A stretch of 64,000 nucleotides of DNA from Crocodylus rhombifer (Eukaryota > Chordata > Crocodylia > Crocodylidae), in assembly GCA_038503035.1 (NCBI GenBank), contig JAVSML010024439.1, positions 1-64,000 on the forward strand, in the 5' to 3' direction. Below the pieces are notes generated by a model. That model did not search any database. It saw only the letters and a list, made by a program, of their open reading frames with translations, and had not been told where the DNA came from. The translations under genes were made by a program, and so were the position numbers. Below, one piece after another: positions 1 to 64,000 of the stretch. How positions within the stretch are numbered: position 1 is the first letter of the stretch; the number at the start of each line of letters is the position of its first letter.

Positions 1-750
1 ATGGTTCTGGTTGTTCAGTTTTTAAAATACAATTACAGCTCTCAACTAGTGTTTTGGAGACCTTTTCTCATATGTAAAAAAATCACCTAACATCAGTAAA
101 GGGCTGCCTTTAAATACATCCAGGCCAGCCAATCCCACTCACAGGCACCTCAAAAAAACATGAAGGGGATAAGATTGTGCAAGGAAAATTTTTAGTTTGC
201 GGACTAAATGAATCCCTAATCTATGTTTGAACTATGTAGGTTTTTCTCTGTATAAGGGACTATATTTATTGTTATAATTCATGTTTACATACACACAGAG
301 GAGATGGTTCTGAATTTATTAAATGAAGGCAGGACTAACTGTTGTAAGGTGAGTTACTTCAAGTTCACATCAGTGAGTCAGAGAAAATAATCTTTCCATC
401 TCTATCCTGTGTATTTCTAAAAACCTACTTCCTTCTTAAGTTCTCTTAATAGTCCTACTCTGTCCTTCAAGACTGAAAAAAGAAAATTTCTGAAACAGTT
501 CTAGGCAGAAGAGTCCCAGTTCACACTTGACTCTGGGAAGTCACCGCTGGCCCATCACTATATGGCTGATCCAGAGACATGAAAGAATTTTTAATGAACG
601 ATGGAAATGGAAAACTGAATGCAAAAGACATTCTATAAAAGAGGGCATAGCCCATATTTGTACTCTGATTGATATAATCAAACACAAACTTTATATAACA
701 AATATAAATACAAAACTATAACTATACATACAAACCCATTAAATACTTAC
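1..750. other. Intron after exon 25, to window edge
   Basis: AT-rich sequence with short spurious ORFs. I see no EGF-like exon here, so the fifth EGF module, if present, lies outside the window. Confidence 0.6.
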
Positions 751-969
751 CAGTTTTAAGATATAATGAGTCAGCTTTATAAGAACTTCTAAATATTTCT
801 GTTCCACCAATCAAGTGATACTGCTTCTTTGCATAGACTATTCCAGTACAGTGTGATCTCTCATACAGGCAAGCATTTTCAGCAGATTTAAGCGAAGAGT
901 GCACTTTTGGAATCGCATTCTGTCTGTGCATTATGAGGTAGCCAGCATAAAACTGAAACATATTTTCAG
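751..969 (-). CDS. Exon 25: two-cysteine module 5; gene continues off the window
   Basis: Residues about 1158-1231, 219 nt, phase 1-1. It opens [16 protein letters not shown], has [19 protein letters not shown] around its cysteines, and ends S-L-Y-L-K-T-G. The acceptor is CATGTAG|CT and the donor ACTG|GTAAGT. By the pattern of units 1-4, a fifth EGF-like exon should follow beyond base 1. Confidence 0.86.
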
Positions 970-3900
970 CTACATGGAAGAGAAAGAGAGAAAAAAGATT
1001 CCCAAAATGATGGCCTCTGTCATCATAAATTATATATGTTCCTCCAGTATTTATGGATTTATCCTCTCACTGGGGAAAGACAGGGAAAAACTACTATGTC
1101 TATCTTGCAATGGTTGGAGAACTAAGGTACTGAGAGGTTAAGGGACTTGACCAACAACACAAGAAATCTGGGGAAGAGCCAGAGACTGAATTCAAACCCT
1201 CCTGAGGCCCAGCCCAGTGCTTTAAGCATCACATGACCTCTTCCTAGTCTAACTTAGAGCCTAGCATTCAACTAACTAAAACCATTTAACATAGCAAGCT
1301 ACTAAAGGAAAGGCAATCAAGATTTATACCAGGAAACATAATGTACAGTTACATACCTAAATTTATGCAAACTGGAAAATTAAATCTGGTGCCGGTCTAC
1401 AAACACGGCCATTTAGATATCAAAGCCCTCCTCTTTATATTACATAATAATTATTATGTATGAAAAAGCAAGGTTATATAGTAAAGAATGTGTTGGGCCT
1501 TATTCTGATGTCACACCTAAACAAACCAATAGCAACTGCACAGAAGACAACAGAACTACATTAGCATGTGAAGAAAATTATAAGCAAAATAAACCCCCTG
1601 TATTTCCAAGTGGAAAAACGCATGTTAAAATACTGAATCATTTGTAACTAATTAACAAGAACTTACAGAAACAGAGGAAGAAATAAAAGGAGTGAAAAGA
1701 AAAGCTAGCTAGTTACTTACATTCTCTTCTTTTACACACAAAATTGTGTTTTGAAAGGCAATCAACTCCTTGTAAAGTCGCTTCATTAGTCCAAACAGCA
1801 ACACAGTTTGCAGTTGCATTTCCTTGAACCTTGATCCTGAAACAAGCAAAATTCCAAAATGCATTTCAAAATGCAAGGGAAAAACCCCAACAAGAATATG
1901 GTGCATCATCTACACACATTAATCAGCCTAAAAACACAAGAACTTCAACAGTAAAGTTACACTTCTCATGCAGAAGATTTATAAATCCTGTGTATATTGT
2001 ATGGTACAAGTGAACAAAACAACAAATGTATTACATTTCATTAAACCTTATGCCAAGAAAAGAGGAACAGAAAATAACCTATATGGACAAGATAACTAAG
2101 GTTGGGGGATATGGAAATGAGGTAAAAGAGAAAAAGAAAAGTATCATCCCACCCACTGCCATGCAGAGTCTGATGTCACCCTATTCTTTCCTATCCACAC
2201 AGGCCATTTTATCATCTTTTGCAGCCAGTCCCGTAAAGCAACACAATACACTAAATTACAAACTGATACAGAAAATTCAGTTTTTAACAGGTACTTTAAG
2301 GTGTTATTCCAAAAGAAAAGTACAATATAATCTTACCAACACTTTTGGCAATGATAATTTTCTGTTTACTGTGATAAGAAACAGAAAAGTTATCATTGCC
2401 AAAAGTGTTGGTAACATTAACTTTCCTAGGGAGGCTCCTATCCCTTGGGAAAGTTATTCTGGACTTTTTTACAATACAATTGAAAAGTGTGATGTTAGAT
2501 GGTACACCACACAAGTTTCAATCCTAGTCTGGACAACGACTTAATATCATGGTACCCAAACTGTGATGTGTGTACACATAGCGGTTCACCTAGCCATTGG
2601 ACTGCCATTTCTACCTTTTTATATAAAAAGTTGGTAACAGTGCTTGGTGGCCCGCAAAATATTTCAGAGTTACAATGGTCCATTCATCCAAAAAGCCTGA
2701 GTACCACTGCCTTAAAGCACTGTCCTACTACAGTTTAGATACCCATTGTACTATACCATGACCTAGATAATTATCCGGCAATATTTGTATCCATGGTACC
2801 TGTTGACACTGCATTTGGATTGTGCACACATAGAATATATGTTTCTTTCAGTTTCTAGTAAAAAAAAAAAGTGTATTAATTCAACAGATTTGCCCCTACA
2901 ACATTAAATTAACATTTTGGGAGAGTTTGATATTTCAAAGTCCTGATATACACAGTTTAATTTAGCTTGATCAAGAGAACAATAAGTCAAGCATTCAAAA
3001 CCTTTAGCAACTATAGGGAACAGTATCCAACCTACAAACTTTGCACCTATTACAAGTTACAAATACTAAGAGAGGAAATTGTACCAAGTGTCAACTGTTG
3101 CTCCATCTATCCACTGCCACGCAGAATCTGATGTCGCCCTACTCATTCCTATCCACACAGGCCATTTTATCATCTTGTGTAGCCAGTCCTGTAAAACAAC
3201 ACAATCCACTAAATTACAAACTGATACAGAAAACTCAGTTTTTAACTGGTACTTTTAGGTGTTATTCCAAGACCTGATATCATTTAAACCACAGGTTTTC
3301 ATTTGCTACCTTTCCATGTAACTCGATTTCTGCTTCTTATTAACACAGAAAACACAGACATTTTGAATGGTCCATACAGCACTAGCAATAAACTTGTAAA
3401 CAAATATCCATCAGAAGACGAGGGAGCAGGAGGAAATCACACAGATATTTTTCCCTCTAAACCAGAGGGTTTACCTGCGATTCCCTGCTATTCCCACCCC
3501 TTTCCCCAGGACTAGTTACACACTACACCTTTTGATGCTCCAGTGCTGATCAGTGTTAGTGCTGGCTTGAGTTTGGAGCCATAAGTTCAGAGCAGCAGGG
3601 GACTTGAAAACTGAAATGTTAAGATTTCCTCCTGCTCCCATTACAGGCTTTCCCCAGTGCCCCCCAGGGCTCCCACCTGCACTCCCCTGTTCCCAGGACT
3701 CCCTCATTCCCCGCCAGCTTACTTTACCAGGGGAAAAACCAACACTGTCCTAGGGGAGCAGGCAGGGAAGGGAAACCCCACCTGCCCAGCCCCAACCCCA
3801 TCCCCAACTGAGCTGCTGCTCTTCTCCTAGCTGAGCCCACACCAGACAGCAGCAGTCATGAAGGCAGCAGCAGATGCCAAGCAGGGGTTTTCCCTTCCCT

Positions 3901-6900
3901 ACCTGCTCCCCCGGGATAGCACAGAAAGACAAAAGTTACCGGGGTGGGGGGAGAAGAGGTGGTGGTGAGCATGGATATGGGGTGCTGGGGGGCCGGGGAA
4001 CAGCAGGCCCATTCCAAGAGGAGAAGGGTAGCAGTGGGCCGATCTGGGCTTCTGGGGAACAAGCGTGGGAACCCAACTGGGAGGGCCAAGGAAGCAGTGG
4101 GCCTGATCGGGAATGAAGTGGCTACAGATTAGTGTAACATGAGCTGGGTAACACAATCAGAAATAAATGTAAACTGGATGGCATAACTTTAAAATACCTA
4201 ATGAGTGCTTAAAACTAGTTTCACGTGTTAATGTGTGGACAATGCAGGGGTTAAGAGCTCCAGGAGCCACCTAAAATTAAGGTCCATGGGGTACCCTTGG
4301 AACAAGGCCCTTAGCGTGCAAAAAATTAGGAAGGATATGTACTGTATTTCACGGTGTATAATTTGACATGGCGTGCAGGTTGATTCTCCATTTTCCGATG
4401 AGAAATTAGGATTTTCATAGGCACAGTGTAAAAGTCAGGGCTGGGCTTGGCACTCAACTGGCACAGCCCCATCCCTTGCAAGTGGCACTGTTGGGCTGCA
4501 CCAGCTGAGCACCAAGCCCAGCCCCATGCACTGGGGGCACTGCTGAGCTCTGAACCCAGCTCCATCCCCTGCAAGAGGTGCTGGGCTTGGTAATGCTGCT
4601 TGCAATAGACAGGGCCAGGCTTGATGCTCGGCTGGCACGACCCTGTCCCCTGCGAGCAGCGCAACCCCAGCTGACTGCTGAGCCCAGCCCCATCCCTGTC
4701 CTCTGTGAGCGGCACTGGGCTTGGCGCTCAACTGGGGCCACGCTACTAGCAGGGGACAGTGACAGGGGTCAGGCTCAACTGGCACAGCCCCAAACCCTGT
4801 AAGTGGTGCTGGGCTCACAGGGTGGGGCTGCGCCAGCTGAACACCAACCCTGGCCCTGTCTTCTGCGAGCACTGCTGCCGAGCATCGAGTCCAGTGTCAC
4901 TCACAGAAGATGGGGTTGGGCTCATGCTGAGCAGCACTGCTTGCAGCAGATGGGACAGGGTTTGGCACTCAGCTGGTGAGGCCTCACCCCGTAAGCAGCA
5001 CTGGTGATGCCCAGGCAGCATCGCTTGCAGGGGATAGGGCCACGCCAGCCAATTTCCGATCCCAGCTTTGTCACCTGTGAGGGTGCCAGGCTCAGCACTT
5101 TGCTGGCGTGGCCCCATCCCCTGCAAGCAGCACTGCCTGGACCATGCCAGCTGAACGCCAACCCTGGTGCCACTCACAGGGTACCATGTGTAAGTCGAGG
5201 TTGAATTTTAAGAGTTAAGAATTGGGCTTCAAACCTTGCTATGCACTGTGAAATATGGTACCTTCCATGGTCTCCATTACAAGAAAGCATCAGACTGCTT
5301 CCCAAGTAAGAGGAAAACTATTCCTGGTCAAACCTTTTCAGCAGAGGATTCCAACTGCAACAGACTTGTTCCTTTAAAATGGCTACAAAACAGCCTGGCT
5401 TCCATCCAGCTCAAACTTCTGTTGCCTTCTATAAGGTAGCACCATCCATTCCTGTACCACCAGCCAAAACCAAGAGGACACTTCAAGCTGTACTTGCCTG
5501 ACATTAAAAGAAAAGAGAAAATGGCAAATCCTATAAAACAGCTTCCTTTTAAGGCTAAAAAGTTTTTTTTTTCCCTGGGATATCTGGCTTCTCATGCTCC
5601 TCTCCCGACATAGCTGTTTTTATTCCCATTTCTATTCTAATAGCTTTTTAGATATTGTGTTGTGTAATTACTTCTAGAAAACTGAAAGAGACTGGCAACT
5701 GTTTCACTTCCTGAGGCTATATATCTAACTAGTGTTCTTTATCATGCCCACAAACCTGGCAGCCATATATTCATACACAAAAATATTAATTTGTTTGGGC
5801 TAAACTGAGCAAATGCTCATGTAAATGCCAGTTTAGTAATCACTGCCAACAGCAGGAGACCTGCTGCAAAAGGATGACATTCACCCCAGGTCTGACATGG
5901 AAATTCACACCTATGCAGAGAACCAGCTCAAAGTCATGGAACCATTGAGGCCCTTGTTGGAAGATGAAAATGATAGTGGTACTTAGACCTTGGGCTATTC
6001 TTCTGAAGAAAGCACTCTCCTTTAAAAAGAAAGCATTCTTGACTAGATGGACTATTGGTCCAACCTAATACAGCACTTCCTGTCTTCTTATGTTCTTCTG
6101 AGAAAACAGACACATTTCACACAAACAACCCATCCTGGAATATAGTACAGGCTTAACTACAGCCAAATCCTTAGTTGCTGCTGAAGACTGATCTCCATGG
6201 GTGTTTGTATACTGAAAAGGCTATGAAATAAGAGTAGAGAGACCAGCCAGCACCTAGCAGACAGCAAAGGTTAGCTTGATTAATGGAACATCAACACCAA
6301 TATAAAGAAGAGATGATTGTTAACACCTGTACACTGAAGAGCAATGAGCCATTTAGTTTTTCCCTCAGCTACCTGAATAGTAATAACGCAGCTGTTCTCC
6401 TGGACAGAGAAATAGCTTTCCCACTTAATTAGCACCCCCCAATATTTTTTTTTTTTTTTTGGGGGGGGGGGGGGAAGCTGATTTTGGGAGGAAATGTATA
6501 TAATATGTGAGAAAATACAGTACTTTCTCAGGGAAACACAAGAAAAACCAGGCCTAAAATCTCCACACCACACCACTACTCCTCTATGACTATCTGTTCC
6601 CAGGCACAGGCCAGAAGATGCAAGCACATGAGATGGCAAGGTTCTGAAATGTAATTTTAGCACCTGAAAAATTCCACAGAAACAGGTACAGCAAGGGAAG
6701 GAGCCAGGTCTATTAATCCAGACACGTGTCAGTTTCATCAGTCTTGACTGCATCCCTTTGATTTTGCCCAGATTGGTTTAAACGCTTTCTTCCCCAAGTA
6801 TTAGAAAGAGATGTTTGAAATGCATTTATTAAACATGATTCTTCTACAGGCAGCACAGTGAAAAGCTCTCTATTTCTCTCTTCAGGAGAACGTGGAAGAA

Positions 6901-9900
6901 ATTCAATATATAAAAGCTTTAACTCGCAAAACATTTGCAATTAAATTTTTATTGCAAAATTATTTCTTTAAATATAGGATTTTTAGTTATCCTTTGACTG
7001 AATAATTCAAACAGAATAAAAATTCTCACCCTTGACAAGGCTACATATAAAGCTGTCCATGTGTAAACATAGGCTGAGGAATATAAATACATATTCTGTC
7101 AGAAGTCTGGCGTTGTGATTCGCTCATAGTCAGAGAACGGGCCCTTGTACACGTGAGGAAATTTCCCTTTTTAATGGTTTAACTGAGTAACAGTGTACAC
7201 ACTTGGCAGCATGTTGCCATTACGTTTTGTAACAGTGCACACATTCAGCGATATGTAGCACTGTACTTTTTTATGTAGCAAACTAAAACACATCCCACGT
7301 ATTTTAGTTTGCGAGGTAACAAATAACAGCGATATTCTTCATGTGTACAAGGGCCCTATCCAGAGTAGGCAGCAGGGATGGTACACAGGTGGCTGGAAGT
7401 TCGGGCGTGCTTGGCGAAGTCCAGGTTTGGTGGGCTTCCAGTGCTCCATGCACCATCCCCACCGCCTTCTCCAGCTGCCAGCACACCTAGCCACCCTCCT
7501 ACTGCCTTCCTGGGGCAGCCAGCCCATTCCCGGGCAGTCCCAGGTGGCAGGGATGGTACACAGGGTGCTGGAAGCCTGCCAAGCCTAAGGTTCCCTGGGC
7601 ACTCGCAGGCTTCCAGTGCCCCATGCACCGTTGGATCCAGTGAGTGCTGTCTGCAACCTGGGGCTGCACCTGCACAGCTAGCACCCCATCTGGGCAGCCC
7701 TAGGGGGCACTGCCGCCACAGAGGGAAGTACTGCTCCACTCTCCCCCCCGCAGCTCAGGGACTGCATGACCTGATGGGCAGGCTCCACTGAGCAGGGGTG
7801 AGGGGAAGCGGCGAGGGGCCCGATCTCCGCCCCCCGAGCCTGCCTGCGTCTCCTGCAGCTGGAGGATCACGCAGCCCGAGCTGCAAGCTGCAGGGGACCC
7901 TGGTGCTTCCCTCCACCACGGCAGCACCCCCTGGGGCCTCAAGGCTTCCCCCTCCTTCAGTGAAGCCTGTCCACTCTGCAGTGGGGGACCCCAGTGCTTC
8001 ATTCTAGCTCTGACTTGCCTGCAGATCTATTTAAAATGCCTCAGGATCTATAAGAATAACATGGCTATTCTGTCTGTATTGCTTGTTTCAGTAAGCATTG
8101 TGATTAGCTGCTGAGACAATCTATCAAGAGTGCTCCAGACAGACAGAATAAGCCTATTATTATTATAGCTACACTGTATGTCAGTAAAGCCAATCTGCTT
8201 ATACGAAGGATTTGTCACCTTAATTCTGTTATATATTAGAGTAGATCTGGCATGACTACCCCAATTTGATAGTTTAGTAGACAATCATCAATCCTTCTGG
8301 ATCATGGTGTATGCATGACAGGTCACCAGGCCCTTTAACGCATACACCTAGGCAGGAGTGTGGAGGAGGGGAGGCTGCCCAGACCTCCCATCCCCCCTTC
8401 AGACCATTGAGACAGGATCCTAATGCCAGACCAAGTCTGGCCATTCAGTGGCTCAATGGCTGTAGTTATATGCATGTCCAGGAATCAAACCCTGGTCTCC
8501 CACATGGAGGGCAAGGATTCTACCACTGAATGACAACAGTGGAAGGCAATTTGATGGAGTTTACTAGTGTTAAAGTACACTAGTGAATGCAAATGCAGAT
8601 TCTGCCTTACTGCATACTAATGAAGCTTTCCCACAAATTTAAAAATAAGAAAAATAACATACTATAAAATGAGCTGTTTTAAATAACACTGCTATTCTAC
8701 TATGCCCTTGTAACACAAACATATTGACCTGAACACCAGAATACCCTGATTGCTTCATATACATACCATGGCAAAAAACCAGAGGCACTATCTTCATGTT
8801 CCCATGTAAGCTTATTTGGCTATAAGGAAACACTGCATACCATAAAAATAAAAAAATCATGGAAGAGCTGGATCCACTACCGCATTATGGGTTTTTAATT
8901 TAAACCTTTGGAAGAAGGAACGCTCAGTTTTAATCCCAATTATCAAACAGATAAGATTTTAAAATAAATGCTTACCTAAATCACAGGCCCCTACATCTTC
9001 TGGTGCAGCACAAACAACACTGTCCACACACTCTCCAGATATGCTATTGCATGGCATGTCCCAATAGCAACGTGAGCACTCCTGTTCACATGACAGTCCA
9101 TAGTATCCAACATTACAAGCTTCAAAAAAAATGAAACACATACCAATCTTGGGAAAAAAACGTTATGGTTAGAATGGACATTTTCTCATAGAAAACATGC
9201 TGAATAAATTGTTCCTTCTCTTTACAATAAATGAAATGTTAGCAATTTTCAGCTAGGGGTCACTAGAATTTAAGCCAAAACAGAATTTTTAAAAACTATG
9301 CATAGTATCCACTTAAGCCTCATGCTGCTAGCTGGTATATGAAGACATTTTATTTAACGGGGGGGGGGGGGAAATTTACTGATATATCCAAATAAGGTAT
9401 ACTACCTGATTTTAGGTATGTGACACTGGGTGCAAATCCACCAATAACCAATTCAGAGTTATTTATCAGTAAATAAACATCTCTCCAAAGCATATAGCCA
9501 AGGCACCCACGTTTCTGCTTTACACATTGTTCTCTGGCCAATGTATGGTTAGTGTAGTTATTAGATAGTCTCAATGCTGGAGAGACTGTTACTGTATCCC
9601 AAAACCCCATGAACACGTCAAGATCTGAAGAAAGAAAAAAGTTTCACTCACTGATGGTTTACTGGAAGACTGCCACAGTATATAACAGATGAGGTGATAG
9701 TTACAGATTAATGTATATTGGTAAAATGTACATGTATTGCAGTTCATATTCACTACCCTTTACCATCTGAGATTTTAATGGAATGGCTAAGAGTCATTAC
9801 TCAACTACCTTAAGATGTTTAATTCCGTATATGAATAGTCATTAAGCACAGTCTGTAAATACCAGCTATTTGCTGACAGTGAAACATGAGACCTTTTTTG

Positions 9901-12900
9901 CATTTCTTCACAGCCAACATTTAAACATAAATAATAATAAAGCTAATAGGAGCCATTTCTGGAAAATATGTACAACGTTATGTTTTCTATAAAACTTCAG
10001 ATGCCCAGCAATATCAAGGAGCAGCTTGTATTGACAATGTCTGTTCACATACAAATTATACTGGGCATGTCTACATGAGAAGCTTTACTAATCTACTGCA
10101 TGGTCGTTGTCATTATTGGCAGCCCCTCACAGACGAGGATGACGTCCATCAGGGTTGATGGGTCCTCAGGTGACTGAGGAGCCTGATTCTGGATACACAT
10201 GTTCTTCGGCAATGGGGGCATGTTGTTGCATGGGGGAGTGGGAGTCACAATCCTCAGCTGGTCTCCTTCTCTTTCCTCCACCCGTGCAGTTCTGGCTCAG
10301 TATTGAGTCGTTGGGCTTCAAAGTGGTGTACACCTTGGTGGACCACATGGTGCCACACCGAATGGTCAGCATCTTGCTCCTCTTAGCTGTTGGTGTCAAT
10401 GCCTCTGTGCTTGAGGGAAACCTTGAGTAAATACAGGTACTAAATTAACTATACAGTAGTTACAATGCAGCAACACTTATGTAGATGCTGACTGATAACA
10501 AAATTGCTCCCAGTCAGCTACACCAGCTGAGGGCCACAGGGAATGAGGGAGTTCTCTGTCCCCCATCCTGGTGCTGCTCTGCTTCCGGCTCTCCCCAAGA
10601 GCCAATTAGCACCGGGAGGAGGTTGCTCTTTGCCCCTCATCGCCATCCTGGTGCTGTGTGGCTTCCAGATTCCCACACAAGCCAGAAGTTGAGCAGCGTT
10701 GGGACTGGAGAGCTATCTGCTTCCTCACTCAGCTGGGAGCTCACTGACTCGCTCAGCCATCAGGGAGCCCTCTGGAATGGGACAGGTCCCAGCCAGCCCA
10801 CTGCTGGGAGGGGAATCCCTGCCCAGCTTGGGCTCACCAGCAGCTGCCCCAATGAGGTCCCAGTGAGCCAACTGATGGGAAAACCCTACTGGGCATGGGG
10901 GCTCGCTGGCAGCTGTGTCCCAACGTGCATGGGGCTGGCAGAGCTCTGCCCGCTGCAGCAGCAGCTGTCTCCCATCCTGGTGTACATCAGGACCAACCCC
11001 TGGGCTAGCACCCCAGGGAGCCTGGAGCTCCCTCCCCCTGGTTGCTGCAGGGGGGCAGCAGGGCAAGAACATCTCTGTATTGGGCTGCTTCTGTTGGGAG
11101 CAGATTTGCTCCCAACAGGGTGCAAGTATAGTCATGCCCCCAAGGAAGGCTTACCGTATAGTAATGTACTATGCAATAAGCATATTAATTAATTTACTAT
11201 TAATCACATTAATAGCACATGTAGACATGCCCACTGTCTCTTTCTCTAGGCTGTTAAAGGCATCTGTCTGTCTTACAAGACAACAGAACTGAACTGAGAC
11301 AACATCTTGTTGAACACCTGCAAGTGTGGCTGAAGAGCACAACTCTTGAACAACAGTCCCTTCTGCACTGTTCACATGTGAATTTCATATCTAACAGTCA
11401 TGAATGGGATGCAGGTTCTTCCCAAGGTTTCTTCTCTCCTCTGAACATGGGGCTCTCCTTTCCTCAAAAGCCTTTATTTCATGCTTCAAAGGCTGTTTCC
11501 AAGTGCTTCAATCCTCGTTTCAACAATCTTCTCCCAGTCATTTGGCTCAGTGTTCATTGCCTTCATATCTCTCTTGCAACCATGTTTGAAAGAGATCAGG
11601 ATGCCCACATGGTCACCTTCCTGTTAAGAGTTCTCCATACAAGAGATCCTTGGGCCATTGTCCATTCTCTGCACATAATGCTGACTGAGAAGAAAACGGA
11701 TGCATGTTCCAAGACCTCAGCATGGGCAACTCTGTCCCACCAGGAAATTTCTAGAATGAGGCAAAGGCAATGTAAGTGGAAGCTGTTGAGGTGCTTTTTC
11801 TTGAGTAGAGTGTAATCCAGGATTCACTGCCATATAAAAGGGCGTTGATGATGCAAGCATGATATACTTTGACCTTGGTCTTAACAGTCGGTTTGTTGTT
11901 ATTCCACATTCGTTTGCTCGGCATAAGTTATATGACTAGATTATGTCTATTCACATACAACTCATACTGTCTCTTTCTCTAGGCTGTGTTAAAACTGTAT
12001 TTAAAACCTCAGCGCATTCTGATGAACTCACATGCAGTTATTAGAGTTCACTTTTGGAATGATTTGAATAAGCTCTAGTGAAACTTTTTGAGACACTTTA
12101 TAGGATGCTTCTATCAGTGCTCAGTGTTTCTGCCCTTTGGGAAATACAATAAAATCTTCAACCACATAGGGTAAGCTAATTTTGATAAAGTAGAAATTCT
12201 TCCCCATGCAAAGACAGAACAAGGTATAGGCATTATTCAATTCATATTTAAACCTTTCACATACTGGCCCACTGGTCAAAGGAAATTCCACAAAAAATTA
12301 ATATAAAATCAACAGACTTCAAACCTGGTTCTGCTGCCTTTTTGCACACCCACCCCTTGGCTTTGTTACAGTCTGCTACAGACACGTATTTATCAGCTGT
12401 CAATTCAACACATCTATGCTGTCTTTTCTTCTTTTTTAGAACTAGCCTGTTGCAGAAAATAAAAACACAATTCAGGGCATCAGTTCTTTTTGGACTGTAT
12501 CTAACTCACCTAAGATGTCGGTAAACTGGGATGGATTGAGGGAAGGACAGCAAAAACAATGAACATGAGTAGGAAGAGACATGGAAAAAATAATCCACTG
12601 CAAAGGAATAAAAATTACTAGAATTTAATATGAAAATTGTCTCTGACTGCCCACCAGGATTAACAAAAAAAACAGCAGTGAGAAAGGGGGAGAATTTCCT
12701 CATCAACAGTCTATGGCGTTCCTAGAATATAAGACAAAATAAGATTCCAAAAAAACCCCTCCTTCTATATTGTTATAGAGAACAGTATCCACTCACCATT
12801 CTGACAAATGGATTTTTAACAATAAAAGTGTTTAAAAATGTCAGATATTACAAGAGATGCAAAAGAAAGGACAAAGAATTATTAACTGGTACAATCAAAG

Positions 12901-15900
12901 CTAGGCATGCAGCTGGACCACTGCCTGTATTGAATGAGTTTAAGTTTGGAATTATACCACTACAATGATTTTATATTGTTTAAAGCAGTGGTCTCCAACC
13001 TTTTTAAGTAGATCAACTTTGGCATTTAAAAGTAACCTAAGATCTACTGTGCACCACCCTCCACCCCCACAGCAGGTAATTCGGTGAGGAAGGAAGTGGG
13101 GGCAGATCTAGGCAAAGGGAGAAAAACATATTTGGGAGCATGCCTCCCCAGTCCATAAGTCTGTGGGGGAAGGGGTGGAGAAGGGGAGAGGGCTGGAGGG
13201 GGGAAGCAGAGCAGATTGAGGCCCCAACCCTCGCTCCACTTCCTCCCTCACCACTGGGGCCTCAATCTGCACCCCCACCCCCAAAGGCAGGGAGGGAGGG
13301 AGTAGAGCTGGAGCAGGGGCAGGCCCTGTACAGCCAGGGCAGTGGAGCTGCGAGCAGCTTGCCCAGGGGGTGCAGGGAAGGGGGTGAACGAGGGTTGTGT
13401 GCCCCTGGATCTGCACGCTGGCTGGGCTGGCTGCAAGTTGAGGCTGAGGTGTGCCAGACAGCACTGGGAGCGGGGCTACATGGGGGGCTGCTGGCCCCCA
13501 AAAATTTGCCATGGTCTCCCCTCCCAGCGCCGCCGCCTGGCCTGAGCACAATACAGCACAACACAGACCACTGCTGTGACCCCTAGTTTAAAGTATTATA
13601 CAGAAATATTGTGTACAATATGCTGGATGACTATGCACAAGAGAGAGGAATTCAGACAAACAGGTGAAGAGAGTGGTTACTAGTACATATTGAGAGAATG
13701 GAGAGCCTATATGACAGGAGCAGTCTAAAAGGCTGGTTTGTTTTGTGTATGAAAAAAATGAAAGCTGAGAAGAGACAAGATTGTTTTTCCATGAGGATGG
13801 TAGAAAAGCTATTTAGGAAAATGCGGGCACAAAAAAAAATAGGCCAAAGCTGAACGCAAATAAAAGTTAGGTTGGAAATCAGAAGAAGGCTTCTTTCCAT
13901 TAGAGAAGTAGAGTTCTGGAATATCCTGTTAATAGGAGTAGTTGAAGGAGACAACCTAACTAGCTTTCAGAAGAAGTTCACACATTTATGTACAGGATGA
14001 TGAAGACTACACTCGCTGAATTGTAATGCCTTTTTTCAATCACATGCCTTATTTCTGCATGAATCAAGAGAGGTCTAAATTGGGCCTCCTAATGTGATTG
14101 TAAATATGATCTTAATATATACATACTGTTCATAAATATACATATATATTCAGTGTTCTATGAAACAATGCCTAAATATTTTCCTGTACTGAGTGGAATG
14201 GACTTCATAAGATTTTAACGAAATATTCAAGTTAACAATATGTCTAAGGCTGCAATAAAACTGAGATTTCTTTTGCATCTGCATAGTAAAACAGATAAGA
14301 CTTCTGTTTTACTGTGCTTTTGTAGCACAAACACATTAAACTAAACATCAGAACAACTCCTAATTATTTCATATACAAACCATGGCAAAACACTAGATGC
14401 ACTATCTTCATGTGCCCAGGCCCAGATACCATCTTGATTTATATCTTGCAATCCTGTCCATGTTTCTCCAAACACAACTGCTGTTATCCAAGTCTGCAAA
14501 CAAGTTTTCAGAAATAAAAAGGAACATGGAAATAAAAGGCATCTGTGGGTTGATTATTTTTATCCAAATAAGAAAAGAAAAGAAATTAAACTAAGAGAAG
14601 GGAAAAAGGGTGTTATCTAAGAGTCCAAATATGCTGGCTTTCCATGCCAGAAAATCCCCAGCAAGGTCAAACAAATTCCCTGGATGCCTAGTGAAGCATA
14701 TTCTTCACATGTACAACCTTTGTGATGTTTAGTGTTCCATGTAAGTGTGAAAAGAACAGCCTCTACTATAACACCTTTACAGTGCCACTATTCTGAACAG
14801 GAGAAAAGGGATAACTGTACCAGTTCTTCCACACTTTCAAACCAAAGGAGTTCAGCACCTCTGTACCGACTGCAGGTAGTATTGGCATCCTTCCAAGGTT
14901 TCCAATTAGCTGGAAGGATAAAGTAACAATACCTCTTCCAGTATTGCCAACCAAGTTCTGGACATTTTAAACTGACTGTGCCTAAAAACAAAAACAAAAA
15001 TAAAGACAGCACTGGTGTGTCATGTCAAAAATAAAATTACAGACATTTACCATTACAAAAATCTCAACATTCCTTGCATTCACAAAATAGCATGCATTTC
15101 ATTTTAAGTGAAAAATACTCACTGTGAAAAGGGCTGATACAGAGTTTATTCAGTTCAAAGACCTACTTATGCCTTCCTTTGGCAGCAAAAGTGGGATTTG
15201 GGTGATTCATAGGCTTTGTGCAGGACCTGTGCAAGGTGACAGGCATTAAAAAAAGTCCACTGCAGCTACTGCCTTACCTGTCCTGAGAAGGCTACACACA
15301 GACATTGGTGGTAGACCAGTAAGCCATAAAACCTATATTGTGTGCACATGAGAGACAGCTGGACTCATGTCAGCACCTTTGTTAAGACTGTGATCCTAGA
15401 AATACTTAGGTGCACAAGGGTCCTGTCATCAAGTCATAAGACTTTTTGAAGGATGAGAGAGTAAGGTGTGAATCTTCTCACATATAGAAAATACAATTTC
15501 TAGATTGTACAGACAAGTCACTATACTAATTTTAATGTGGCATTAGCCCTGGTTTATTTAGTGAAAATCTCTTGAAACACTAGCTTTGAACAGCATCTCC
15601 TGTGTAAATAGTAGTTCAGCTGCTGCTCTCCGGACGTGGCTGTAGCTCCATCTGTACAGTTTGCAAAGGTCTTACTGTTCCATGCACCAGGTCAGTTTTA
15701 CACTGATGCAATCCCACTAGCTTCAATGAAGTTACTGGAGAATCAGGCCACTGTTGCTGTCTGCAGCACCAGTTACCTATCTATATATCTTATTAAGTGT
15801 GCATTTGGAGCAAAAGGTGTTAAAGGAACAAAGATTATTAGTTTGCTTAATCCTATACCCCGACCTCTATGATGATGTTGCCTATTATTCTCAGGCCTCC

Positions 15901-18900
15901 ATGATAAATAACACTGCTTCAGTGTGGACATGTTACGCTAGCTGCTTCTGTTTTTAGCATATTTACTGATAAAAATGCACTGCTCAGAGCAAAATTTAAG
16001 TGCTGATGCAAAATGCAGGTGTTCTTTCACATAACTTCTTTATAGGGTTTTCCTCTCCCTACAGTAACTTTATACTATGCAACACAGCTCTTACTTCACT
16101 GTACTTGTTTCAGTCATCTGATTTTATTTGTTTACTTCATACATAAGCTGTTCGACTTTAAGGAGGGAGGGAGAGATATTGGTTCTGCAGCTGGAAATTG
16201 ATGCATAGGACAAGTAAGTTGTCAGGATGGGTGGGAACTAAGCATATAAAACTTCAAAAACAAAACAATAAAACCCTCTTACATGAATAAATTATGAATC
16301 TAAGATCATTCCCATCACTTTGCTGTACATTATATCCTCTTGTTCTGTCTTTGCCTGTAAGAGTTTAAGCTTCCCTGGACATAGGTGATTCTTCTCCATG
16401 TTTAGAAATCTGGTACTTACTGCATTTTGAGTTTTGGAACAAAAGCAAATGCAAGTAAATGATCATACACATAAATCTGATCAAGAGATATAATTAAGGT
16501 GCTGCTTTCATGGCTTCTCAAACTTATACCAGTGAGCCAAAATTTCCAAGGGAGCTGGTAAAAGTCGGAGTAGAGAGAGTCCCGTGTACTTCATCCACAT
16601 CCTTTGCACTTGTAACAGTAAAGAACGGTAATATAAAACTTGACTATGGCAGTGCTACCCCTACTGGGGACTGTCTTCACAGTGGGGAACCAGGGTCAAA
16701 TTTTATTCTCTATGTAACAGCAAAGCAGATTAACTAGGGGAAAAAATATGAGGCAAGAAAAGAAGCCATCTCACTCATACATTGGCACGAAAACTTATAA
16801 CAGTCTTAGCCAACTAAATTAAATGTGCATGAAGGCCACAGCTGTTGGCACATTAAAGTGGGAAGCCTGCGCTGCTGCTCTACCTGTTCTTTATGTTATA
16901 GGAAAATGGTAGCATCCAACACAATCACTGTAGGTTCTTTCATGAAGGAGGCAGCAATCAAGCTCACTGTGAAGTGCTGGGAAGCAGAAGCTTCAGGGCA
17001 AGGAGATATTCTAGGTCTCTTGTTAAACACCAAACCATATACATAAACAAAGATTCAAAGACTAACCAGTGAAAAATGAAAGAGCTTGGGCAAGAGCTTC
17101 TAGACTCATGTCAATGTCTTCCCTGATCCCAAAACCAAACCAGCTAATTTTTATGTGGATTACAACCAGAAAACGCAGTATAAAAGCAGCTGTTTCATGG
17201 CACCCTTTGTTAGAACTTACTTATTACACAACTCCTTGTGCTGAAGGGAGCAAGACAACGGGCGTTTTCATCACAAATCCCAGTCAAGCTATTACAAGGT
17301 AGGTTATTACGGCAGTTGGGGCAGGCTTCCCTACATCCATATCCATATTGCCCAGAAACACAGCCTTCAGATTGGGAAACACAAAACGTTTCAAATATTA
17401 ACAGTAGGTTTACAACTCTGAATAATGATTTCTTTCATTTTAATTCTCATTTTCTTTACAATCTCCTATGCACACAGTGGCATTATTACCATGAGTGAGA
17501 ACAAGATAAGAGTGTGTGTTGGATAAAAACAGCTAGCAGCATCTGGGTTTCAAATGACATAAACTGTCTTAATCACACAGCTCTATTTTCTAATGTCACA
17601 CATTTCAGAGCAAATATTTTGTCATCCTTACAATCAACGTTACCTTCTGAGCCAAGAAGTCACCCACAAAATATCAATGTGGTGGAAGGGGGAATCAGAT
17701 CAAAGGAGCCCAGGCCAAAGCATTTAAGTCAGAATTTCTAAATGGGGTTGCCTAAAAACTAAGCACCTAAATCTATACGTACACTTCTGTAATAAGATAA
17801 TGAGTTCTTTAAAATTAAAAGATAGCCAAGTATGTTCAGCACCTATGAATGTAAAGCCAGTTATATTATTAATCCGTACTGGGACTCAAGAATCTAACCT
17901 TTAGAGACTCAGATCTGAGATCCCAGTTCCTTAGGTAGCCAGGGTAGATACTTTTTTTAAGGTTTATTTTTTTTCAAAAAACAAGTTCAAATTCTTCTTT
18001 AGTTAAATCAAATTGTTTAGAAATTGTTTTCTAAAGAGCAAAATGCATTTAAAATGCAACACCAAAAATATGACAACACTACATTAAGAATTTACCAGAC
18101 TCTATCACAGTCCTTTACATTTTAAATTAAAACAATGTTATTGAAGCATTACATGTTTAAGAAAGTCAGATCACTGAAATGGTGAAGCCACTAAGTACCT
18201 GGGAGATTCTAAACCTGCCTAACCAGGGATATCTTCTTTGGTAAGTACAATGAAAAACATTTTCTTCATTTCAGTCTATTCAATGACTAATTCATTCAAT
18301 GTTGAGAAACTGACTGGGGTCATCAGAAAGAAGTTAGCATTGTAAGAGACTGCCTCCTACATTACTGCCACAAACTTCTTAATTAACCCATTTCTGAGTA
18401 TCTGCAAAGATGCTGTCACCTTAACTCTTTCCCCTAGGAGTTAATCGTACTGCCTAATTGCTGGTAAAAAAAATTCTTCCCTAAATTTTTTCTTTCTTAC
18501 CTTTGGGCCATCTTCTTAAGCTGTGAATAATTCCCTTTCTTCATTTATACCACTAACTTTGAGTCTATTTATAGATTACGATCTTCCACAAGCCCTCTGT
18601 TTTATATAGACTGCAAATAGCTCGTTTATTCTTAGCCCAAAGAACCTCCCAGTGCTGGCCCTGTGACCCTGGAGCTGGCGCTGAGAGATAAGCACCCTGC
18701 CCACCCCAATCACAGAGCTGGGGCTGGGAACTTCCTGCCGCTCTGTCCGGGTTCCAGTGGCAGAGCCCGCCCCAGCAGCAGACAGCTCCCAGGGGCAGGG
18801 AGAAATCTCCCACCCCGTACTGCCCAACAGCACATTTGGCTTCTACATATGCACTACTACGCAGTAATCTTGAGTAAATTTACTACTTGTATTTGCAGGT

Positions 18901-21900
18901 AGCATATTTACTCACAATTAGAGCCAATTACTACACAGTAAGCATCTGCACATGTAGACACACACGCTTACTGCGCAGTAGTTAGCTCTATCACACAGTA
19001 AAGCATCTTGTATAGATGTGCCCTGCATCCTATATTCCAATCCATACTATAATATTTTTATCAAATGATGTAATCCATTTTTTAAAATGTTCATATCCTA
19101 CAGCTACTTATCAAAAGTCCTAAAGACACCATAATATGTCAGAACATAACCATTTGTTGATGTGACTGGCTTAGTGCAAGGAACCCAAATGGATTTATAC
19201 CCTCATCACAATCTGAGAGAAAAAAGCCTTTCTAAATTTGGATACAGCTGCCATGGGTAGAAGTTATAAACATGGTTTGTTTCCCAGGTGGTCTTTGTTT
19301 CATTGCCAGTTAATCCACCAAGCGGACTGCCACAGTCTGAACTTACCTAAGAAGAAGGGCATGAGTAAAGAATCTAACCCAGACAGCCGAGAAAGAGCAT
19401 TTACCTTTATTTTGCATGCTATTTACTTACTATAGTTTTGACGACTTAAAAAACATCACATGGCCTGTACATCTAGGAAAAAGTCCTTTGCTGTGGTTTC
19501 CTACCATTCTGCTAGAGGACTAGTAAGAAAGACTTACAGTTAACTAAAAATTGAACTATTTATTTTATTAGTATGAAGTCAGAACTGTGCATACTACGTA
19601 ACAGTACTAAAGGGATCTACAGAATTTTATGGTATAATGCATCGTTAATTAAACTTTCCTGTCCTCCAAAAGCTCTTGCATACTGGTTCACTTCATGTTT
19701 TCCCCCTTTGACATTTTTCCCATTTATAATCAGAATATAAATTATATACAATTACAATAGCACTTATTTGGGTAAAATAACATGAGTTTTTGAATCCTTA
19801 TAAAAAGGTGAAGCACCCCAAAATTCAGTCTTCTGAGATTCAGTCTCATACCCACAATACATGTCTTCAGTGATGCAGCACAGCTCCTTGAAGACATGTG
19901 TACTCCATATACTGAAGAAATAAAAGTTCAGATGTTCTTCCCTGTGATCAGCCAATAGCTGCTGCAGTCTACTCCTGCCCAGTACCATAGCTATACCCCA
20001 TGAAGCAAAACAATAAGCTTTCCAACAAGGCTTCCTTGAATGTTCATTCCTGGCATCTAATGAGGTAGGTTGTTGCCTACAAGAGCTCATGCCTCTCTGA
20101 ACGAGTCAGTCACTAAGGTGCCCTGTCTGCAATTTGACTTCAAATTAAACTCTCTCTTCCCTACTTGTACACATAGAACCAAACTGCTTTTGTTGCCACT
20201 GGAGCTCTGGAACGGTGGGACTGAGGCGAGATTTGCTGCAGCTTTTGCATTCCATTCATGGATTGTTGCAGGCCACTAAGATGCGCCTGTTCCTTTAAGG
20301 GCAGAAGCAGCCTAGCCAGGGAGCCCAGCAGACTAGACAGAGCTCCACAGCTGCAGACTGCCAGAGCAACAAGCTAATGAGGTAATTAGCCAGCACCTGC
20401 AGGCGATCAGCTGATGGGAAGGAGGCAGAGTCCTGGGACCATAAAAGTTCAGGGCTGGGGTTGGCAGAGTCTACTGTTTCTGGAGACTGCCATGGGAAGG
20501 AGCCCCTGCCCAAGAGAGCTACCCACAGGCGTTTGGTTGCCTACTTCGATGCCTACAAGAGCAGTAAGGCTCCAAGGGCATTTATATACATACTGTTTTT
20601 CCAGTGATCCACCGGAGATCAGCCACTTCGGAGCAGATTCAATTAATCGAGTCTGCTCCGCACACAAGCTGACAAACTGTGCTGCGCCGCATGCAGTTGC
20701 ATAAGCAGCAAAATGCACGTCAGTGCTAAGGAAATGGCAGTGGTGAGCTTTTGAACTAAAGCACCTCCAAAGTGTTTTCATTCACAATTGCATGTGTTGC
20801 AGCCCTGGGTGCTTTTCAAAACACCCAGTGCTCCGATGCATGCATATGTTAAAATGCCCCAGAAGCCCACAAGATGCCCAGGGCTAGAGGACATACTGTC
20901 TTAGGGGAGAAAGTTTGCCTTCTTAAAGGGGCAGAGTGCAGTTTCATTATTATTTTTACATTATAGCCCAGGGACTTATGTTTGTATTACTGTTTGTACT
21001 CAATGTTTGGGATGAGGCTGTAAGGGGAGGTACAGAGGCCTCATTAGTACCCAGAGGGGCACAACCAGACAAGGGCCGGAGGACCTGGCACCAGAGGGGC
21101 GCAGCTACACAAGGCAAAGGCCCAGCGCCAGAGGCATGCAGTCAGGCAAGGTCCAGGGGCCCAACAGACAGGGGCCAGGGGCCCAGTGACTAGAAGAAAC
21201 CAATTGGCACTTGTGCCTCAGAGCCAAATCCAACGAAGCGGGCCTTGGCTAGAAGGTCTAGCCATATTAAACGGGCAGAGGCCAAGTAGGCCGAGGCCCC
21301 AACAGAGATAACAACATCCTTGTAACTGTGAGGCATGGAGGCTGGTATAGGAGAGGTCTGGAGCCACGTACCTAGCCCATAAAGTTTGAGGTTTCCTGTG
21401 TGGCACAGTACAGGAGTGAGGTCCAGTGAAGGGCCCAAGAACCAGTGAGTGCTTGTGAGGTACGGCAGACCAAGGCCATGCAAAGACCCATGGGCAGCCT
21501 CCTGATTTTATTATTTTATCATCAAGACGTGGCAGGTAAGACAAGAGGGTGCCCTTGGGGCAGTTGCAGAGCTACTAGGGGTATCATGGCCACCCTAGGG
21601 ATCTTGCCCCGTGACAGATTCCAAAGCAGTTTACAAAGTGGGCAAGTATCATCTACATTTATTCGAAGACGAAAACTAACCAAGTTGCCCAAAATCACAA
21701 ATGATAGAATCCCAGCACCCACTTCAATTTCCCAAGCTCAGCTCTATGGTAGACTCCTACTAGTGACAGAAACAGAAATATATTATAGTGACTTTCTGCT
21801 CACACTATAAAAAACAAAACAAAATGCAATTCATTTAAAAATGATATACGTGTAATCAAAAAATAATTATCAGAAAAAGGGATTCTTACTTGTTTTCAAG

Positions 21901-24900
21901 TAAACTGTATTTCTAGTGGTTGCAGTCACCATTTCAGTTCCTGAGACGAGGGAAAACTTGGATGGCCAACTGTTTATTCCAGTACACGTCTCTGTCACTG
22001 CACAGTAGAACTTGGCTTCCGTTAGGGTCTTGTACTGAGCTATCTCAGCAAGAGAAAGCAAAAGATTCCCCGGATACTCCAAGAAAATATCAACATCTGC
22101 AAGGAAAAAGAAACTTCTTGTAAGAAGGCTGGCAAGTACATAGAGCCTGAATAATGGAGAACAGTAAAGGCACACTAACTTGGTCAACAGCTCCTTTAAC
22201 TAGTGAAATTAAACTAGAAACAGTACTTATTCACCTAGAATAACTACGCTCCATCTCGCAAACGGATCCCCTTTTCAGAACAACACTTAAGTATCTACTG
22301 GACTCAAGTACACTAAGTGTTATTCTGATTCGTAATGAGCTTAACCTAATGTTTAAGTGCTTCCTTCATCAGGGTCCTAGAAACTAATGATCAGGAAAAG
22401 CAAAGCTAAAGACTGCATTCATCATTAGATTTTCATTGGTTACTGCATCAATTTCTAATGTGCTCCATGCTGTACAAAATTACTTTAGAGTTTTGTTTCA
22501 GGACATAAAACTGGAAAGCTTGAACAGCAGGGCAAATCTAGGTTTCATTTAAAGTGAAATCTATACTATTTTAATGAACACCTCTAGTAGGATAAGTACT
22601 TTTATACAATCAAACTGGTAATTTCTGTGGTCATAAAAGGAACGCCACACACTAGCTACAATTTATTAAAAAATTACCATTTCTAAAATCATGCCCAAAC
22701 CACCATGTGATATACTCATAAGATACCATGGCATAACAGTACCTCACAATTTTACTCCTCAGAGTTGGTCCATAGGAGAAACTGCAAGATCACATTTCAA
22801 GACGCATTCATTATGTTAAAAACAGCGTGTTCGTATGCTTTTCTAAACCCTGCTTGCATAGTAATTTCTACTTTAAAATTACAATGTGGAGATAAGGAGC
22901 AAGATCATTAGCTGCTATACATCAGCAGAGATCCTTTGAAATTAATGAGCTAAACTGATTTATACCACTTGAAGTTTCAACGTGCAGCACTGTCCATCTC
23001 CAAAATCTGGAGGTCCATTCTGTTGGCAAAATATTTTTTTTTATCATCATACACCCAGATGTCATGTGCATAAGGCCACCTGGACTGAACTATTCATTCT
23101 ACAGATCAATACCTGCTGGTTTTTTACAGACCCAGTAGAGGTGTGTGGAACAATTAGTTGCCATAAGTATGCCTCCTTTCTTGATCTGAGCACATCCATG
23201 TTGATCCATTTGAATATCTGAAAGCCTGTTGAAAAGAATAACACAGTGGAGACAAATATTATTAAAGCAATCATCCAATCCCTTCATACCACTGTTGCAT
23301 AATCAGAAAAGCACAGCATGCTCCCATTTAATTGTTTTTATTATGGAACAAGAAGATATCATAAACACTCTCTCTTCTCTTTTATTATACAGGTTCTTTG
23401 AAAACTAGGGAAAATAAAACTACTCTAAAAAGCCCAATAAACCTATCAAAGTCCATATACTGCATATAATCAAAGAAACAATAGCAACAATATGATGTGA
23501 AGTAGGTCAAGCATCCACCTGAGTCAGTCTACCCAAAAGGAAAAGAAACACTCATACTGAAATCATGAAAATTTACAGTGAAATACAAAATGTTACTCTA
23601 TCATTTTAATGATGAGTCCCACATTAGTCTCAGGTGTTTTCTTCATGAGTATTGTAATTCTTTACATCTGTGTGCTTGGCAATTTCAATTTAATACTTCT
23701 GCAATAAAATATTAAAAAGAACAAAAGAAAATGCATTTAATGCAAAGTAGCTACTCATAACAAAGACAGTGAGCTAACTGTTGTAAAATAGTTGCACTAA
23801 TATATTTAATGTTTATTGATTTGTGTCAAAAAGGTAATTACAGAAATAGAAGACAAAAGTTGACTATATATTGGAGAGTTTCTTTGTAATAATTAAATAA
23901 ATATGAAAGCTAATGCTCAGAGTTCATATGGGATTAAAAGGAATACAATACTGTATGTGGAATAAGAAAAGCTAAGAAAAGTCCTGAGGATGAAGAACTG
24001 ACACTGCAAACACTGTCTTGCAAAATTACTTGAAAAAAATCTTATCTGAAGGCTTTGAGAAAGTACAGATAGGAAAGTAAGAGAACCAAGGCATCTAGAA
24101 CACTTCCAGCTTTGATATTCCTGCTAGTCTTGGAGCCTATAACTTCATGTCTGACCCGATTTCATCTTCCCATACTAAAGGTACATTCTCATATAGTGTA
24201 GCCAAAATCCTGTGAAGGAAAAAAAAGAAGAAAAACCCCAGTTCCCTCAGGAAGTCATCAATACCAAATCTTAATCATTTGAAAGTCAGAGAATGTTGTC
24301 ATCTAAGAAAGTCTGCACCATGGACTGCCACCAATTGCCAGCACTCACTGCAGTTGAATGAAGAAACCCACACAAGCCTATCACCTAGCATTTGCACTTT
24401 GCTCTATTACACTTATGGAAACTACCCCTGTTTGAATGCAGGATAAATTGCAAGCGTATACTGTGGCTGTTAGATCTTTACCATCATTATACAAGGGATT
24501 TATACTAGCAGAAATGCATTTAAGGCAAGGCAAAAGCTGGGGTTGGTCTCCAGTGTAGACAGGGGATGAGTTTAAGGGGACAAGCGAAGCATCACTGCCA
24601 ATGTAGCCCTGATAGACTAAGCAGGATGAGAGTAATGGGGAATCAAACCTTCCAGTGAGTCTCCCACCAGACAGATCTTAATACACCCTGACTCCCAGGT
24701 ACCTCAGGAAGGAAAGACATTTCTAAAATAGAAGGCATTATCCCTTATTCATTAATCAGTAACAAACAATAAAGCAGTGACATCACATCACAGGAATATG
24801 ATCACCTAGGAGCTGCAAGGGCAAAAACCTATAACCATTATTGACATGTCTATCTCAGAACCAGCCTGCACAGTACTCTGGGAGATTGTTTTTAGATAAA

Positions 24901-27900
24901 GTGTAGCCATTAAGAATCTACCTGTCAATTCAATTTAGAAAAAATCATTAAGGATCACATTTGTGGGAGCCCAGCAGGGGAAATAATGCTGAAACGAAAT
25001 CAGCACAGGTTCACTGCAGGTAGATCCTGCCCGACTGACCTTGTTCCTTTTTATGACCAGGTCACAAAATGCTTAGATGCAGGAGTCGAGGTAGATGTCC
25101 TCATAGCTGACTCCAAGACAAACACGAGTCGTCAATGTGACGAAGTGATCAAGAAGGCTAACCGCACTTTATCATGCATTAGCAGGTACGTGGTGAACCG
25201 GTCCAGGGAGGTGATGCTTCCCCTCTATGCGGCACTGGTCAGGCCGCAGTTGGAGTACTGTCCAGTTTTGGATGCTGCACTTCTAAGAAGGATGTGGAGA
25301 ATCTTGAGAGGGTTCAGAGGAGGGCCACTCGTATGGTCAGAGGTTTGCAGGCAAGGGCCTACGAGGAGAGACTGAGGGGCCTAGATCTCTTCAGCCTTCG
25401 CAAGAGAAGGCTGAGAGAAGTGATCTTGTGGCTGCCTATAAATTCATCAGGGGAGGGCAGCAGGGAATACAGGGGTGGGCAAAATGCAGCCCGCCAGGCC
25501 ATTCTATCCAGCCCACGGGGCCCCTAAAAATTTAGAAAATTAGTATTTATCTGCCGCGGCTGCCTGTCATGCAGTCCTCGATGGCTTGCCAAAACTCAGT
25601 AAGCAGCCATTCGCCCAAAATAACTGCCCGTCCCTGAAATAGGAGATGCTCTATTTACTAGGGCACACCCTGGAGTAACTAGGAACAATGGCCACAAACT
25701 GATGGAGAGCAGATTTAGGTTGGACATTAGAAAGAACTTCTTCACAATTAGGGTTGCCAGAATCTGGAATGGGCTTCCAAGGGAGGTGGTGTTCTCCCCT
25801 ACCTTGGGGAAGAAGAGACTGGACAAGCTCCTACCTGGGGTTGTCTGACCCCAGCACTCTTTCATGCCCAGGGCAGGGGGGGGTCAGACTCAATGACCTA
25901 GTGAGGTCCCTTCCGACCCTAACATCTATGAATCTATGTATATGGCTTTCATATACCCAAACTCATGGGCTGCTTGCAGACATTAAAAAACAAAACAAAA
26001 CAAAAAACATGCTTTACTGAAAGAAGCAGCACGTTACTTCGACCTGGTTCTGCAGCATCTGTATAGATTGGGTGCTTCAGCAGGGCTGTTTGGCACTTTT
26101 ATCTAAAACTGAGTCAATTGGCTATTAGAAAAAAAGCACCAAAAAAGCCCCACTAGTGCCCAATTTATACACGCTTTGGGCGAGCTGGTTCCAACTAACA
26201 CAATGCCTCTTCTGGGCACGTGCTGGGCTCAGCACAGGAGCACGCCAAGTTTAAAGCACCACTTTTTTTTTTAATGTCTGCAAACAGCCACAATCTTTAA
26301 TATATTTATCATTACAACATCTCATTAAGGCAGTGACGATACTATTCCCAGTATAATAAAATGAGGTACAATCACACTGACCAGTTTGCCAGTTTGTTGG
26401 TACTGGAGCCAACCACTGGGCCATACTTTCTCTGTGTTAAGGTAGGAAAGGTAACGTAACCACTGGTTCTTATGGTAGACACCTGCAACCCTTTAGGCAA
26501 CACTAAAGTAGAATGAAGTCACTGGGGTAACTCCTCAACTGAAGTACAGGTGCTAAGAAATGTGCTAGCAGCCATTTTTGAAATTTGAAAGTAAGATGAC
26601 TTTTTTTTGAAAATCTGAATACATCTTCTTGTGTATTCTTTCTTTTCAACCATCTCTACAACAGGGTCCTCAGTGCCTGATAAAGTAATACCTGACCTAT
26701 TATTTGTACTGAGTGATAAAGTTGGCTCAGATACTGTCTATATCTTAGCTCATGAAGCACTGCACTAGCAAGTATAAAAGCTCTCATTCTTTCTCAACAA
26801 AAATGTTAATGCCCACCAAATGTATCAAGTGCAAAATCTAGAACCCATAGCTGAATGCAAATCTATAAAGAACATGAATACGGTGACTGCTAACATGAGG
26901 CAGCACCAAACTATTCCACTTCAGACCAGTGCACTGATTTGGGGAAATAAAAACAAGGAATTAGTTAGAAAAACCTCAGGTTAATGAAGACCAGTTGATA
27001 CCATGAAACAGTCGTGCATATAGCATCCCCCTGCCCAACCCCTTACCTACTAAGCTTTCATCATTGAGTTAGCTATTCTCCTTACCAGCTGGAGTTAAGT
27101 TCAGCCTCATGTCCATTAATCCAATTCCAAGCATCCTTCTGCCTTGACAAACCAATCCAGGCATCACCTTCCAACATGGAAGCTACCCACATCTGAAATC
27201 AGAAGTGGGAGGAAACTATAATTAAGCTCCCACAAAGGGCTTCTCTTTGAACTACCTCTCAGGTCCAGCTAGAAAGTCATTGGAGACCCCCATTTGGCAA
27301 ACAAAGATGTCACCATTGTTTCTGCTGTCTTAAAAGTCATGCACAAGACTAAAACATCCCAAGAGAGAGGCAAAACAGAGAGAGAAATTAACTGAACTTC
27401 CAGGCTTGACAATATAAAATATACATGAGATGTTAAAATTGTTGTGTTCTTTAGACTGAACGTAACAACTTTTCTGCACAAAATACCTTTTCTTCTTCAT
27501 TATCTATCTTAGCAAGACTAGCATTGTTATAAAATGTACACTGGGCTAAACCCTGCTCCCATGGCATCATCTCTTTCCTTTCTATGTAGTAACAATTGCC
27601 GTTCCAATACCACCAGATAGGATCTTGAGGGCATTTTAAACTGGTGAGGCCTGTAAACAAAGAAAAAGTAGGACAAAAGGAATAAAGAAAGCTATACAGA
27701 CCTGCTACTTCAAATGGACACTCATTGGGCAACAGACAATACATCATGACTAGGGACATAGATGGGCAATAAGCTCAGGAGAGGGTGGGGTGGGGAGAGA
27801 CAAGAATTCAGAAGTTTTCCAATTTTCTGCAAATACACATGTGCTTTCTAAAGACAAACAACAAAACTGTGTCTCTATAAGCAACAGCTACAACACAACC

Positions 27901-30900
27901 CTAATCCTTAACTGTGATTCCTAGGTACTACTATAAAACCAGAAGAATTGTTATTATTTAAGAAGATTAATTATAAAAATACATTAAAACAATATAAAAA
28001 TACCTGATTTGAATATTTGTGCTGTTGGACTTTTTATTTAAGGGTTTTTTTTAATATTTTGACTATTCTGAATATTTTTCACATGAAACTGGGGTGCAAA
28101 ATCAGTTTCCTCCCACAAGTTTCCTGTAAATGCCATCAAAGCAGAAAAAATAGCCAGCCCTGTCTGCTGCATTCCTTAATTCCTCATTCAGCTCTCTACA
28201 AGCCAGTATTGCCCCATTCAAAAAGGGAACGTAACAAAATGCCTCTCAGCATCTTTCTCAAGGAAGCAGAGGCAGTAGGTCTGATTTCCCTTTCTGCTTT
28301 AGGTTAGGCTTCCCAGTTATTGAATTAGGACTAGCAAACTGAGCTCATCAAACCTGTGTTCTCTCATGCCCCAGTATTTTCAGAAATTAATTCATCTGGG
28401 TTAGAAAAAAAACACTCATGTCTCATGAGAACATTTACCAGTATGGACCAAGCTGTTTTTGGACAAGTGACATTTTAAAACATCTTCCTAGGCTGTACTA
28501 CACACAGTGGAGAGAACAAGGAAATTCAAAAAGCCAAACCAATTATTACTGTACCTGATTCACAAATTTCACCTTTAAATTGGTCCATGCAGGTTAACTT
28601 TTCTGGGCATTTGCCCATTACTGAGTTGCACCTAAACTTTCCACGGCATGAGGGACACAGATGCACACAGTTTTCTCCATAGTATCCGAAAGAACATTCT
28701 GCATGGAGACCATCAACAGAGCAAAGTTAAAAATACAGTAACAGGGATGTAGCTAAACAACTTCCTAAATTATTTGTAAGGAAAAACATGATTCTGAGTT
28801 CAGTTTTACCACCTCTTTAGGAACTCCACAGCCAAGGCCTTAACCAAGATGCTGTGGAAGCAGTATTTTCTTAACTTGTACGATCTTTCATATGATTTCT
28901 GCAGCCAACAAGCAAATTCATTTATTCACTTGCAGAAAAAACATACTGCATGCATTGCATCATTTAAAAGAGCAGAGTCCCATATCATTGTTCTGCAGTC
29001 ATTTCTAACACCACGAAGTAGGTGTAAAATAGTCCCAGACAGAAAGTTTTATAACTACGTGGCAGTGATGCAAAGGTATAACGAATAAAAGGCCACAATT
29101 GTACCCTTTATATATTACGGAACAGCCAAGCAATAGGGGCTGTTTTGGTACAAAACTAACCTACAGCTGGCTGAAGTCACAGAAAGCTCAACCCAGAGGC
29201 GAGGTACCCCCAGGTTGTGTTCAGACCACAATGCCACTACTGTCACCATATGCACCATTGCAATTTCTAGCTGCCAACAACAGCTAGCGCAAGTTAAAAG
29301 ACATGTCCAACCGGTCCAACATATACCAAGGTACCATTTCAGCACAGACTTTGGGGATACTGATGTCACCTAGGGTCCTTTCCAGCCCCATTAGTAAGAG
29401 TGAGCACTTGTCCATCAGAGCCAAGTACAGGAACTAGAGATCTAGAGATGCAACAGCAATAAAAATGCTTAGTTGTAAAATTTAAGGGTAGTCATCCGTG
29501 TCAGTGACAGGGGCTGCCCTACCCCAGAAACTAACAGGTACCCAAACTAACGTCACTGGCAAAGAAGCATTGATATTTCATAGTTGGGAAGGAAGGGGCA
29601 AAACTTCTTCAAAGAGATCTATTATAAAATAATATCTATATGCAGCTACCTGAAATGTAAACATAAAAGTTAAGGGTCTGATTTCACTGTGCATCTTCCT
29701 GGCATAGCACTAGAGAACAGGGCATTTAAAGTACAGTGAATTGGAAATGTGGTGAATGCCCTCCAAAAACATCCATTCTATGGCAGAATCAGTCCAAAAC
29801 ATTTTAAAGAATTTAATATTTGAAAGTAATATAAAAGATTCCAACTGTACTTCACACTGTCATTTCTAAGTATTTCACAGAATTTTAACTGAATTTGTCA
29901 TTTTCACAACTGGGGGAAAAATTATTTATAAAAAGTTTATTTTAAGATTATACTGAACACTCAAAACTGGCGATGCAGAAAAGATTAAGGAAATGAACTT
30001 CGAAGAAGCAGACTAATTTTGTTCAACATTTGTACTGCAAACTTCCAAATGTGGCAAATTAACACACCAGCGCACACAGACATTTTTGGGGACCAAAACT
30101 AAAAATGCCCCCATTTTCATGAAATAATTTGACTTTGCTTTAAATAACCATAGGCATATTAAATGACTATAGTTTAAACAGTAAATGTGAATGTTTACCA
30201 CAGATGATTCTTCTGTACCTACAGCAATGTTTAGCTGGTGTGTGATACGTACCCTGTTTCACATATGTAACAACATCTGAGTCAGCAGCCAATTCAGAAA
30301 AATGGATCTCATCAATTCCTGCCACTCTTCTGAAGTAATTAGAGACCTTAACTACTCCTGTGCAGTTGTTGTCATATAAACAGTCTACCTTGGCATCATG
30401 AAGGGAGTCGTATATTTTCTTTGATGAAAGCGGCCCTGATAGGTATCGCTCAAGAAACACATCAAAAATGTTTGGCGCTGTGAAAAAGAAACAGCAAAAC
30501 AAGTGCACACTGCAACTATCAATTTGAGGAAGACACTCAAAGTGAGTTTTTGAAAATAATCATTAGTTTTGGGTGCGATTTTGGCCATGGAGAGATTAGA
30601 TTGTGGCTTTTCTAACTACATTGTCGCTTTCTGACACCACCTGAGAAATCTGGAATGTGGGCATAGACTACGCCTGGGATTAAAGCAAATCATACACAAA
30701 GTATATGGCTACATTAACCTGAGGTGAAAATGCATCTTTTATCATGAAAACTCTTCTCTGCCTTTGTTTAAGTCATGCATTTAGAAATTTGCTATATCAA
30801 AAAATAGTTTCTTACAACCATTGTTTTCAAAGAATTTTTGCAAAAATTCAACCAATTTTACATCCACGAATAACACGAGGAAACTACAGATTTGGAGGTT

Positions 30901-33900
30901 TTAAACATTAGTTGCATATTATGTGACTCCATCAGTCAGTTTCACGTTATATTCCAAAGTTGCTCACCTTCCATCACTTGAGGTAGCACTGCCACTGGAG
31001 TCATCACTAACAAGTTACAATGTCAGGGACTTACTGTGACAGGCAGGTCTCCCCTGTCACTGCACATCTTGGGAATACAGGTTCAGCATAAAGATAGCTG
31101 CACTCAGCAGCACACCAACAAAATGAGCCTCTGAAATAAGGATCTTATGCTCGATATCTATGTATAGATAGATAAAACCAGGACAATATATGGCCTGGGG
31201 TAACCTGTCATGAAAGACGCACGATTTTTGGTGCAAACTCAAGTGCAACGACACAGCCAATTGGTAGCTCCCTGAGCATGCCTTCAATCATCATAGAATT
31301 AAGGTCAAAAAAGGAAAGAACTAAAGTATAGAAATGCAATGATATATCAGTCTATATCCGATCAGCACCAATAAAAGGATAATTGATATTATCGGCAATT
31401 GGCTTTTTTTGGCCAGTATAGCCAATAATGTCACAGTTAAATGCCATGTGCATGTGCACAGCCACAGCATGCACATGACCAGGAATGCAGCCCAGAAGCT
31501 TGGAAAGCAACATCCTACCACTAAGTCTGTAGGGGGAAGGGACATGGAGGGGACAGATGGAGACCCTCCACAGTGAGGGAGGAAGTGGAGCTGGGGCAGG
31601 GGCAAGGGCAGAAGCAGCTGCCCAGCAAGGGCAATGAATGCAACCCTGAAAGCAGGGGAGAACCATGGGTGGCTTGTCTGGTGCAGGGGGCAGGAGGGTG
31701 AGGAGAGAGAGGCAGCTCCCCACTGCTGCATGCACCCCAACGGGAGGCATGGGGGACACATGTGCCTCCCAGATTTTTGCACAGGGTAAAGGCAGGCTGC
31801 CTGCTGCGGGCTTGGGGCCAGGGGCTGCGCCAGCCTCAACCCAGCAGGGAGGCTGGGTTGGGGCAGCGCTGGGATCGGTAGCTACAGGGTAGCTACCAGG
31901 AATTTTGGGATGGTTGTAGCTCACCCTATAACCCCCCTCCCGCTCACCCCTGCCTGCCCCAAATGGAGCCCTAACCCAGCCTGTTGCCGGGAAGAGGTCA
32001 GTGCAGCCCCTGGCCCCCCAGCCCACAGTGGGCAACCCGCCCTCACCCCATGCACAAATACAGGGGACACATGCCCCCCCAGACCTCCCGTGCGGGTGCA
32101 TGCTGCAGTGGGGAGCCATCTTCCCACGACCCCCAGATGAGCTGCCTGTAGCTCTGCCCCGCTTCCAGAGTTGCATTCACTGCCCTAGCTGGGCAGCACC
32201 TGCCCCTGCCCCAGCCCCAGCCCACTCCCTCCTCACTCTGGGGGCCTTGATCTGCCCCCCACCTCCCCACACACACCTGTCCCCCCACCACCACAGACTT
32301 ACCGGCAAGACAATGCTCTCCAAGCTGCCACGCTGCATATTGCCTATTGGATCAGTATTGGGCTATACGGCTGGTTAATAATCTGCCATTGGTACTGGCC
32401 AAAAAAATCTTTATCGGTGCACTCCTACTAAAGTATAATGATAAAAGTCTCTTGAACAAAACCTGAAATCAAAAAAAATGCATAGCTGCATTGACAATAC
32501 CAGATTCACTGTCACGAGCCAAAAAGATACAGCCCTCAATGACTTCAACCAAGAGATGCCCCTTTACAGACTCTCAGGATCTCCCTGGTATCTATCAGCC
32601 TACACACTCTTACAACGTTTCCTCTTTTCTGACTGCTGTGTTTAGGGCAGAATTTTTATGAAAGTCACTTTATATGATTAATATGCACTTAATTCTATTC
32701 TCCCACTTAAATATTTAACAGTAACTAGCAAAAAAGATTGGTTTTAAGTTTTTTTTTCATAAAAACTCCTTCATTGCAACTTACATTCAGTTTTCTTACA
32801 GAGCCACCTGTGCTCATCCTCACAGTTTAACTTCAAAATACTTGAGGATGTTGATTTCATACCGGCACATCTTCCAGCTGAGTCTCCAGGCATGGGTAAC
32901 CTGACATGCAAGTACACAGGGAATCTCCTGGAACATTTACTTTTTTTAAAAAGCTTACATGTGTAAGATGGCCATTAAAACTTAAAGCATTAGAACAACA
33001 GTCCTTGGCATACAAGAACTTTGGAAACTTAAGTCTCAAAACACTCTTGGCAAATCTTTACATTAACTTCTAGGCTGATTCAGCCACTAAGAGTGAAATC
33101 CCAGTGCAGAGGATAAATGTAAGCACTGATCACTACTTCAGTACCACTTACACCTTCAAATTTAGAGATGCATATGGTCTGTAGCCTTGGTGTTAGTGTC
33201 TGCATGGGATCAAATTGTGGCCAGGACGAGTAAGGGCACAACTAGCATCCTTTCAGTGCCCTCTGAAACCAAATGCACCACTGCCCCTAGGAACATGGTG
33301 TTGTGCTCCGTTTTGTTACTGCTATTTATTAGAAACACCATGCTGGCATATTAACATATGAATTAGAATGAAAAAAGCTGTTTTTGTTTCCTTTTTGCCA
33401 CTGTAAAAATCAGGAAAAAATGTCTTTTTAGGAAGACAGACAAGTTCTATAGTCTCCTTTTTACAAATGCAGAAATTGCAGCACAGAGTGGTTATATAAT
33501 TTGCTTAGCATCACATTCCATTAATAAATATCCATGAACAGAACCTAAATTCAATCCTTCAGCTCATGGCTGTTGTTTAGGGAATACAGACAACACGTGA
33601 AAGAAGCAAACCAGCTTTTATAGCATCTGAAAGAAGCATACATCTTCCTCCCATGTACAGTGTACTAACCCACCATATTCTTATTACAGCAAAAAAACAG
33701 TTGAACAGGAACTGGTGCTTACGGCACTGTGGTAAAGAGGGCATGCTGTTTCAAGCACCCTTTCAGTAACACACTTCATTGCTGCTCTTTGCCATACATT
33801 TCAACAGATAGTTGGGCTTCAGCAACTTGAGAATGCTGGCCTACACAGCAGGCTCTTCCCAAATACATGGGTCTTTTCCCAAATAATACACTATTCCTAC

Positions 33901-36900
33901 AGATTTAGATATTTTCAAACTGATCAAAAATGGGGAAAGAAAATTGCACAATAAATCACACTTTTTCTTATATTCTGAATTTCAAAATATTGATAGAACT
34001 TTTAAAAAGTTTCAATAACTTAGGTAAGTTTCAGTAAAATATTTTCCTAGGATGCAAGATTATTATTGATTATTATTATAACTTAAACCAGTACTGTATG
34101 ACAACTTAAAATGTGAAGCATCACTTATGCTGTTTTGTCTTTACGTACTTTTATGGGCCATCATTCTCAGCTGGTGGAATCAGTACAGCTACTAACTTCA
34201 GGAGAACTATGTGTTCACAACACCAAAGTCTGGCCCATCACAGTCCTAAACACTACTTTACCAGTGAAGTTCTTTGGCTGCTGAGTTCCCATTTGACCAA
34301 ATCCATATAGATTCTTGTTGCCTGCTATTCAGTCCAATCCAAAAAGTTTCAGATGTAATTAGAGACAACAGCCAAGCCTATCAATGACATAAGACAACAT
34401 GACTTTTTTGGATATAGTGGTATTTACTGCAGCAAGGTCTAAAACATTAGATTTATGTCTAAGATTATAGGTTTTTTTTCTTTTTTTGTGTTTCATTCAC
34501 ATTTCCCCACCAAATATAAGAAATACCAGTTCTTTTTGGCTCCCAATCCACAGCAGATCTGCACTTCTGAATCTTCTACACATCTGCCTTGCTTTTACCC
34601 AACTGACAGAGGTTTCTGTGCTCACAAAGTAACAGTTGCCTTCCCAATACGACCAACCAGGAAAACGTGGGCACCATAAACTTTTCATTTCTAGTCAAAA
34701 AAGGAAGTAAAAATACAAAAAGGTCCTGTTTACTGGCATCTAATGAAAGGATCATTAGTTAATCACTGACAAAATGAATGGGAAAGAAAAACAACAGCAA
34801 AAATTAGCACATGTAAAATGACACCAAAAACACATGCAGATCTTCAAAGTTTTGTACTGCATTAAACAAATACAATCCTCCTCCCTCCACCCTGCATGTA
34901 CAATGCCTGTGTTATCATTTACGTACCTCTTTGACAGGCTGTTGGTGCACTCTGGGCACTGCAAAAGTGGAAATCATTGCAAGTGCCTGTGTATGGATTG
35001 CAGAGGCCATTATTGTAACATAAACTGCACACAGACGAACAATCCTTTCCAAAGTAACCCATAGCACAATCTAAAAAGCAAGAGTGGAAGCTGCCATGCC
35101 ATGCATTTCATGGCCACACGGTTACGATACAATGGCTGGATATGTCTGTGACAGTCCCTTTTATAGCTAGGGGAGAAGTAAAGAGAAAGGGGCCCCTGTT
35201 CCCCAGTGAAAGCCTACTTCTAAGTTGCTTCTTTTGGGAATCTGGATGCAAAATGGAGAGTGGAGGCAAGGAGTATGCACAGCCATAGCTCTAGCTCTAT
35301 ATGCCAGCCTGGGGGTATGCTTCACCCCTAGAAAGCCTTGCAGTGCTCGCCCTTCTGTGGCTAGATTTCAGCACTTGAATTCAGCTTTGGTGAAATATAA
35401 CAATTTGTTTTGTGTTTAAACCTCAAATCTGGATTGGAACATATCAACTCCTGACAGATACCAAAGGAGTCCAACCTTTTCTCTTATACTTTGGCAGCAT
35501 TGGTACAATTTGTCCTGCCAATAGAAACTGAGAGGACACCCACAGAAGTCTGGAAATTAAATGTCTTTAACTATATGACACAACACTGCACAATGTAAAA
35601 CCATCTTGGAACAATAAAAGAAGACACTCAGAATTAGTAATAACCACGCTATCACTATTAACCTAGCAGTTAATAGCAGCATCACATTAGAAATACTGGA
35701 AGCCACTTTCTGTTCCTCTAGACAGGGCTTGTAACTGGTCTTATCAGAGTGCATGGGATCTGTGGGCTACCTGAATATTTCAGGCTTACCTGATTTTACG
35801 TAGGCGTAGGAATTGCTCTCTTCACTTTTCATCAATGCTGTTCCTCCAGCAAGAGCATAAACATTCTGCCAGGTAGAAATTCCTGTGCACTTCTCCCTAA
35901 GTTCCAGGCAGGCTTCTTTAGCAGAATGCAAATCTGCATGTACTTCTAATGGATCACGTGTCGATGAGAGAAGGACTTTGGCTTTATGTTCTTGATATCG
36001 CTCAACATCTAAAGAGAAGGGGAGAACAAGAAAATAAAAGAAACATAAAGTGCAATTATACAGCTAGGTGTCCACCTATGCTCCCAAAGGCACAACTTAG
36101 GTGACAATCCAACCTCTGCAATGAGCCCAACTTCCTCTACCTGCAAAACCACAGCTGGTTGTGTAACTTCTCCAAAGTTAAAGATTTCTTGCTGTTTTAG
36201 TCAACCAAAAATCCATAATGAAAAGAGTGAGCTTGCAATTTGCCACAATCTGATGGGACCTCTATGGCGGTGATCTCTCCAGTTTTTTTTCCATGCACAC
36301 TGCAATACACACTACTGCTCCACTTCTACAACAGGATGACCTGATTGCCTCTACTTTCCTTCTTGTCAATGACTGAAAGCTGAGCAGGAGCAAGGCTTAT
36401 GTACCACCTAAGTCCTCAAACTAGAAACATAAGTAAAACATATGCTATGTGCCAGTCCTTCAGTATACAGGAGTGAATTTGACTCAACCCAAGCATTGCT
36501 GTATTGATAAATTGTACAGCATCAGAGAGCAGGTTCAAAGTGAAAGATGGCATTTGACAAAGTCTTTCTAACTGGAAAAAAAAATTAAAAAGACAATAAT
36601 GAAGTTGTGCAATTTTCCAGAAAATGTGAGACAAAGCAAACTATTTTTGAGAACCAGGAGAAGCAGGGAAATGATCTTGGATTACTTCTGAGTCATGCTT
36701 TATTGTATGGCCATGTGAAAATTGCAGGTTAGCTCTCTCTGTGTCATCAGCATTCAAAAGTTGTGTAACAAAGGAAAAATATAAAGGTTAAAAGATAAAA
36801 GATTTAATCTGCCTTTTTAGTTTTCTTGCATCAGTTTGCAAACCTTGTGTCATTCTGTTGTTTTAAAAAAAATATCCTGATACTTAAAAAGAAAAGAACA

Positions 36901-39900
36901 ATGCCTATTTCTAAACTATTTATCATATATAGCATGCAGGAATCAAGAGCAATTCAAAACCTGCAAAGCTGTATGTGCAGACCAGCTTTCAAAAACAAAT
37001 CTAGCACAGAAGACAGAGCACAAAGCCAGGCCACGTTCAACAGACTACTATGGTCATGGGTAAGTCAAAGGCATTTTATAAAGTGATTTCCTTTTTTCCT
37101 TATTGTTACAAATAAAAGGTATAAAAAATAGCTGCAAAAATTGTCAAAAAGATAATGAAAACCTAGCAGCTGAAATCCAAGAGATCTTTGTTTTATAAAG
37201 TGTTGACATAGTTCATAAGGCGTTTCCTACGGCTTTGAGAAGAGCATTCTGCGAAATTCAACTTTAATCAAAAAAGTAAAAACCGTGACAGCAGGCTTCT
37301 ATTATTTTCTAAGACTCATAACTCATTTCTGCCTCCTTTCATACACAGCTCATTGTTATCACTGTCTCCACAGAAGCAAAATGAACAGCACTTAACTGTC
37401 CAGTTAAGATTTACAAAAACACTAATGAAAAAGATTAATCAAAGCATGCTTAACTACCCTGACAAGATGACTCAACAGTAGCATGTGGTTCCTGTTTAAT
37501 ACATTAAGAATATCAAGTGAATAATGAATTTCATTTGAAAAAAATGGACTGTGCTAAGACCTTGATCACAGAAAAATCAAAGCTAAAGGCTTTTTCTTCC
37601 TTACAAGTTTTCCTAGTACAGCTGTTAGTCAGCAATGTGATTTTTTTTCCTATCATACCGGTATAAAGACACCTTACACTGATATCGTTTATTTCAGTTC
37701 CTGATATGAAATAATCTATCCCCAATATAATAAAATCAGCAAAAAATGTCAAATGTAAACAAGCCCTTAGTAGTAAGAGCTTACTCCCATAATGTTTTTT
37801 TCCTGACTATATTCCCTATAAGCCCCTTTGAACCCTAAGGGTGCGTCTGGGTAAGCGCAGCTGTGCGGCATGCGGCACCACAAATGTGTTTGGGGCGCCA
37901 CACACTGCACAATCCAGTGTTCTCTGCGCTCCAAGGTTGTGCTGCCCAAGTGTGTGCAGCTCTGGGTTTTTATTCTGCAGGTTTTTTGACCCCTGGATAT
38001 CCAGGAGTCAGAAAACCCCATAAAAAAAAAGACAGAGCAGCACATGCTCAGACATGGGAGCCATACTACCACAGGACCGTCCATGTGTATTTTGGGGTGT
38101 ATCTGGGTGTATTTTGTTACTGTAGCTGTGATGGCAGCAGTTGGAACTTGCACGTAATATGTGCATTGCTGTTCTTCAGGAGCTAAAACTGGTATCCAGT
38201 GACTGGGTAGGCATCTTAAAGCAACACGCTCATTATTTAGCATCAATGCATTTCAGAGAAAAATATCATAAAAGAAAAGACTGTATGTCTTACCAGCAAA
38301 AAACACCTCTTGAAATTCTGGTGAACCAGGAACTTACGATCCTGAAAATGGAAGCTTATCCATTGTTTTTCAACAGTCTCCATTAATATAAAGCAATATA
38401 GCAATCTAAAGCAATATGAGGCAGACTCTTCCTATGCCTGGAGAAGCATATTTGTGGCTCACAGCTCACAAAGAACAATTTTTCCAACTATTTAGTTGGT
38501 GTAATAAAAGATATTACATTTACCCAAAGAACCTCACCTGCCTATTTTTCTCACTTAATAGTTATACAGTTTCCCTCAACAGCATCACCATAAAGCATTA
38601 ATAAATTTATTATATGGAAGTTCCACATCTGCCTAAGGAACTACTTATGAAAACAAACACTACTCATCATTGAGCTTGCAGGATTGAGTGTTGAAAATAA
38701 CATTTGTGAGAAAATACCTGATTTAGACATTGATCAATTAAGCAATTTCTGCACACATTCTCACCTGCACTTCTCTTGCAGATCCAATGGGCCTTGGCAT
38801 TACAGTCCAAAGGAATCAAATTGCCGTTAGAAATTTTCACACAGTACGTAGTGTTTGGCTGAACTGGGTGTGTGATCCAAGACCTCTCGTTATATTTTAA
38901 TGGAATAAAAAAGAAGTCACTATTAAAGAAAAAAAATCTAGAGACATAATCACTACAGCACCATAAATTCTGACGTTCTCGTTTGTTTATTTTTAATCAG
39001 CACTGTGGTTGGTAGAAAAAAACGAGAGGCAAAATCATAAGATTTCAGTGAAAGTTGCCATTTTTTAATTTAATGTTTGAAATATTGACCAGCTCTAGCT
39101 TTTGGTTCCATTCTCTGCCTCTGAACTCTCAAATCTACATTGTGCTTTAGCAGTCAAGTTTGAAAACAGACTTCTCTCTTTTAAACACCAAGCCACACGT
39201 CTCCTATGCTGTTCACACAGAGAGAGAAATACAGGCCAATTTGTATCCCGCTTTCCCACTACTGGAACACTGTGATGCGGGAACTCTGGTCTCACCAGCA
39301 ATAAGTTTCTCTGCTGGATTACTCAGGTTACAACAATATTGCTGTGCCCAGTAGAAAGAAAACCTTTAACAGCCATTTACTGCTACTCCAGCCATTATAT
39401 CCAGTGAAAAAGGGGTTGGAATGGGATTGAGGGTCTCACTGAATAGCTTTGTATTCTTCATTTCATGTTAAGTTATATATATTCCATAAATCTTTTCCTC
39501 AGAAGCTCTCCAACGCAATGGCTATATCTGAGCTAGTGGGTTAGAATCCCATTTTCAAAACCATTTAATTTGCATGACGTAGCCAGAGTTTCTGCTGCAG
39601 TCTGCTTCACTGGTATTTTCACAGATTCATAGAAAATGAGAGTTGGAAGGGACCTCAGGTCTAGTCCAACCCCTTGCTCAAGGAAGGACCATCCCCAAAA
39701 AATCATCCCAGCCAAAGCTTTGTCTAGCCAGGTCTTGAACACCTCCAAGGATGGAGCTTCCACCACCTGTCTGGGTAACCTGTTCCAGTGGTTTACTACC
39801 CTCCAGGTGAGAAAATTCTTCCTCATATCTAACCTAAACTTCCCTTGCTGCAACTTGAGACCATTACTCCTTGCCCTCTCACCTGCCATCACCGAGAACA

Positions 39901-42900
39901 GTCCAGCTCCATCCTCTTTGTAACACCCCTTCAGGTAGTTGAAGGCTGCTATTAAATCCCCTCAGTATCCTCTTCTACAGACTAAATAAGCCCACTTCCC
40001 TCAGTCTTTCCTCAGAAGCCCCTGCCCCCTCACCATATTTGTCACCCTCCGCTGGATTCTCTCCAATTTGTTCACATCCTTTCTGTAGTAGTGGGGAGAG
40101 GCAAAACTGAATACAGTACTATAGATGTGGCCTCACCAGTGCTGAATCAAGGGGAATAATCACTTCTCTTGACCTGGAGGCAACACACCTACCACAGTGC
40201 AGCCCAGTATGCTGTTAGTCTTCTTTGCAACAAGGGCACACTGTTGGCTCATCTTCAGCTTATTGTCCACTGTAACCCCCAGGTCCTTTTCTGCAGAGCT
40301 GCTGCCCAGCCATTCAGCCCCCAGCCTGTACACACGGTGCATGGGATTGTTTTGTCCTAAGTGCAGGACTCTGCACTGATTACATGAGTATTAACTGATC
40401 TGATTACATGAGTACTAACTCATGTAATCAGATTTTTACCTTCTACGGGTGATTATTTTTAAGTCTAATTTTTATCTCATGAAAAAATAAATAAAAGTGG
40501 ATCAAGCAAACATGCTCAGTATGCTTAAAAAACACATTTATTTAGTAAGTGAACTTTTCAAATCATTCTTACCAGGGTGCTGTCAGGTCTGCTGGTGATC
40601 CTTCGGACCATCTAAAATTAGTCATATCTTCCAAATTATTCAATCCAATCCAAAAATTGTCCAGAGGCAACTTTAAAATCCACATCTGCAGAAATCAGAG
40701 AAATTATTAATTCTTTTCTAAACAGGTTTGAGTAACAATCAGCACTTGTATAATAACTTTCATCCAGGAAATTCAGACACTGCTTCTACAAATACTGTAA
40801 AAAGAGTTATCATCTCTCTTCTAAAAATCTGAGGACTGAGACACAAGCAAGTTACGCGTCTTTTCTGAAGTCACGTGACATCTTTTTGGTAGGGCAGAAA
40901 ATTCAAGCAAGACTTCTGGTCTTTTTAAATACTTGGTAACATGGTCTCACACATCAGGCCAAATTCTTCTCCTAGTTATACTCATACAACCTCACAGTAT
41001 CAACAGGATAGCTCTGATGTAATTCTGTGCAAAGACTCTCCCACCAGCATACAGCATGCATGACTCATTTAGTTCCAAAACTGAAAGCAGTGCAGTTGGC
41101 AGCAGGCATCATAAAGCAGGAAACTAATCAATATCTCTGCGCAGCCTCTCCCCAGGCATATTTGATTTTTAAAGAGTTCTTGAACATCAAAATAAAAAAG
41201 CATTTAATTTGCATGCAGTCAGAGAAGAGGAGGATAGAAGCAGTGCATGCAGGCATGGTTATGTATCAAACTCACAAGATGACATGCTCTTTTTTGCTTT
41301 TTAAATGTCTTGTCTTTGCAATGATTAGTGTTTTTAAAGAAAGTTGCTTAACAGCCCTAGTTTAGGGGAACCTACAAGATCTACTTCCTTCAACAGAAAT
41401 AAACTGCGGTGAGTCTGTTAAAAAGAACTGCATAAAGAATCTGACAACATTTTTTTAAATTACTAACACACCCGAAGCAAAGAAAATGACTCGTTTATTA
41501 TTGTTTCTTTTTTAAATTCATTTCCTGTGCTGATGTGTTCCCATTGCACTTTTGTCAAAAGAGCTGATTTGCTTCTTGTTTTCAATGATATAAATCCAGA
41601 ATAAATAATCGCAACACACTCAGTGGACTCATACAACTGTAAAAACAGTGACTAAGTCTCCATATTTAAAGCAACATTTTCAAAGACTATCTGGCAAAAC
41701 CTTGTTCAACAATGAAGTCTGAAAATATGAAGACCCTATGGGTGATGCTACAACACCATGCAGTATACTAGTGGAACTTGCTCCACTGAAACCTCCATTT
41801 AGTACAGGTGCACCAATATAGCAGTGCTGTATCAAATCAGGACCAATAAAAGGAAAATTACCATGCTCAGATATCAGCTTTTTTTGGCCAGGGTAGCCAA
41901 TAATGCCACCAATAAAAGACGCATGCATGTGCACAGCTGCCATGCATACAACCAGGACTGGAGCAGCTCTCCCAGCAGCTTGGAGAGCAGTGTCCTGCCA
42001 GTAAGTCTGTGGTGGGGAAGGGGAGTGGGGGAGGGAAGGGGCATGGGCAGGGGCAGACTGAGGCCCCCATTGCATGGGACAAGGGCAGGGACAGGGATTG
42101 GGGCAGCAAATGGGATCCCAGGGCAAGGAGCAGAACAGAACCGCGGGAGGCTCGTCCGGGGGAGTGGGGGGCACGGCTCCCCACTGCTGAGCATTGCCCT
42201 GGGGGAGGCATGGGGGCCACGTGCCCTCCTGGATTTGTGTGCGGGGAGGAGGTAGGCTGTGGGCTCAGGACCAGGGGCTTTGCTAGTCTCTTCCCAGGCT
42301 GGGAGGTGGGCCAGGGCTGGGCTCAAAGCAGGCGGAAGTGGGGCGGGCTCAACTGCATGGGGTGGGTGGTAGCAGCGCTGAGAGGGGTGGGTATGGGGGG
42401 GCTATGGAGAATTTTAGGGTGGCTACAGTCCCCTCCCCATCCTCCCCTAGTGCCTCCCATGTTCAGGGCACTCCACTCTGCTGCCTTTCCCTTGGGAGCC
42501 CTGCACTGGAAGATGGGCAGGGGGCATGCAGCCGGTGAGGGCTCCTAAGGGAAAGGCAGCAGAGTGGAGTGCCCCCAGCAGGGGTAGCACTGGGGGGGGG
42601 GGGGCTTGGAGAGCTACAGTTCTCTCAAAATTCCCCCATACCCATATAGTCATCCCAAAGCCCCCATATACCCAACCCTCGAAGAGCTGCCTGCCCTGCG
42701 CAGCTGATCCTGCCCCACTCCCGCCACCTCCAAGCCAAACACCACACCAGGAGAAGCCTGGCACCGCCCTTGTCCCAAGCCCACAGTGGGCAGCCTGCCT
42801 CTGCCCAGTGCACAAATCGGGGGGGGGGGCACATGGCCCCCAGACCTCCCCCAGAGATGTGCACAGCAGCAGGGAGCCGCCTCCCCCGCATCTCACCCTG

Positions 42901-45900
42901 GACAAGCTGCCTGTAGCTCTGTCCCCGGGTCCCATTTACTGCCCAGGGCAGTGCCTGCCCCTGCCCCTGCCCCAGAACCAATCTCTCCTTTACTGTGGGG
43001 GGCCTTGGTCTGCCCTCGCATGGCCCTTCCCCACCACAGACCTACTGGCAAGATGCTGTTCTCCAACCTGCCCGGCTGCATTCCTTTCAATTGGCTATCA
43101 GATCAGTATCGGCCAATATGGCTGGTTAACAATCAGATGAATGGGCCAAAAAAATCTTTATCAGTGCACCCCTACCATTTAGGTTTCTTAGTAGACTGCA
43201 TGATGAAATCAAAAATTTCTCATTTCTGATTTAAAAGGAAATACTCCCACTGTCTCCTGGAGCTTTCACAAAATTCACTTGAATTTATTCCCCCTTTACT
43301 ACACAACTTTTTCTGTGATTAAAATTCAGACACAAGCTAGTTAAGAGTCGCCATCAACAGCCCTGAGAAAGGACCTCCATAAACAATGCTGCTGAGGTCA
43401 AAACTGCTGGGCAGGTTCAATCATTGTGAAGAGAGCAGCTGTCTTTGATAAGCGTCACCAACACATGCCAACCAAGCATGACCAGCCTAAAGTGACAGTT
43501 TTTAACATGATGGAGTACAGTTGAATTAACGATACTGTATGGGACTAACAGAGACTGCTGCTGGCAGTGATTAACTACTGGTTTTCTACTGCTCCTTTAA
43601 ACAGCATTCACAGTAGTTCCTAATCCCCAAAGTGCCCAACAAGTTTAGATATAACCAGAGAAATACCTTGATTATTTTCTGAATGCTGCTTTTAAGGCGT
43701 AAATTAGGCTCTGAAGACAAATTCCCTGGGTATAACTGCTGTAAAGGATGGGAAGGAAGGTTGCAGAGACCAGACATCAGAAACAAATGACAGGAGCTCT
43801 GAATACCTCAAGCTGCAGCTTCAGGAGATTTCATATGTGCTCAGCACTTTTGGAGAAGAGAATCTTGGTTTAGCTGATGAATTTTCAGTGTTTCTATGAC
43901 TGCAAATTTTGGCATGAACCTCTCTGAGCATCAACTAGGGGAGGCATTGTAAAATGCTTTGAGAACTTAGCATAGAGTACTCAACAGCTTTTTGACAAGC
44001 TATTTACTGCTTTTACAAAATAAGTCTATGAACAATTCTAAGAAATTTGCATATACAGGGTATAACTGTCTCTTCTCTCAGCTCCTTGCATTGCTAGTCT
44101 CACTTGCCAGCTCCATACTCCTTTACAGAGCTATCTTTTTCCTGATTTGTTGCTGCCAGTTCTTGCACCTTCCCCAGATTCTTCTTGAGTCCAATTTTCT
44201 TGTCCCTACCTACTTGTACAGCTTTCCTCAGTCTCTTCACTTTTCAGCTCCTCATCCAATTTCAGTGTCTTGCTTTCAGCCAACTGGCTCTCAGCCTCTT
44301 CCCATTTTTCATACTGCTTCCTGTTCTCCTAGCCCAAGAAGTACAGCTTTCCTTCTCCCTTGTCTGTCTCCCAGTCTCGTTCTCTTTCCTGCAATCCAAA
44401 CCTCTAAGCCAGTCAGTCGCATTCCCATAATCCCTATAGCCAACTACTCCTTGCCCCCCACCATTAGGATCTAGCTCTTGTACGCTTTGCACTCAAATTA
44501 AACAGCTCCCTCCTCCACATTGCCTGCATAGCACAAGGGGAAGGGTCATTAAGTTTTCAAAAGAAACCCATTTGCTTTCACAGAACATATAAAAACAGCC
44601 ATATTTCTACTTTAAAAAAAAGGCAAACTTGTAGAGATTTTCACCAAGGCACATCCCTGGCATAAAGGCCACTCGCTGCCAAGCGTAAAGTTCTTGCTCC
44701 AAAGCATCCTGACCTTGGAGTGTTCCAAAACAAAAAAAAAGAGGTCACTTTTTGCATAGGCAAAACAACATATTGGTCTCTAGCCTCATTCCCAGGAAAA
44801 CAGCTGTACAAAACATCAAATGGGCTCTGATGGCTGCAGTGCAGGACACGGAGTCAGGACTCTCAGGATCTAGTCCTAGAACTGAGAGAACTTAGCAAGT
44901 CAATGCTCTGTTGTTGCCTAATTTTCCCATGGCATGAGGGTGCTGCAAGACTTCAATTAACATTGACCAAATACTCTTAGATCTCAGACTGAAATAAAGA
45001 TAGCTATATTTATAACAACACTATAAAAAGGCAGAGTATCCTATGGAGTAACTAACAAACAAGTTTTCCTCTTAAGGTCTGAGCTCAAATCTCTTTGACA
45101 GGCAAAAGGCAGGTCAAGATGCCACCAGATGCTAGCAATGGCAGTCCTAGCATCTGACAAAGCAGACTGTTCATGCCTCTGCACTAGTTAGTCTCTCAGA
45201 CGCCATGCTGCACTAGCTTGTCTTTCTTCATACCAACATAGCCAACCATCTCTGCATTCATGGAAATCCCTTTGAAGCTTACATGTGAAAACAACTGTCC
45301 CAACTTGCAATAGCTTCTCTCTTCCCACACTACAGAACAGATGGAGAAGCACACAAGCAGAACTTGCACAATAATTCAGGGTAAGAAAAGATGAAATACA
45401 TCAAAAATACGAAAGAAATGTTACCCTTGTGCTTCCTCAAGAAAGAAGATATGGACTAGAAACAAAATAAGTTAAGTCTAAGTGGTCTTGTAGACAAATT
45501 TAAAAATCACATAAACAGCCCAATACTTACTTTTTCTGAAGGATTTGTGATTGTTAATAGCTCTGTGTCTCGATATCGTTTGCAGTATCTCAATGCTTCA
45601 ATCCAAGTTCCAGTGCGACTCCTTTCAATGCAATAGCAATGTCCATGCCAGTAGTGCCAGCAAGGGGCTTGAGGACAATTCAATGTGAACGTGGCTTTAA
45701 GGAATTAAAAATAAAAAAATAAAATAAAAACATTTTCTTCCCATATGTAAAAATTATCCAGCCAAATGCATATATAGTAGACAACATCTGACCTAACAAT
45801 ATTTTCACTGTATTTCTTATCAGAATGCTTAAATATTTTAGAAAACGGCTATTTTCAGAGAAACTGCAATGATGCAGTTTAACACGTAATAAATAAATAA

Positions 45901-48900
45901 TTTGCAAGCTGCTCTGGGGTTTAGCTAATTAATCATAAAGTATCTCATCTGTACTGAGTTTAAGGAACCAGTGTAGTTATGAGACCTGCTAATAAGCCTT
46001 TGTAACCTATAGATTCCAGAAGTCTGATTGTTTGGTTAGTTATAAAAAAAAAATGAATGTTCTGTGACCCACAGTACCACAGCTAGAACTAAATACCACC
46101 AAAATGTGGGCAACTCCAAATGATCCCACTCATCTTAGCAATTTATCTTAACAACTTATATTACATTTTAACTACAATTTTATTTTCCACATTAAAAAAG
46201 TAATTATTTCAAATCTACAACAAGGAAGACGAGTCTCTGATTCACTGAACGTTTTTGGTAGAGGTGCACTGATCTATCGATTGCATATCGGATCAACACT
46301 GATAAAAGGGAAATTTATCTTATCAGCTATCAGCTTTTTTTGGCTGATGTAGCAGATAATTTTCACCGATAAACATAATTAAGCCTTCCTGCCAGGGCCC
46401 CTGGATGCCACGTGCATGCATGTGGTCACACACATACACATGGCCAGGAATGCAGCCAGGTAGCATGGAGAATACCTCCCTGCAAGTAAGTCTGTGGAAG
46501 GGAAGTGGGGGAGGTAAGGGGCATGGGGGAGGCAAACAGAGGCCCCCGCAGTGAGGGAGGGAGTAGGGCAGGGACTGGGGGCACTGCCCAGACATGGCGG
46601 TAAAAGGGACTTGGGGTTGGAGCATGGAGAGGGATGGAGCCACGGGCAGCTCATCCAGGGGTGTGGGTGGAACAGCTTCCTGTCCCAATGGGGGAGGCAT
46701 GGGGGGGCACGTGCCCCCTCAGATTTGTACGTGGGGCAGGTGCAGAGTGCTCACTGTGGGCTCAGGGCTGTCCGCTCTGATGCCTTTGTCCCAGGAGCCT
46801 TGCACCCCCCCTTGTCCACCTGGCACCAGTGGGGGTAGTGAGTTGTGCCTCCTGCTGCTGGGTGGGCAGGGAGTGTGTAGCCAGCGCAGGGCTTCTGAGA
46901 CAAAGGCAGCAGGGCAGACACCCCCAAGCCTGCAGTGGGCAACCCGCACCCACCCTCACTCCACTTGGCTCTGCTCCAGTTAAAAGCATCCCCGCACTTA
47001 AAAATGGTGGTGGCAGCTACAGCTCATTTGACGAGCTTTAGTTCAAGCACCCCGCTGCTATTTTTAAGTGCCAGTACACTGATCCCCTGGATGAGCTGCC
47101 TGAGGCTCCATCCCATTCCCCACCCCAGCCCAGGGTCCCATTTACCACCCTGACTGGACAGCGCTCCTCCCCCACCAGCCCCTGCCCCTGCCCCTACTCC
47201 ACTCCCTCCCTCACAGTGGGGACCTTGATCTGCACCCCACAATGCCCCTTCCCCTTTACAGTCTTACCTGCAGGGAGCTGCTCTCCACACTGCCCAGCTG
47301 CATTCCTATAGCTCTCCTTTCAGATCGGTATCGGCCAATATGACTGGTTACTAATTGGCTATCAGTATTGGCCAAGAAAATCTTTATCGGTGCACTCCTA
47401 ATTTTGGGGCCTTAAAACTGTTAGTATCTCAGTGTTTGAAAGTGTTTTTGTTCAAATCAACAATTGCTGAGATGCTCCATTTAAACATAAAGCTTAATGA
47501 TGCAGCAAACTTACTGAAAACTTGGTAGATCCCAGAGAACATATGCATGTAGGTACTCGCAGCCACGTCTGCTTACACACCCTGTACCTCTTTCAATAAT
47601 GCAGTTAAACACACAAGATGCTTACTGCACAGTATCTTGTTACTAATGCTTAGTAGTGTCACAGGGCACAAACCGTGATGCGATACTACTATGCAGCAGT
47701 AAAGAGCTACTACACAGTCAGCATCACCAGGAAGCCATGCACCAATAACAACAGTTACTGCACAATCATTTAGTATTTAGGTATGCAAGTATTACATGAC
47801 TGCAGTAACAACTGCACAGTCAGCATCTGGTGTAGATGCAGCCACTAAGTTAGAAGGCAGATGAAACTAGAGGTGCACCGATATATCAGTCCATATCATA
47901 TCAGCACCAATAAAAGCAATACTGACATTACCAGTAATTGGCTTTTTTTTGGCTGATGTGGCCGATGTCGCTAATAAATGCCATGTGCATGCCTGCAGCC
48001 GCAGCATGCACATGGCCAGGAATGCAATCCGGCAGCTTGGAGTACGGGGAGGGGAAGGGAGAAGAGCATGGGGGCTGCATTTCAAGGCCCACATGGTGAG
48101 GGAGAGAGTGGGACTGGGGCTGGGGCAGGTGCTGCCCAGCCAAGGTGGGGCAGGGTGGGGCATGGGATGGAGCCACAAGTGGCTTGTCTGGGGGGCATGA
48201 CTACCGCCACAGCGTGCACCTCCAGGGGAGGCATGGGGGCACATGCTCCTGGATCTGTGCGTGGAGCAAGGGCAGGCTGCCCACTGCAGGCTTGTGGGCA
48301 GGGGTGGCACCAACCTCTTCCTGCTGGCGAGGCTGGGCTGGGGCTGCGCTTGAGGTGGGAAAGAGAGGGGCAAGAGGCAGCAGCACTGGGAGGGTGATTA
48401 TGGGGCAGTTACAATGAATTTTGGTGTAGTGCTAGCCCTCCCATAGCCACCCCTCCCAGCACCACTACTGCCCATCCTGCCACACCTGGCCCAAGCGCAG
48501 CCCCAGCCCAGCCCCCACTCCAAGCCCACAGCAGGCAGCCTGCCCTCACGCTGTACACAAATTGGAGGGGGGGAGCGCACATCTCCCCTGGGGTGAGCAC
48601 AGCTGCGGGAGCTGTCCCCTCCCTCCAGATGAGCCACCTGTGGCTCTATCCCATACCCTGCTCCATCCCAGCTGGGCAGCGCCTACCCTGCCCCTCCCCT
48701 GCTCACACCCCTTCTCCCTAGCAGATTTACCAGCCGGATGCTGCTCACCAAGCTGCCGGGCTGCATATTGTGAACTGGACTGGTACTGGCCGATATGGCT
48801 GGTAATCAGTCACTGGTATCTGCCCAAAAAATCTTTATCAGTGCATCCCTAAATGGTAAAAAACATGATGATCCTTGACTGACTCTGTAAAAGTCAATGC

Positions 48901-51900
48901 TATCAATTATGACAATTATCAAAATGTTGTTAATATATAACTGAAGTGTCTGTAACTATTACAATATTGTTCATCTACTTCAAACAATAAGGAAAAACAC
49001 CTTCCAGTACTAGGAGAAAACCTCTGTCAAAATGCTAGTGGCACCTATTCTTTGGTCTGTTTATGCTGCAGAATGAGGAATAGTTTTATCTTAAATATTG
49101 TCCTACTTGCAAACAGACAACACTTTCTTCCCCCAACACACGTGCTTGTGCACACGTACATGTTTCTATTCTAAAAAATAGCTTTGGTTTCTATAACGCA
49201 GGGGTGGGCAAAATGCGGCCTACCAGGCCATTTTATCTGGCCCATGGGACCCCTAAAACATTTAGAAAATTAATATTTATCTACCACTGGCTGCCTGCCA
49301 TGTGGCCCTCGATGGCTTACCAAAACTCAGTAAGTGGCCCTCCACCCAAAATAATTGCCTGCCCCTGCTATAACGCTTTCTAGGGTTTTTTTTTTAAATA
49401 TTTGACAGTCTCTCTGAAAAAACATGCAAAATTAATATAACAGCTGTTGACTTAGATAAACCAACTTGTAGTAAAAAGAGGTATAAATATACTCTTTCCC
49501 ATCCTTCAGGCAACTGTCTGAATAAACCATCAAACCAGGGAAATATATTCCCTGTTGCAGATAGATGTTCTGAACAATCTGAATGATCTATTTTTCCTAT
49601 TTACTCTGCTTCCTGTACAATATATCTGAGCACTGGCAGAGTATCAATCTCCTCCACAAGTGTGAGTCATTTTAGCACTGCCCCCCTTCCTAATTAGCAA
49701 ATGTAGTTGTGGTGAAGGACAGAATAATAATTGGGAAGATTTCTTCTACAACCTCTCTCTTCCTCACTCTAAACCTCCAATATATTCTTAACATTTCACC
49801 TGTAAAACTACTGCAAAATGTGAGGATCTAGTTTCATCTCCAATACCTATTCAGTCCTTGGCCTCCATATAAAGACTGACTACTACTGAATTAATTGCAG
49901 TGACTTTTTGGTTTTTTTGTAAATGTGGACACCTGCCACAAGGAACTGGACTTAGACCAGCAACCCACTTCACATCAGCCATGAGATGATAATAATTTTC
50001 GGTTATGACTAGACTTGGCTACAGAATGATAGTTTCCTCTCACAATAACTGCTAAGCTTCTGAAATTTCTTTTTGTGCTGCATTAAAAACAAAAGAAAAC
50101 CTTTCAAACATTTTTACCAAAAAAATAGAGCTCTGCTGAAACATCCACTCAGGTCAGAAAGATCAAGATTTTCCTTCAGGTCTGTCTCACCCCAGGACTT
50201 CAGAAACCTTTCCATCTGAAAACTTCAATGACAGATATATTTCTGCACAATGCTTTGGTTTCAACAAAACCCAGATTTTTATAAATAAAATGTTTCATCA
50301 TAAGTTCCAACCTACCCTTGTGAAGACCAAGGTGCTGCCAGATCTTAACTAGTGACAGAGTTATCTGAGAGCATTTGCCATTTCATTACCAATCCATACG
50401 TCTTATCAAGCCCCTAACCAATTCAATTTCATTTAACATTGTGACTGGAAAACTATTCAGTATTCTTTCAATCCTTACTCCTTGCATTTCTATAATATCC
50501 CAACCTCCTAAAAGGGCTGGAGCTCTTCTTCAGTGCCTCATAGAGTCTGCAGAACCAACTGCTCCTCACAGCCAAAATCTGCATCACTTGCCTTCACCAG
50601 GCAGAGTTGTTTCGGCTACAAGTGGGGAACGTGAAAAGCAGATGCACAATCAGTGCACAATTTCACCACTGACACATCCTAGCAAAATGCTGCCATGCAT
50701 CATCTGGTAGAGAACTGAACCCAGAACTTTCTGCATGAAGAACTATTTGAGTTTAGGACCCAAAGAGAAACAGAGGAGGAAACAATTCATTGTATATATA
50801 CCAGTATGTTGCAGGAAAGTACTGGAGAATGACAGGCACAATCACCATGGCTTTGCTAAGACATTTCACGGAGTAGTGCAATAACCCTCTTTGGACAACA
50901 GTGCAGCTGGTTGCAGCTGGTGAAAATGTCAGTTCTCTATGGAAGCATGATTACTTCAGTATTTCTCCAAATAATTAAAGCTGATGTCAGAATGCCTCAG
51001 ACAGCATATTATCATTAACTTATTCAATGGTTAACAAGAAGGAATCTTAAAAAGGGACACTGAGAAAAGACTATGTGTGAACCTGTATCTGTTATTAGGG
51101 AAAAAAACAGATCTCTGTTTCACAGGTGATATTGCTCAGCTACATTTTCAGAAAGAATAAGGATGGAAGCAGAGAAATGAAATGTAAAGCTCTCAAATAA
51201 AAGAATAAGGATAACAGTTATACCTAAATCTGTTGAAAGAGTGAAGATACTCCTAATGAAATCCAGAGAGACACCAAGTTGTGCTAAGCACTTCAAATAT
51301 CCAAGCAGCATGCCTAGCAGGGATCCTAAACATCAGTTAGGGACTGAACACAGAGTTAAACTTAAGACTGCTGTTTTAACAAGACTCAGAAGTATATGAA
51401 GCAGCAAAAACATTACTGTAATGTGAAAAATTAAATTGCTGAAGTTGTGTCTTTACATTTTTTCTATATACATGGAAGACAGAAGTTAAAGAAACACAAA
51501 ATTATGAATTCTGCCTTTGAAATGAAACACTACATGAGACTCCTATGTTATGCTTCTCATCAGAGTACTGAGGAAGTAAATGCTTCAATTTACAGTGTAA
51601 CTAGTCATACCTGATATTATGAGGAGAATCAGAGGAAGAAACCTGAAGTTTGCAGGACACGTGGGTTGAAGAGAAGAAAAACAGTCAGAGCAGTGCCATG
51701 AGCAGAGGGTATCCATAGGGAGTATGCGTCTGATACGTAACTGGACAAAACTGATATATGGCATTCTTACCCAAACAGTGAGAGACCACAAAATGTGGAA
51801 AACAGTTACTGGACTATTGCTTATTGTGTGGTGCATTCAGTGGCCATTTGTGATGCCATTCAATTATGGTTTGTACTATGAAAATAGAAAGATTGTATCA

Positions 51901-54900
51901 AATTAAGTCAAATCCTGAATTCTTTATAAAAGCAATGCTTCCCATTGCCCACAAAAAGAGTAGGAGCCAGATTGTTAAAGGTTTTTAGGTGCCTAAAGAT
52001 GCATCTAGACATTCGATATATCTTTTAGAAAATCTGACCCAGGCAGTATACTCAACATGAGAATATTTATCTTGCTGGATTGGCAGCAACTAAACAATTC
52101 AGAATTTTTAGGAAATATTCTAAGCATCAGTGCATAGAACACTATTCATTCTGGCTGAAAAACAACAAAAGCATCTGGAAAGATGGAGGGGTGCTATGAA
52201 TCACCACGAGAGGGTGGCACATACAAAACTTGTGGGGGAGAGTGGAGATGTACTAGAAGCCCTTGGTGTGTGTAATAAGCTCACCCCACAAGAACAAGAA
52301 AGTATGCAACCCTCTAGTCTGAACTCTAAACCCTGAAGTTATTTGCTAAGATCCAGTCTGAGTTGGGCATATCTGAAAGTCTGAACACATCCACGTGTAA
52401 TTATATATAATATGTGCTTTTAGCCCTCAGCTGTGATCAGTGATTTCATTTTGGCATCTTCATGTTCTATATTTGTTTTCCATCCATGATTTTGTAAGAA
52501 TGCTTATACAAGTGAAGGATTTCTAGTTGCTGGCACTTCTGGCTCTATCAGATATTTGAAAATCAAGGTATGTACTTTCTGCCTCTTTCAGTACAAGCAC
52601 CAATCAGCTTTCAGTTAACCATTTTGATAACGATGCTTACATAGAGAAGCAGATGCTTACAAACTGGAGAAATAGACTGGAGAAATGGTCTGCAATCAAT
52701 CAGTTGAGATTCAGTAAGGACAAGTGCAAAATCCTGTACTTGGGACAGAATAACTGCATACACAAATACAGACTGGGGAATGACCGGCTAAGCTGCAGTA
52801 CTGCAGAGAAGGACCTAAGGGTTGCAGTAGACCACAAGCTGAGTATTAGCCAACAGTGTGCTCTTGTTGCAAAAAAAAGACAACAGCATACTGAGCCGTA
52901 TTGACAGGAGTGTCACTTGCAAATCAAAGAAAGTGATTCATGAACACAAGCCACCAATGCAGTGCTGCAGCCAGCAAAGCAATAAAACTCTGGCTTGCAT
53001 CTCCTGATGCATCTCAAGCAAGACCTAAGAAGTCATCCTCCCACTTTACTTGGCCTTGGTGAGTCCGCAGCTGGAATACTACATCCAATTTTGGGCTCCA
53101 CACTTTAGAAAGGACATGGAGAAGCTTGAGAGAGTCCAAAGGAGAGCCATGCGCATGATTAGAGGTCAAGAGAGTGGGCCTTATGAGGAGAGGCTGAGAG
53201 GCATGGGACTCCAGCCTGGAGAAGAAAAGGCTCAGGGGTGACTTGGTGGCAGCCTATAAGTATATACAGGGTGTGCATCAGGAACTGGGAGAGCATCTGT
53301 TCCCCAGGGCACCCCAAGGGATGACAAGGTCTAACCGTTACAAACTACTAAAAGACCATTTTAGACTGAACACAAGGAAAAACTTCTTTACCATCTGTAT
53401 CTTGAGAGTTTGAAATAGCCTCCCTCCAGAAGTGGTGCAAGCACCTACTCTGGATCTTTTTAAAAAATGCCTGGATGCTTATGTTGCTGGGATCATCTGG
53501 CCCCATCTGATTTCCTGCCCCTAGGACACGGGCTGGACCCAGAAGGTCCCTTCCAGCCCAAATGTCTATGAAATCTATGACGTTTATTCTTCTGCTCTAT
53601 TCAGCAGGAAGGGCCTCACCTGGAGCACTGTGTCCAGTTTGGGGCCCCATACTTGACGATGTGGACAGTTTGAAAAAGTCCAGTGCAGAGCAACATAAAT
53701 GATAAGGGGCCTGGCAAGCAAAACTTATGAAGAAAAGCTAAAAGAACTAGGGTTATTTAGTCTGAAGAAGAGAAGACTGAGGAGGGATTTGATAACAGTC
53801 TTCAAGTACCTGGAGAGCAATTAGAGAGAGGATGAAGGTGGGCTTTTCCCTGTGGCTATAGGGGACAGGATTATGAGAAATGGCCTCAAGCTGCAGCAGA
53901 GGAAATAGAGGTTGGAGATTAGGAGGGTCATTTCTGACTATGAACGTGGTCAAACATTGGAACAGACTACCTAGGAAGGTTGTGAAATCTCCATCCTTGG
54001 AAGTTTTCAAAAGCAGGTTAAACAGACACTTGGCTGGGATGGTTTATTCAGAGACGGTCCTGCCTTGAGCAGGGGGCTGAACAAAATGACCTTATGAGGT
54101 CCCTTTCAGCCCTACTTTCTTATGACTATATATGAACAGACCCACCACTGTTATGAAAAAGGAGGTTCCTTTACAGTCTTTTAACTTTAACAGCCAGAAA
54201 GAAGAAATCTAACACTACTGATCACTTTTTAAAATATGGCTTTTTTCTGCACATTATGTAAATGTCACCTTGAAGCTATATCCTATATTTGTATGACATT
54301 TTGGTAGTCATTTTGCCTGTCTATAATCACATTCTAGCCTCTTATTTTTCAGAGATTTTCTACACAGTATCCAAGCGAGTTAATTGTAAACTGCAAATCA
54401 TCCATTACTTGTAATTCAGGAAGTATTTCATCATGATAGCTATCAGATTTAAGAGGTTTCAAGTCACAGCAAAATTACACAAAACCTGAGCCCTACTGGA
54501 TCCCAGTCCAAAGACATGTATTGACTGGTAATGAATGTTTGTTTATTATGAAGCTCAACTGATGATATATAGTCGTATTATGAAAACAAAACAATTAGCC
54601 TTGATCTGCATGTGTGTGTGTGACTCCCACGGGGAGCCCCTATTGTGTTGCGTCTGTACTTTAGGGAAGTGTTTCCATTGCTACCCCTTTGAGGGATCAC
54701 AGGATGTGTTCTTTGCTATATGAAGGCAGATCCCATTTCTACTTTCTGACCAATATAAACTGAGAGTTCTTAAAGAGCCGAAGGGATGTAGGGGAAGGGT
54801 CTGTCTATACCATGTCCCTTAAGTCACTTAAGTATTTAAATATTATGTTAATCAATACATTTAAATCGAGACTGAATATTTCAGGAAACAGAGACTTTAA

Positions 54901-57900
54901 GCATCTCATTATCAGTAGTGCAATGCTGATAAACAATTGAGATTTGTGATATGCATCCTGTTAATAAAACAGGTGAGGGAGGGCCTGTATTTATCACAAC
55001 CAACTAACGAAAAATATGCAGCTGCCATCAAGCTGAGGGGAGTTCTAATTATGAAAGCCTTTATATCCTGTTATAAATCTCCAAATCAGCATAGCTTTCC
55101 ACCCCCATCATGTGCCTGCAAAGGGCATAATCCCAGTCCATGCGCTTAATACTGAGGGCTACGAATTTTGAAGCAGCCTTCTGTACTCATGGTACATCTA
55201 TCTACACTGGGTCACTAACACACTCCATGGGCAATGCTCTCAACTGTTCCCCACTCACCCACCCATGCCAAACCCAGAACTGGGACAGTAAAGCTTCCTC
55301 AGGAGGGGCAAAGTGTTTTCTGTCACACTTGCTCTCAAGAAATCAGTGTCCAGCAGGTTTAAGAGAAGCCCCTGGAGATGGCCCCAGAATGCTCTCATTA
55401 ACTTATTACCAGGTTTAGCATGTGAGCAAGTGAGGCAGGCCAACCACACTGGGGACATGGTATAGACAGATCCTTCCCCTACTGCCCTTCAGCTCTTCAA
55501 GAAATCTCAGTTTATATTGGTCAAAAAATAGAAATGGGATGTGTCTTCATATAGCAAAGAACACATCCTGTGATTCCTCAAAGGGGTAGCAATGGAAACA
55601 CTTCCCTAAAGTACAGACACAACACAATAGGGGCTCTCCGTGGGAGTCGCACACACACACATCCAGAGCAAGGCTAATTGTTTTGCTTTCATAATATGAC
55701 TATATATCATCAGTTGAGCTTCATAATAGACAAACATCCATTGCTCTTTCTGTACCAGTCAATACATGGACTGGGATCCAACAGAGCTCAGGTTTTGTTT
55801 AGTTCTCCACTGATATATAGTATTTTCTAGCTTTGACTTTCAAATCACACTCCACAAACAAGGTCTAGCTCAGCATATCAGGAGACAAATGCACCAAATA
55901 TGATCGTATATTGCTGCAAGGTAAAAACTCATGTACCTCAGTTTACAGGAGTTAATATAGTATATTATAGTTTGTAAAGATTTTTTTTCAAGTGCCTGGT
56001 TCTCAAGTGCAAGACAATGCAAGTCTTAAGATTATAAAAATTGGACTGGGTACTAAGAGTAGGGATCTACCCAATTCATGATTTCACATTTTTTGTGGAA
56101 GCTGCAAAAAAGCAGTTTCTGCAAACCCCACAAAAATGGCAATTTGTCACAGAATAGCCAGGACAAAAAAAAACGTACTAAAAATAAAATCCTGGATCTC
56201 TAGCAGGAGCCAGCAGTCCTCATGGCCACTGCGTCCTGGCCTTCCAGCCCACAGAAAGTGGGCAGTGGGAGAACCTTCCCGCATGAAGAGGAGCAGCCGC
56301 CCCCTACCCCTCACTGCTGAATGGCCAAGAGGGCTGTCTGTCATGCGCGCCCTGCCCCTCTCCGCCAATCAGCAGCAAGGATAGGGCTGTACGATGGGCA
56401 GCCCACTTGGCAAATCAGTAGTCAGGAGGGGTCACCAGCGCCCCTCAGCGAATCAGCAGCAAAGGGGGAGGAGGGCTCTACAAAAAGACCATGAAAATTA
56501 TGCCAAATGATTTCCAGATCAACTACAAAATGTATTACTTTTATGTCTAATTATTAAAAATAAATAAATAAATAAATAAGGGCTCCGTAGAACTATGAAT
56601 GTAAAACAGAAAGACAATGGGGAAGAATCTGCTCCTAAACTATTTCTGGTTGTGAAAATATTCTCCCCAAGTTAGCCTGGCACTCTGTCCAGAAGCAGGA
56701 TATTATAATTCTTTGTGCAAGACTATCCTAAACTGACTTTACAGTCTGGCATTCAAGCTGGTTCAAGCATTTCTGCATAACCCCACATTATAATGAGACA
56801 TGCTCATGATGGTGCTGTTACAGGTTACCTTTAAAACATTTTAAATCAGTGAGATGTTATTCCATCATAAAGTCAGAACAGTCACAGGTCAAGGTTCAAT
56901 GCCATCTCAGACCTGCACAACTGTAACTTGCCACAAAAGCACTGAGAAGTAGGAATGTGGACAGGAGCCAGGGCTCTCTTGCTCCTCCGGGGTGGGAGAG
57001 GTGAATGGCATGTAGCTTGGAGGTGGAGAAAAGGGAGGTGAAGGGAGGAGGGAGACTCAGCTCTTTCTCTGATTGATTTAGTGCTGGTTAAAGATGCCCG
57101 AGAGAATGAAGTCTTAAATTTATCCATACAGTAGATACAGCATAGACATAAAGAGGGCAAACATCCAATCATGTGCCTCAGCTGTGGCCTGGAGGGAATG
57201 AAAAAGATTTCCATGTCATCATCTCAGCCTTGTATTGTCCATGCAGTGACAGGAACCAAAGAGGCAAGAAACAGTATTGGTTAGCTCATGTTCTGATCCG
57301 TAAGTCAGAAAAGATGAGTTAAGAAGACCTCAGCTAAGCTGATAACCTGCCACATGGTGTTGCGAAGCCACTCTGCTTGTTTCCCAATGTGAGACAATTT
57401 TGACCTTCTTTGCAGAGTGCTTTGCAATCCATGGACGACAAGTTCCACATCACAGCCAAGCATGGCTTTGGTTAGTGCTTGTTGTCTTTCTGGGCTAGTC
57501 TTGCTGTCTGTGTGGGCAACACCTGCCCATGCCTTCCAAGCAGCTTTCAGTCTCTCCCCCTCCAGTTCCAGTGAACTGGATGCAATTAAATACCCTGGAC
57601 AAGGTGCTACTTGAGGCACCCCCAGTAGACTCAAGGTACCCGACAGTAAATGCCAGCTTATTTTTCACTCAGTTTTTATATGATAGAAAAATAGTAGAGC
57701 AATTCTTCTGTTGCAAAGAATTCAGAAAGACCCCAACAGGGCAGAATGCTTCTAACACAATGGTTAAACAGTGGCTTCATATTTGAAATCTCTGGATTTA
57801 TCTTGTGAATCATGTTTGTAAACTTCACAGTGCCAACACTGTATAACACCCTTGAAAGGATCTCAAGAGACCCCAAGGTGCCTTAATGCTGAGGTGAGCT

Positions 57901-60593
57901 GCTAGAGGCTAACCCTTGGGGCTCCACTCAATGCAGTCACTGCAAAACAAGACTAGGGAGGCCCAGGGAAGCTTTCTTCACCCAGGTCTCACTGCAATGA
58001 TGGTAGCGGCTCTGGGCGAAGAGTGGAGCCATCAGAGTTTAACCCCCAGCGTGGCGTTGGAGGGTGGAAATAGGTAGAAGTGCTAGGAGTCATATACCCT
58101 GGGATGCTGGAGGACTATAAATTAAGTGTTTTACCTCCCCAGAGCTGAATAAGAATATCCTGGAACAACCTGAGTAAAAGATTTAAGTTAACCCTCACTT
58201 CAGTTGGCTCATCGTTAAAACGTTTACAGCATGGGTGGGCAATTATATGGGCCCAAGGGCCATTTAGGGAGTTTTGGTGAGCTGTTGCAGGTCAGATCAG
58301 CACCTTCCCTCTGCACCCCACAACAGCTCACCAAAACTCACTAAGGGGCTCTGCCTCAGGCCCCGGTCCCACACTGTCACCACTTGCCAATCCCAGGGTC
58401 TCCATGGAGATCAGCCCAGGACACAGGCAGGGCACACTCAGCCAGAATGATGGGATGGGGTCGTGGGTAAGCAGGGAACAGCATCTGGGAGCAGGATGGG
58501 CAGGTGGGGCCAGGATTGTGGGGCAGTGACAATGTGGAGCTAGGACTAGTTCCTGGGCCAGAACCATGATCCTAACACACCTCTGCCACCCATTGCAGGG
58601 ACATGCAGGCAGTGGATCATGGCTCTGCCTTAGCTCCATACTGTCGCCACCCCACAGTCCCGCTCCCAGCCCCGCTCCTGGATACCACCCCCTGCCCATC
58701 GCCCCCTCTCATCTGCCTGGCCAAGCACGCCCTGCCTGAGTGGGGCCTGAGCCAGTCTCCATGGAGACCCCATCCACCTGCTCCATCAGGCACCCTCCAC
58801 TGGCGGACAGGACAGGGTGCCCAAGCAGTGGAGCTGTGTCCAGCAGGAGCAGCTGGGAAGCAGGGTACGCCTTCCAGGAAGCAAAGTACAGTCCCAGCCC
58901 CGTGGCATGCCCGGGGTGGCAAGTAATGACACTAACCTCCTCTGTGATCATTTTGACAAAAACTAGATTACTGCCACTGCAATGATATAACAAGGAAAAA
59001 AATCACCATTCCAGAACTGAACAGAATGATGTTATGAGTATTTAATATTTATGGTGCAGTTGAATGCAGAAACCTACAAAGACAGAGGTACCTTTCATAT
59101 TGGGTACAGCGCAAACACAGGATCACTGTGCAAACACAGGATCATACAACACTGTGTTCAATGTGTCAAAAAAACAAATTTTCTTTATTTTTAAACAAGA
59201 AAGATAATCCAGTGGTTTTCTACCCCAGTATTTTACTCGCCATTCCTTGGAAGAGAGAAAAAAAACAAAACTCTTGAAGCTGCATCTACTGATACATCTC
59301 GAGCAAGACCCAGGATGTCATCCTCCCAGTGTCCTCAGCCTAGGTGAGGCCACAGCTGGCGTACTGCATCCAATTCTGGGCTCCACAATTTAGGAAGGAC
59401 ATGGAGAAGCTCGAAAGAGTCCAGAGGAGAGCCACACACGTGTGCAGGGGGCAAGAGAGCACGAGGAGAGGCTGCGAGCTATGGGTCTCTTCAGCCTGGA
59501 GAAGTGCAGGTTCAGGGGTGACTTGGTGGCAGCCTATAAAGGGATGTGCATCAGGATCTGGGGAACGCCTGTTCACCAGAGGTCACAAACTCCTGCAAGA
59601 CCATTTTAGGCTGAATATAAAAAACTTCTTTACTGTCCAAGCCCCCAAGGCCCGGAACAGACTCCTCCAGAGGTGGTTCAAGCGCCTATTATGGACACTC
59701 AAGAAACATTTGGACATTTATCTTGCTGGGATCCCATGATCCTAGTTCACTTCCTGCCCCTTGGGCAGGGGGCTGGACCCAATGATCTTTCGAGGTCCCA
59801 TCCAGCCCTAATGTCTATGAAATCTATGAAAGTAAATGTCAGTTTATGTTATAAAAACAAGACACAGAGTAATGCCATGGGTCTGGTAAATTCCTCCTGC
59901 AAGAAATGGGTTCATAAGTAGTGAGCTTATAGTTGAGTCCCTGGGTGCTCCAGCCTGCAGGCCAAATTCATCCCACTCAGCCCTGACAGGTAGAGATATC
60001 TGGGCATTTAATAACTGGTGGGCAAGCCCCTGCACCCTGTACAGTGGGTCCAAGCCAGGCCATCCTCCTTCCCCACTGCCCACACCACTGGCTTGGGCCC
60101 AAGACATGCCCCCTTCCCCGACACAACTGGACTGGGACCAGGGCGCACCCCCGCACACAGCAGGATGGGCCCCTCCCATGCCCGGCCAGCTCTGGCACTG
60201 CCCACCTGACCTGCCAGGCAAAAAAATACTGAGTACTAATAGTTTACTTTAATTTAGAGATTTCCCCCCTCTGGCTTACAGAACCCCTTGCAGTGCTCAG
60301 GGGCAGGGAACAGACGGGCAAGTCCCTCGTGCAGCCTACTCGCTCGCACTCTCTGAGGTGATTTTTTTTTTTTTAATAGGAAGCCAAAATCAGTTCCAAA
60401 TCCAACTGGGGTCAAGAGTCAAGGTCCAAAATTGGACTCAATTATGAAGTGACTCAGGGACTCCCACGAGGGTCGTCTCACAAGACCTGGATTAGGTTTG
60501 AGGCCCCGAGGCCCAGCCCTTACCTGCGGGCCCCGGGACGCCCCGCACCGCGCGCACGTGGAGTAGCAGCAGCAGCAGCCCCAGCCGCGCCAT
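751..60593 (-). CDS. Multi-CTLD/EGF modular extracellular protein, 25 exons found, 3' end beyond window
   Basis: Exons (high to low): 60593-60524, 45694-45531, 40685-40573, 38883-38765, 36008-35790, 35070-34927, 34690-34527, 34377-34262, 32900-32785, 30477-30253, 28698-28555, 27650-27487, 27192-27086, 23225-23113, 22096-21890, 17364-17221, 14981-14821, 14493-14381, 12446-12325, 9624-9406, 9119-8976, 5497-5334, 3188-3085, 1836-1721, 969-751. All junctions are AG/GT and reading phase is kept throughout: 3691 nt, about 1230 residues. The protein is a signal peptide (1-23) followed by five units of CTLD, two-cysteine module and eight-cysteine EGF-like module, the last unit incomplete. CTLDs lie at about 24-155, 277-409, 532-660, 777-909 and 1030-1158. 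They have all six long-form cysteines but no EPN/QPD or WND, so calcium-dependent sugar binding is unlikely. Probable role is an extracellular binding protein or receptor ectodomain (inference). I know no named family with this order. Exons were found by eye, with no transcript support. Confidence 0.85.
1066..1250 (+). repeat. MIR-like SINE relic
   Basis: Contains the conserved MIR/core-SINE stretch around GAGAGGTTAAGGGACTTGAC, followed by a CAGAGACTGAATTCAAACCC-like segment. This is a strongly diverged, old amniote element inside intron 24. Confidence 0.6.
1721..1836 (-). CDS. Exon 24: CTLD5, last third
   Basis: Residues about 1119-1158: [15 protein letters not shown], then [18 protein letters not shown] is a sequon. 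The last three core cysteines and F-V-C-K-R close the fold. The acceptor is TTTCAG|G (phase 2) and the donor GAAT|GTAAGT (phase 1). Confidence 0.86.
2144..2230 (-). pseudogene. Broken duplicate of CTLD5 middle exon
   Basis: Reads [17 protein letters not shown] then [10 protein letters not shown] and stops (TGA at 2146-2144). It is closely similar to exon 23 (3085-3188). The acceptor AG is changed to GG, and the donor end is lost. The duplication also takes in about 80 bp of upstream intron: about 2144-2314 matches about 3098-3272. It therefore cannot be spliced as a normal CTLD exon. Confidence 0.82.
2144..2314. repeat. Segmental duplicate, copy 1 (partner 3098-3272)
   Basis: About 170 bp shared with 3098-3272 in the same orientation, about 955 bp apart. 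Both include a middle CTLD exon and the adjoining intron through a shared GGTGTTATTCCAA. Copy 1 is the decayed one. Confidence 0.8.
2333..2414. repeat. Near-perfect 82-bp hairpin, mariner-MITE-like
   Basis: Arms 2333-2367 and 2379-2414 pair over 35 of 36 positions with a single one-base bulge; the loop is 11 nt. The ends read TTACCAACAC...GTGTTGGTAA, so a TA sits at each outer end as in Tc1/mariner insertions. Size and layout recall MADE1-type palindromic MITEs, some of which produce microRNAs. No transposase is present. Confidence 0.75.
3085..3188 (-). CDS. Exon 23: CTLD5, middle third
   Basis: Residues about 1085-1119: [20 protein letters not shown], then [12 protein letters not shown]. 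The WIGM core is present and there is no EPN/QPD. At 104 nt it is the shortest middle exon but keeps phase 0 to 2. The acceptor is TTTTACAG|GAC and the donor ACTTG|GTACAA. A broken duplicate of this exon lies about 950 bp further downstream in the transcript. Confidence 0.84.
3189..5333. other. Intron 22: GC-rich tract and a TIR element
   Basis: 3490-4130 is a GC-rich tract of unknown origin with no believable ORF. 4340-5260 is an inverted-repeat element described separately. No further exon signatures were seen. Confidence 0.6.
4340..5260. mobile_element. TIR element with an internal degenerate minisatellite
   Basis: The ends match as inverted repeats over 21 bp with four mismatches (4340-4360 TACTGTATTTCACGGTGTATA against 5240-5260), and both ends begin at a TA. 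The interior (about 4430-5180) is a GC-rich array of roughly 55-60-bp degenerate units built on a CCCCATCCCCTGCAAGCAGC-like core. There is no transposase, so it is a non-autonomous element. Confidence 0.6.
5334..5497 (-). CDS. Exon 22: CTLD5, first third
   Basis: Residues about 1030-1084: [20 protein letters not shown], then [15 protein letters not shown] and [12 protein letters not shown] is a sequon. The acceptor is AATGTCAG|GC (phase 1) and the donor GAAAAG|GTTTGA (phase 0, weak). A different frame across the same bases gives a misleading 70-residue ORF. Confidence 0.86.
6445..6474. repeat. Poly-T then poly-G tract
   Basis: Sixteen T followed directly by fourteen G. On the minus strand (the transcribed sense) this is C14A16. 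Likely to be length-variable. Confidence 0.9.
7139..7356. mobile_element. MITE with GGGCCCTTGTACAC termini
   Basis: Left end GGGCCCTTGTACACGTGAGG at 7139 and right end ATGTGTACAAGGGCCC at 7341-7356 are inverted matches. The interior is AT-rich with no ORF. I could not see a clean target-site duplication. Confidence 0.65.
7370..8010. repeat. GC-rich block with two imperfect palindromic units
   Basis: Two units (about 7375-7465 and 7548-7635) each start GGATGGTACACAGG and end with a near inverse, CTTCCAGTGC[TC]CCATGCACC. Long ORFs on both strands here are by-products of high GC content. Confidence 0.5.
8311..8542 (-). repeat. tRNA-Gly-derived sequence or SINE
   Basis: On the minus strand, 8542-8466 resembles tRNA-Gly: an A-box-like TTCAGTGGTAGAATC, an anticodon loop CCTCCAT (anticodon TCC) and a B-box-like GGGTTTGATTCCTG. 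Position 33 is C rather than T, and the acceptor stem does not pair well, so it is not a working tRNA. The adjoining GC-rich 8311-8465 may be a SINE body. Confidence 0.55.
8767..8819 (-). pseudogene. Relic of a CTLD middle exon
   Basis: Encodes [14 protein letters not shown] before CCATG|GTATGT, matching the end of exon 18 ([13 protein letters not shown]). The flanking intron also matches (about 8690-8766 with about 14300-14380). The WIGL core is missing, and an in-frame TAG lies just upstream of the preserved part. It sits between an EGF exon and exon 22, where its phase 0-2 would not fit. Confidence 0.7.
8976..9119 (-). CDS. Exon 21: eight-cysteine EGF-like module 4
   Basis: Residues about 982-1030, 144 nt, phase 1-1. 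It opens [18 protein letters not shown] and ends [10 protein letters not shown]. All eight cysteines sit where they do in exons 6, 11 and 16. The acceptor is TTTGAAG|CT and the donor TTTAG|GTAAGC. Confidence 0.88.
9406..9624 (-). CDS. Exon 20: two-cysteine module 4
   Basis: Residues about 909-982, 219 nt, phase 1-1. It opens [18 protein letters not shown], has [20 protein letters not shown] with two overlapping sequons before the cysteine pair, and ends SVTYLKSG. The spacing between the cysteines is one residue longer than in the other copies. The acceptor is TCTTCAG|AT and the donor TCAG|GTAGTA. Confidence 0.86.
10063..11232. mobile_element. DNA element with GGGCATGTCTACATG termini and 3-bp duplication
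   Basis: Termini GGGCATGTCTACATG (10063) and CATGTAGACATGCCC (to 11232) are inverted. ACT precedes and follows the element (10060-10062, 11233-11235). A related unoccupied site, with a single ACT at 11966-11968 between matching flanks, lies 730 bp away. The interior is GC-rich, without a recognisable transposase. The 235-residue plus-strand ORF at 10485-11192 looks spurious. Confidence 0.75.
11270..11935 (-). mobile_element. Non-LTR retrotransposon fragment, degenerate
   Basis: On the minus strand, short stretches such as [17 protein letters not shown] and [16 protein letters not shown] match the sequence expected after the reverse-transcriptase core in LINE ORF2 proteins. Frames are broken. 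Similar flanking sequence on each side (10041-10062 plus 11233-11258, and 11945-11990) may be its long target duplication. Confidence 0.6.
12325..12446 (-). CDS. Exon 19: CTLD4, last third
   Basis: Residues about 868-909: [12 protein letters not shown], then [20 protein letters not shown] basic KKKKR run replaces the usual loop sequence. Core cysteines and W-V-C-K-K are intact. The acceptor is CAACAG|G (phase 2). The donor CCAG|GTTTGA (phase 1) is weak at +3 to +5. Confidence 0.82.
12986..13585. mobile_element. Non-autonomous hAT element, 600 bp
   Basis: Exact 8-bp target duplication GTTTAAAG at 12978-12985 and 13586-13593. The left end CAGTGGTCTCCAACC is hAT-like; the right end reads TAGGGGTC on the other strand. 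GC-rich interior with overlapping spurious ORFs and no transposase. It lies in the intron between exons 19 and 18. Confidence 0.8.
14381..14493 (-). CDS. Exon 18: CTLD4, middle third
   Basis: Residues about 831-868: [19 protein letters not shown], then [20 protein letters not shown] is replaced by WTGL. The acceptor is TTTGCAG|ACT (phase 0). The donor CCATG|GTTTGT (phase 2) is weak, so skipping is possible. A degenerate copy of the 3' part of this exon and its downstream intron lies near 8690-8819. Confidence 0.83.
14821..14981 (-). CDS. Exon 17: CTLD4, first third
   Basis: Residues about 777-830: [19 protein letters not shown], then [17 protein letters not shown] and ESVEEL. NTT is a sequon. 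At 161 nt it is one codon shorter than its counterparts. The acceptor is TTTTTAG|GC (phase 1) and the donor GAACTG|GTACAG (phase 0). Confidence 0.87.
14982..17220. other. Intron between exons 16 and 17
   Basis: AT-rich. No domain signature, splice-flanked ORF or complete mobile element recognised. Confidence 0.55.
17221..17364 (-). CDS. Exon 16: eight-cysteine EGF-like module 3
   Basis: Residues about 729-777, 144 nt, phase 1-1. It opens [18 protein letters not shown] and continues [16 protein letters not shown]. The cysteine spacing is identical to exons 6, 11 and 21. The acceptor is CTGAAG|GC, with a modest pyrimidine tract. The donor is ATAA|GTAAGT. Confidence 0.86.
20283..21620 (+). mobile_element. 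Possible LTR-element-derived region
   Basis: It has a promoter-like GGGACCATAAAAGTTCAGG near 20436 and repeated AGAGGGGC.CA.C...ACAAGGC motifs at 21050-21190. No gag, pol or env-like coding sequence is visible. This is a tentative reading from composition and motif layout only. Confidence 0.25.
21620..21775 (+). repeat. MIR-like SINE relic
   Basis: Diverged match to the MIR core around AACTAACCAAGTTGCCCAAA followed by TCACAAATGATAGAATCCCA. Confidence 0.5.
21890..22096 (-). CDS. Exon 15: two-cysteine module 3
   Basis: Residues about 660-729, the shortest copy at 207 nt, phase 1-1. It opens [16 protein letters not shown], has [19 protein letters not shown] around the two cysteines, and ends R-N-T-V-Y-L-K-T. 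The acceptor is CTTGCAG|AT and the donor ACAA|GTAAGA. Confidence 0.87.
23113..23225 (-). CDS. Exon 14: CTLD3, last third
   Basis: Residues about 622-660: [18 protein letters not shown], then [18 protein letters not shown]. Three core cysteines and W-V-C-K-K close the domain. The acceptor CAACAG|G (phase 2) matches the equivalent acceptor of exon 19. The donor is GCAG|GTATTG (phase 1). It follows a 3.9-kb intron that carries a CR1 element. Confidence 0.86.
24930..25938 (+). mobile_element. CR1 LINE 3' fragment
   Basis: Segments such as [13 protein letters not shown] and [15 protein letters not shown] match the reverse-transcriptase C-terminal region of CR1, followed by the usual 3' UTR ending GACCCTAACATCTATGAATC. 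Frames are broken, and a 167-bp MITE interrupts it at 25470-25636. Confidence 0.85.
25470..25636. mobile_element. hAT-type MITE nested in CR1
   Basis: Starts CAGGGGTGGGCAAAATG and ends in the inverse (GCCCGTCCCTG). It is a full-length sister of the copy at 49199-49367. CR1 sequence resumes directly after it. The target duplication is not clean. Confidence 0.8.
25968..26289. mobile_element. MITE with GGCTGYTTGCAGACATTAAA termini
   Basis: The left terminus at 25968 and the right terminus ending 26289 are inverted copies over about 22 bp, ending in an A-run and a T-run respectively. No ORF. It lies 30 bp beyond the CR1 tail. Confidence 0.65.
27086..27192 (-). CDS. Exon 13: CTLD3, middle third
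   Basis: Residues about 587-622: [20 protein letters not shown], then [15 protein letters not shown]. The WIGL core is present, NSS is a sequon and EPN/QPD is missing. At 107 nt it is nine shorter than the longest such exon (exon 8) and still keeps phase 0 to 2. The acceptor is TTTCAG|ATG and the donor AGCTG|GTAAGG. Confidence 0.87.
27487..27650 (-). CDS. Exon 12: CTLD3, first third
   Basis: Residues about 532-586: [20 protein letters not shown], then [14 protein letters not shown] and [17 protein letters not shown] is a potential glycosylation site. The acceptor is a good TTTACAG|GC (phase 1). The GTATTT donor (phase 0) is the same weak form as in exon 7. Confidence 0.87.
27651..28554. other. 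Intron between exons 11 and 12
   Basis: Nothing recognised beyond spurious short ORFs. Confidence 0.55.
28555..28698 (-). CDS. Exon 11: eight-cysteine EGF-like module 2
   Basis: Residues about 484-532, 144 nt, phase 1-1. It opens [18 protein letters not shown] and closes [12 protein letters not shown]. The eight cysteines have exactly the spacing of exon 6. The acceptor is ATGCAG|AA and the donor ATCAG|GTACAG. Confidence 0.87.
28699..30252. other. Intron between exons 10 and 11
   Basis: Nothing recognised: no repeats with clear termini and no exon signatures. Confidence 0.55.
30253..30477 (-). CDS. Exon 10: two-cysteine module 2
   Basis: Residues about 409-484, 225 nt, phase 1-1. It opens [17 protein letters not shown], has [19 protein letters not shown] around its two cysteines, and ends [11 protein letters not shown] is a potential N-glycosylation site between the cysteines. 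The acceptor is TTCACAG|CG and the donor CAGG|GTACGT. Confidence 0.86.
31329..32427. mobile_element. Foldback hAT-like element, copy A
   Basis: Exact 8-bp target duplication CTAAAGTA at 31321-31328 and 32428-32435. The left terminus TAGAAATGCAATGAT and right terminus ATCGGTGCACTCCTA are inverted. Sub-terminal TTGGCTTTTTTTGGCC is mirrored by GGCCAAAAAAATC. The two halves are broadly complementary, so the element is one long imperfect inverted repeat. The GC-rich interior yields a spurious 274-residue ORF. No transposase. Confidence 0.87.
32785..32900 (-). CDS. Exon 9: CTLD2, last third
   Basis: Residues about 370-409: [16 protein letters not shown], then [17 protein letters not shown]. The last three core cysteines and the W-L-C-K-K end of the fold are present. 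The acceptor is TGTCAG|G (phase 2) and the donor GAAT|GTAAGT (phase 1). Confidence 0.84.
32901..34261. other. Intron 8
   Basis: A diverged MIR-like stretch lies at about 33440-33570 (GAAATTGCAGCACAGAGTGG). Otherwise nothing recognised. Confidence 0.5.
34262..34377 (-). CDS. Exon 8: CTLD2, middle third
   Basis: Residues about 332-370: [20 protein letters not shown], then [15 protein letters not shown]. The WIGL core is intact and no EPN/QPD is present. The acceptor is TTGATAG|GCT (phase 0) and the donor CACTG|GTAAAGT (phase 2). The exon is too short and too internal to show as a free ORF. Confidence 0.86.
34527..34690 (-). CDS. Exon 7: CTLD2, first third
   Basis: Residues about 277-331: [20 protein letters not shown], then [12 protein letters not shown] and a closing GSQKEL. 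It has the same length (164 nt) and phases (1 to 0) as exons 2, 12 and 22. The donor is GTATTT, which is canonical GT but a weak consensus. The acceptor is GACTAG|AA. Confidence 0.86.
34927..35070 (-). CDS. Exon 6: eight-cysteine EGF-like module 1
   Basis: Residues about 229-277, 144 nt, phase 1-1. Cysteines sit at module positions 2, 11, 15, 18, 24, 31, 37 and 46. The sequence opens [20 protein letters not shown], with the G-Y-F-G turn typical of laminin-, MEGF- and scavenger-receptor-type EGF modules. The same eight cysteine positions recur exactly in exons 11, 16 and 21. Confidence 0.87.
35790..36008 (-). CDS. Exon 5: two-cysteine module 1
   Basis: Residues about 156-229, one 219-nt exon in phase 1-1. 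Key features are [14 protein letters not shown] near the start, [20 protein letters not shown] with the only two cysteines, then Y-A-L-A-G-G-T and a closing Y-A-Y-V-K-S. The pattern A..aC......CtG...Y.L..Gt...Y.K recurs in exons 10, 15, 20 and 25. It slightly resembles a pared-down PAN/apple domain, but I cannot assign a family. The TTTAG|AT acceptor and CAG|GTAAGC donor are good. Confidence 0.87.
36009..38764. other. Intron 4
   Basis: AT-rich sequence with one GC-richer repeat-like block at 37838-38118 that contains a 38-bp palindrome (37980-38017). No exon signature. Confidence 0.55.
37980..38017. repeat. 38-bp palindrome centred on CTGGATATCCAG
   Basis: Seventeen-base arms with two mismatches around a four-base ATAT centre. 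It lies inside a repeat-like block, so it is probably part of a mobile element. Confidence 0.75.
38765..38883 (-). CDS. Exon 4: CTLD1, last third
   Basis: Residues about 116-155: [17 protein letters not shown], then [16 protein letters not shown]. It supplies the last three core cysteines, the closing WICKR motif and an N-glycosylation sequon (NTT). The WND calcium motif is replaced by LDCNA. The acceptor is GAGAG|GTCTTGG (phase 2) and the donor GCAG|GTGAGA (phase 1). Confidence 0.86.
39625..40385 (-). mobile_element. CR1 LINE 3' fragment
   Basis: Antisense CR1: the plus strand starts with the tail complement TTCATAGAAAATGAGAGTTG, then GGAAGGGACCTCAGGTCTAG. On the minus strand a broken [10 protein letters not shown] and ...[20 protein letters not shown] frame follows. 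It lies in intron 3. Confidence 0.85.
40573..40685 (-). CDS. Exon 3: CTLD1, middle third
   Basis: Residues about 79-116, opening [17 protein letters not shown] and ending [14 protein letters not shown]. The conserved WIGL core of the CTLD fold is present. Where sugar-binding lectins carry EPN or QPD, this domain has no such tripeptide. The acceptor is CTGCAG|ATG (phase 0) and the donor CCCTG|GTAAGA (phase 2), the same phases as in group V lectin-like receptor genes. Confidence 0.88.
40686..45530. other. Intron 2, 4.8 kb
   Basis: Contains hAT-like copy B (41803-43174) and a possible reversed MIR relic near 44830-44935. A CT-rich stretch at 44040-44480 gives a 160-residue spurious plus-strand ORF. 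Confidence 0.55.
41803..43174. mobile_element. Foldback hAT-like element, copy B
   Basis: Exact 8-bp target duplication CCATTTAG at 41795-41802 and 43175-43182. The left terminus TACAGGTGCACCAAT and right terminus ATCAGTGCACCCCTA are inverted. It is the longest copy (1372 bp), GC-rich, with a poly-G run at about 42592-42604 and spurious ORFs up to 204 residues. Confidence 0.87.
45531..45694 (-). CDS. Exon 2: CTLD1, first third
   Basis: Residues about 24-78. It starts [20 protein letters not shown] and ends in TNPSEK before a GTAAGTA donor (phase 0). It shows the NK-receptor-like opening C-P..W.YW...CY, then W-I-E-A-L with the third core cysteine. Two extra cysteines (APC and CYC) are not seen in the other four CTLDs and could form an added disulphide. 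The acceptor is TTAAAG|CC, in phase 1. Confidence 0.88.
46259..47400. mobile_element. Foldback hAT-like element, copy C
   Basis: Termini TAGAGGTGCACTGAT and ATCGGTGCACTCCTA. Flanks GTTTTTGG and ATTTTGGG agree at six of eight positions, a decayed target duplication. Internal layout is as in copies A, B and D. It lies in intron 1. Confidence 0.8.
47540..47845. repeat. Degenerate TIR repeat between copies C and D
   Basis: It has GCAGCCACGTCTGCTTACAC at the left, GTGTAGATGCAGCCACT at the right, and several internal ACTGCACAGT motifs. This resembles the GGGCATGTCTAC-type elements elsewhere in the window. Boundaries are uncertain. Confidence 0.4.
47868..48851. mobile_element. Foldback hAT-like element, copy D
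   Basis: Termini TAGAGGTGCACCGATATATC and ATCAGTGCATCCCTA. Flanks GATGAAAC and AATGGTAA agree poorly, so the duplication has decayed or an end was altered. It is the shortest copy (984 bp). Confidence 0.78.
49199..49367. mobile_element. hAT-type MITE, 169 bp
   Basis: Exact 8-bp target duplication CTATAACG at 49191-49198 and 49368-49375. It starts CAGGGGTGGGCAAAATG and ends GCCTGCCCCTG. Same family as 25470-25636. Confidence 0.9.
52640..53580 (+). mobile_element. CR1 LINE 3' fragment
   Basis: Matches such as [19 protein letters not shown] and [15 protein letters not shown], then the 3' UTR ending AATGTCTATGAAATCTATGA. Frames are broken by indels. Confidence 0.87.
53590..54135 (+). mobile_element. 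Second CR1 3' fragment, different subfamily
   Basis: It restarts with GGGCCTCACCTGGAGCACTG and ends with GCCCTACTTTCTTATGACTA. It follows the previous CR1 tail directly but differs from it in sequence and end, so it is a separate insertion. Confidence 0.8.
54478..55798. mobile_element. Element with arms of about 340 bp in inverted orientation
   Basis: 54478-54818 and 55452-55798 are inverted copies, about 90 percent alike by eye, around a 633-bp centre. TTA lies at each outer border (54475-54477 and 55799-55801), as expected for PIF/Harbinger-type target duplications, with one extra base at one end. No transposase. The alternative is a simple inverted duplication. Confidence 0.7.
56548..56579. 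repeat. AAAT/AATA simple repeat
   Basis: Short microsatellite of AAAT-type units next to a GC-rich repeat region. Confidence 0.8.
56880..57650 (-). other. Unrecognised stretch with two open frames
   Basis: Two minus-strand ORFs of 110 and 109 codons occur here, without domain signatures or good splice context. The second carries [20 protein letters not shown]. They may be chance or an old mobile element; I do not assign a function. Confidence 0.25.
58230..58930. repeat. GC-rich repeat starting with a hAT-like terminus
   Basis: It begins CATGGGTGGGCAATTATATG, similar to the MITE start at 49199, followed by GC-rich sequence with spurious ORFs. I could not find the right end. Confidence 0.4.
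59275..59832 (+). mobile_element. CR1 LINE 3' fragment
   Basis: [17 protein letters not shown] and the usual 3' UTR ending CTAATGTCTATGAAATCTATG. Same subfamily as 52640-53580. Confidence 0.87.
60524..60593 (-). CDS. Exon 1: start codon and signal peptide
   Basis: The exon codes for [19 protein letters not shown] followed by PGPA, a classic signal peptide: one Arg, a run of leucines, then small residues for cleavage near Gly18-Ala23. The ATG has G at -3 and G at +4, and lies in a CpG island just below tandem NRF-1-like sites. The exon ends in phase 1 at a strong CAG|GTAAGG donor. The split codon (G|CC) joins cleanly to the CTLD1 acceptor 14.8 kb away. A longer in-frame ORF begins further upstream, near 60896, but it lacks a better start and the leucine-rich stretch fits this ATG. 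Confidence 0.85.
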
Positions 60594-60611
60594 CCCGCCA
60601 ACCCGCCCCGC

Positions 60612-60644
60612 TGCGCATGCGCGTCCGACCGCTGCGCATGCGCG
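60612..60644. promoter_or_regulatory. Two tandem NRF-1-like sites
   Basis: TGCGCATGCGCG occurs twice, at 60612-60623 and 60633-60644. Both are self-complementary matches to the NRF-1 consensus. They are spaced 21 bp start to start and lie 19-51 bp above the ATG. Confidence 0.75.
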
Positions 60645-60759
60645 CTGCTGCTCCCGCGCTCCCCCAGCGGAGCGGAGCCCTGCGGTTGGCGCAGCTGCGT
60701 GCTCGCCTGGCGGGAATCTGAGCGGCCGCGGCTGCTGGAGCTGGGCAGCCAGGCGCCGC

Positions 60760-62860
60760 AGAGTCCTGCCCTGCCCTGCCCGTCCCCTAGTCCTAGAAGG
60801 GCTCAAAAAATGAACCAAAAAAGCAAGCCATTTCCCTTGCCCGCGTGAAAGTTCCCAGCTGCAACTGCAAGCTGCAGACATCCAACTTTTTGGCACGGGG
60901 CATCGCTTCCCCCCTGCCTAGTGCGCGGGCACAACGAAGCAGCACCCAGCATCGCAACGTTTCCATTGCATGTGGAGCCCCGAGAAGGGCCTGCGGTGCC
61001 AAGTCCTGTGCTGTGTTTGATAAATGACGTGGGCAGTAGATACAGACATCCCTTGATTCCTCTGGGTAATGAAGATGAAGTGCAGGGTCTTCCTGTAGCT
61101 GCTTCTCAGGCAGCTGCTTGATTGAAGGAGGTCACCTTCCCCTCTCCGCTTCATACTGGGGAGTACCTTCTCGTTGGTTATGAGAGTCTCCCTAACAGTT
61201 GCCATGCCCTTAAGAAAGAATAAAGGTTGGATAACACCATGTATGTAGCAACTTCCCAAAGAGACAAGTTAACACTTTCTGCTACAAAAGAGCTTCCTCT
61301 TCATTTGTCTAATTAAACCTTTTCTCCTACTTGGAGTCTGAGGACTAACAATGTATAGAACGCAAAGGGCAAGATTTTGAAGAATATTTGCACTAATAAA
61401 AAGCACATGTACAATGACGTGACTACTGCGCTCATTGAGTTATTGGCGGTGCATCTGGGAATAGGTTAGTTGTGTGGTACACTGGTTTAGTCCATGTCAA
61501 CATATCAAATCAGTGGCCCTAGTCAAAGTAAAAGCTTCCTACTCAATAACAATGAATGGAGTTATTTCTGATTGAAACAACAGAGGCTTATGTGAAGATC
61601 ATACCAATAACTGGGGGATTTATGCATATGTCAGCATCCATCATAAATTAGTTACCATTGGGTATATAGATGTGTAGGAGGGGGCTGTGTCCATGATCAC
61701 TCAGTCTGTATGTACAGTAATGGCAACTGAACCTTCAAATTAGGCACAATTAACACAGGTGGTAACGTAACTAAAGGCAAGTTTACAGCCTCACACCCAA
61801 ACCTGGCACCAAAACTGAGAAAATAAGTCCTTCCCTTTGTTCCCACTCTGGGGCACTAAGCCTAATTGCCAGTCTTTGGTGCCCCATTTTGGGAGAAAAG
61901 GGGCAGGGATAATTTCTTTCTTGTGGGGCAGTTCTGTGGTCAGGAGGCCGTATAGACATGCCCTGAAAGTTCAAAGGCTGGATTTGAGATCTATTAATTG
62001 GTAAAAACTGTTTTGCTGGCTATGCACTATGGGCAGAGAAAATCAGTAAGTTTGTTCAGGAATAAAACCTATAAACCAATAAATGTAAAATCTGCCTAGC
62101 TAGTGCTTTTACCTAATGCCATGATAATCATACTTATGTAATGCCATGTTCACAAAATCTCTTATAATAAATACACAAGAGCATGTCATCCTAGTTTTTA
62201 TTCACTATTGGACAAACTGAGATTCCTGCAGGGAGAAATCTGTGAAATCTTGGAGGGAAAGCAGAAATTATTTCTAAATACCTAAAAGAACAACTTTTCA
62301 AAATAAGTGCTTGATCTAGTCCAAGAATTATATTATATTATAAAATTATATTATATTATATTATGAAACTTACCTCAGTAGAAGTAATGAATTAGCATTT
62401 TATTAGCACTTCATTTTGTTAGCCTGATGAATGCTTGCAGACAATATAAAAGATTTAAAAATGTGAAAATGTATGAATGAAAGTGAGTTCAATATTTTGA
62501 TAACACCTGGATTCATTACAGTTTCATACTTTTCCTTAAATATTTGCTTCAGTTAGAAGTTATCTTCAGCTATTGCATCATTAACAAGAGCAGTACTGGT
62601 ATCACTGACATCTTTGTAGAGCACCAACTTCTCCTATTTAATTATTATATACCAAAGAAGCTATGGGCTTTTTACGTCCTCTTTCCAGTCAACTCCTCCA
62701 GGGGGTCCGACAACACAGAAGGAGAATATGTACTGTCAACATTAACTAAGGTAGGAAAACCTCATAAGTTTGAATGAGGACAATGACCCATGGTCAGGAC
62801 TCCAGTGCTGTACACATAGCAGACAAATCTTTGTGCGGGCTGCAGGATATTTCCTAGCTA
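60760..62860. other. Upstream flank
   Basis: No gene recognised. A TATTA-type simple repeat lies near 62325-62365. A divergent transcript from the CpG island is possible, but nothing in the sequence shows one. Confidence 0.5.
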
Positions 62861-62867
62861 AAATTAG

Positions 62868-63430
62868 ATTTCATAGATATTAGGGCTGGAAGGGACCTCG
62901 GAAGATCATCGAGTCCAGCACCCTGCCCAAGGGGCAGGAAGTCAGCAGGGGTCATAGGATCCCAGCAAGATAAGCATCCAAATGTCTCTTGAAGGCATTC
63001 AAAGTGGGTGCTTGAACCACCTCTGGCATCAGTCTGTTCCAAACCTTGGGGGCTCAAACAGTAAAGAAGTTCTTCCTTATGTCTAGCCTGAATCTGTCAC
63101 AGTGGAGTTTGTGATCGTTCGACCTCGTCATCCCTTGGGGCGCTCTGGTGAACAGACATTCTCCCAGATCCTGATGAGCACCTCTGATAAACTTATAGGT
63201 GGCCACCAGATCACCCCTGAGCCTGCGCTTTTCCAAGCTGAAGAGTCCCATGGCTCTCAACCTCTCATCGTAAGGTCTGTTTTCCTGACCATCGATCATG
63301 TGCGTGGCTCTCCTCTGGACTCTCTCAAGCTTCCACATCCTTTTTGAATTGTGGAGCCCAAAACCAGATGCAGTACTCCAGCTGCGGCCTCACCAAGGCC
63401 GAATACAATGAGAGAATGACGTCCTGGGAT
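62868..63430 (-). mobile_element. CR1 LINE 3' fragment
   Basis: Antisense CR1. The minus strand reads [20 protein letters not shown] and [19 protein letters not shown]; the plus strand starts with the tail complement TTTCATAGATATTAGGGCTG. Confidence 0.88.
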
Positions 63431-64000
63431 TTGCTTGAAATAAATTAAATTAAATACCTTGGGACAGTAACCTTGTCTTACTTACATGTGAAGTATTATG
63501 CACTTTATATAAACTGAATAATAACCCTTACTAGTGATAAATCATGACCCACATTCTCTTGTCAGACCCACACAATTCAGGAGTTATGCTATTGCTACTA
63601 CTAAAGTCAATGGACTTATTGAAGGATAAAGGCTATTGTACTTATACGCTGTGTCCAGACGAGCAAGAACATGCCTGTCGTGCTGCCTCAGAGCAGTTTG
63701 AGATGCTGCAAAATGCACGCTAAGAATGAAAAAATGTTCCCCGCATTGTATATTTGCAGCGCAGACTCTAAATTTGATACTAGGGTATGGAAAACTAACA
63801 TGCTGGGAAAAAGTGGTGAAGGGAGTACTCCTGAAGCAACTGGAGGCTGGGTCCTCCAGAAAGACTCTTGTAGCTAGCTTCTGGCAGAAACCCCTGGCAG
63901 CGCAGCACCACCTCATGCTGCACATGGCATGCAGCACTGGCGTGTGCCCTCAAACAGAACTGGGCCAGCTCCTGCTGTCACCCAGGCTCCTGGCACCGCA
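63431..64000. other. Window end, unassigned
   Basis: From about 63650 there is moderately GC-rich sequence beginning CGCTGTGTCCAGACGAGCAA, which looks repeat-derived. The minus-strand ORF at 63584-63937 has no recognisable domain. Confidence 0.4.

Follow-up and report, generated by a model that had tools for sequence, protein, structure and literature searches.

The closest described systems for a vertebrate protein with several CTLDs are the members of the mannose receptor family (CTLD group VI: MRC1, MRC2, PLA2R1, and LY75), which span the membrane in type I orientation, contain eight to ten CTLDs, and typically carry an endocytic motif in their tail. To our knowledge, this family comprises the large vertebrate receptors with many CTLDs that have been studied. 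The NK-receptor-type CTLDs of group V (CD94, KLRG1, LLT1, CD69, and NKp80) are of the long form, lack a Ca2+ sugar site, and occur in single-CTLD type II proteins. These domains bind proteins via a Ca2+-free face, as do the non-lectin CTLDs in LY75 and PLA2R; the domains of Langerin and DC-SIGNR are sugar-binding. The CTLD proteins of Fugu were reportedly the subject of a study in 2004. Here, we describe a gene in a 64-kb stretch of crocodile DNA, which was analysed as a whole and is called the window in the following. We propose, with a probability of roughly 60%, that its product would be a large type I receptor of the order [CTLD - PAN-like - EGF-like]x8 - CTLD9 - TM - short tail which binds protein ligands.

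Gene model in the window

Read on the minus strand, the gene runs in 25 exons from its start ATG at 60593 to the end of the window's last exon at 751. The sequence-only reading of this DNA had given the interval 751-60593 and 25 exons joining in phase, and this proved to be exact, the joined exons forming a stop-free frame of 1,230 codons that matches the predicted protein P0016 of Crocodylus porosus without gaps. The encoded protein starts with a signal peptide, which is followed by units of a CTLD, a two-cysteine module (D), and an eight-cysteine module (E), an order for which the same reading had argued and which is supported by the model as well as by the relatives described below. The window holds five CTLDs, five D, and four E modules, each CTLD being encoded by three exons (a, b, and c):

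60501..61000, no strand: CpG-rich stretch covering exon 1 (GC 0.78 and 0.60, CpG o/e 0.91 and 0.64 in two 250-bp bins), likely the promoter
60524..60593, minus strand: exon 1, ATG and 23-letter signal peptide (hydrophobic leader), phase-1 donor; one residue differs in P0016
45531..45694, minus strand: CTLD1 exon a
40573..40685, minus strand: CTLD1 exon b
38765..38883, minus strand: CTLD1 exon c
35790..36008, minus strand: D1, PAN-like two-cysteine module (fold predicted)
34927..35070, minus strand: E1, eight-cysteine EGF-like module
34527..34690, minus strand: CTLD2 exon a
34262..34377, minus strand: CTLD2 exon b
32785..32900, minus strand: CTLD2 exon c
30253..30477, minus strand: D2, PAN-like module
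28555..28698, minus strand: E2, EGF-like module; donor supported by P0016
27487..27650, minus strand: CTLD3 exon a
27086..27192, minus strand: CTLD3 exon b
23113..23225, minus strand: CTLD3 exon c
21890..22096, minus strand: D3, PAN-like module
17221..17364, minus strand: E3, EGF-like module
14821..14981, minus strand: CTLD4 exon a
14381..14493, minus strand: CTLD4 exon b
12325..12446, minus strand: CTLD4 exon c
9406..9624, minus strand: D4, PAN-like module
8976..9119, minus strand: E4, EGF-like module
5334..5497, minus strand: CTLD5 exon a
3085..3188, minus strand: CTLD5 exon b
1721..1836, minus strand: CTLD5 exon c
751..969, minus strand: D5, PAN-like module, final exon within the window

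In a six-frame ORF self-comparison the five CTLD first exons were mutually similar at about 1e-7 to 1e-13; more exons of each class were located with small profiles made from exons, and borders were set by splice-site scoring and reading. All introns are of the GT-AG type (24/24, with the E2 donor at 28555), and in all five units module borders are in phase 1, the border between CTLD exons a and b in phase 0 and that between b and c in phase 2. An E2 donor at 28573 was dropped in favour of 28555 because the remaining three E exons comprise 144 nt, a choice consistent with P0016. Pfam Lectin_C recognised five stretches of the joined protein (whole-protein E 1.9e-65).

Besides the exons used, the window contains a dead duplicate of CTLD5 exon b (2147-2230, minus strand) near the used copy at 3085-3188, with its acceptor changed from CAG to CGG and an early stop; translated matches of this area are 82-87% alike. 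Between E4 and CTLD5 lies an incomplete copy of CTLD4 exon b (8767-8819, minus strand); its 3' half alone is recognisable, and it has no counterpart in P0016. Mutually related GC-rich dispersed repeats occupy 31355-32176, 41680-43140, and 46300-48400, and a second set, presumably akin to the CR1-type repeats of reptiles, is found at 53000-54100, 59300-59900, and 62850-63480; no Pfam match was obtained in any of the repeat pieces tested.

Orthologues, nine-unit design and age

Residues 1-1230 of P0016 (Crocodylus porosus LOC109310035) align with the window model gap-free over 1230/1230 residues at 98.9% identity, with 13 single substitutions (leader 1, CTLDs 6, D modules 5, E modules 2, less one position). 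Identity is 96% over 1,152 common residues with P0001 of Gavialis and 68% over 1,215 residues with the turtle protein P0018. P0016 reaches residue 2238, beyond the 1230 of the window model, and by this comparison the gene is seen to extend past window base 1, so that the locus appears as the 5' part, from the signal peptide to unit 5, of a gene for a large membrane protein. That the locus might be a decaying or mis-assembled copy whose repeats are merely gene-like is a reading to which we assign a vanishingly small probability: two broken additional copies of a CTLD exon b in introns speak for it, but they are set against 1,230 codons without a stop or frame break, the near identity to an annotated orthologue and an order that is the same in squamates and, save for CTLD7 in one prediction, in turtle. 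These sequence comparisons confirm the gene as real and conserved in reptiles.

When the joined protein was used as query, 12 homologues were obtained, all from reptiles: nine of the same kind, each labelled "uncharacterized" or "unnamed", and three that are MRC1-like. Six of the nine were then aligned and used for a second search, which yielded 15 reptile proteins of the same kind, six of which were new; among these six, one is "hypothetical" at NCBI and is named in UniRef after its C-type lectin domain only, and the others are "uncharacterized". Orthologues annotated as "uncharacterized protein" include, beside LOC109310035, LOC109289781 (Gavialis), LOC106732388 (Pelodiscus), LOC120311809 (Crotalus), LOC107983185 (Anolis), and LOC114591207 (Podarcis), which share protein kind and module order with the window gene as far as each prediction is complete. 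The expectation that no well-described family has this order has to be divided: orthologues of the same order exist, but their names are only of the kinds just given.

Module profiles were scanned over 13 rows: the model from the window plus all 15 homologues of the family except P0006, P0008, and P0009. Five of the 13 (P0016, P0013, P0014, P0015, and P0017) show the complete order [CTLD-D-E]x8-CTLD9; these relatives comprise about 2,200 aa, arranged as signal peptide - [CTLD-D-E]x8 - CTLD9 - transmembrane - short tail, with hardly any linker residues between modules. The nine-unit form and the C-terminal half are taken from these relatives, as the window itself ends at D5. The repeat had been described as five-fold, a count that arose because only five units fit in the window; complete relatives contain nine CTLDs and eight D/E pairs. 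The seven remaining homologues are incompletely annotated, with modules missing or predictions truncated: P0018 is without CTLD7, P0004 without E4, and P0005 without two D modules, P0003 lacks E3 and stops inside CTLD9, and in P0007, P0001, and P0002 several modules are skipped or lost. Residues 1540-1631 of P0018, the site expected for CTLD7, contain no recognisable CTLD, which is probably due to a wrong frame or exon or to a loss in Pelodiscus. In P0009 (Ahaetulla prasina LOC131190532), a low-quality snake prediction, other Pfam accessions, which we take to be of retroelement type, lie between pieces of the same gene; it is probably a fused model or an insertion.

Cysteines and motifs were counted in eight of the 13 scanned rows. 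The D module has two conserved cysteines in all 61 copies of these eight rows; it matched no Pfam family, and with E values allowed up to 10 no PAN or apple Pfam model hit any of the 16 D copies searched. For D, a minimal PAN/apple fold with one disulfide is tentatively predicted, although the best Foldseek E value was 0.11 and no single PAN match was statistically strong. From the described PAN/apple modules (HGF N domain, plasminogen N-terminal module, apples of factor XI and prekallikrein, microneme apples) D differs by having only two cysteines and no Pfam match. The two-cysteine module of the earlier reading is thus retained, with this predicted fold added as a correction. The E module has eight conserved cysteines in 59/59 copies (eight rows), and the four window copies remained below the Pfam cut-off, with DSL and EGF_Hmr-1 scoring best (E 0.01, for E2). 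What had been called EGF is EGF-like, more precisely an EGF/DSL-like module with eight cysteines and with scores below all Pfam cut-offs.

For the age of the array, a tree was calculated from 49 family CTLDs (six of the eight proteins, window included) and eight CTLDs of the MRC1-like P0010. Each of the nine positions forms one clade, and support is 99-100/96-100 throughout except at CTLD8 (99/95). Eight clades hold crocodile, turtle, and squamates; in the CTLD7 clade, where the turtle copy is missing, only crocodile and squamates are represented. One clade per position means that the nine units predate the split of crocodile, turtle, and squamates. Hits with the CTLD-D-E order came from crocodilians, turtles, and squamates only in both searches, and no bird, mammal, amphibian, or fish protein was among the matches, the homologue search requiring shared five-residue words and a length window. 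The family is probably absent outside reptiles, and this distribution, together with the C-terminal hydrophobic segment of the relatives, agrees with the earlier suggestion of a lineage-restricted receptor.

Relation to known receptors, predicted membrane anchor and proposed ligand type

Like the members of the mannose receptor family, the protein combines several CTLDs, nine in complete relatives, with a predicted type I topology. While CTLDs of group VI are uninterrupted, D and E lie here between all CTLDs (five complete relatives and window). Neither a cysteine-rich (ricin-type) domain nor a fibronectin type II domain was found by Pfam scans of the window protein, P0001, P0004, and P0005; the window protein matched Lectin_C only (E up to 1), the other three gave beside Lectin_C only chance-level matches (E up to 10), and CTLD1 begins at residue 25. 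The MRC1-like P0010-P0012 are listed with PF00652 (ricin-type), and P0010 and P0012, not P0011, also with PF00040 (fibronectin type II). A hydrophobic segment follows CTLD9 in all ten proteins that reach the C-terminus and is predicted to be the membrane anchor; since it is combined with a signal peptide, the topology would be type I. The tail behind it is shorter in squamates (4-22 residues) than in crocodilians and turtle (42-45 residues), and a short list of motifs (YxxPhi, NPxY, acidic dileucine, FxNxxY/FxxxxxY, and ITIM-like) was found in 0/10 tails, in contrast to the endocytic motif of group VI. In the snake proteins P0004 and P0007 the tail stops four residues past the hydrophobic segment, and any cytoplasmic role in these snakes would differ from that in crocodile and turtle. 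Because four of the five features tested differ, the protein is not placed in the mannose receptor family, in agreement with the sequence-only reading.

We nevertheless weighed whether the protein could be a derived endocytic receptor of group VI that lost its N-terminal domains, gained inserts between the CTLDs, and clears glycoproteins or hormones, which we consider rather improbable. It would accord with the type I form, with the best PDB matches by sequence, LY75 and PLA2R, and with a CTLD profile, whose first 11 matches are chains of the yolk-sac IgY receptor, PLA2R, LY75, MRC1, and MRC2; however, chains with many CTLDs gather bits from many copies, so that such a ranking alone is no proof of kinship. 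The missing N-terminal domains in the four proteins scanned and the ten tails without endocytic motif argue against this descent, as does the MRC1-like control P0010, which has no D module. In the tree, one branch (100/99) splits its eight CTLDs from the 49 of the family, although this single MRC1-like protein was the outgroup and its branches are long, so that the tree does not decide how the two families are related.

Resemblance to group V concerns the domain: CD94 and KLRG1 also match by sequence, and LLT1, NKp80, and CD69 match by fold (target TM 0.85-0.89 with model CTLDs of the turtle protein P0006). The whole protein, a type I chain with nine CTLDs, differs from the single-CTLD type II proteins of that group. 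All 67 CTLDs counted contain the six shared cysteines, which together with the five Lectin_C stretches of the window protein assigns them to the long form of the CTLD superfamily. The Ca2+-dependent sugar-binding signature (Asn-Asp before the fifth cysteine and EPN/QPD) was found in none of the 67. The canonical Asn-Asp (WND) before the fifth cysteine occurs in 0/67; W[N/S][D/N] triplets occur in 13, none at the site before that cysteine, and an [EQ]P[NDS] triplet occurs in six, all of them CTLD1.

A loss of the sugar motif would still be compatible with non-canonical glycan binding, and an innate pattern-recognition receptor whose CTLDs bind glycans via a non-canonical or Ca2+-independent site would be conceivable, yet we judge it more doubtful still than a group VI origin. 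It would accord with a QPN or EPD triplet in CTLD1 of six of the eight proteins, with sugar-binding CTLDs among the fold matches (Langerin and DC-SIGNR domains, target TM 0.74-0.82 with the P0006 model), and with matches from reptiles only, as seen for fast-changing immune receptors. Against it stand the one-to-one conservation of the array, which sets it apart from immune families that expand, and the lack of Asn-Asp in all 67 CTLDs. Given that no canonical sugar site is present, the CTLDs would, in the type I receptor that we prefer, most likely bind protein ligands via a Ca2+-free face, by analogy with the protein-binding CTLDs named above. Small disulfide-bonded domains, joined with almost no linker, may form a long ectodomain, and since the tail carries no known sorting, endocytic, or tyrosine motif, surface capture or adhesion, or action through a partner, would be more likely than autonomous scavenging or uptake.

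Significance for reptile receptors

The gene is already annotated in public records without function, so that its existence is not new. A limited literature search returned nothing on the family, from which absence from print cannot be concluded; the part of PMC8144736 considered here deals with eggshell proteins including small lectins and not with the present gene. Overall, the sequence-only reading is partly supported. Judged by its predicted features, the gene is a variant of the multi-CTLD membrane receptor outside the mannose receptor family. We lean, by a little, towards the view that the protein is the founding member of a class of its own among vertebrate multi-CTLD receptors, (CTLD-PAN-EGF)x8-CTLD-TM. 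This class would have acquired its fixed set of nine units before lepidosaurs parted from archosaurs and turtles, would have persisted in non-avian reptiles but disappeared from birds, and would include a two-cysteine PAN-like family outside any Pfam profile. Such a second large design, with a fixed nine-unit order and a PAN-like module without a profile, would extend the diversity known for receptors of this type. Being kept across reptile orders and unseen among bird or mammal matches, it would offer a case for studying what birds and mammals lost or replaced, and its definition could give a name to "uncharacterized" LOC genes of reptile genomes.
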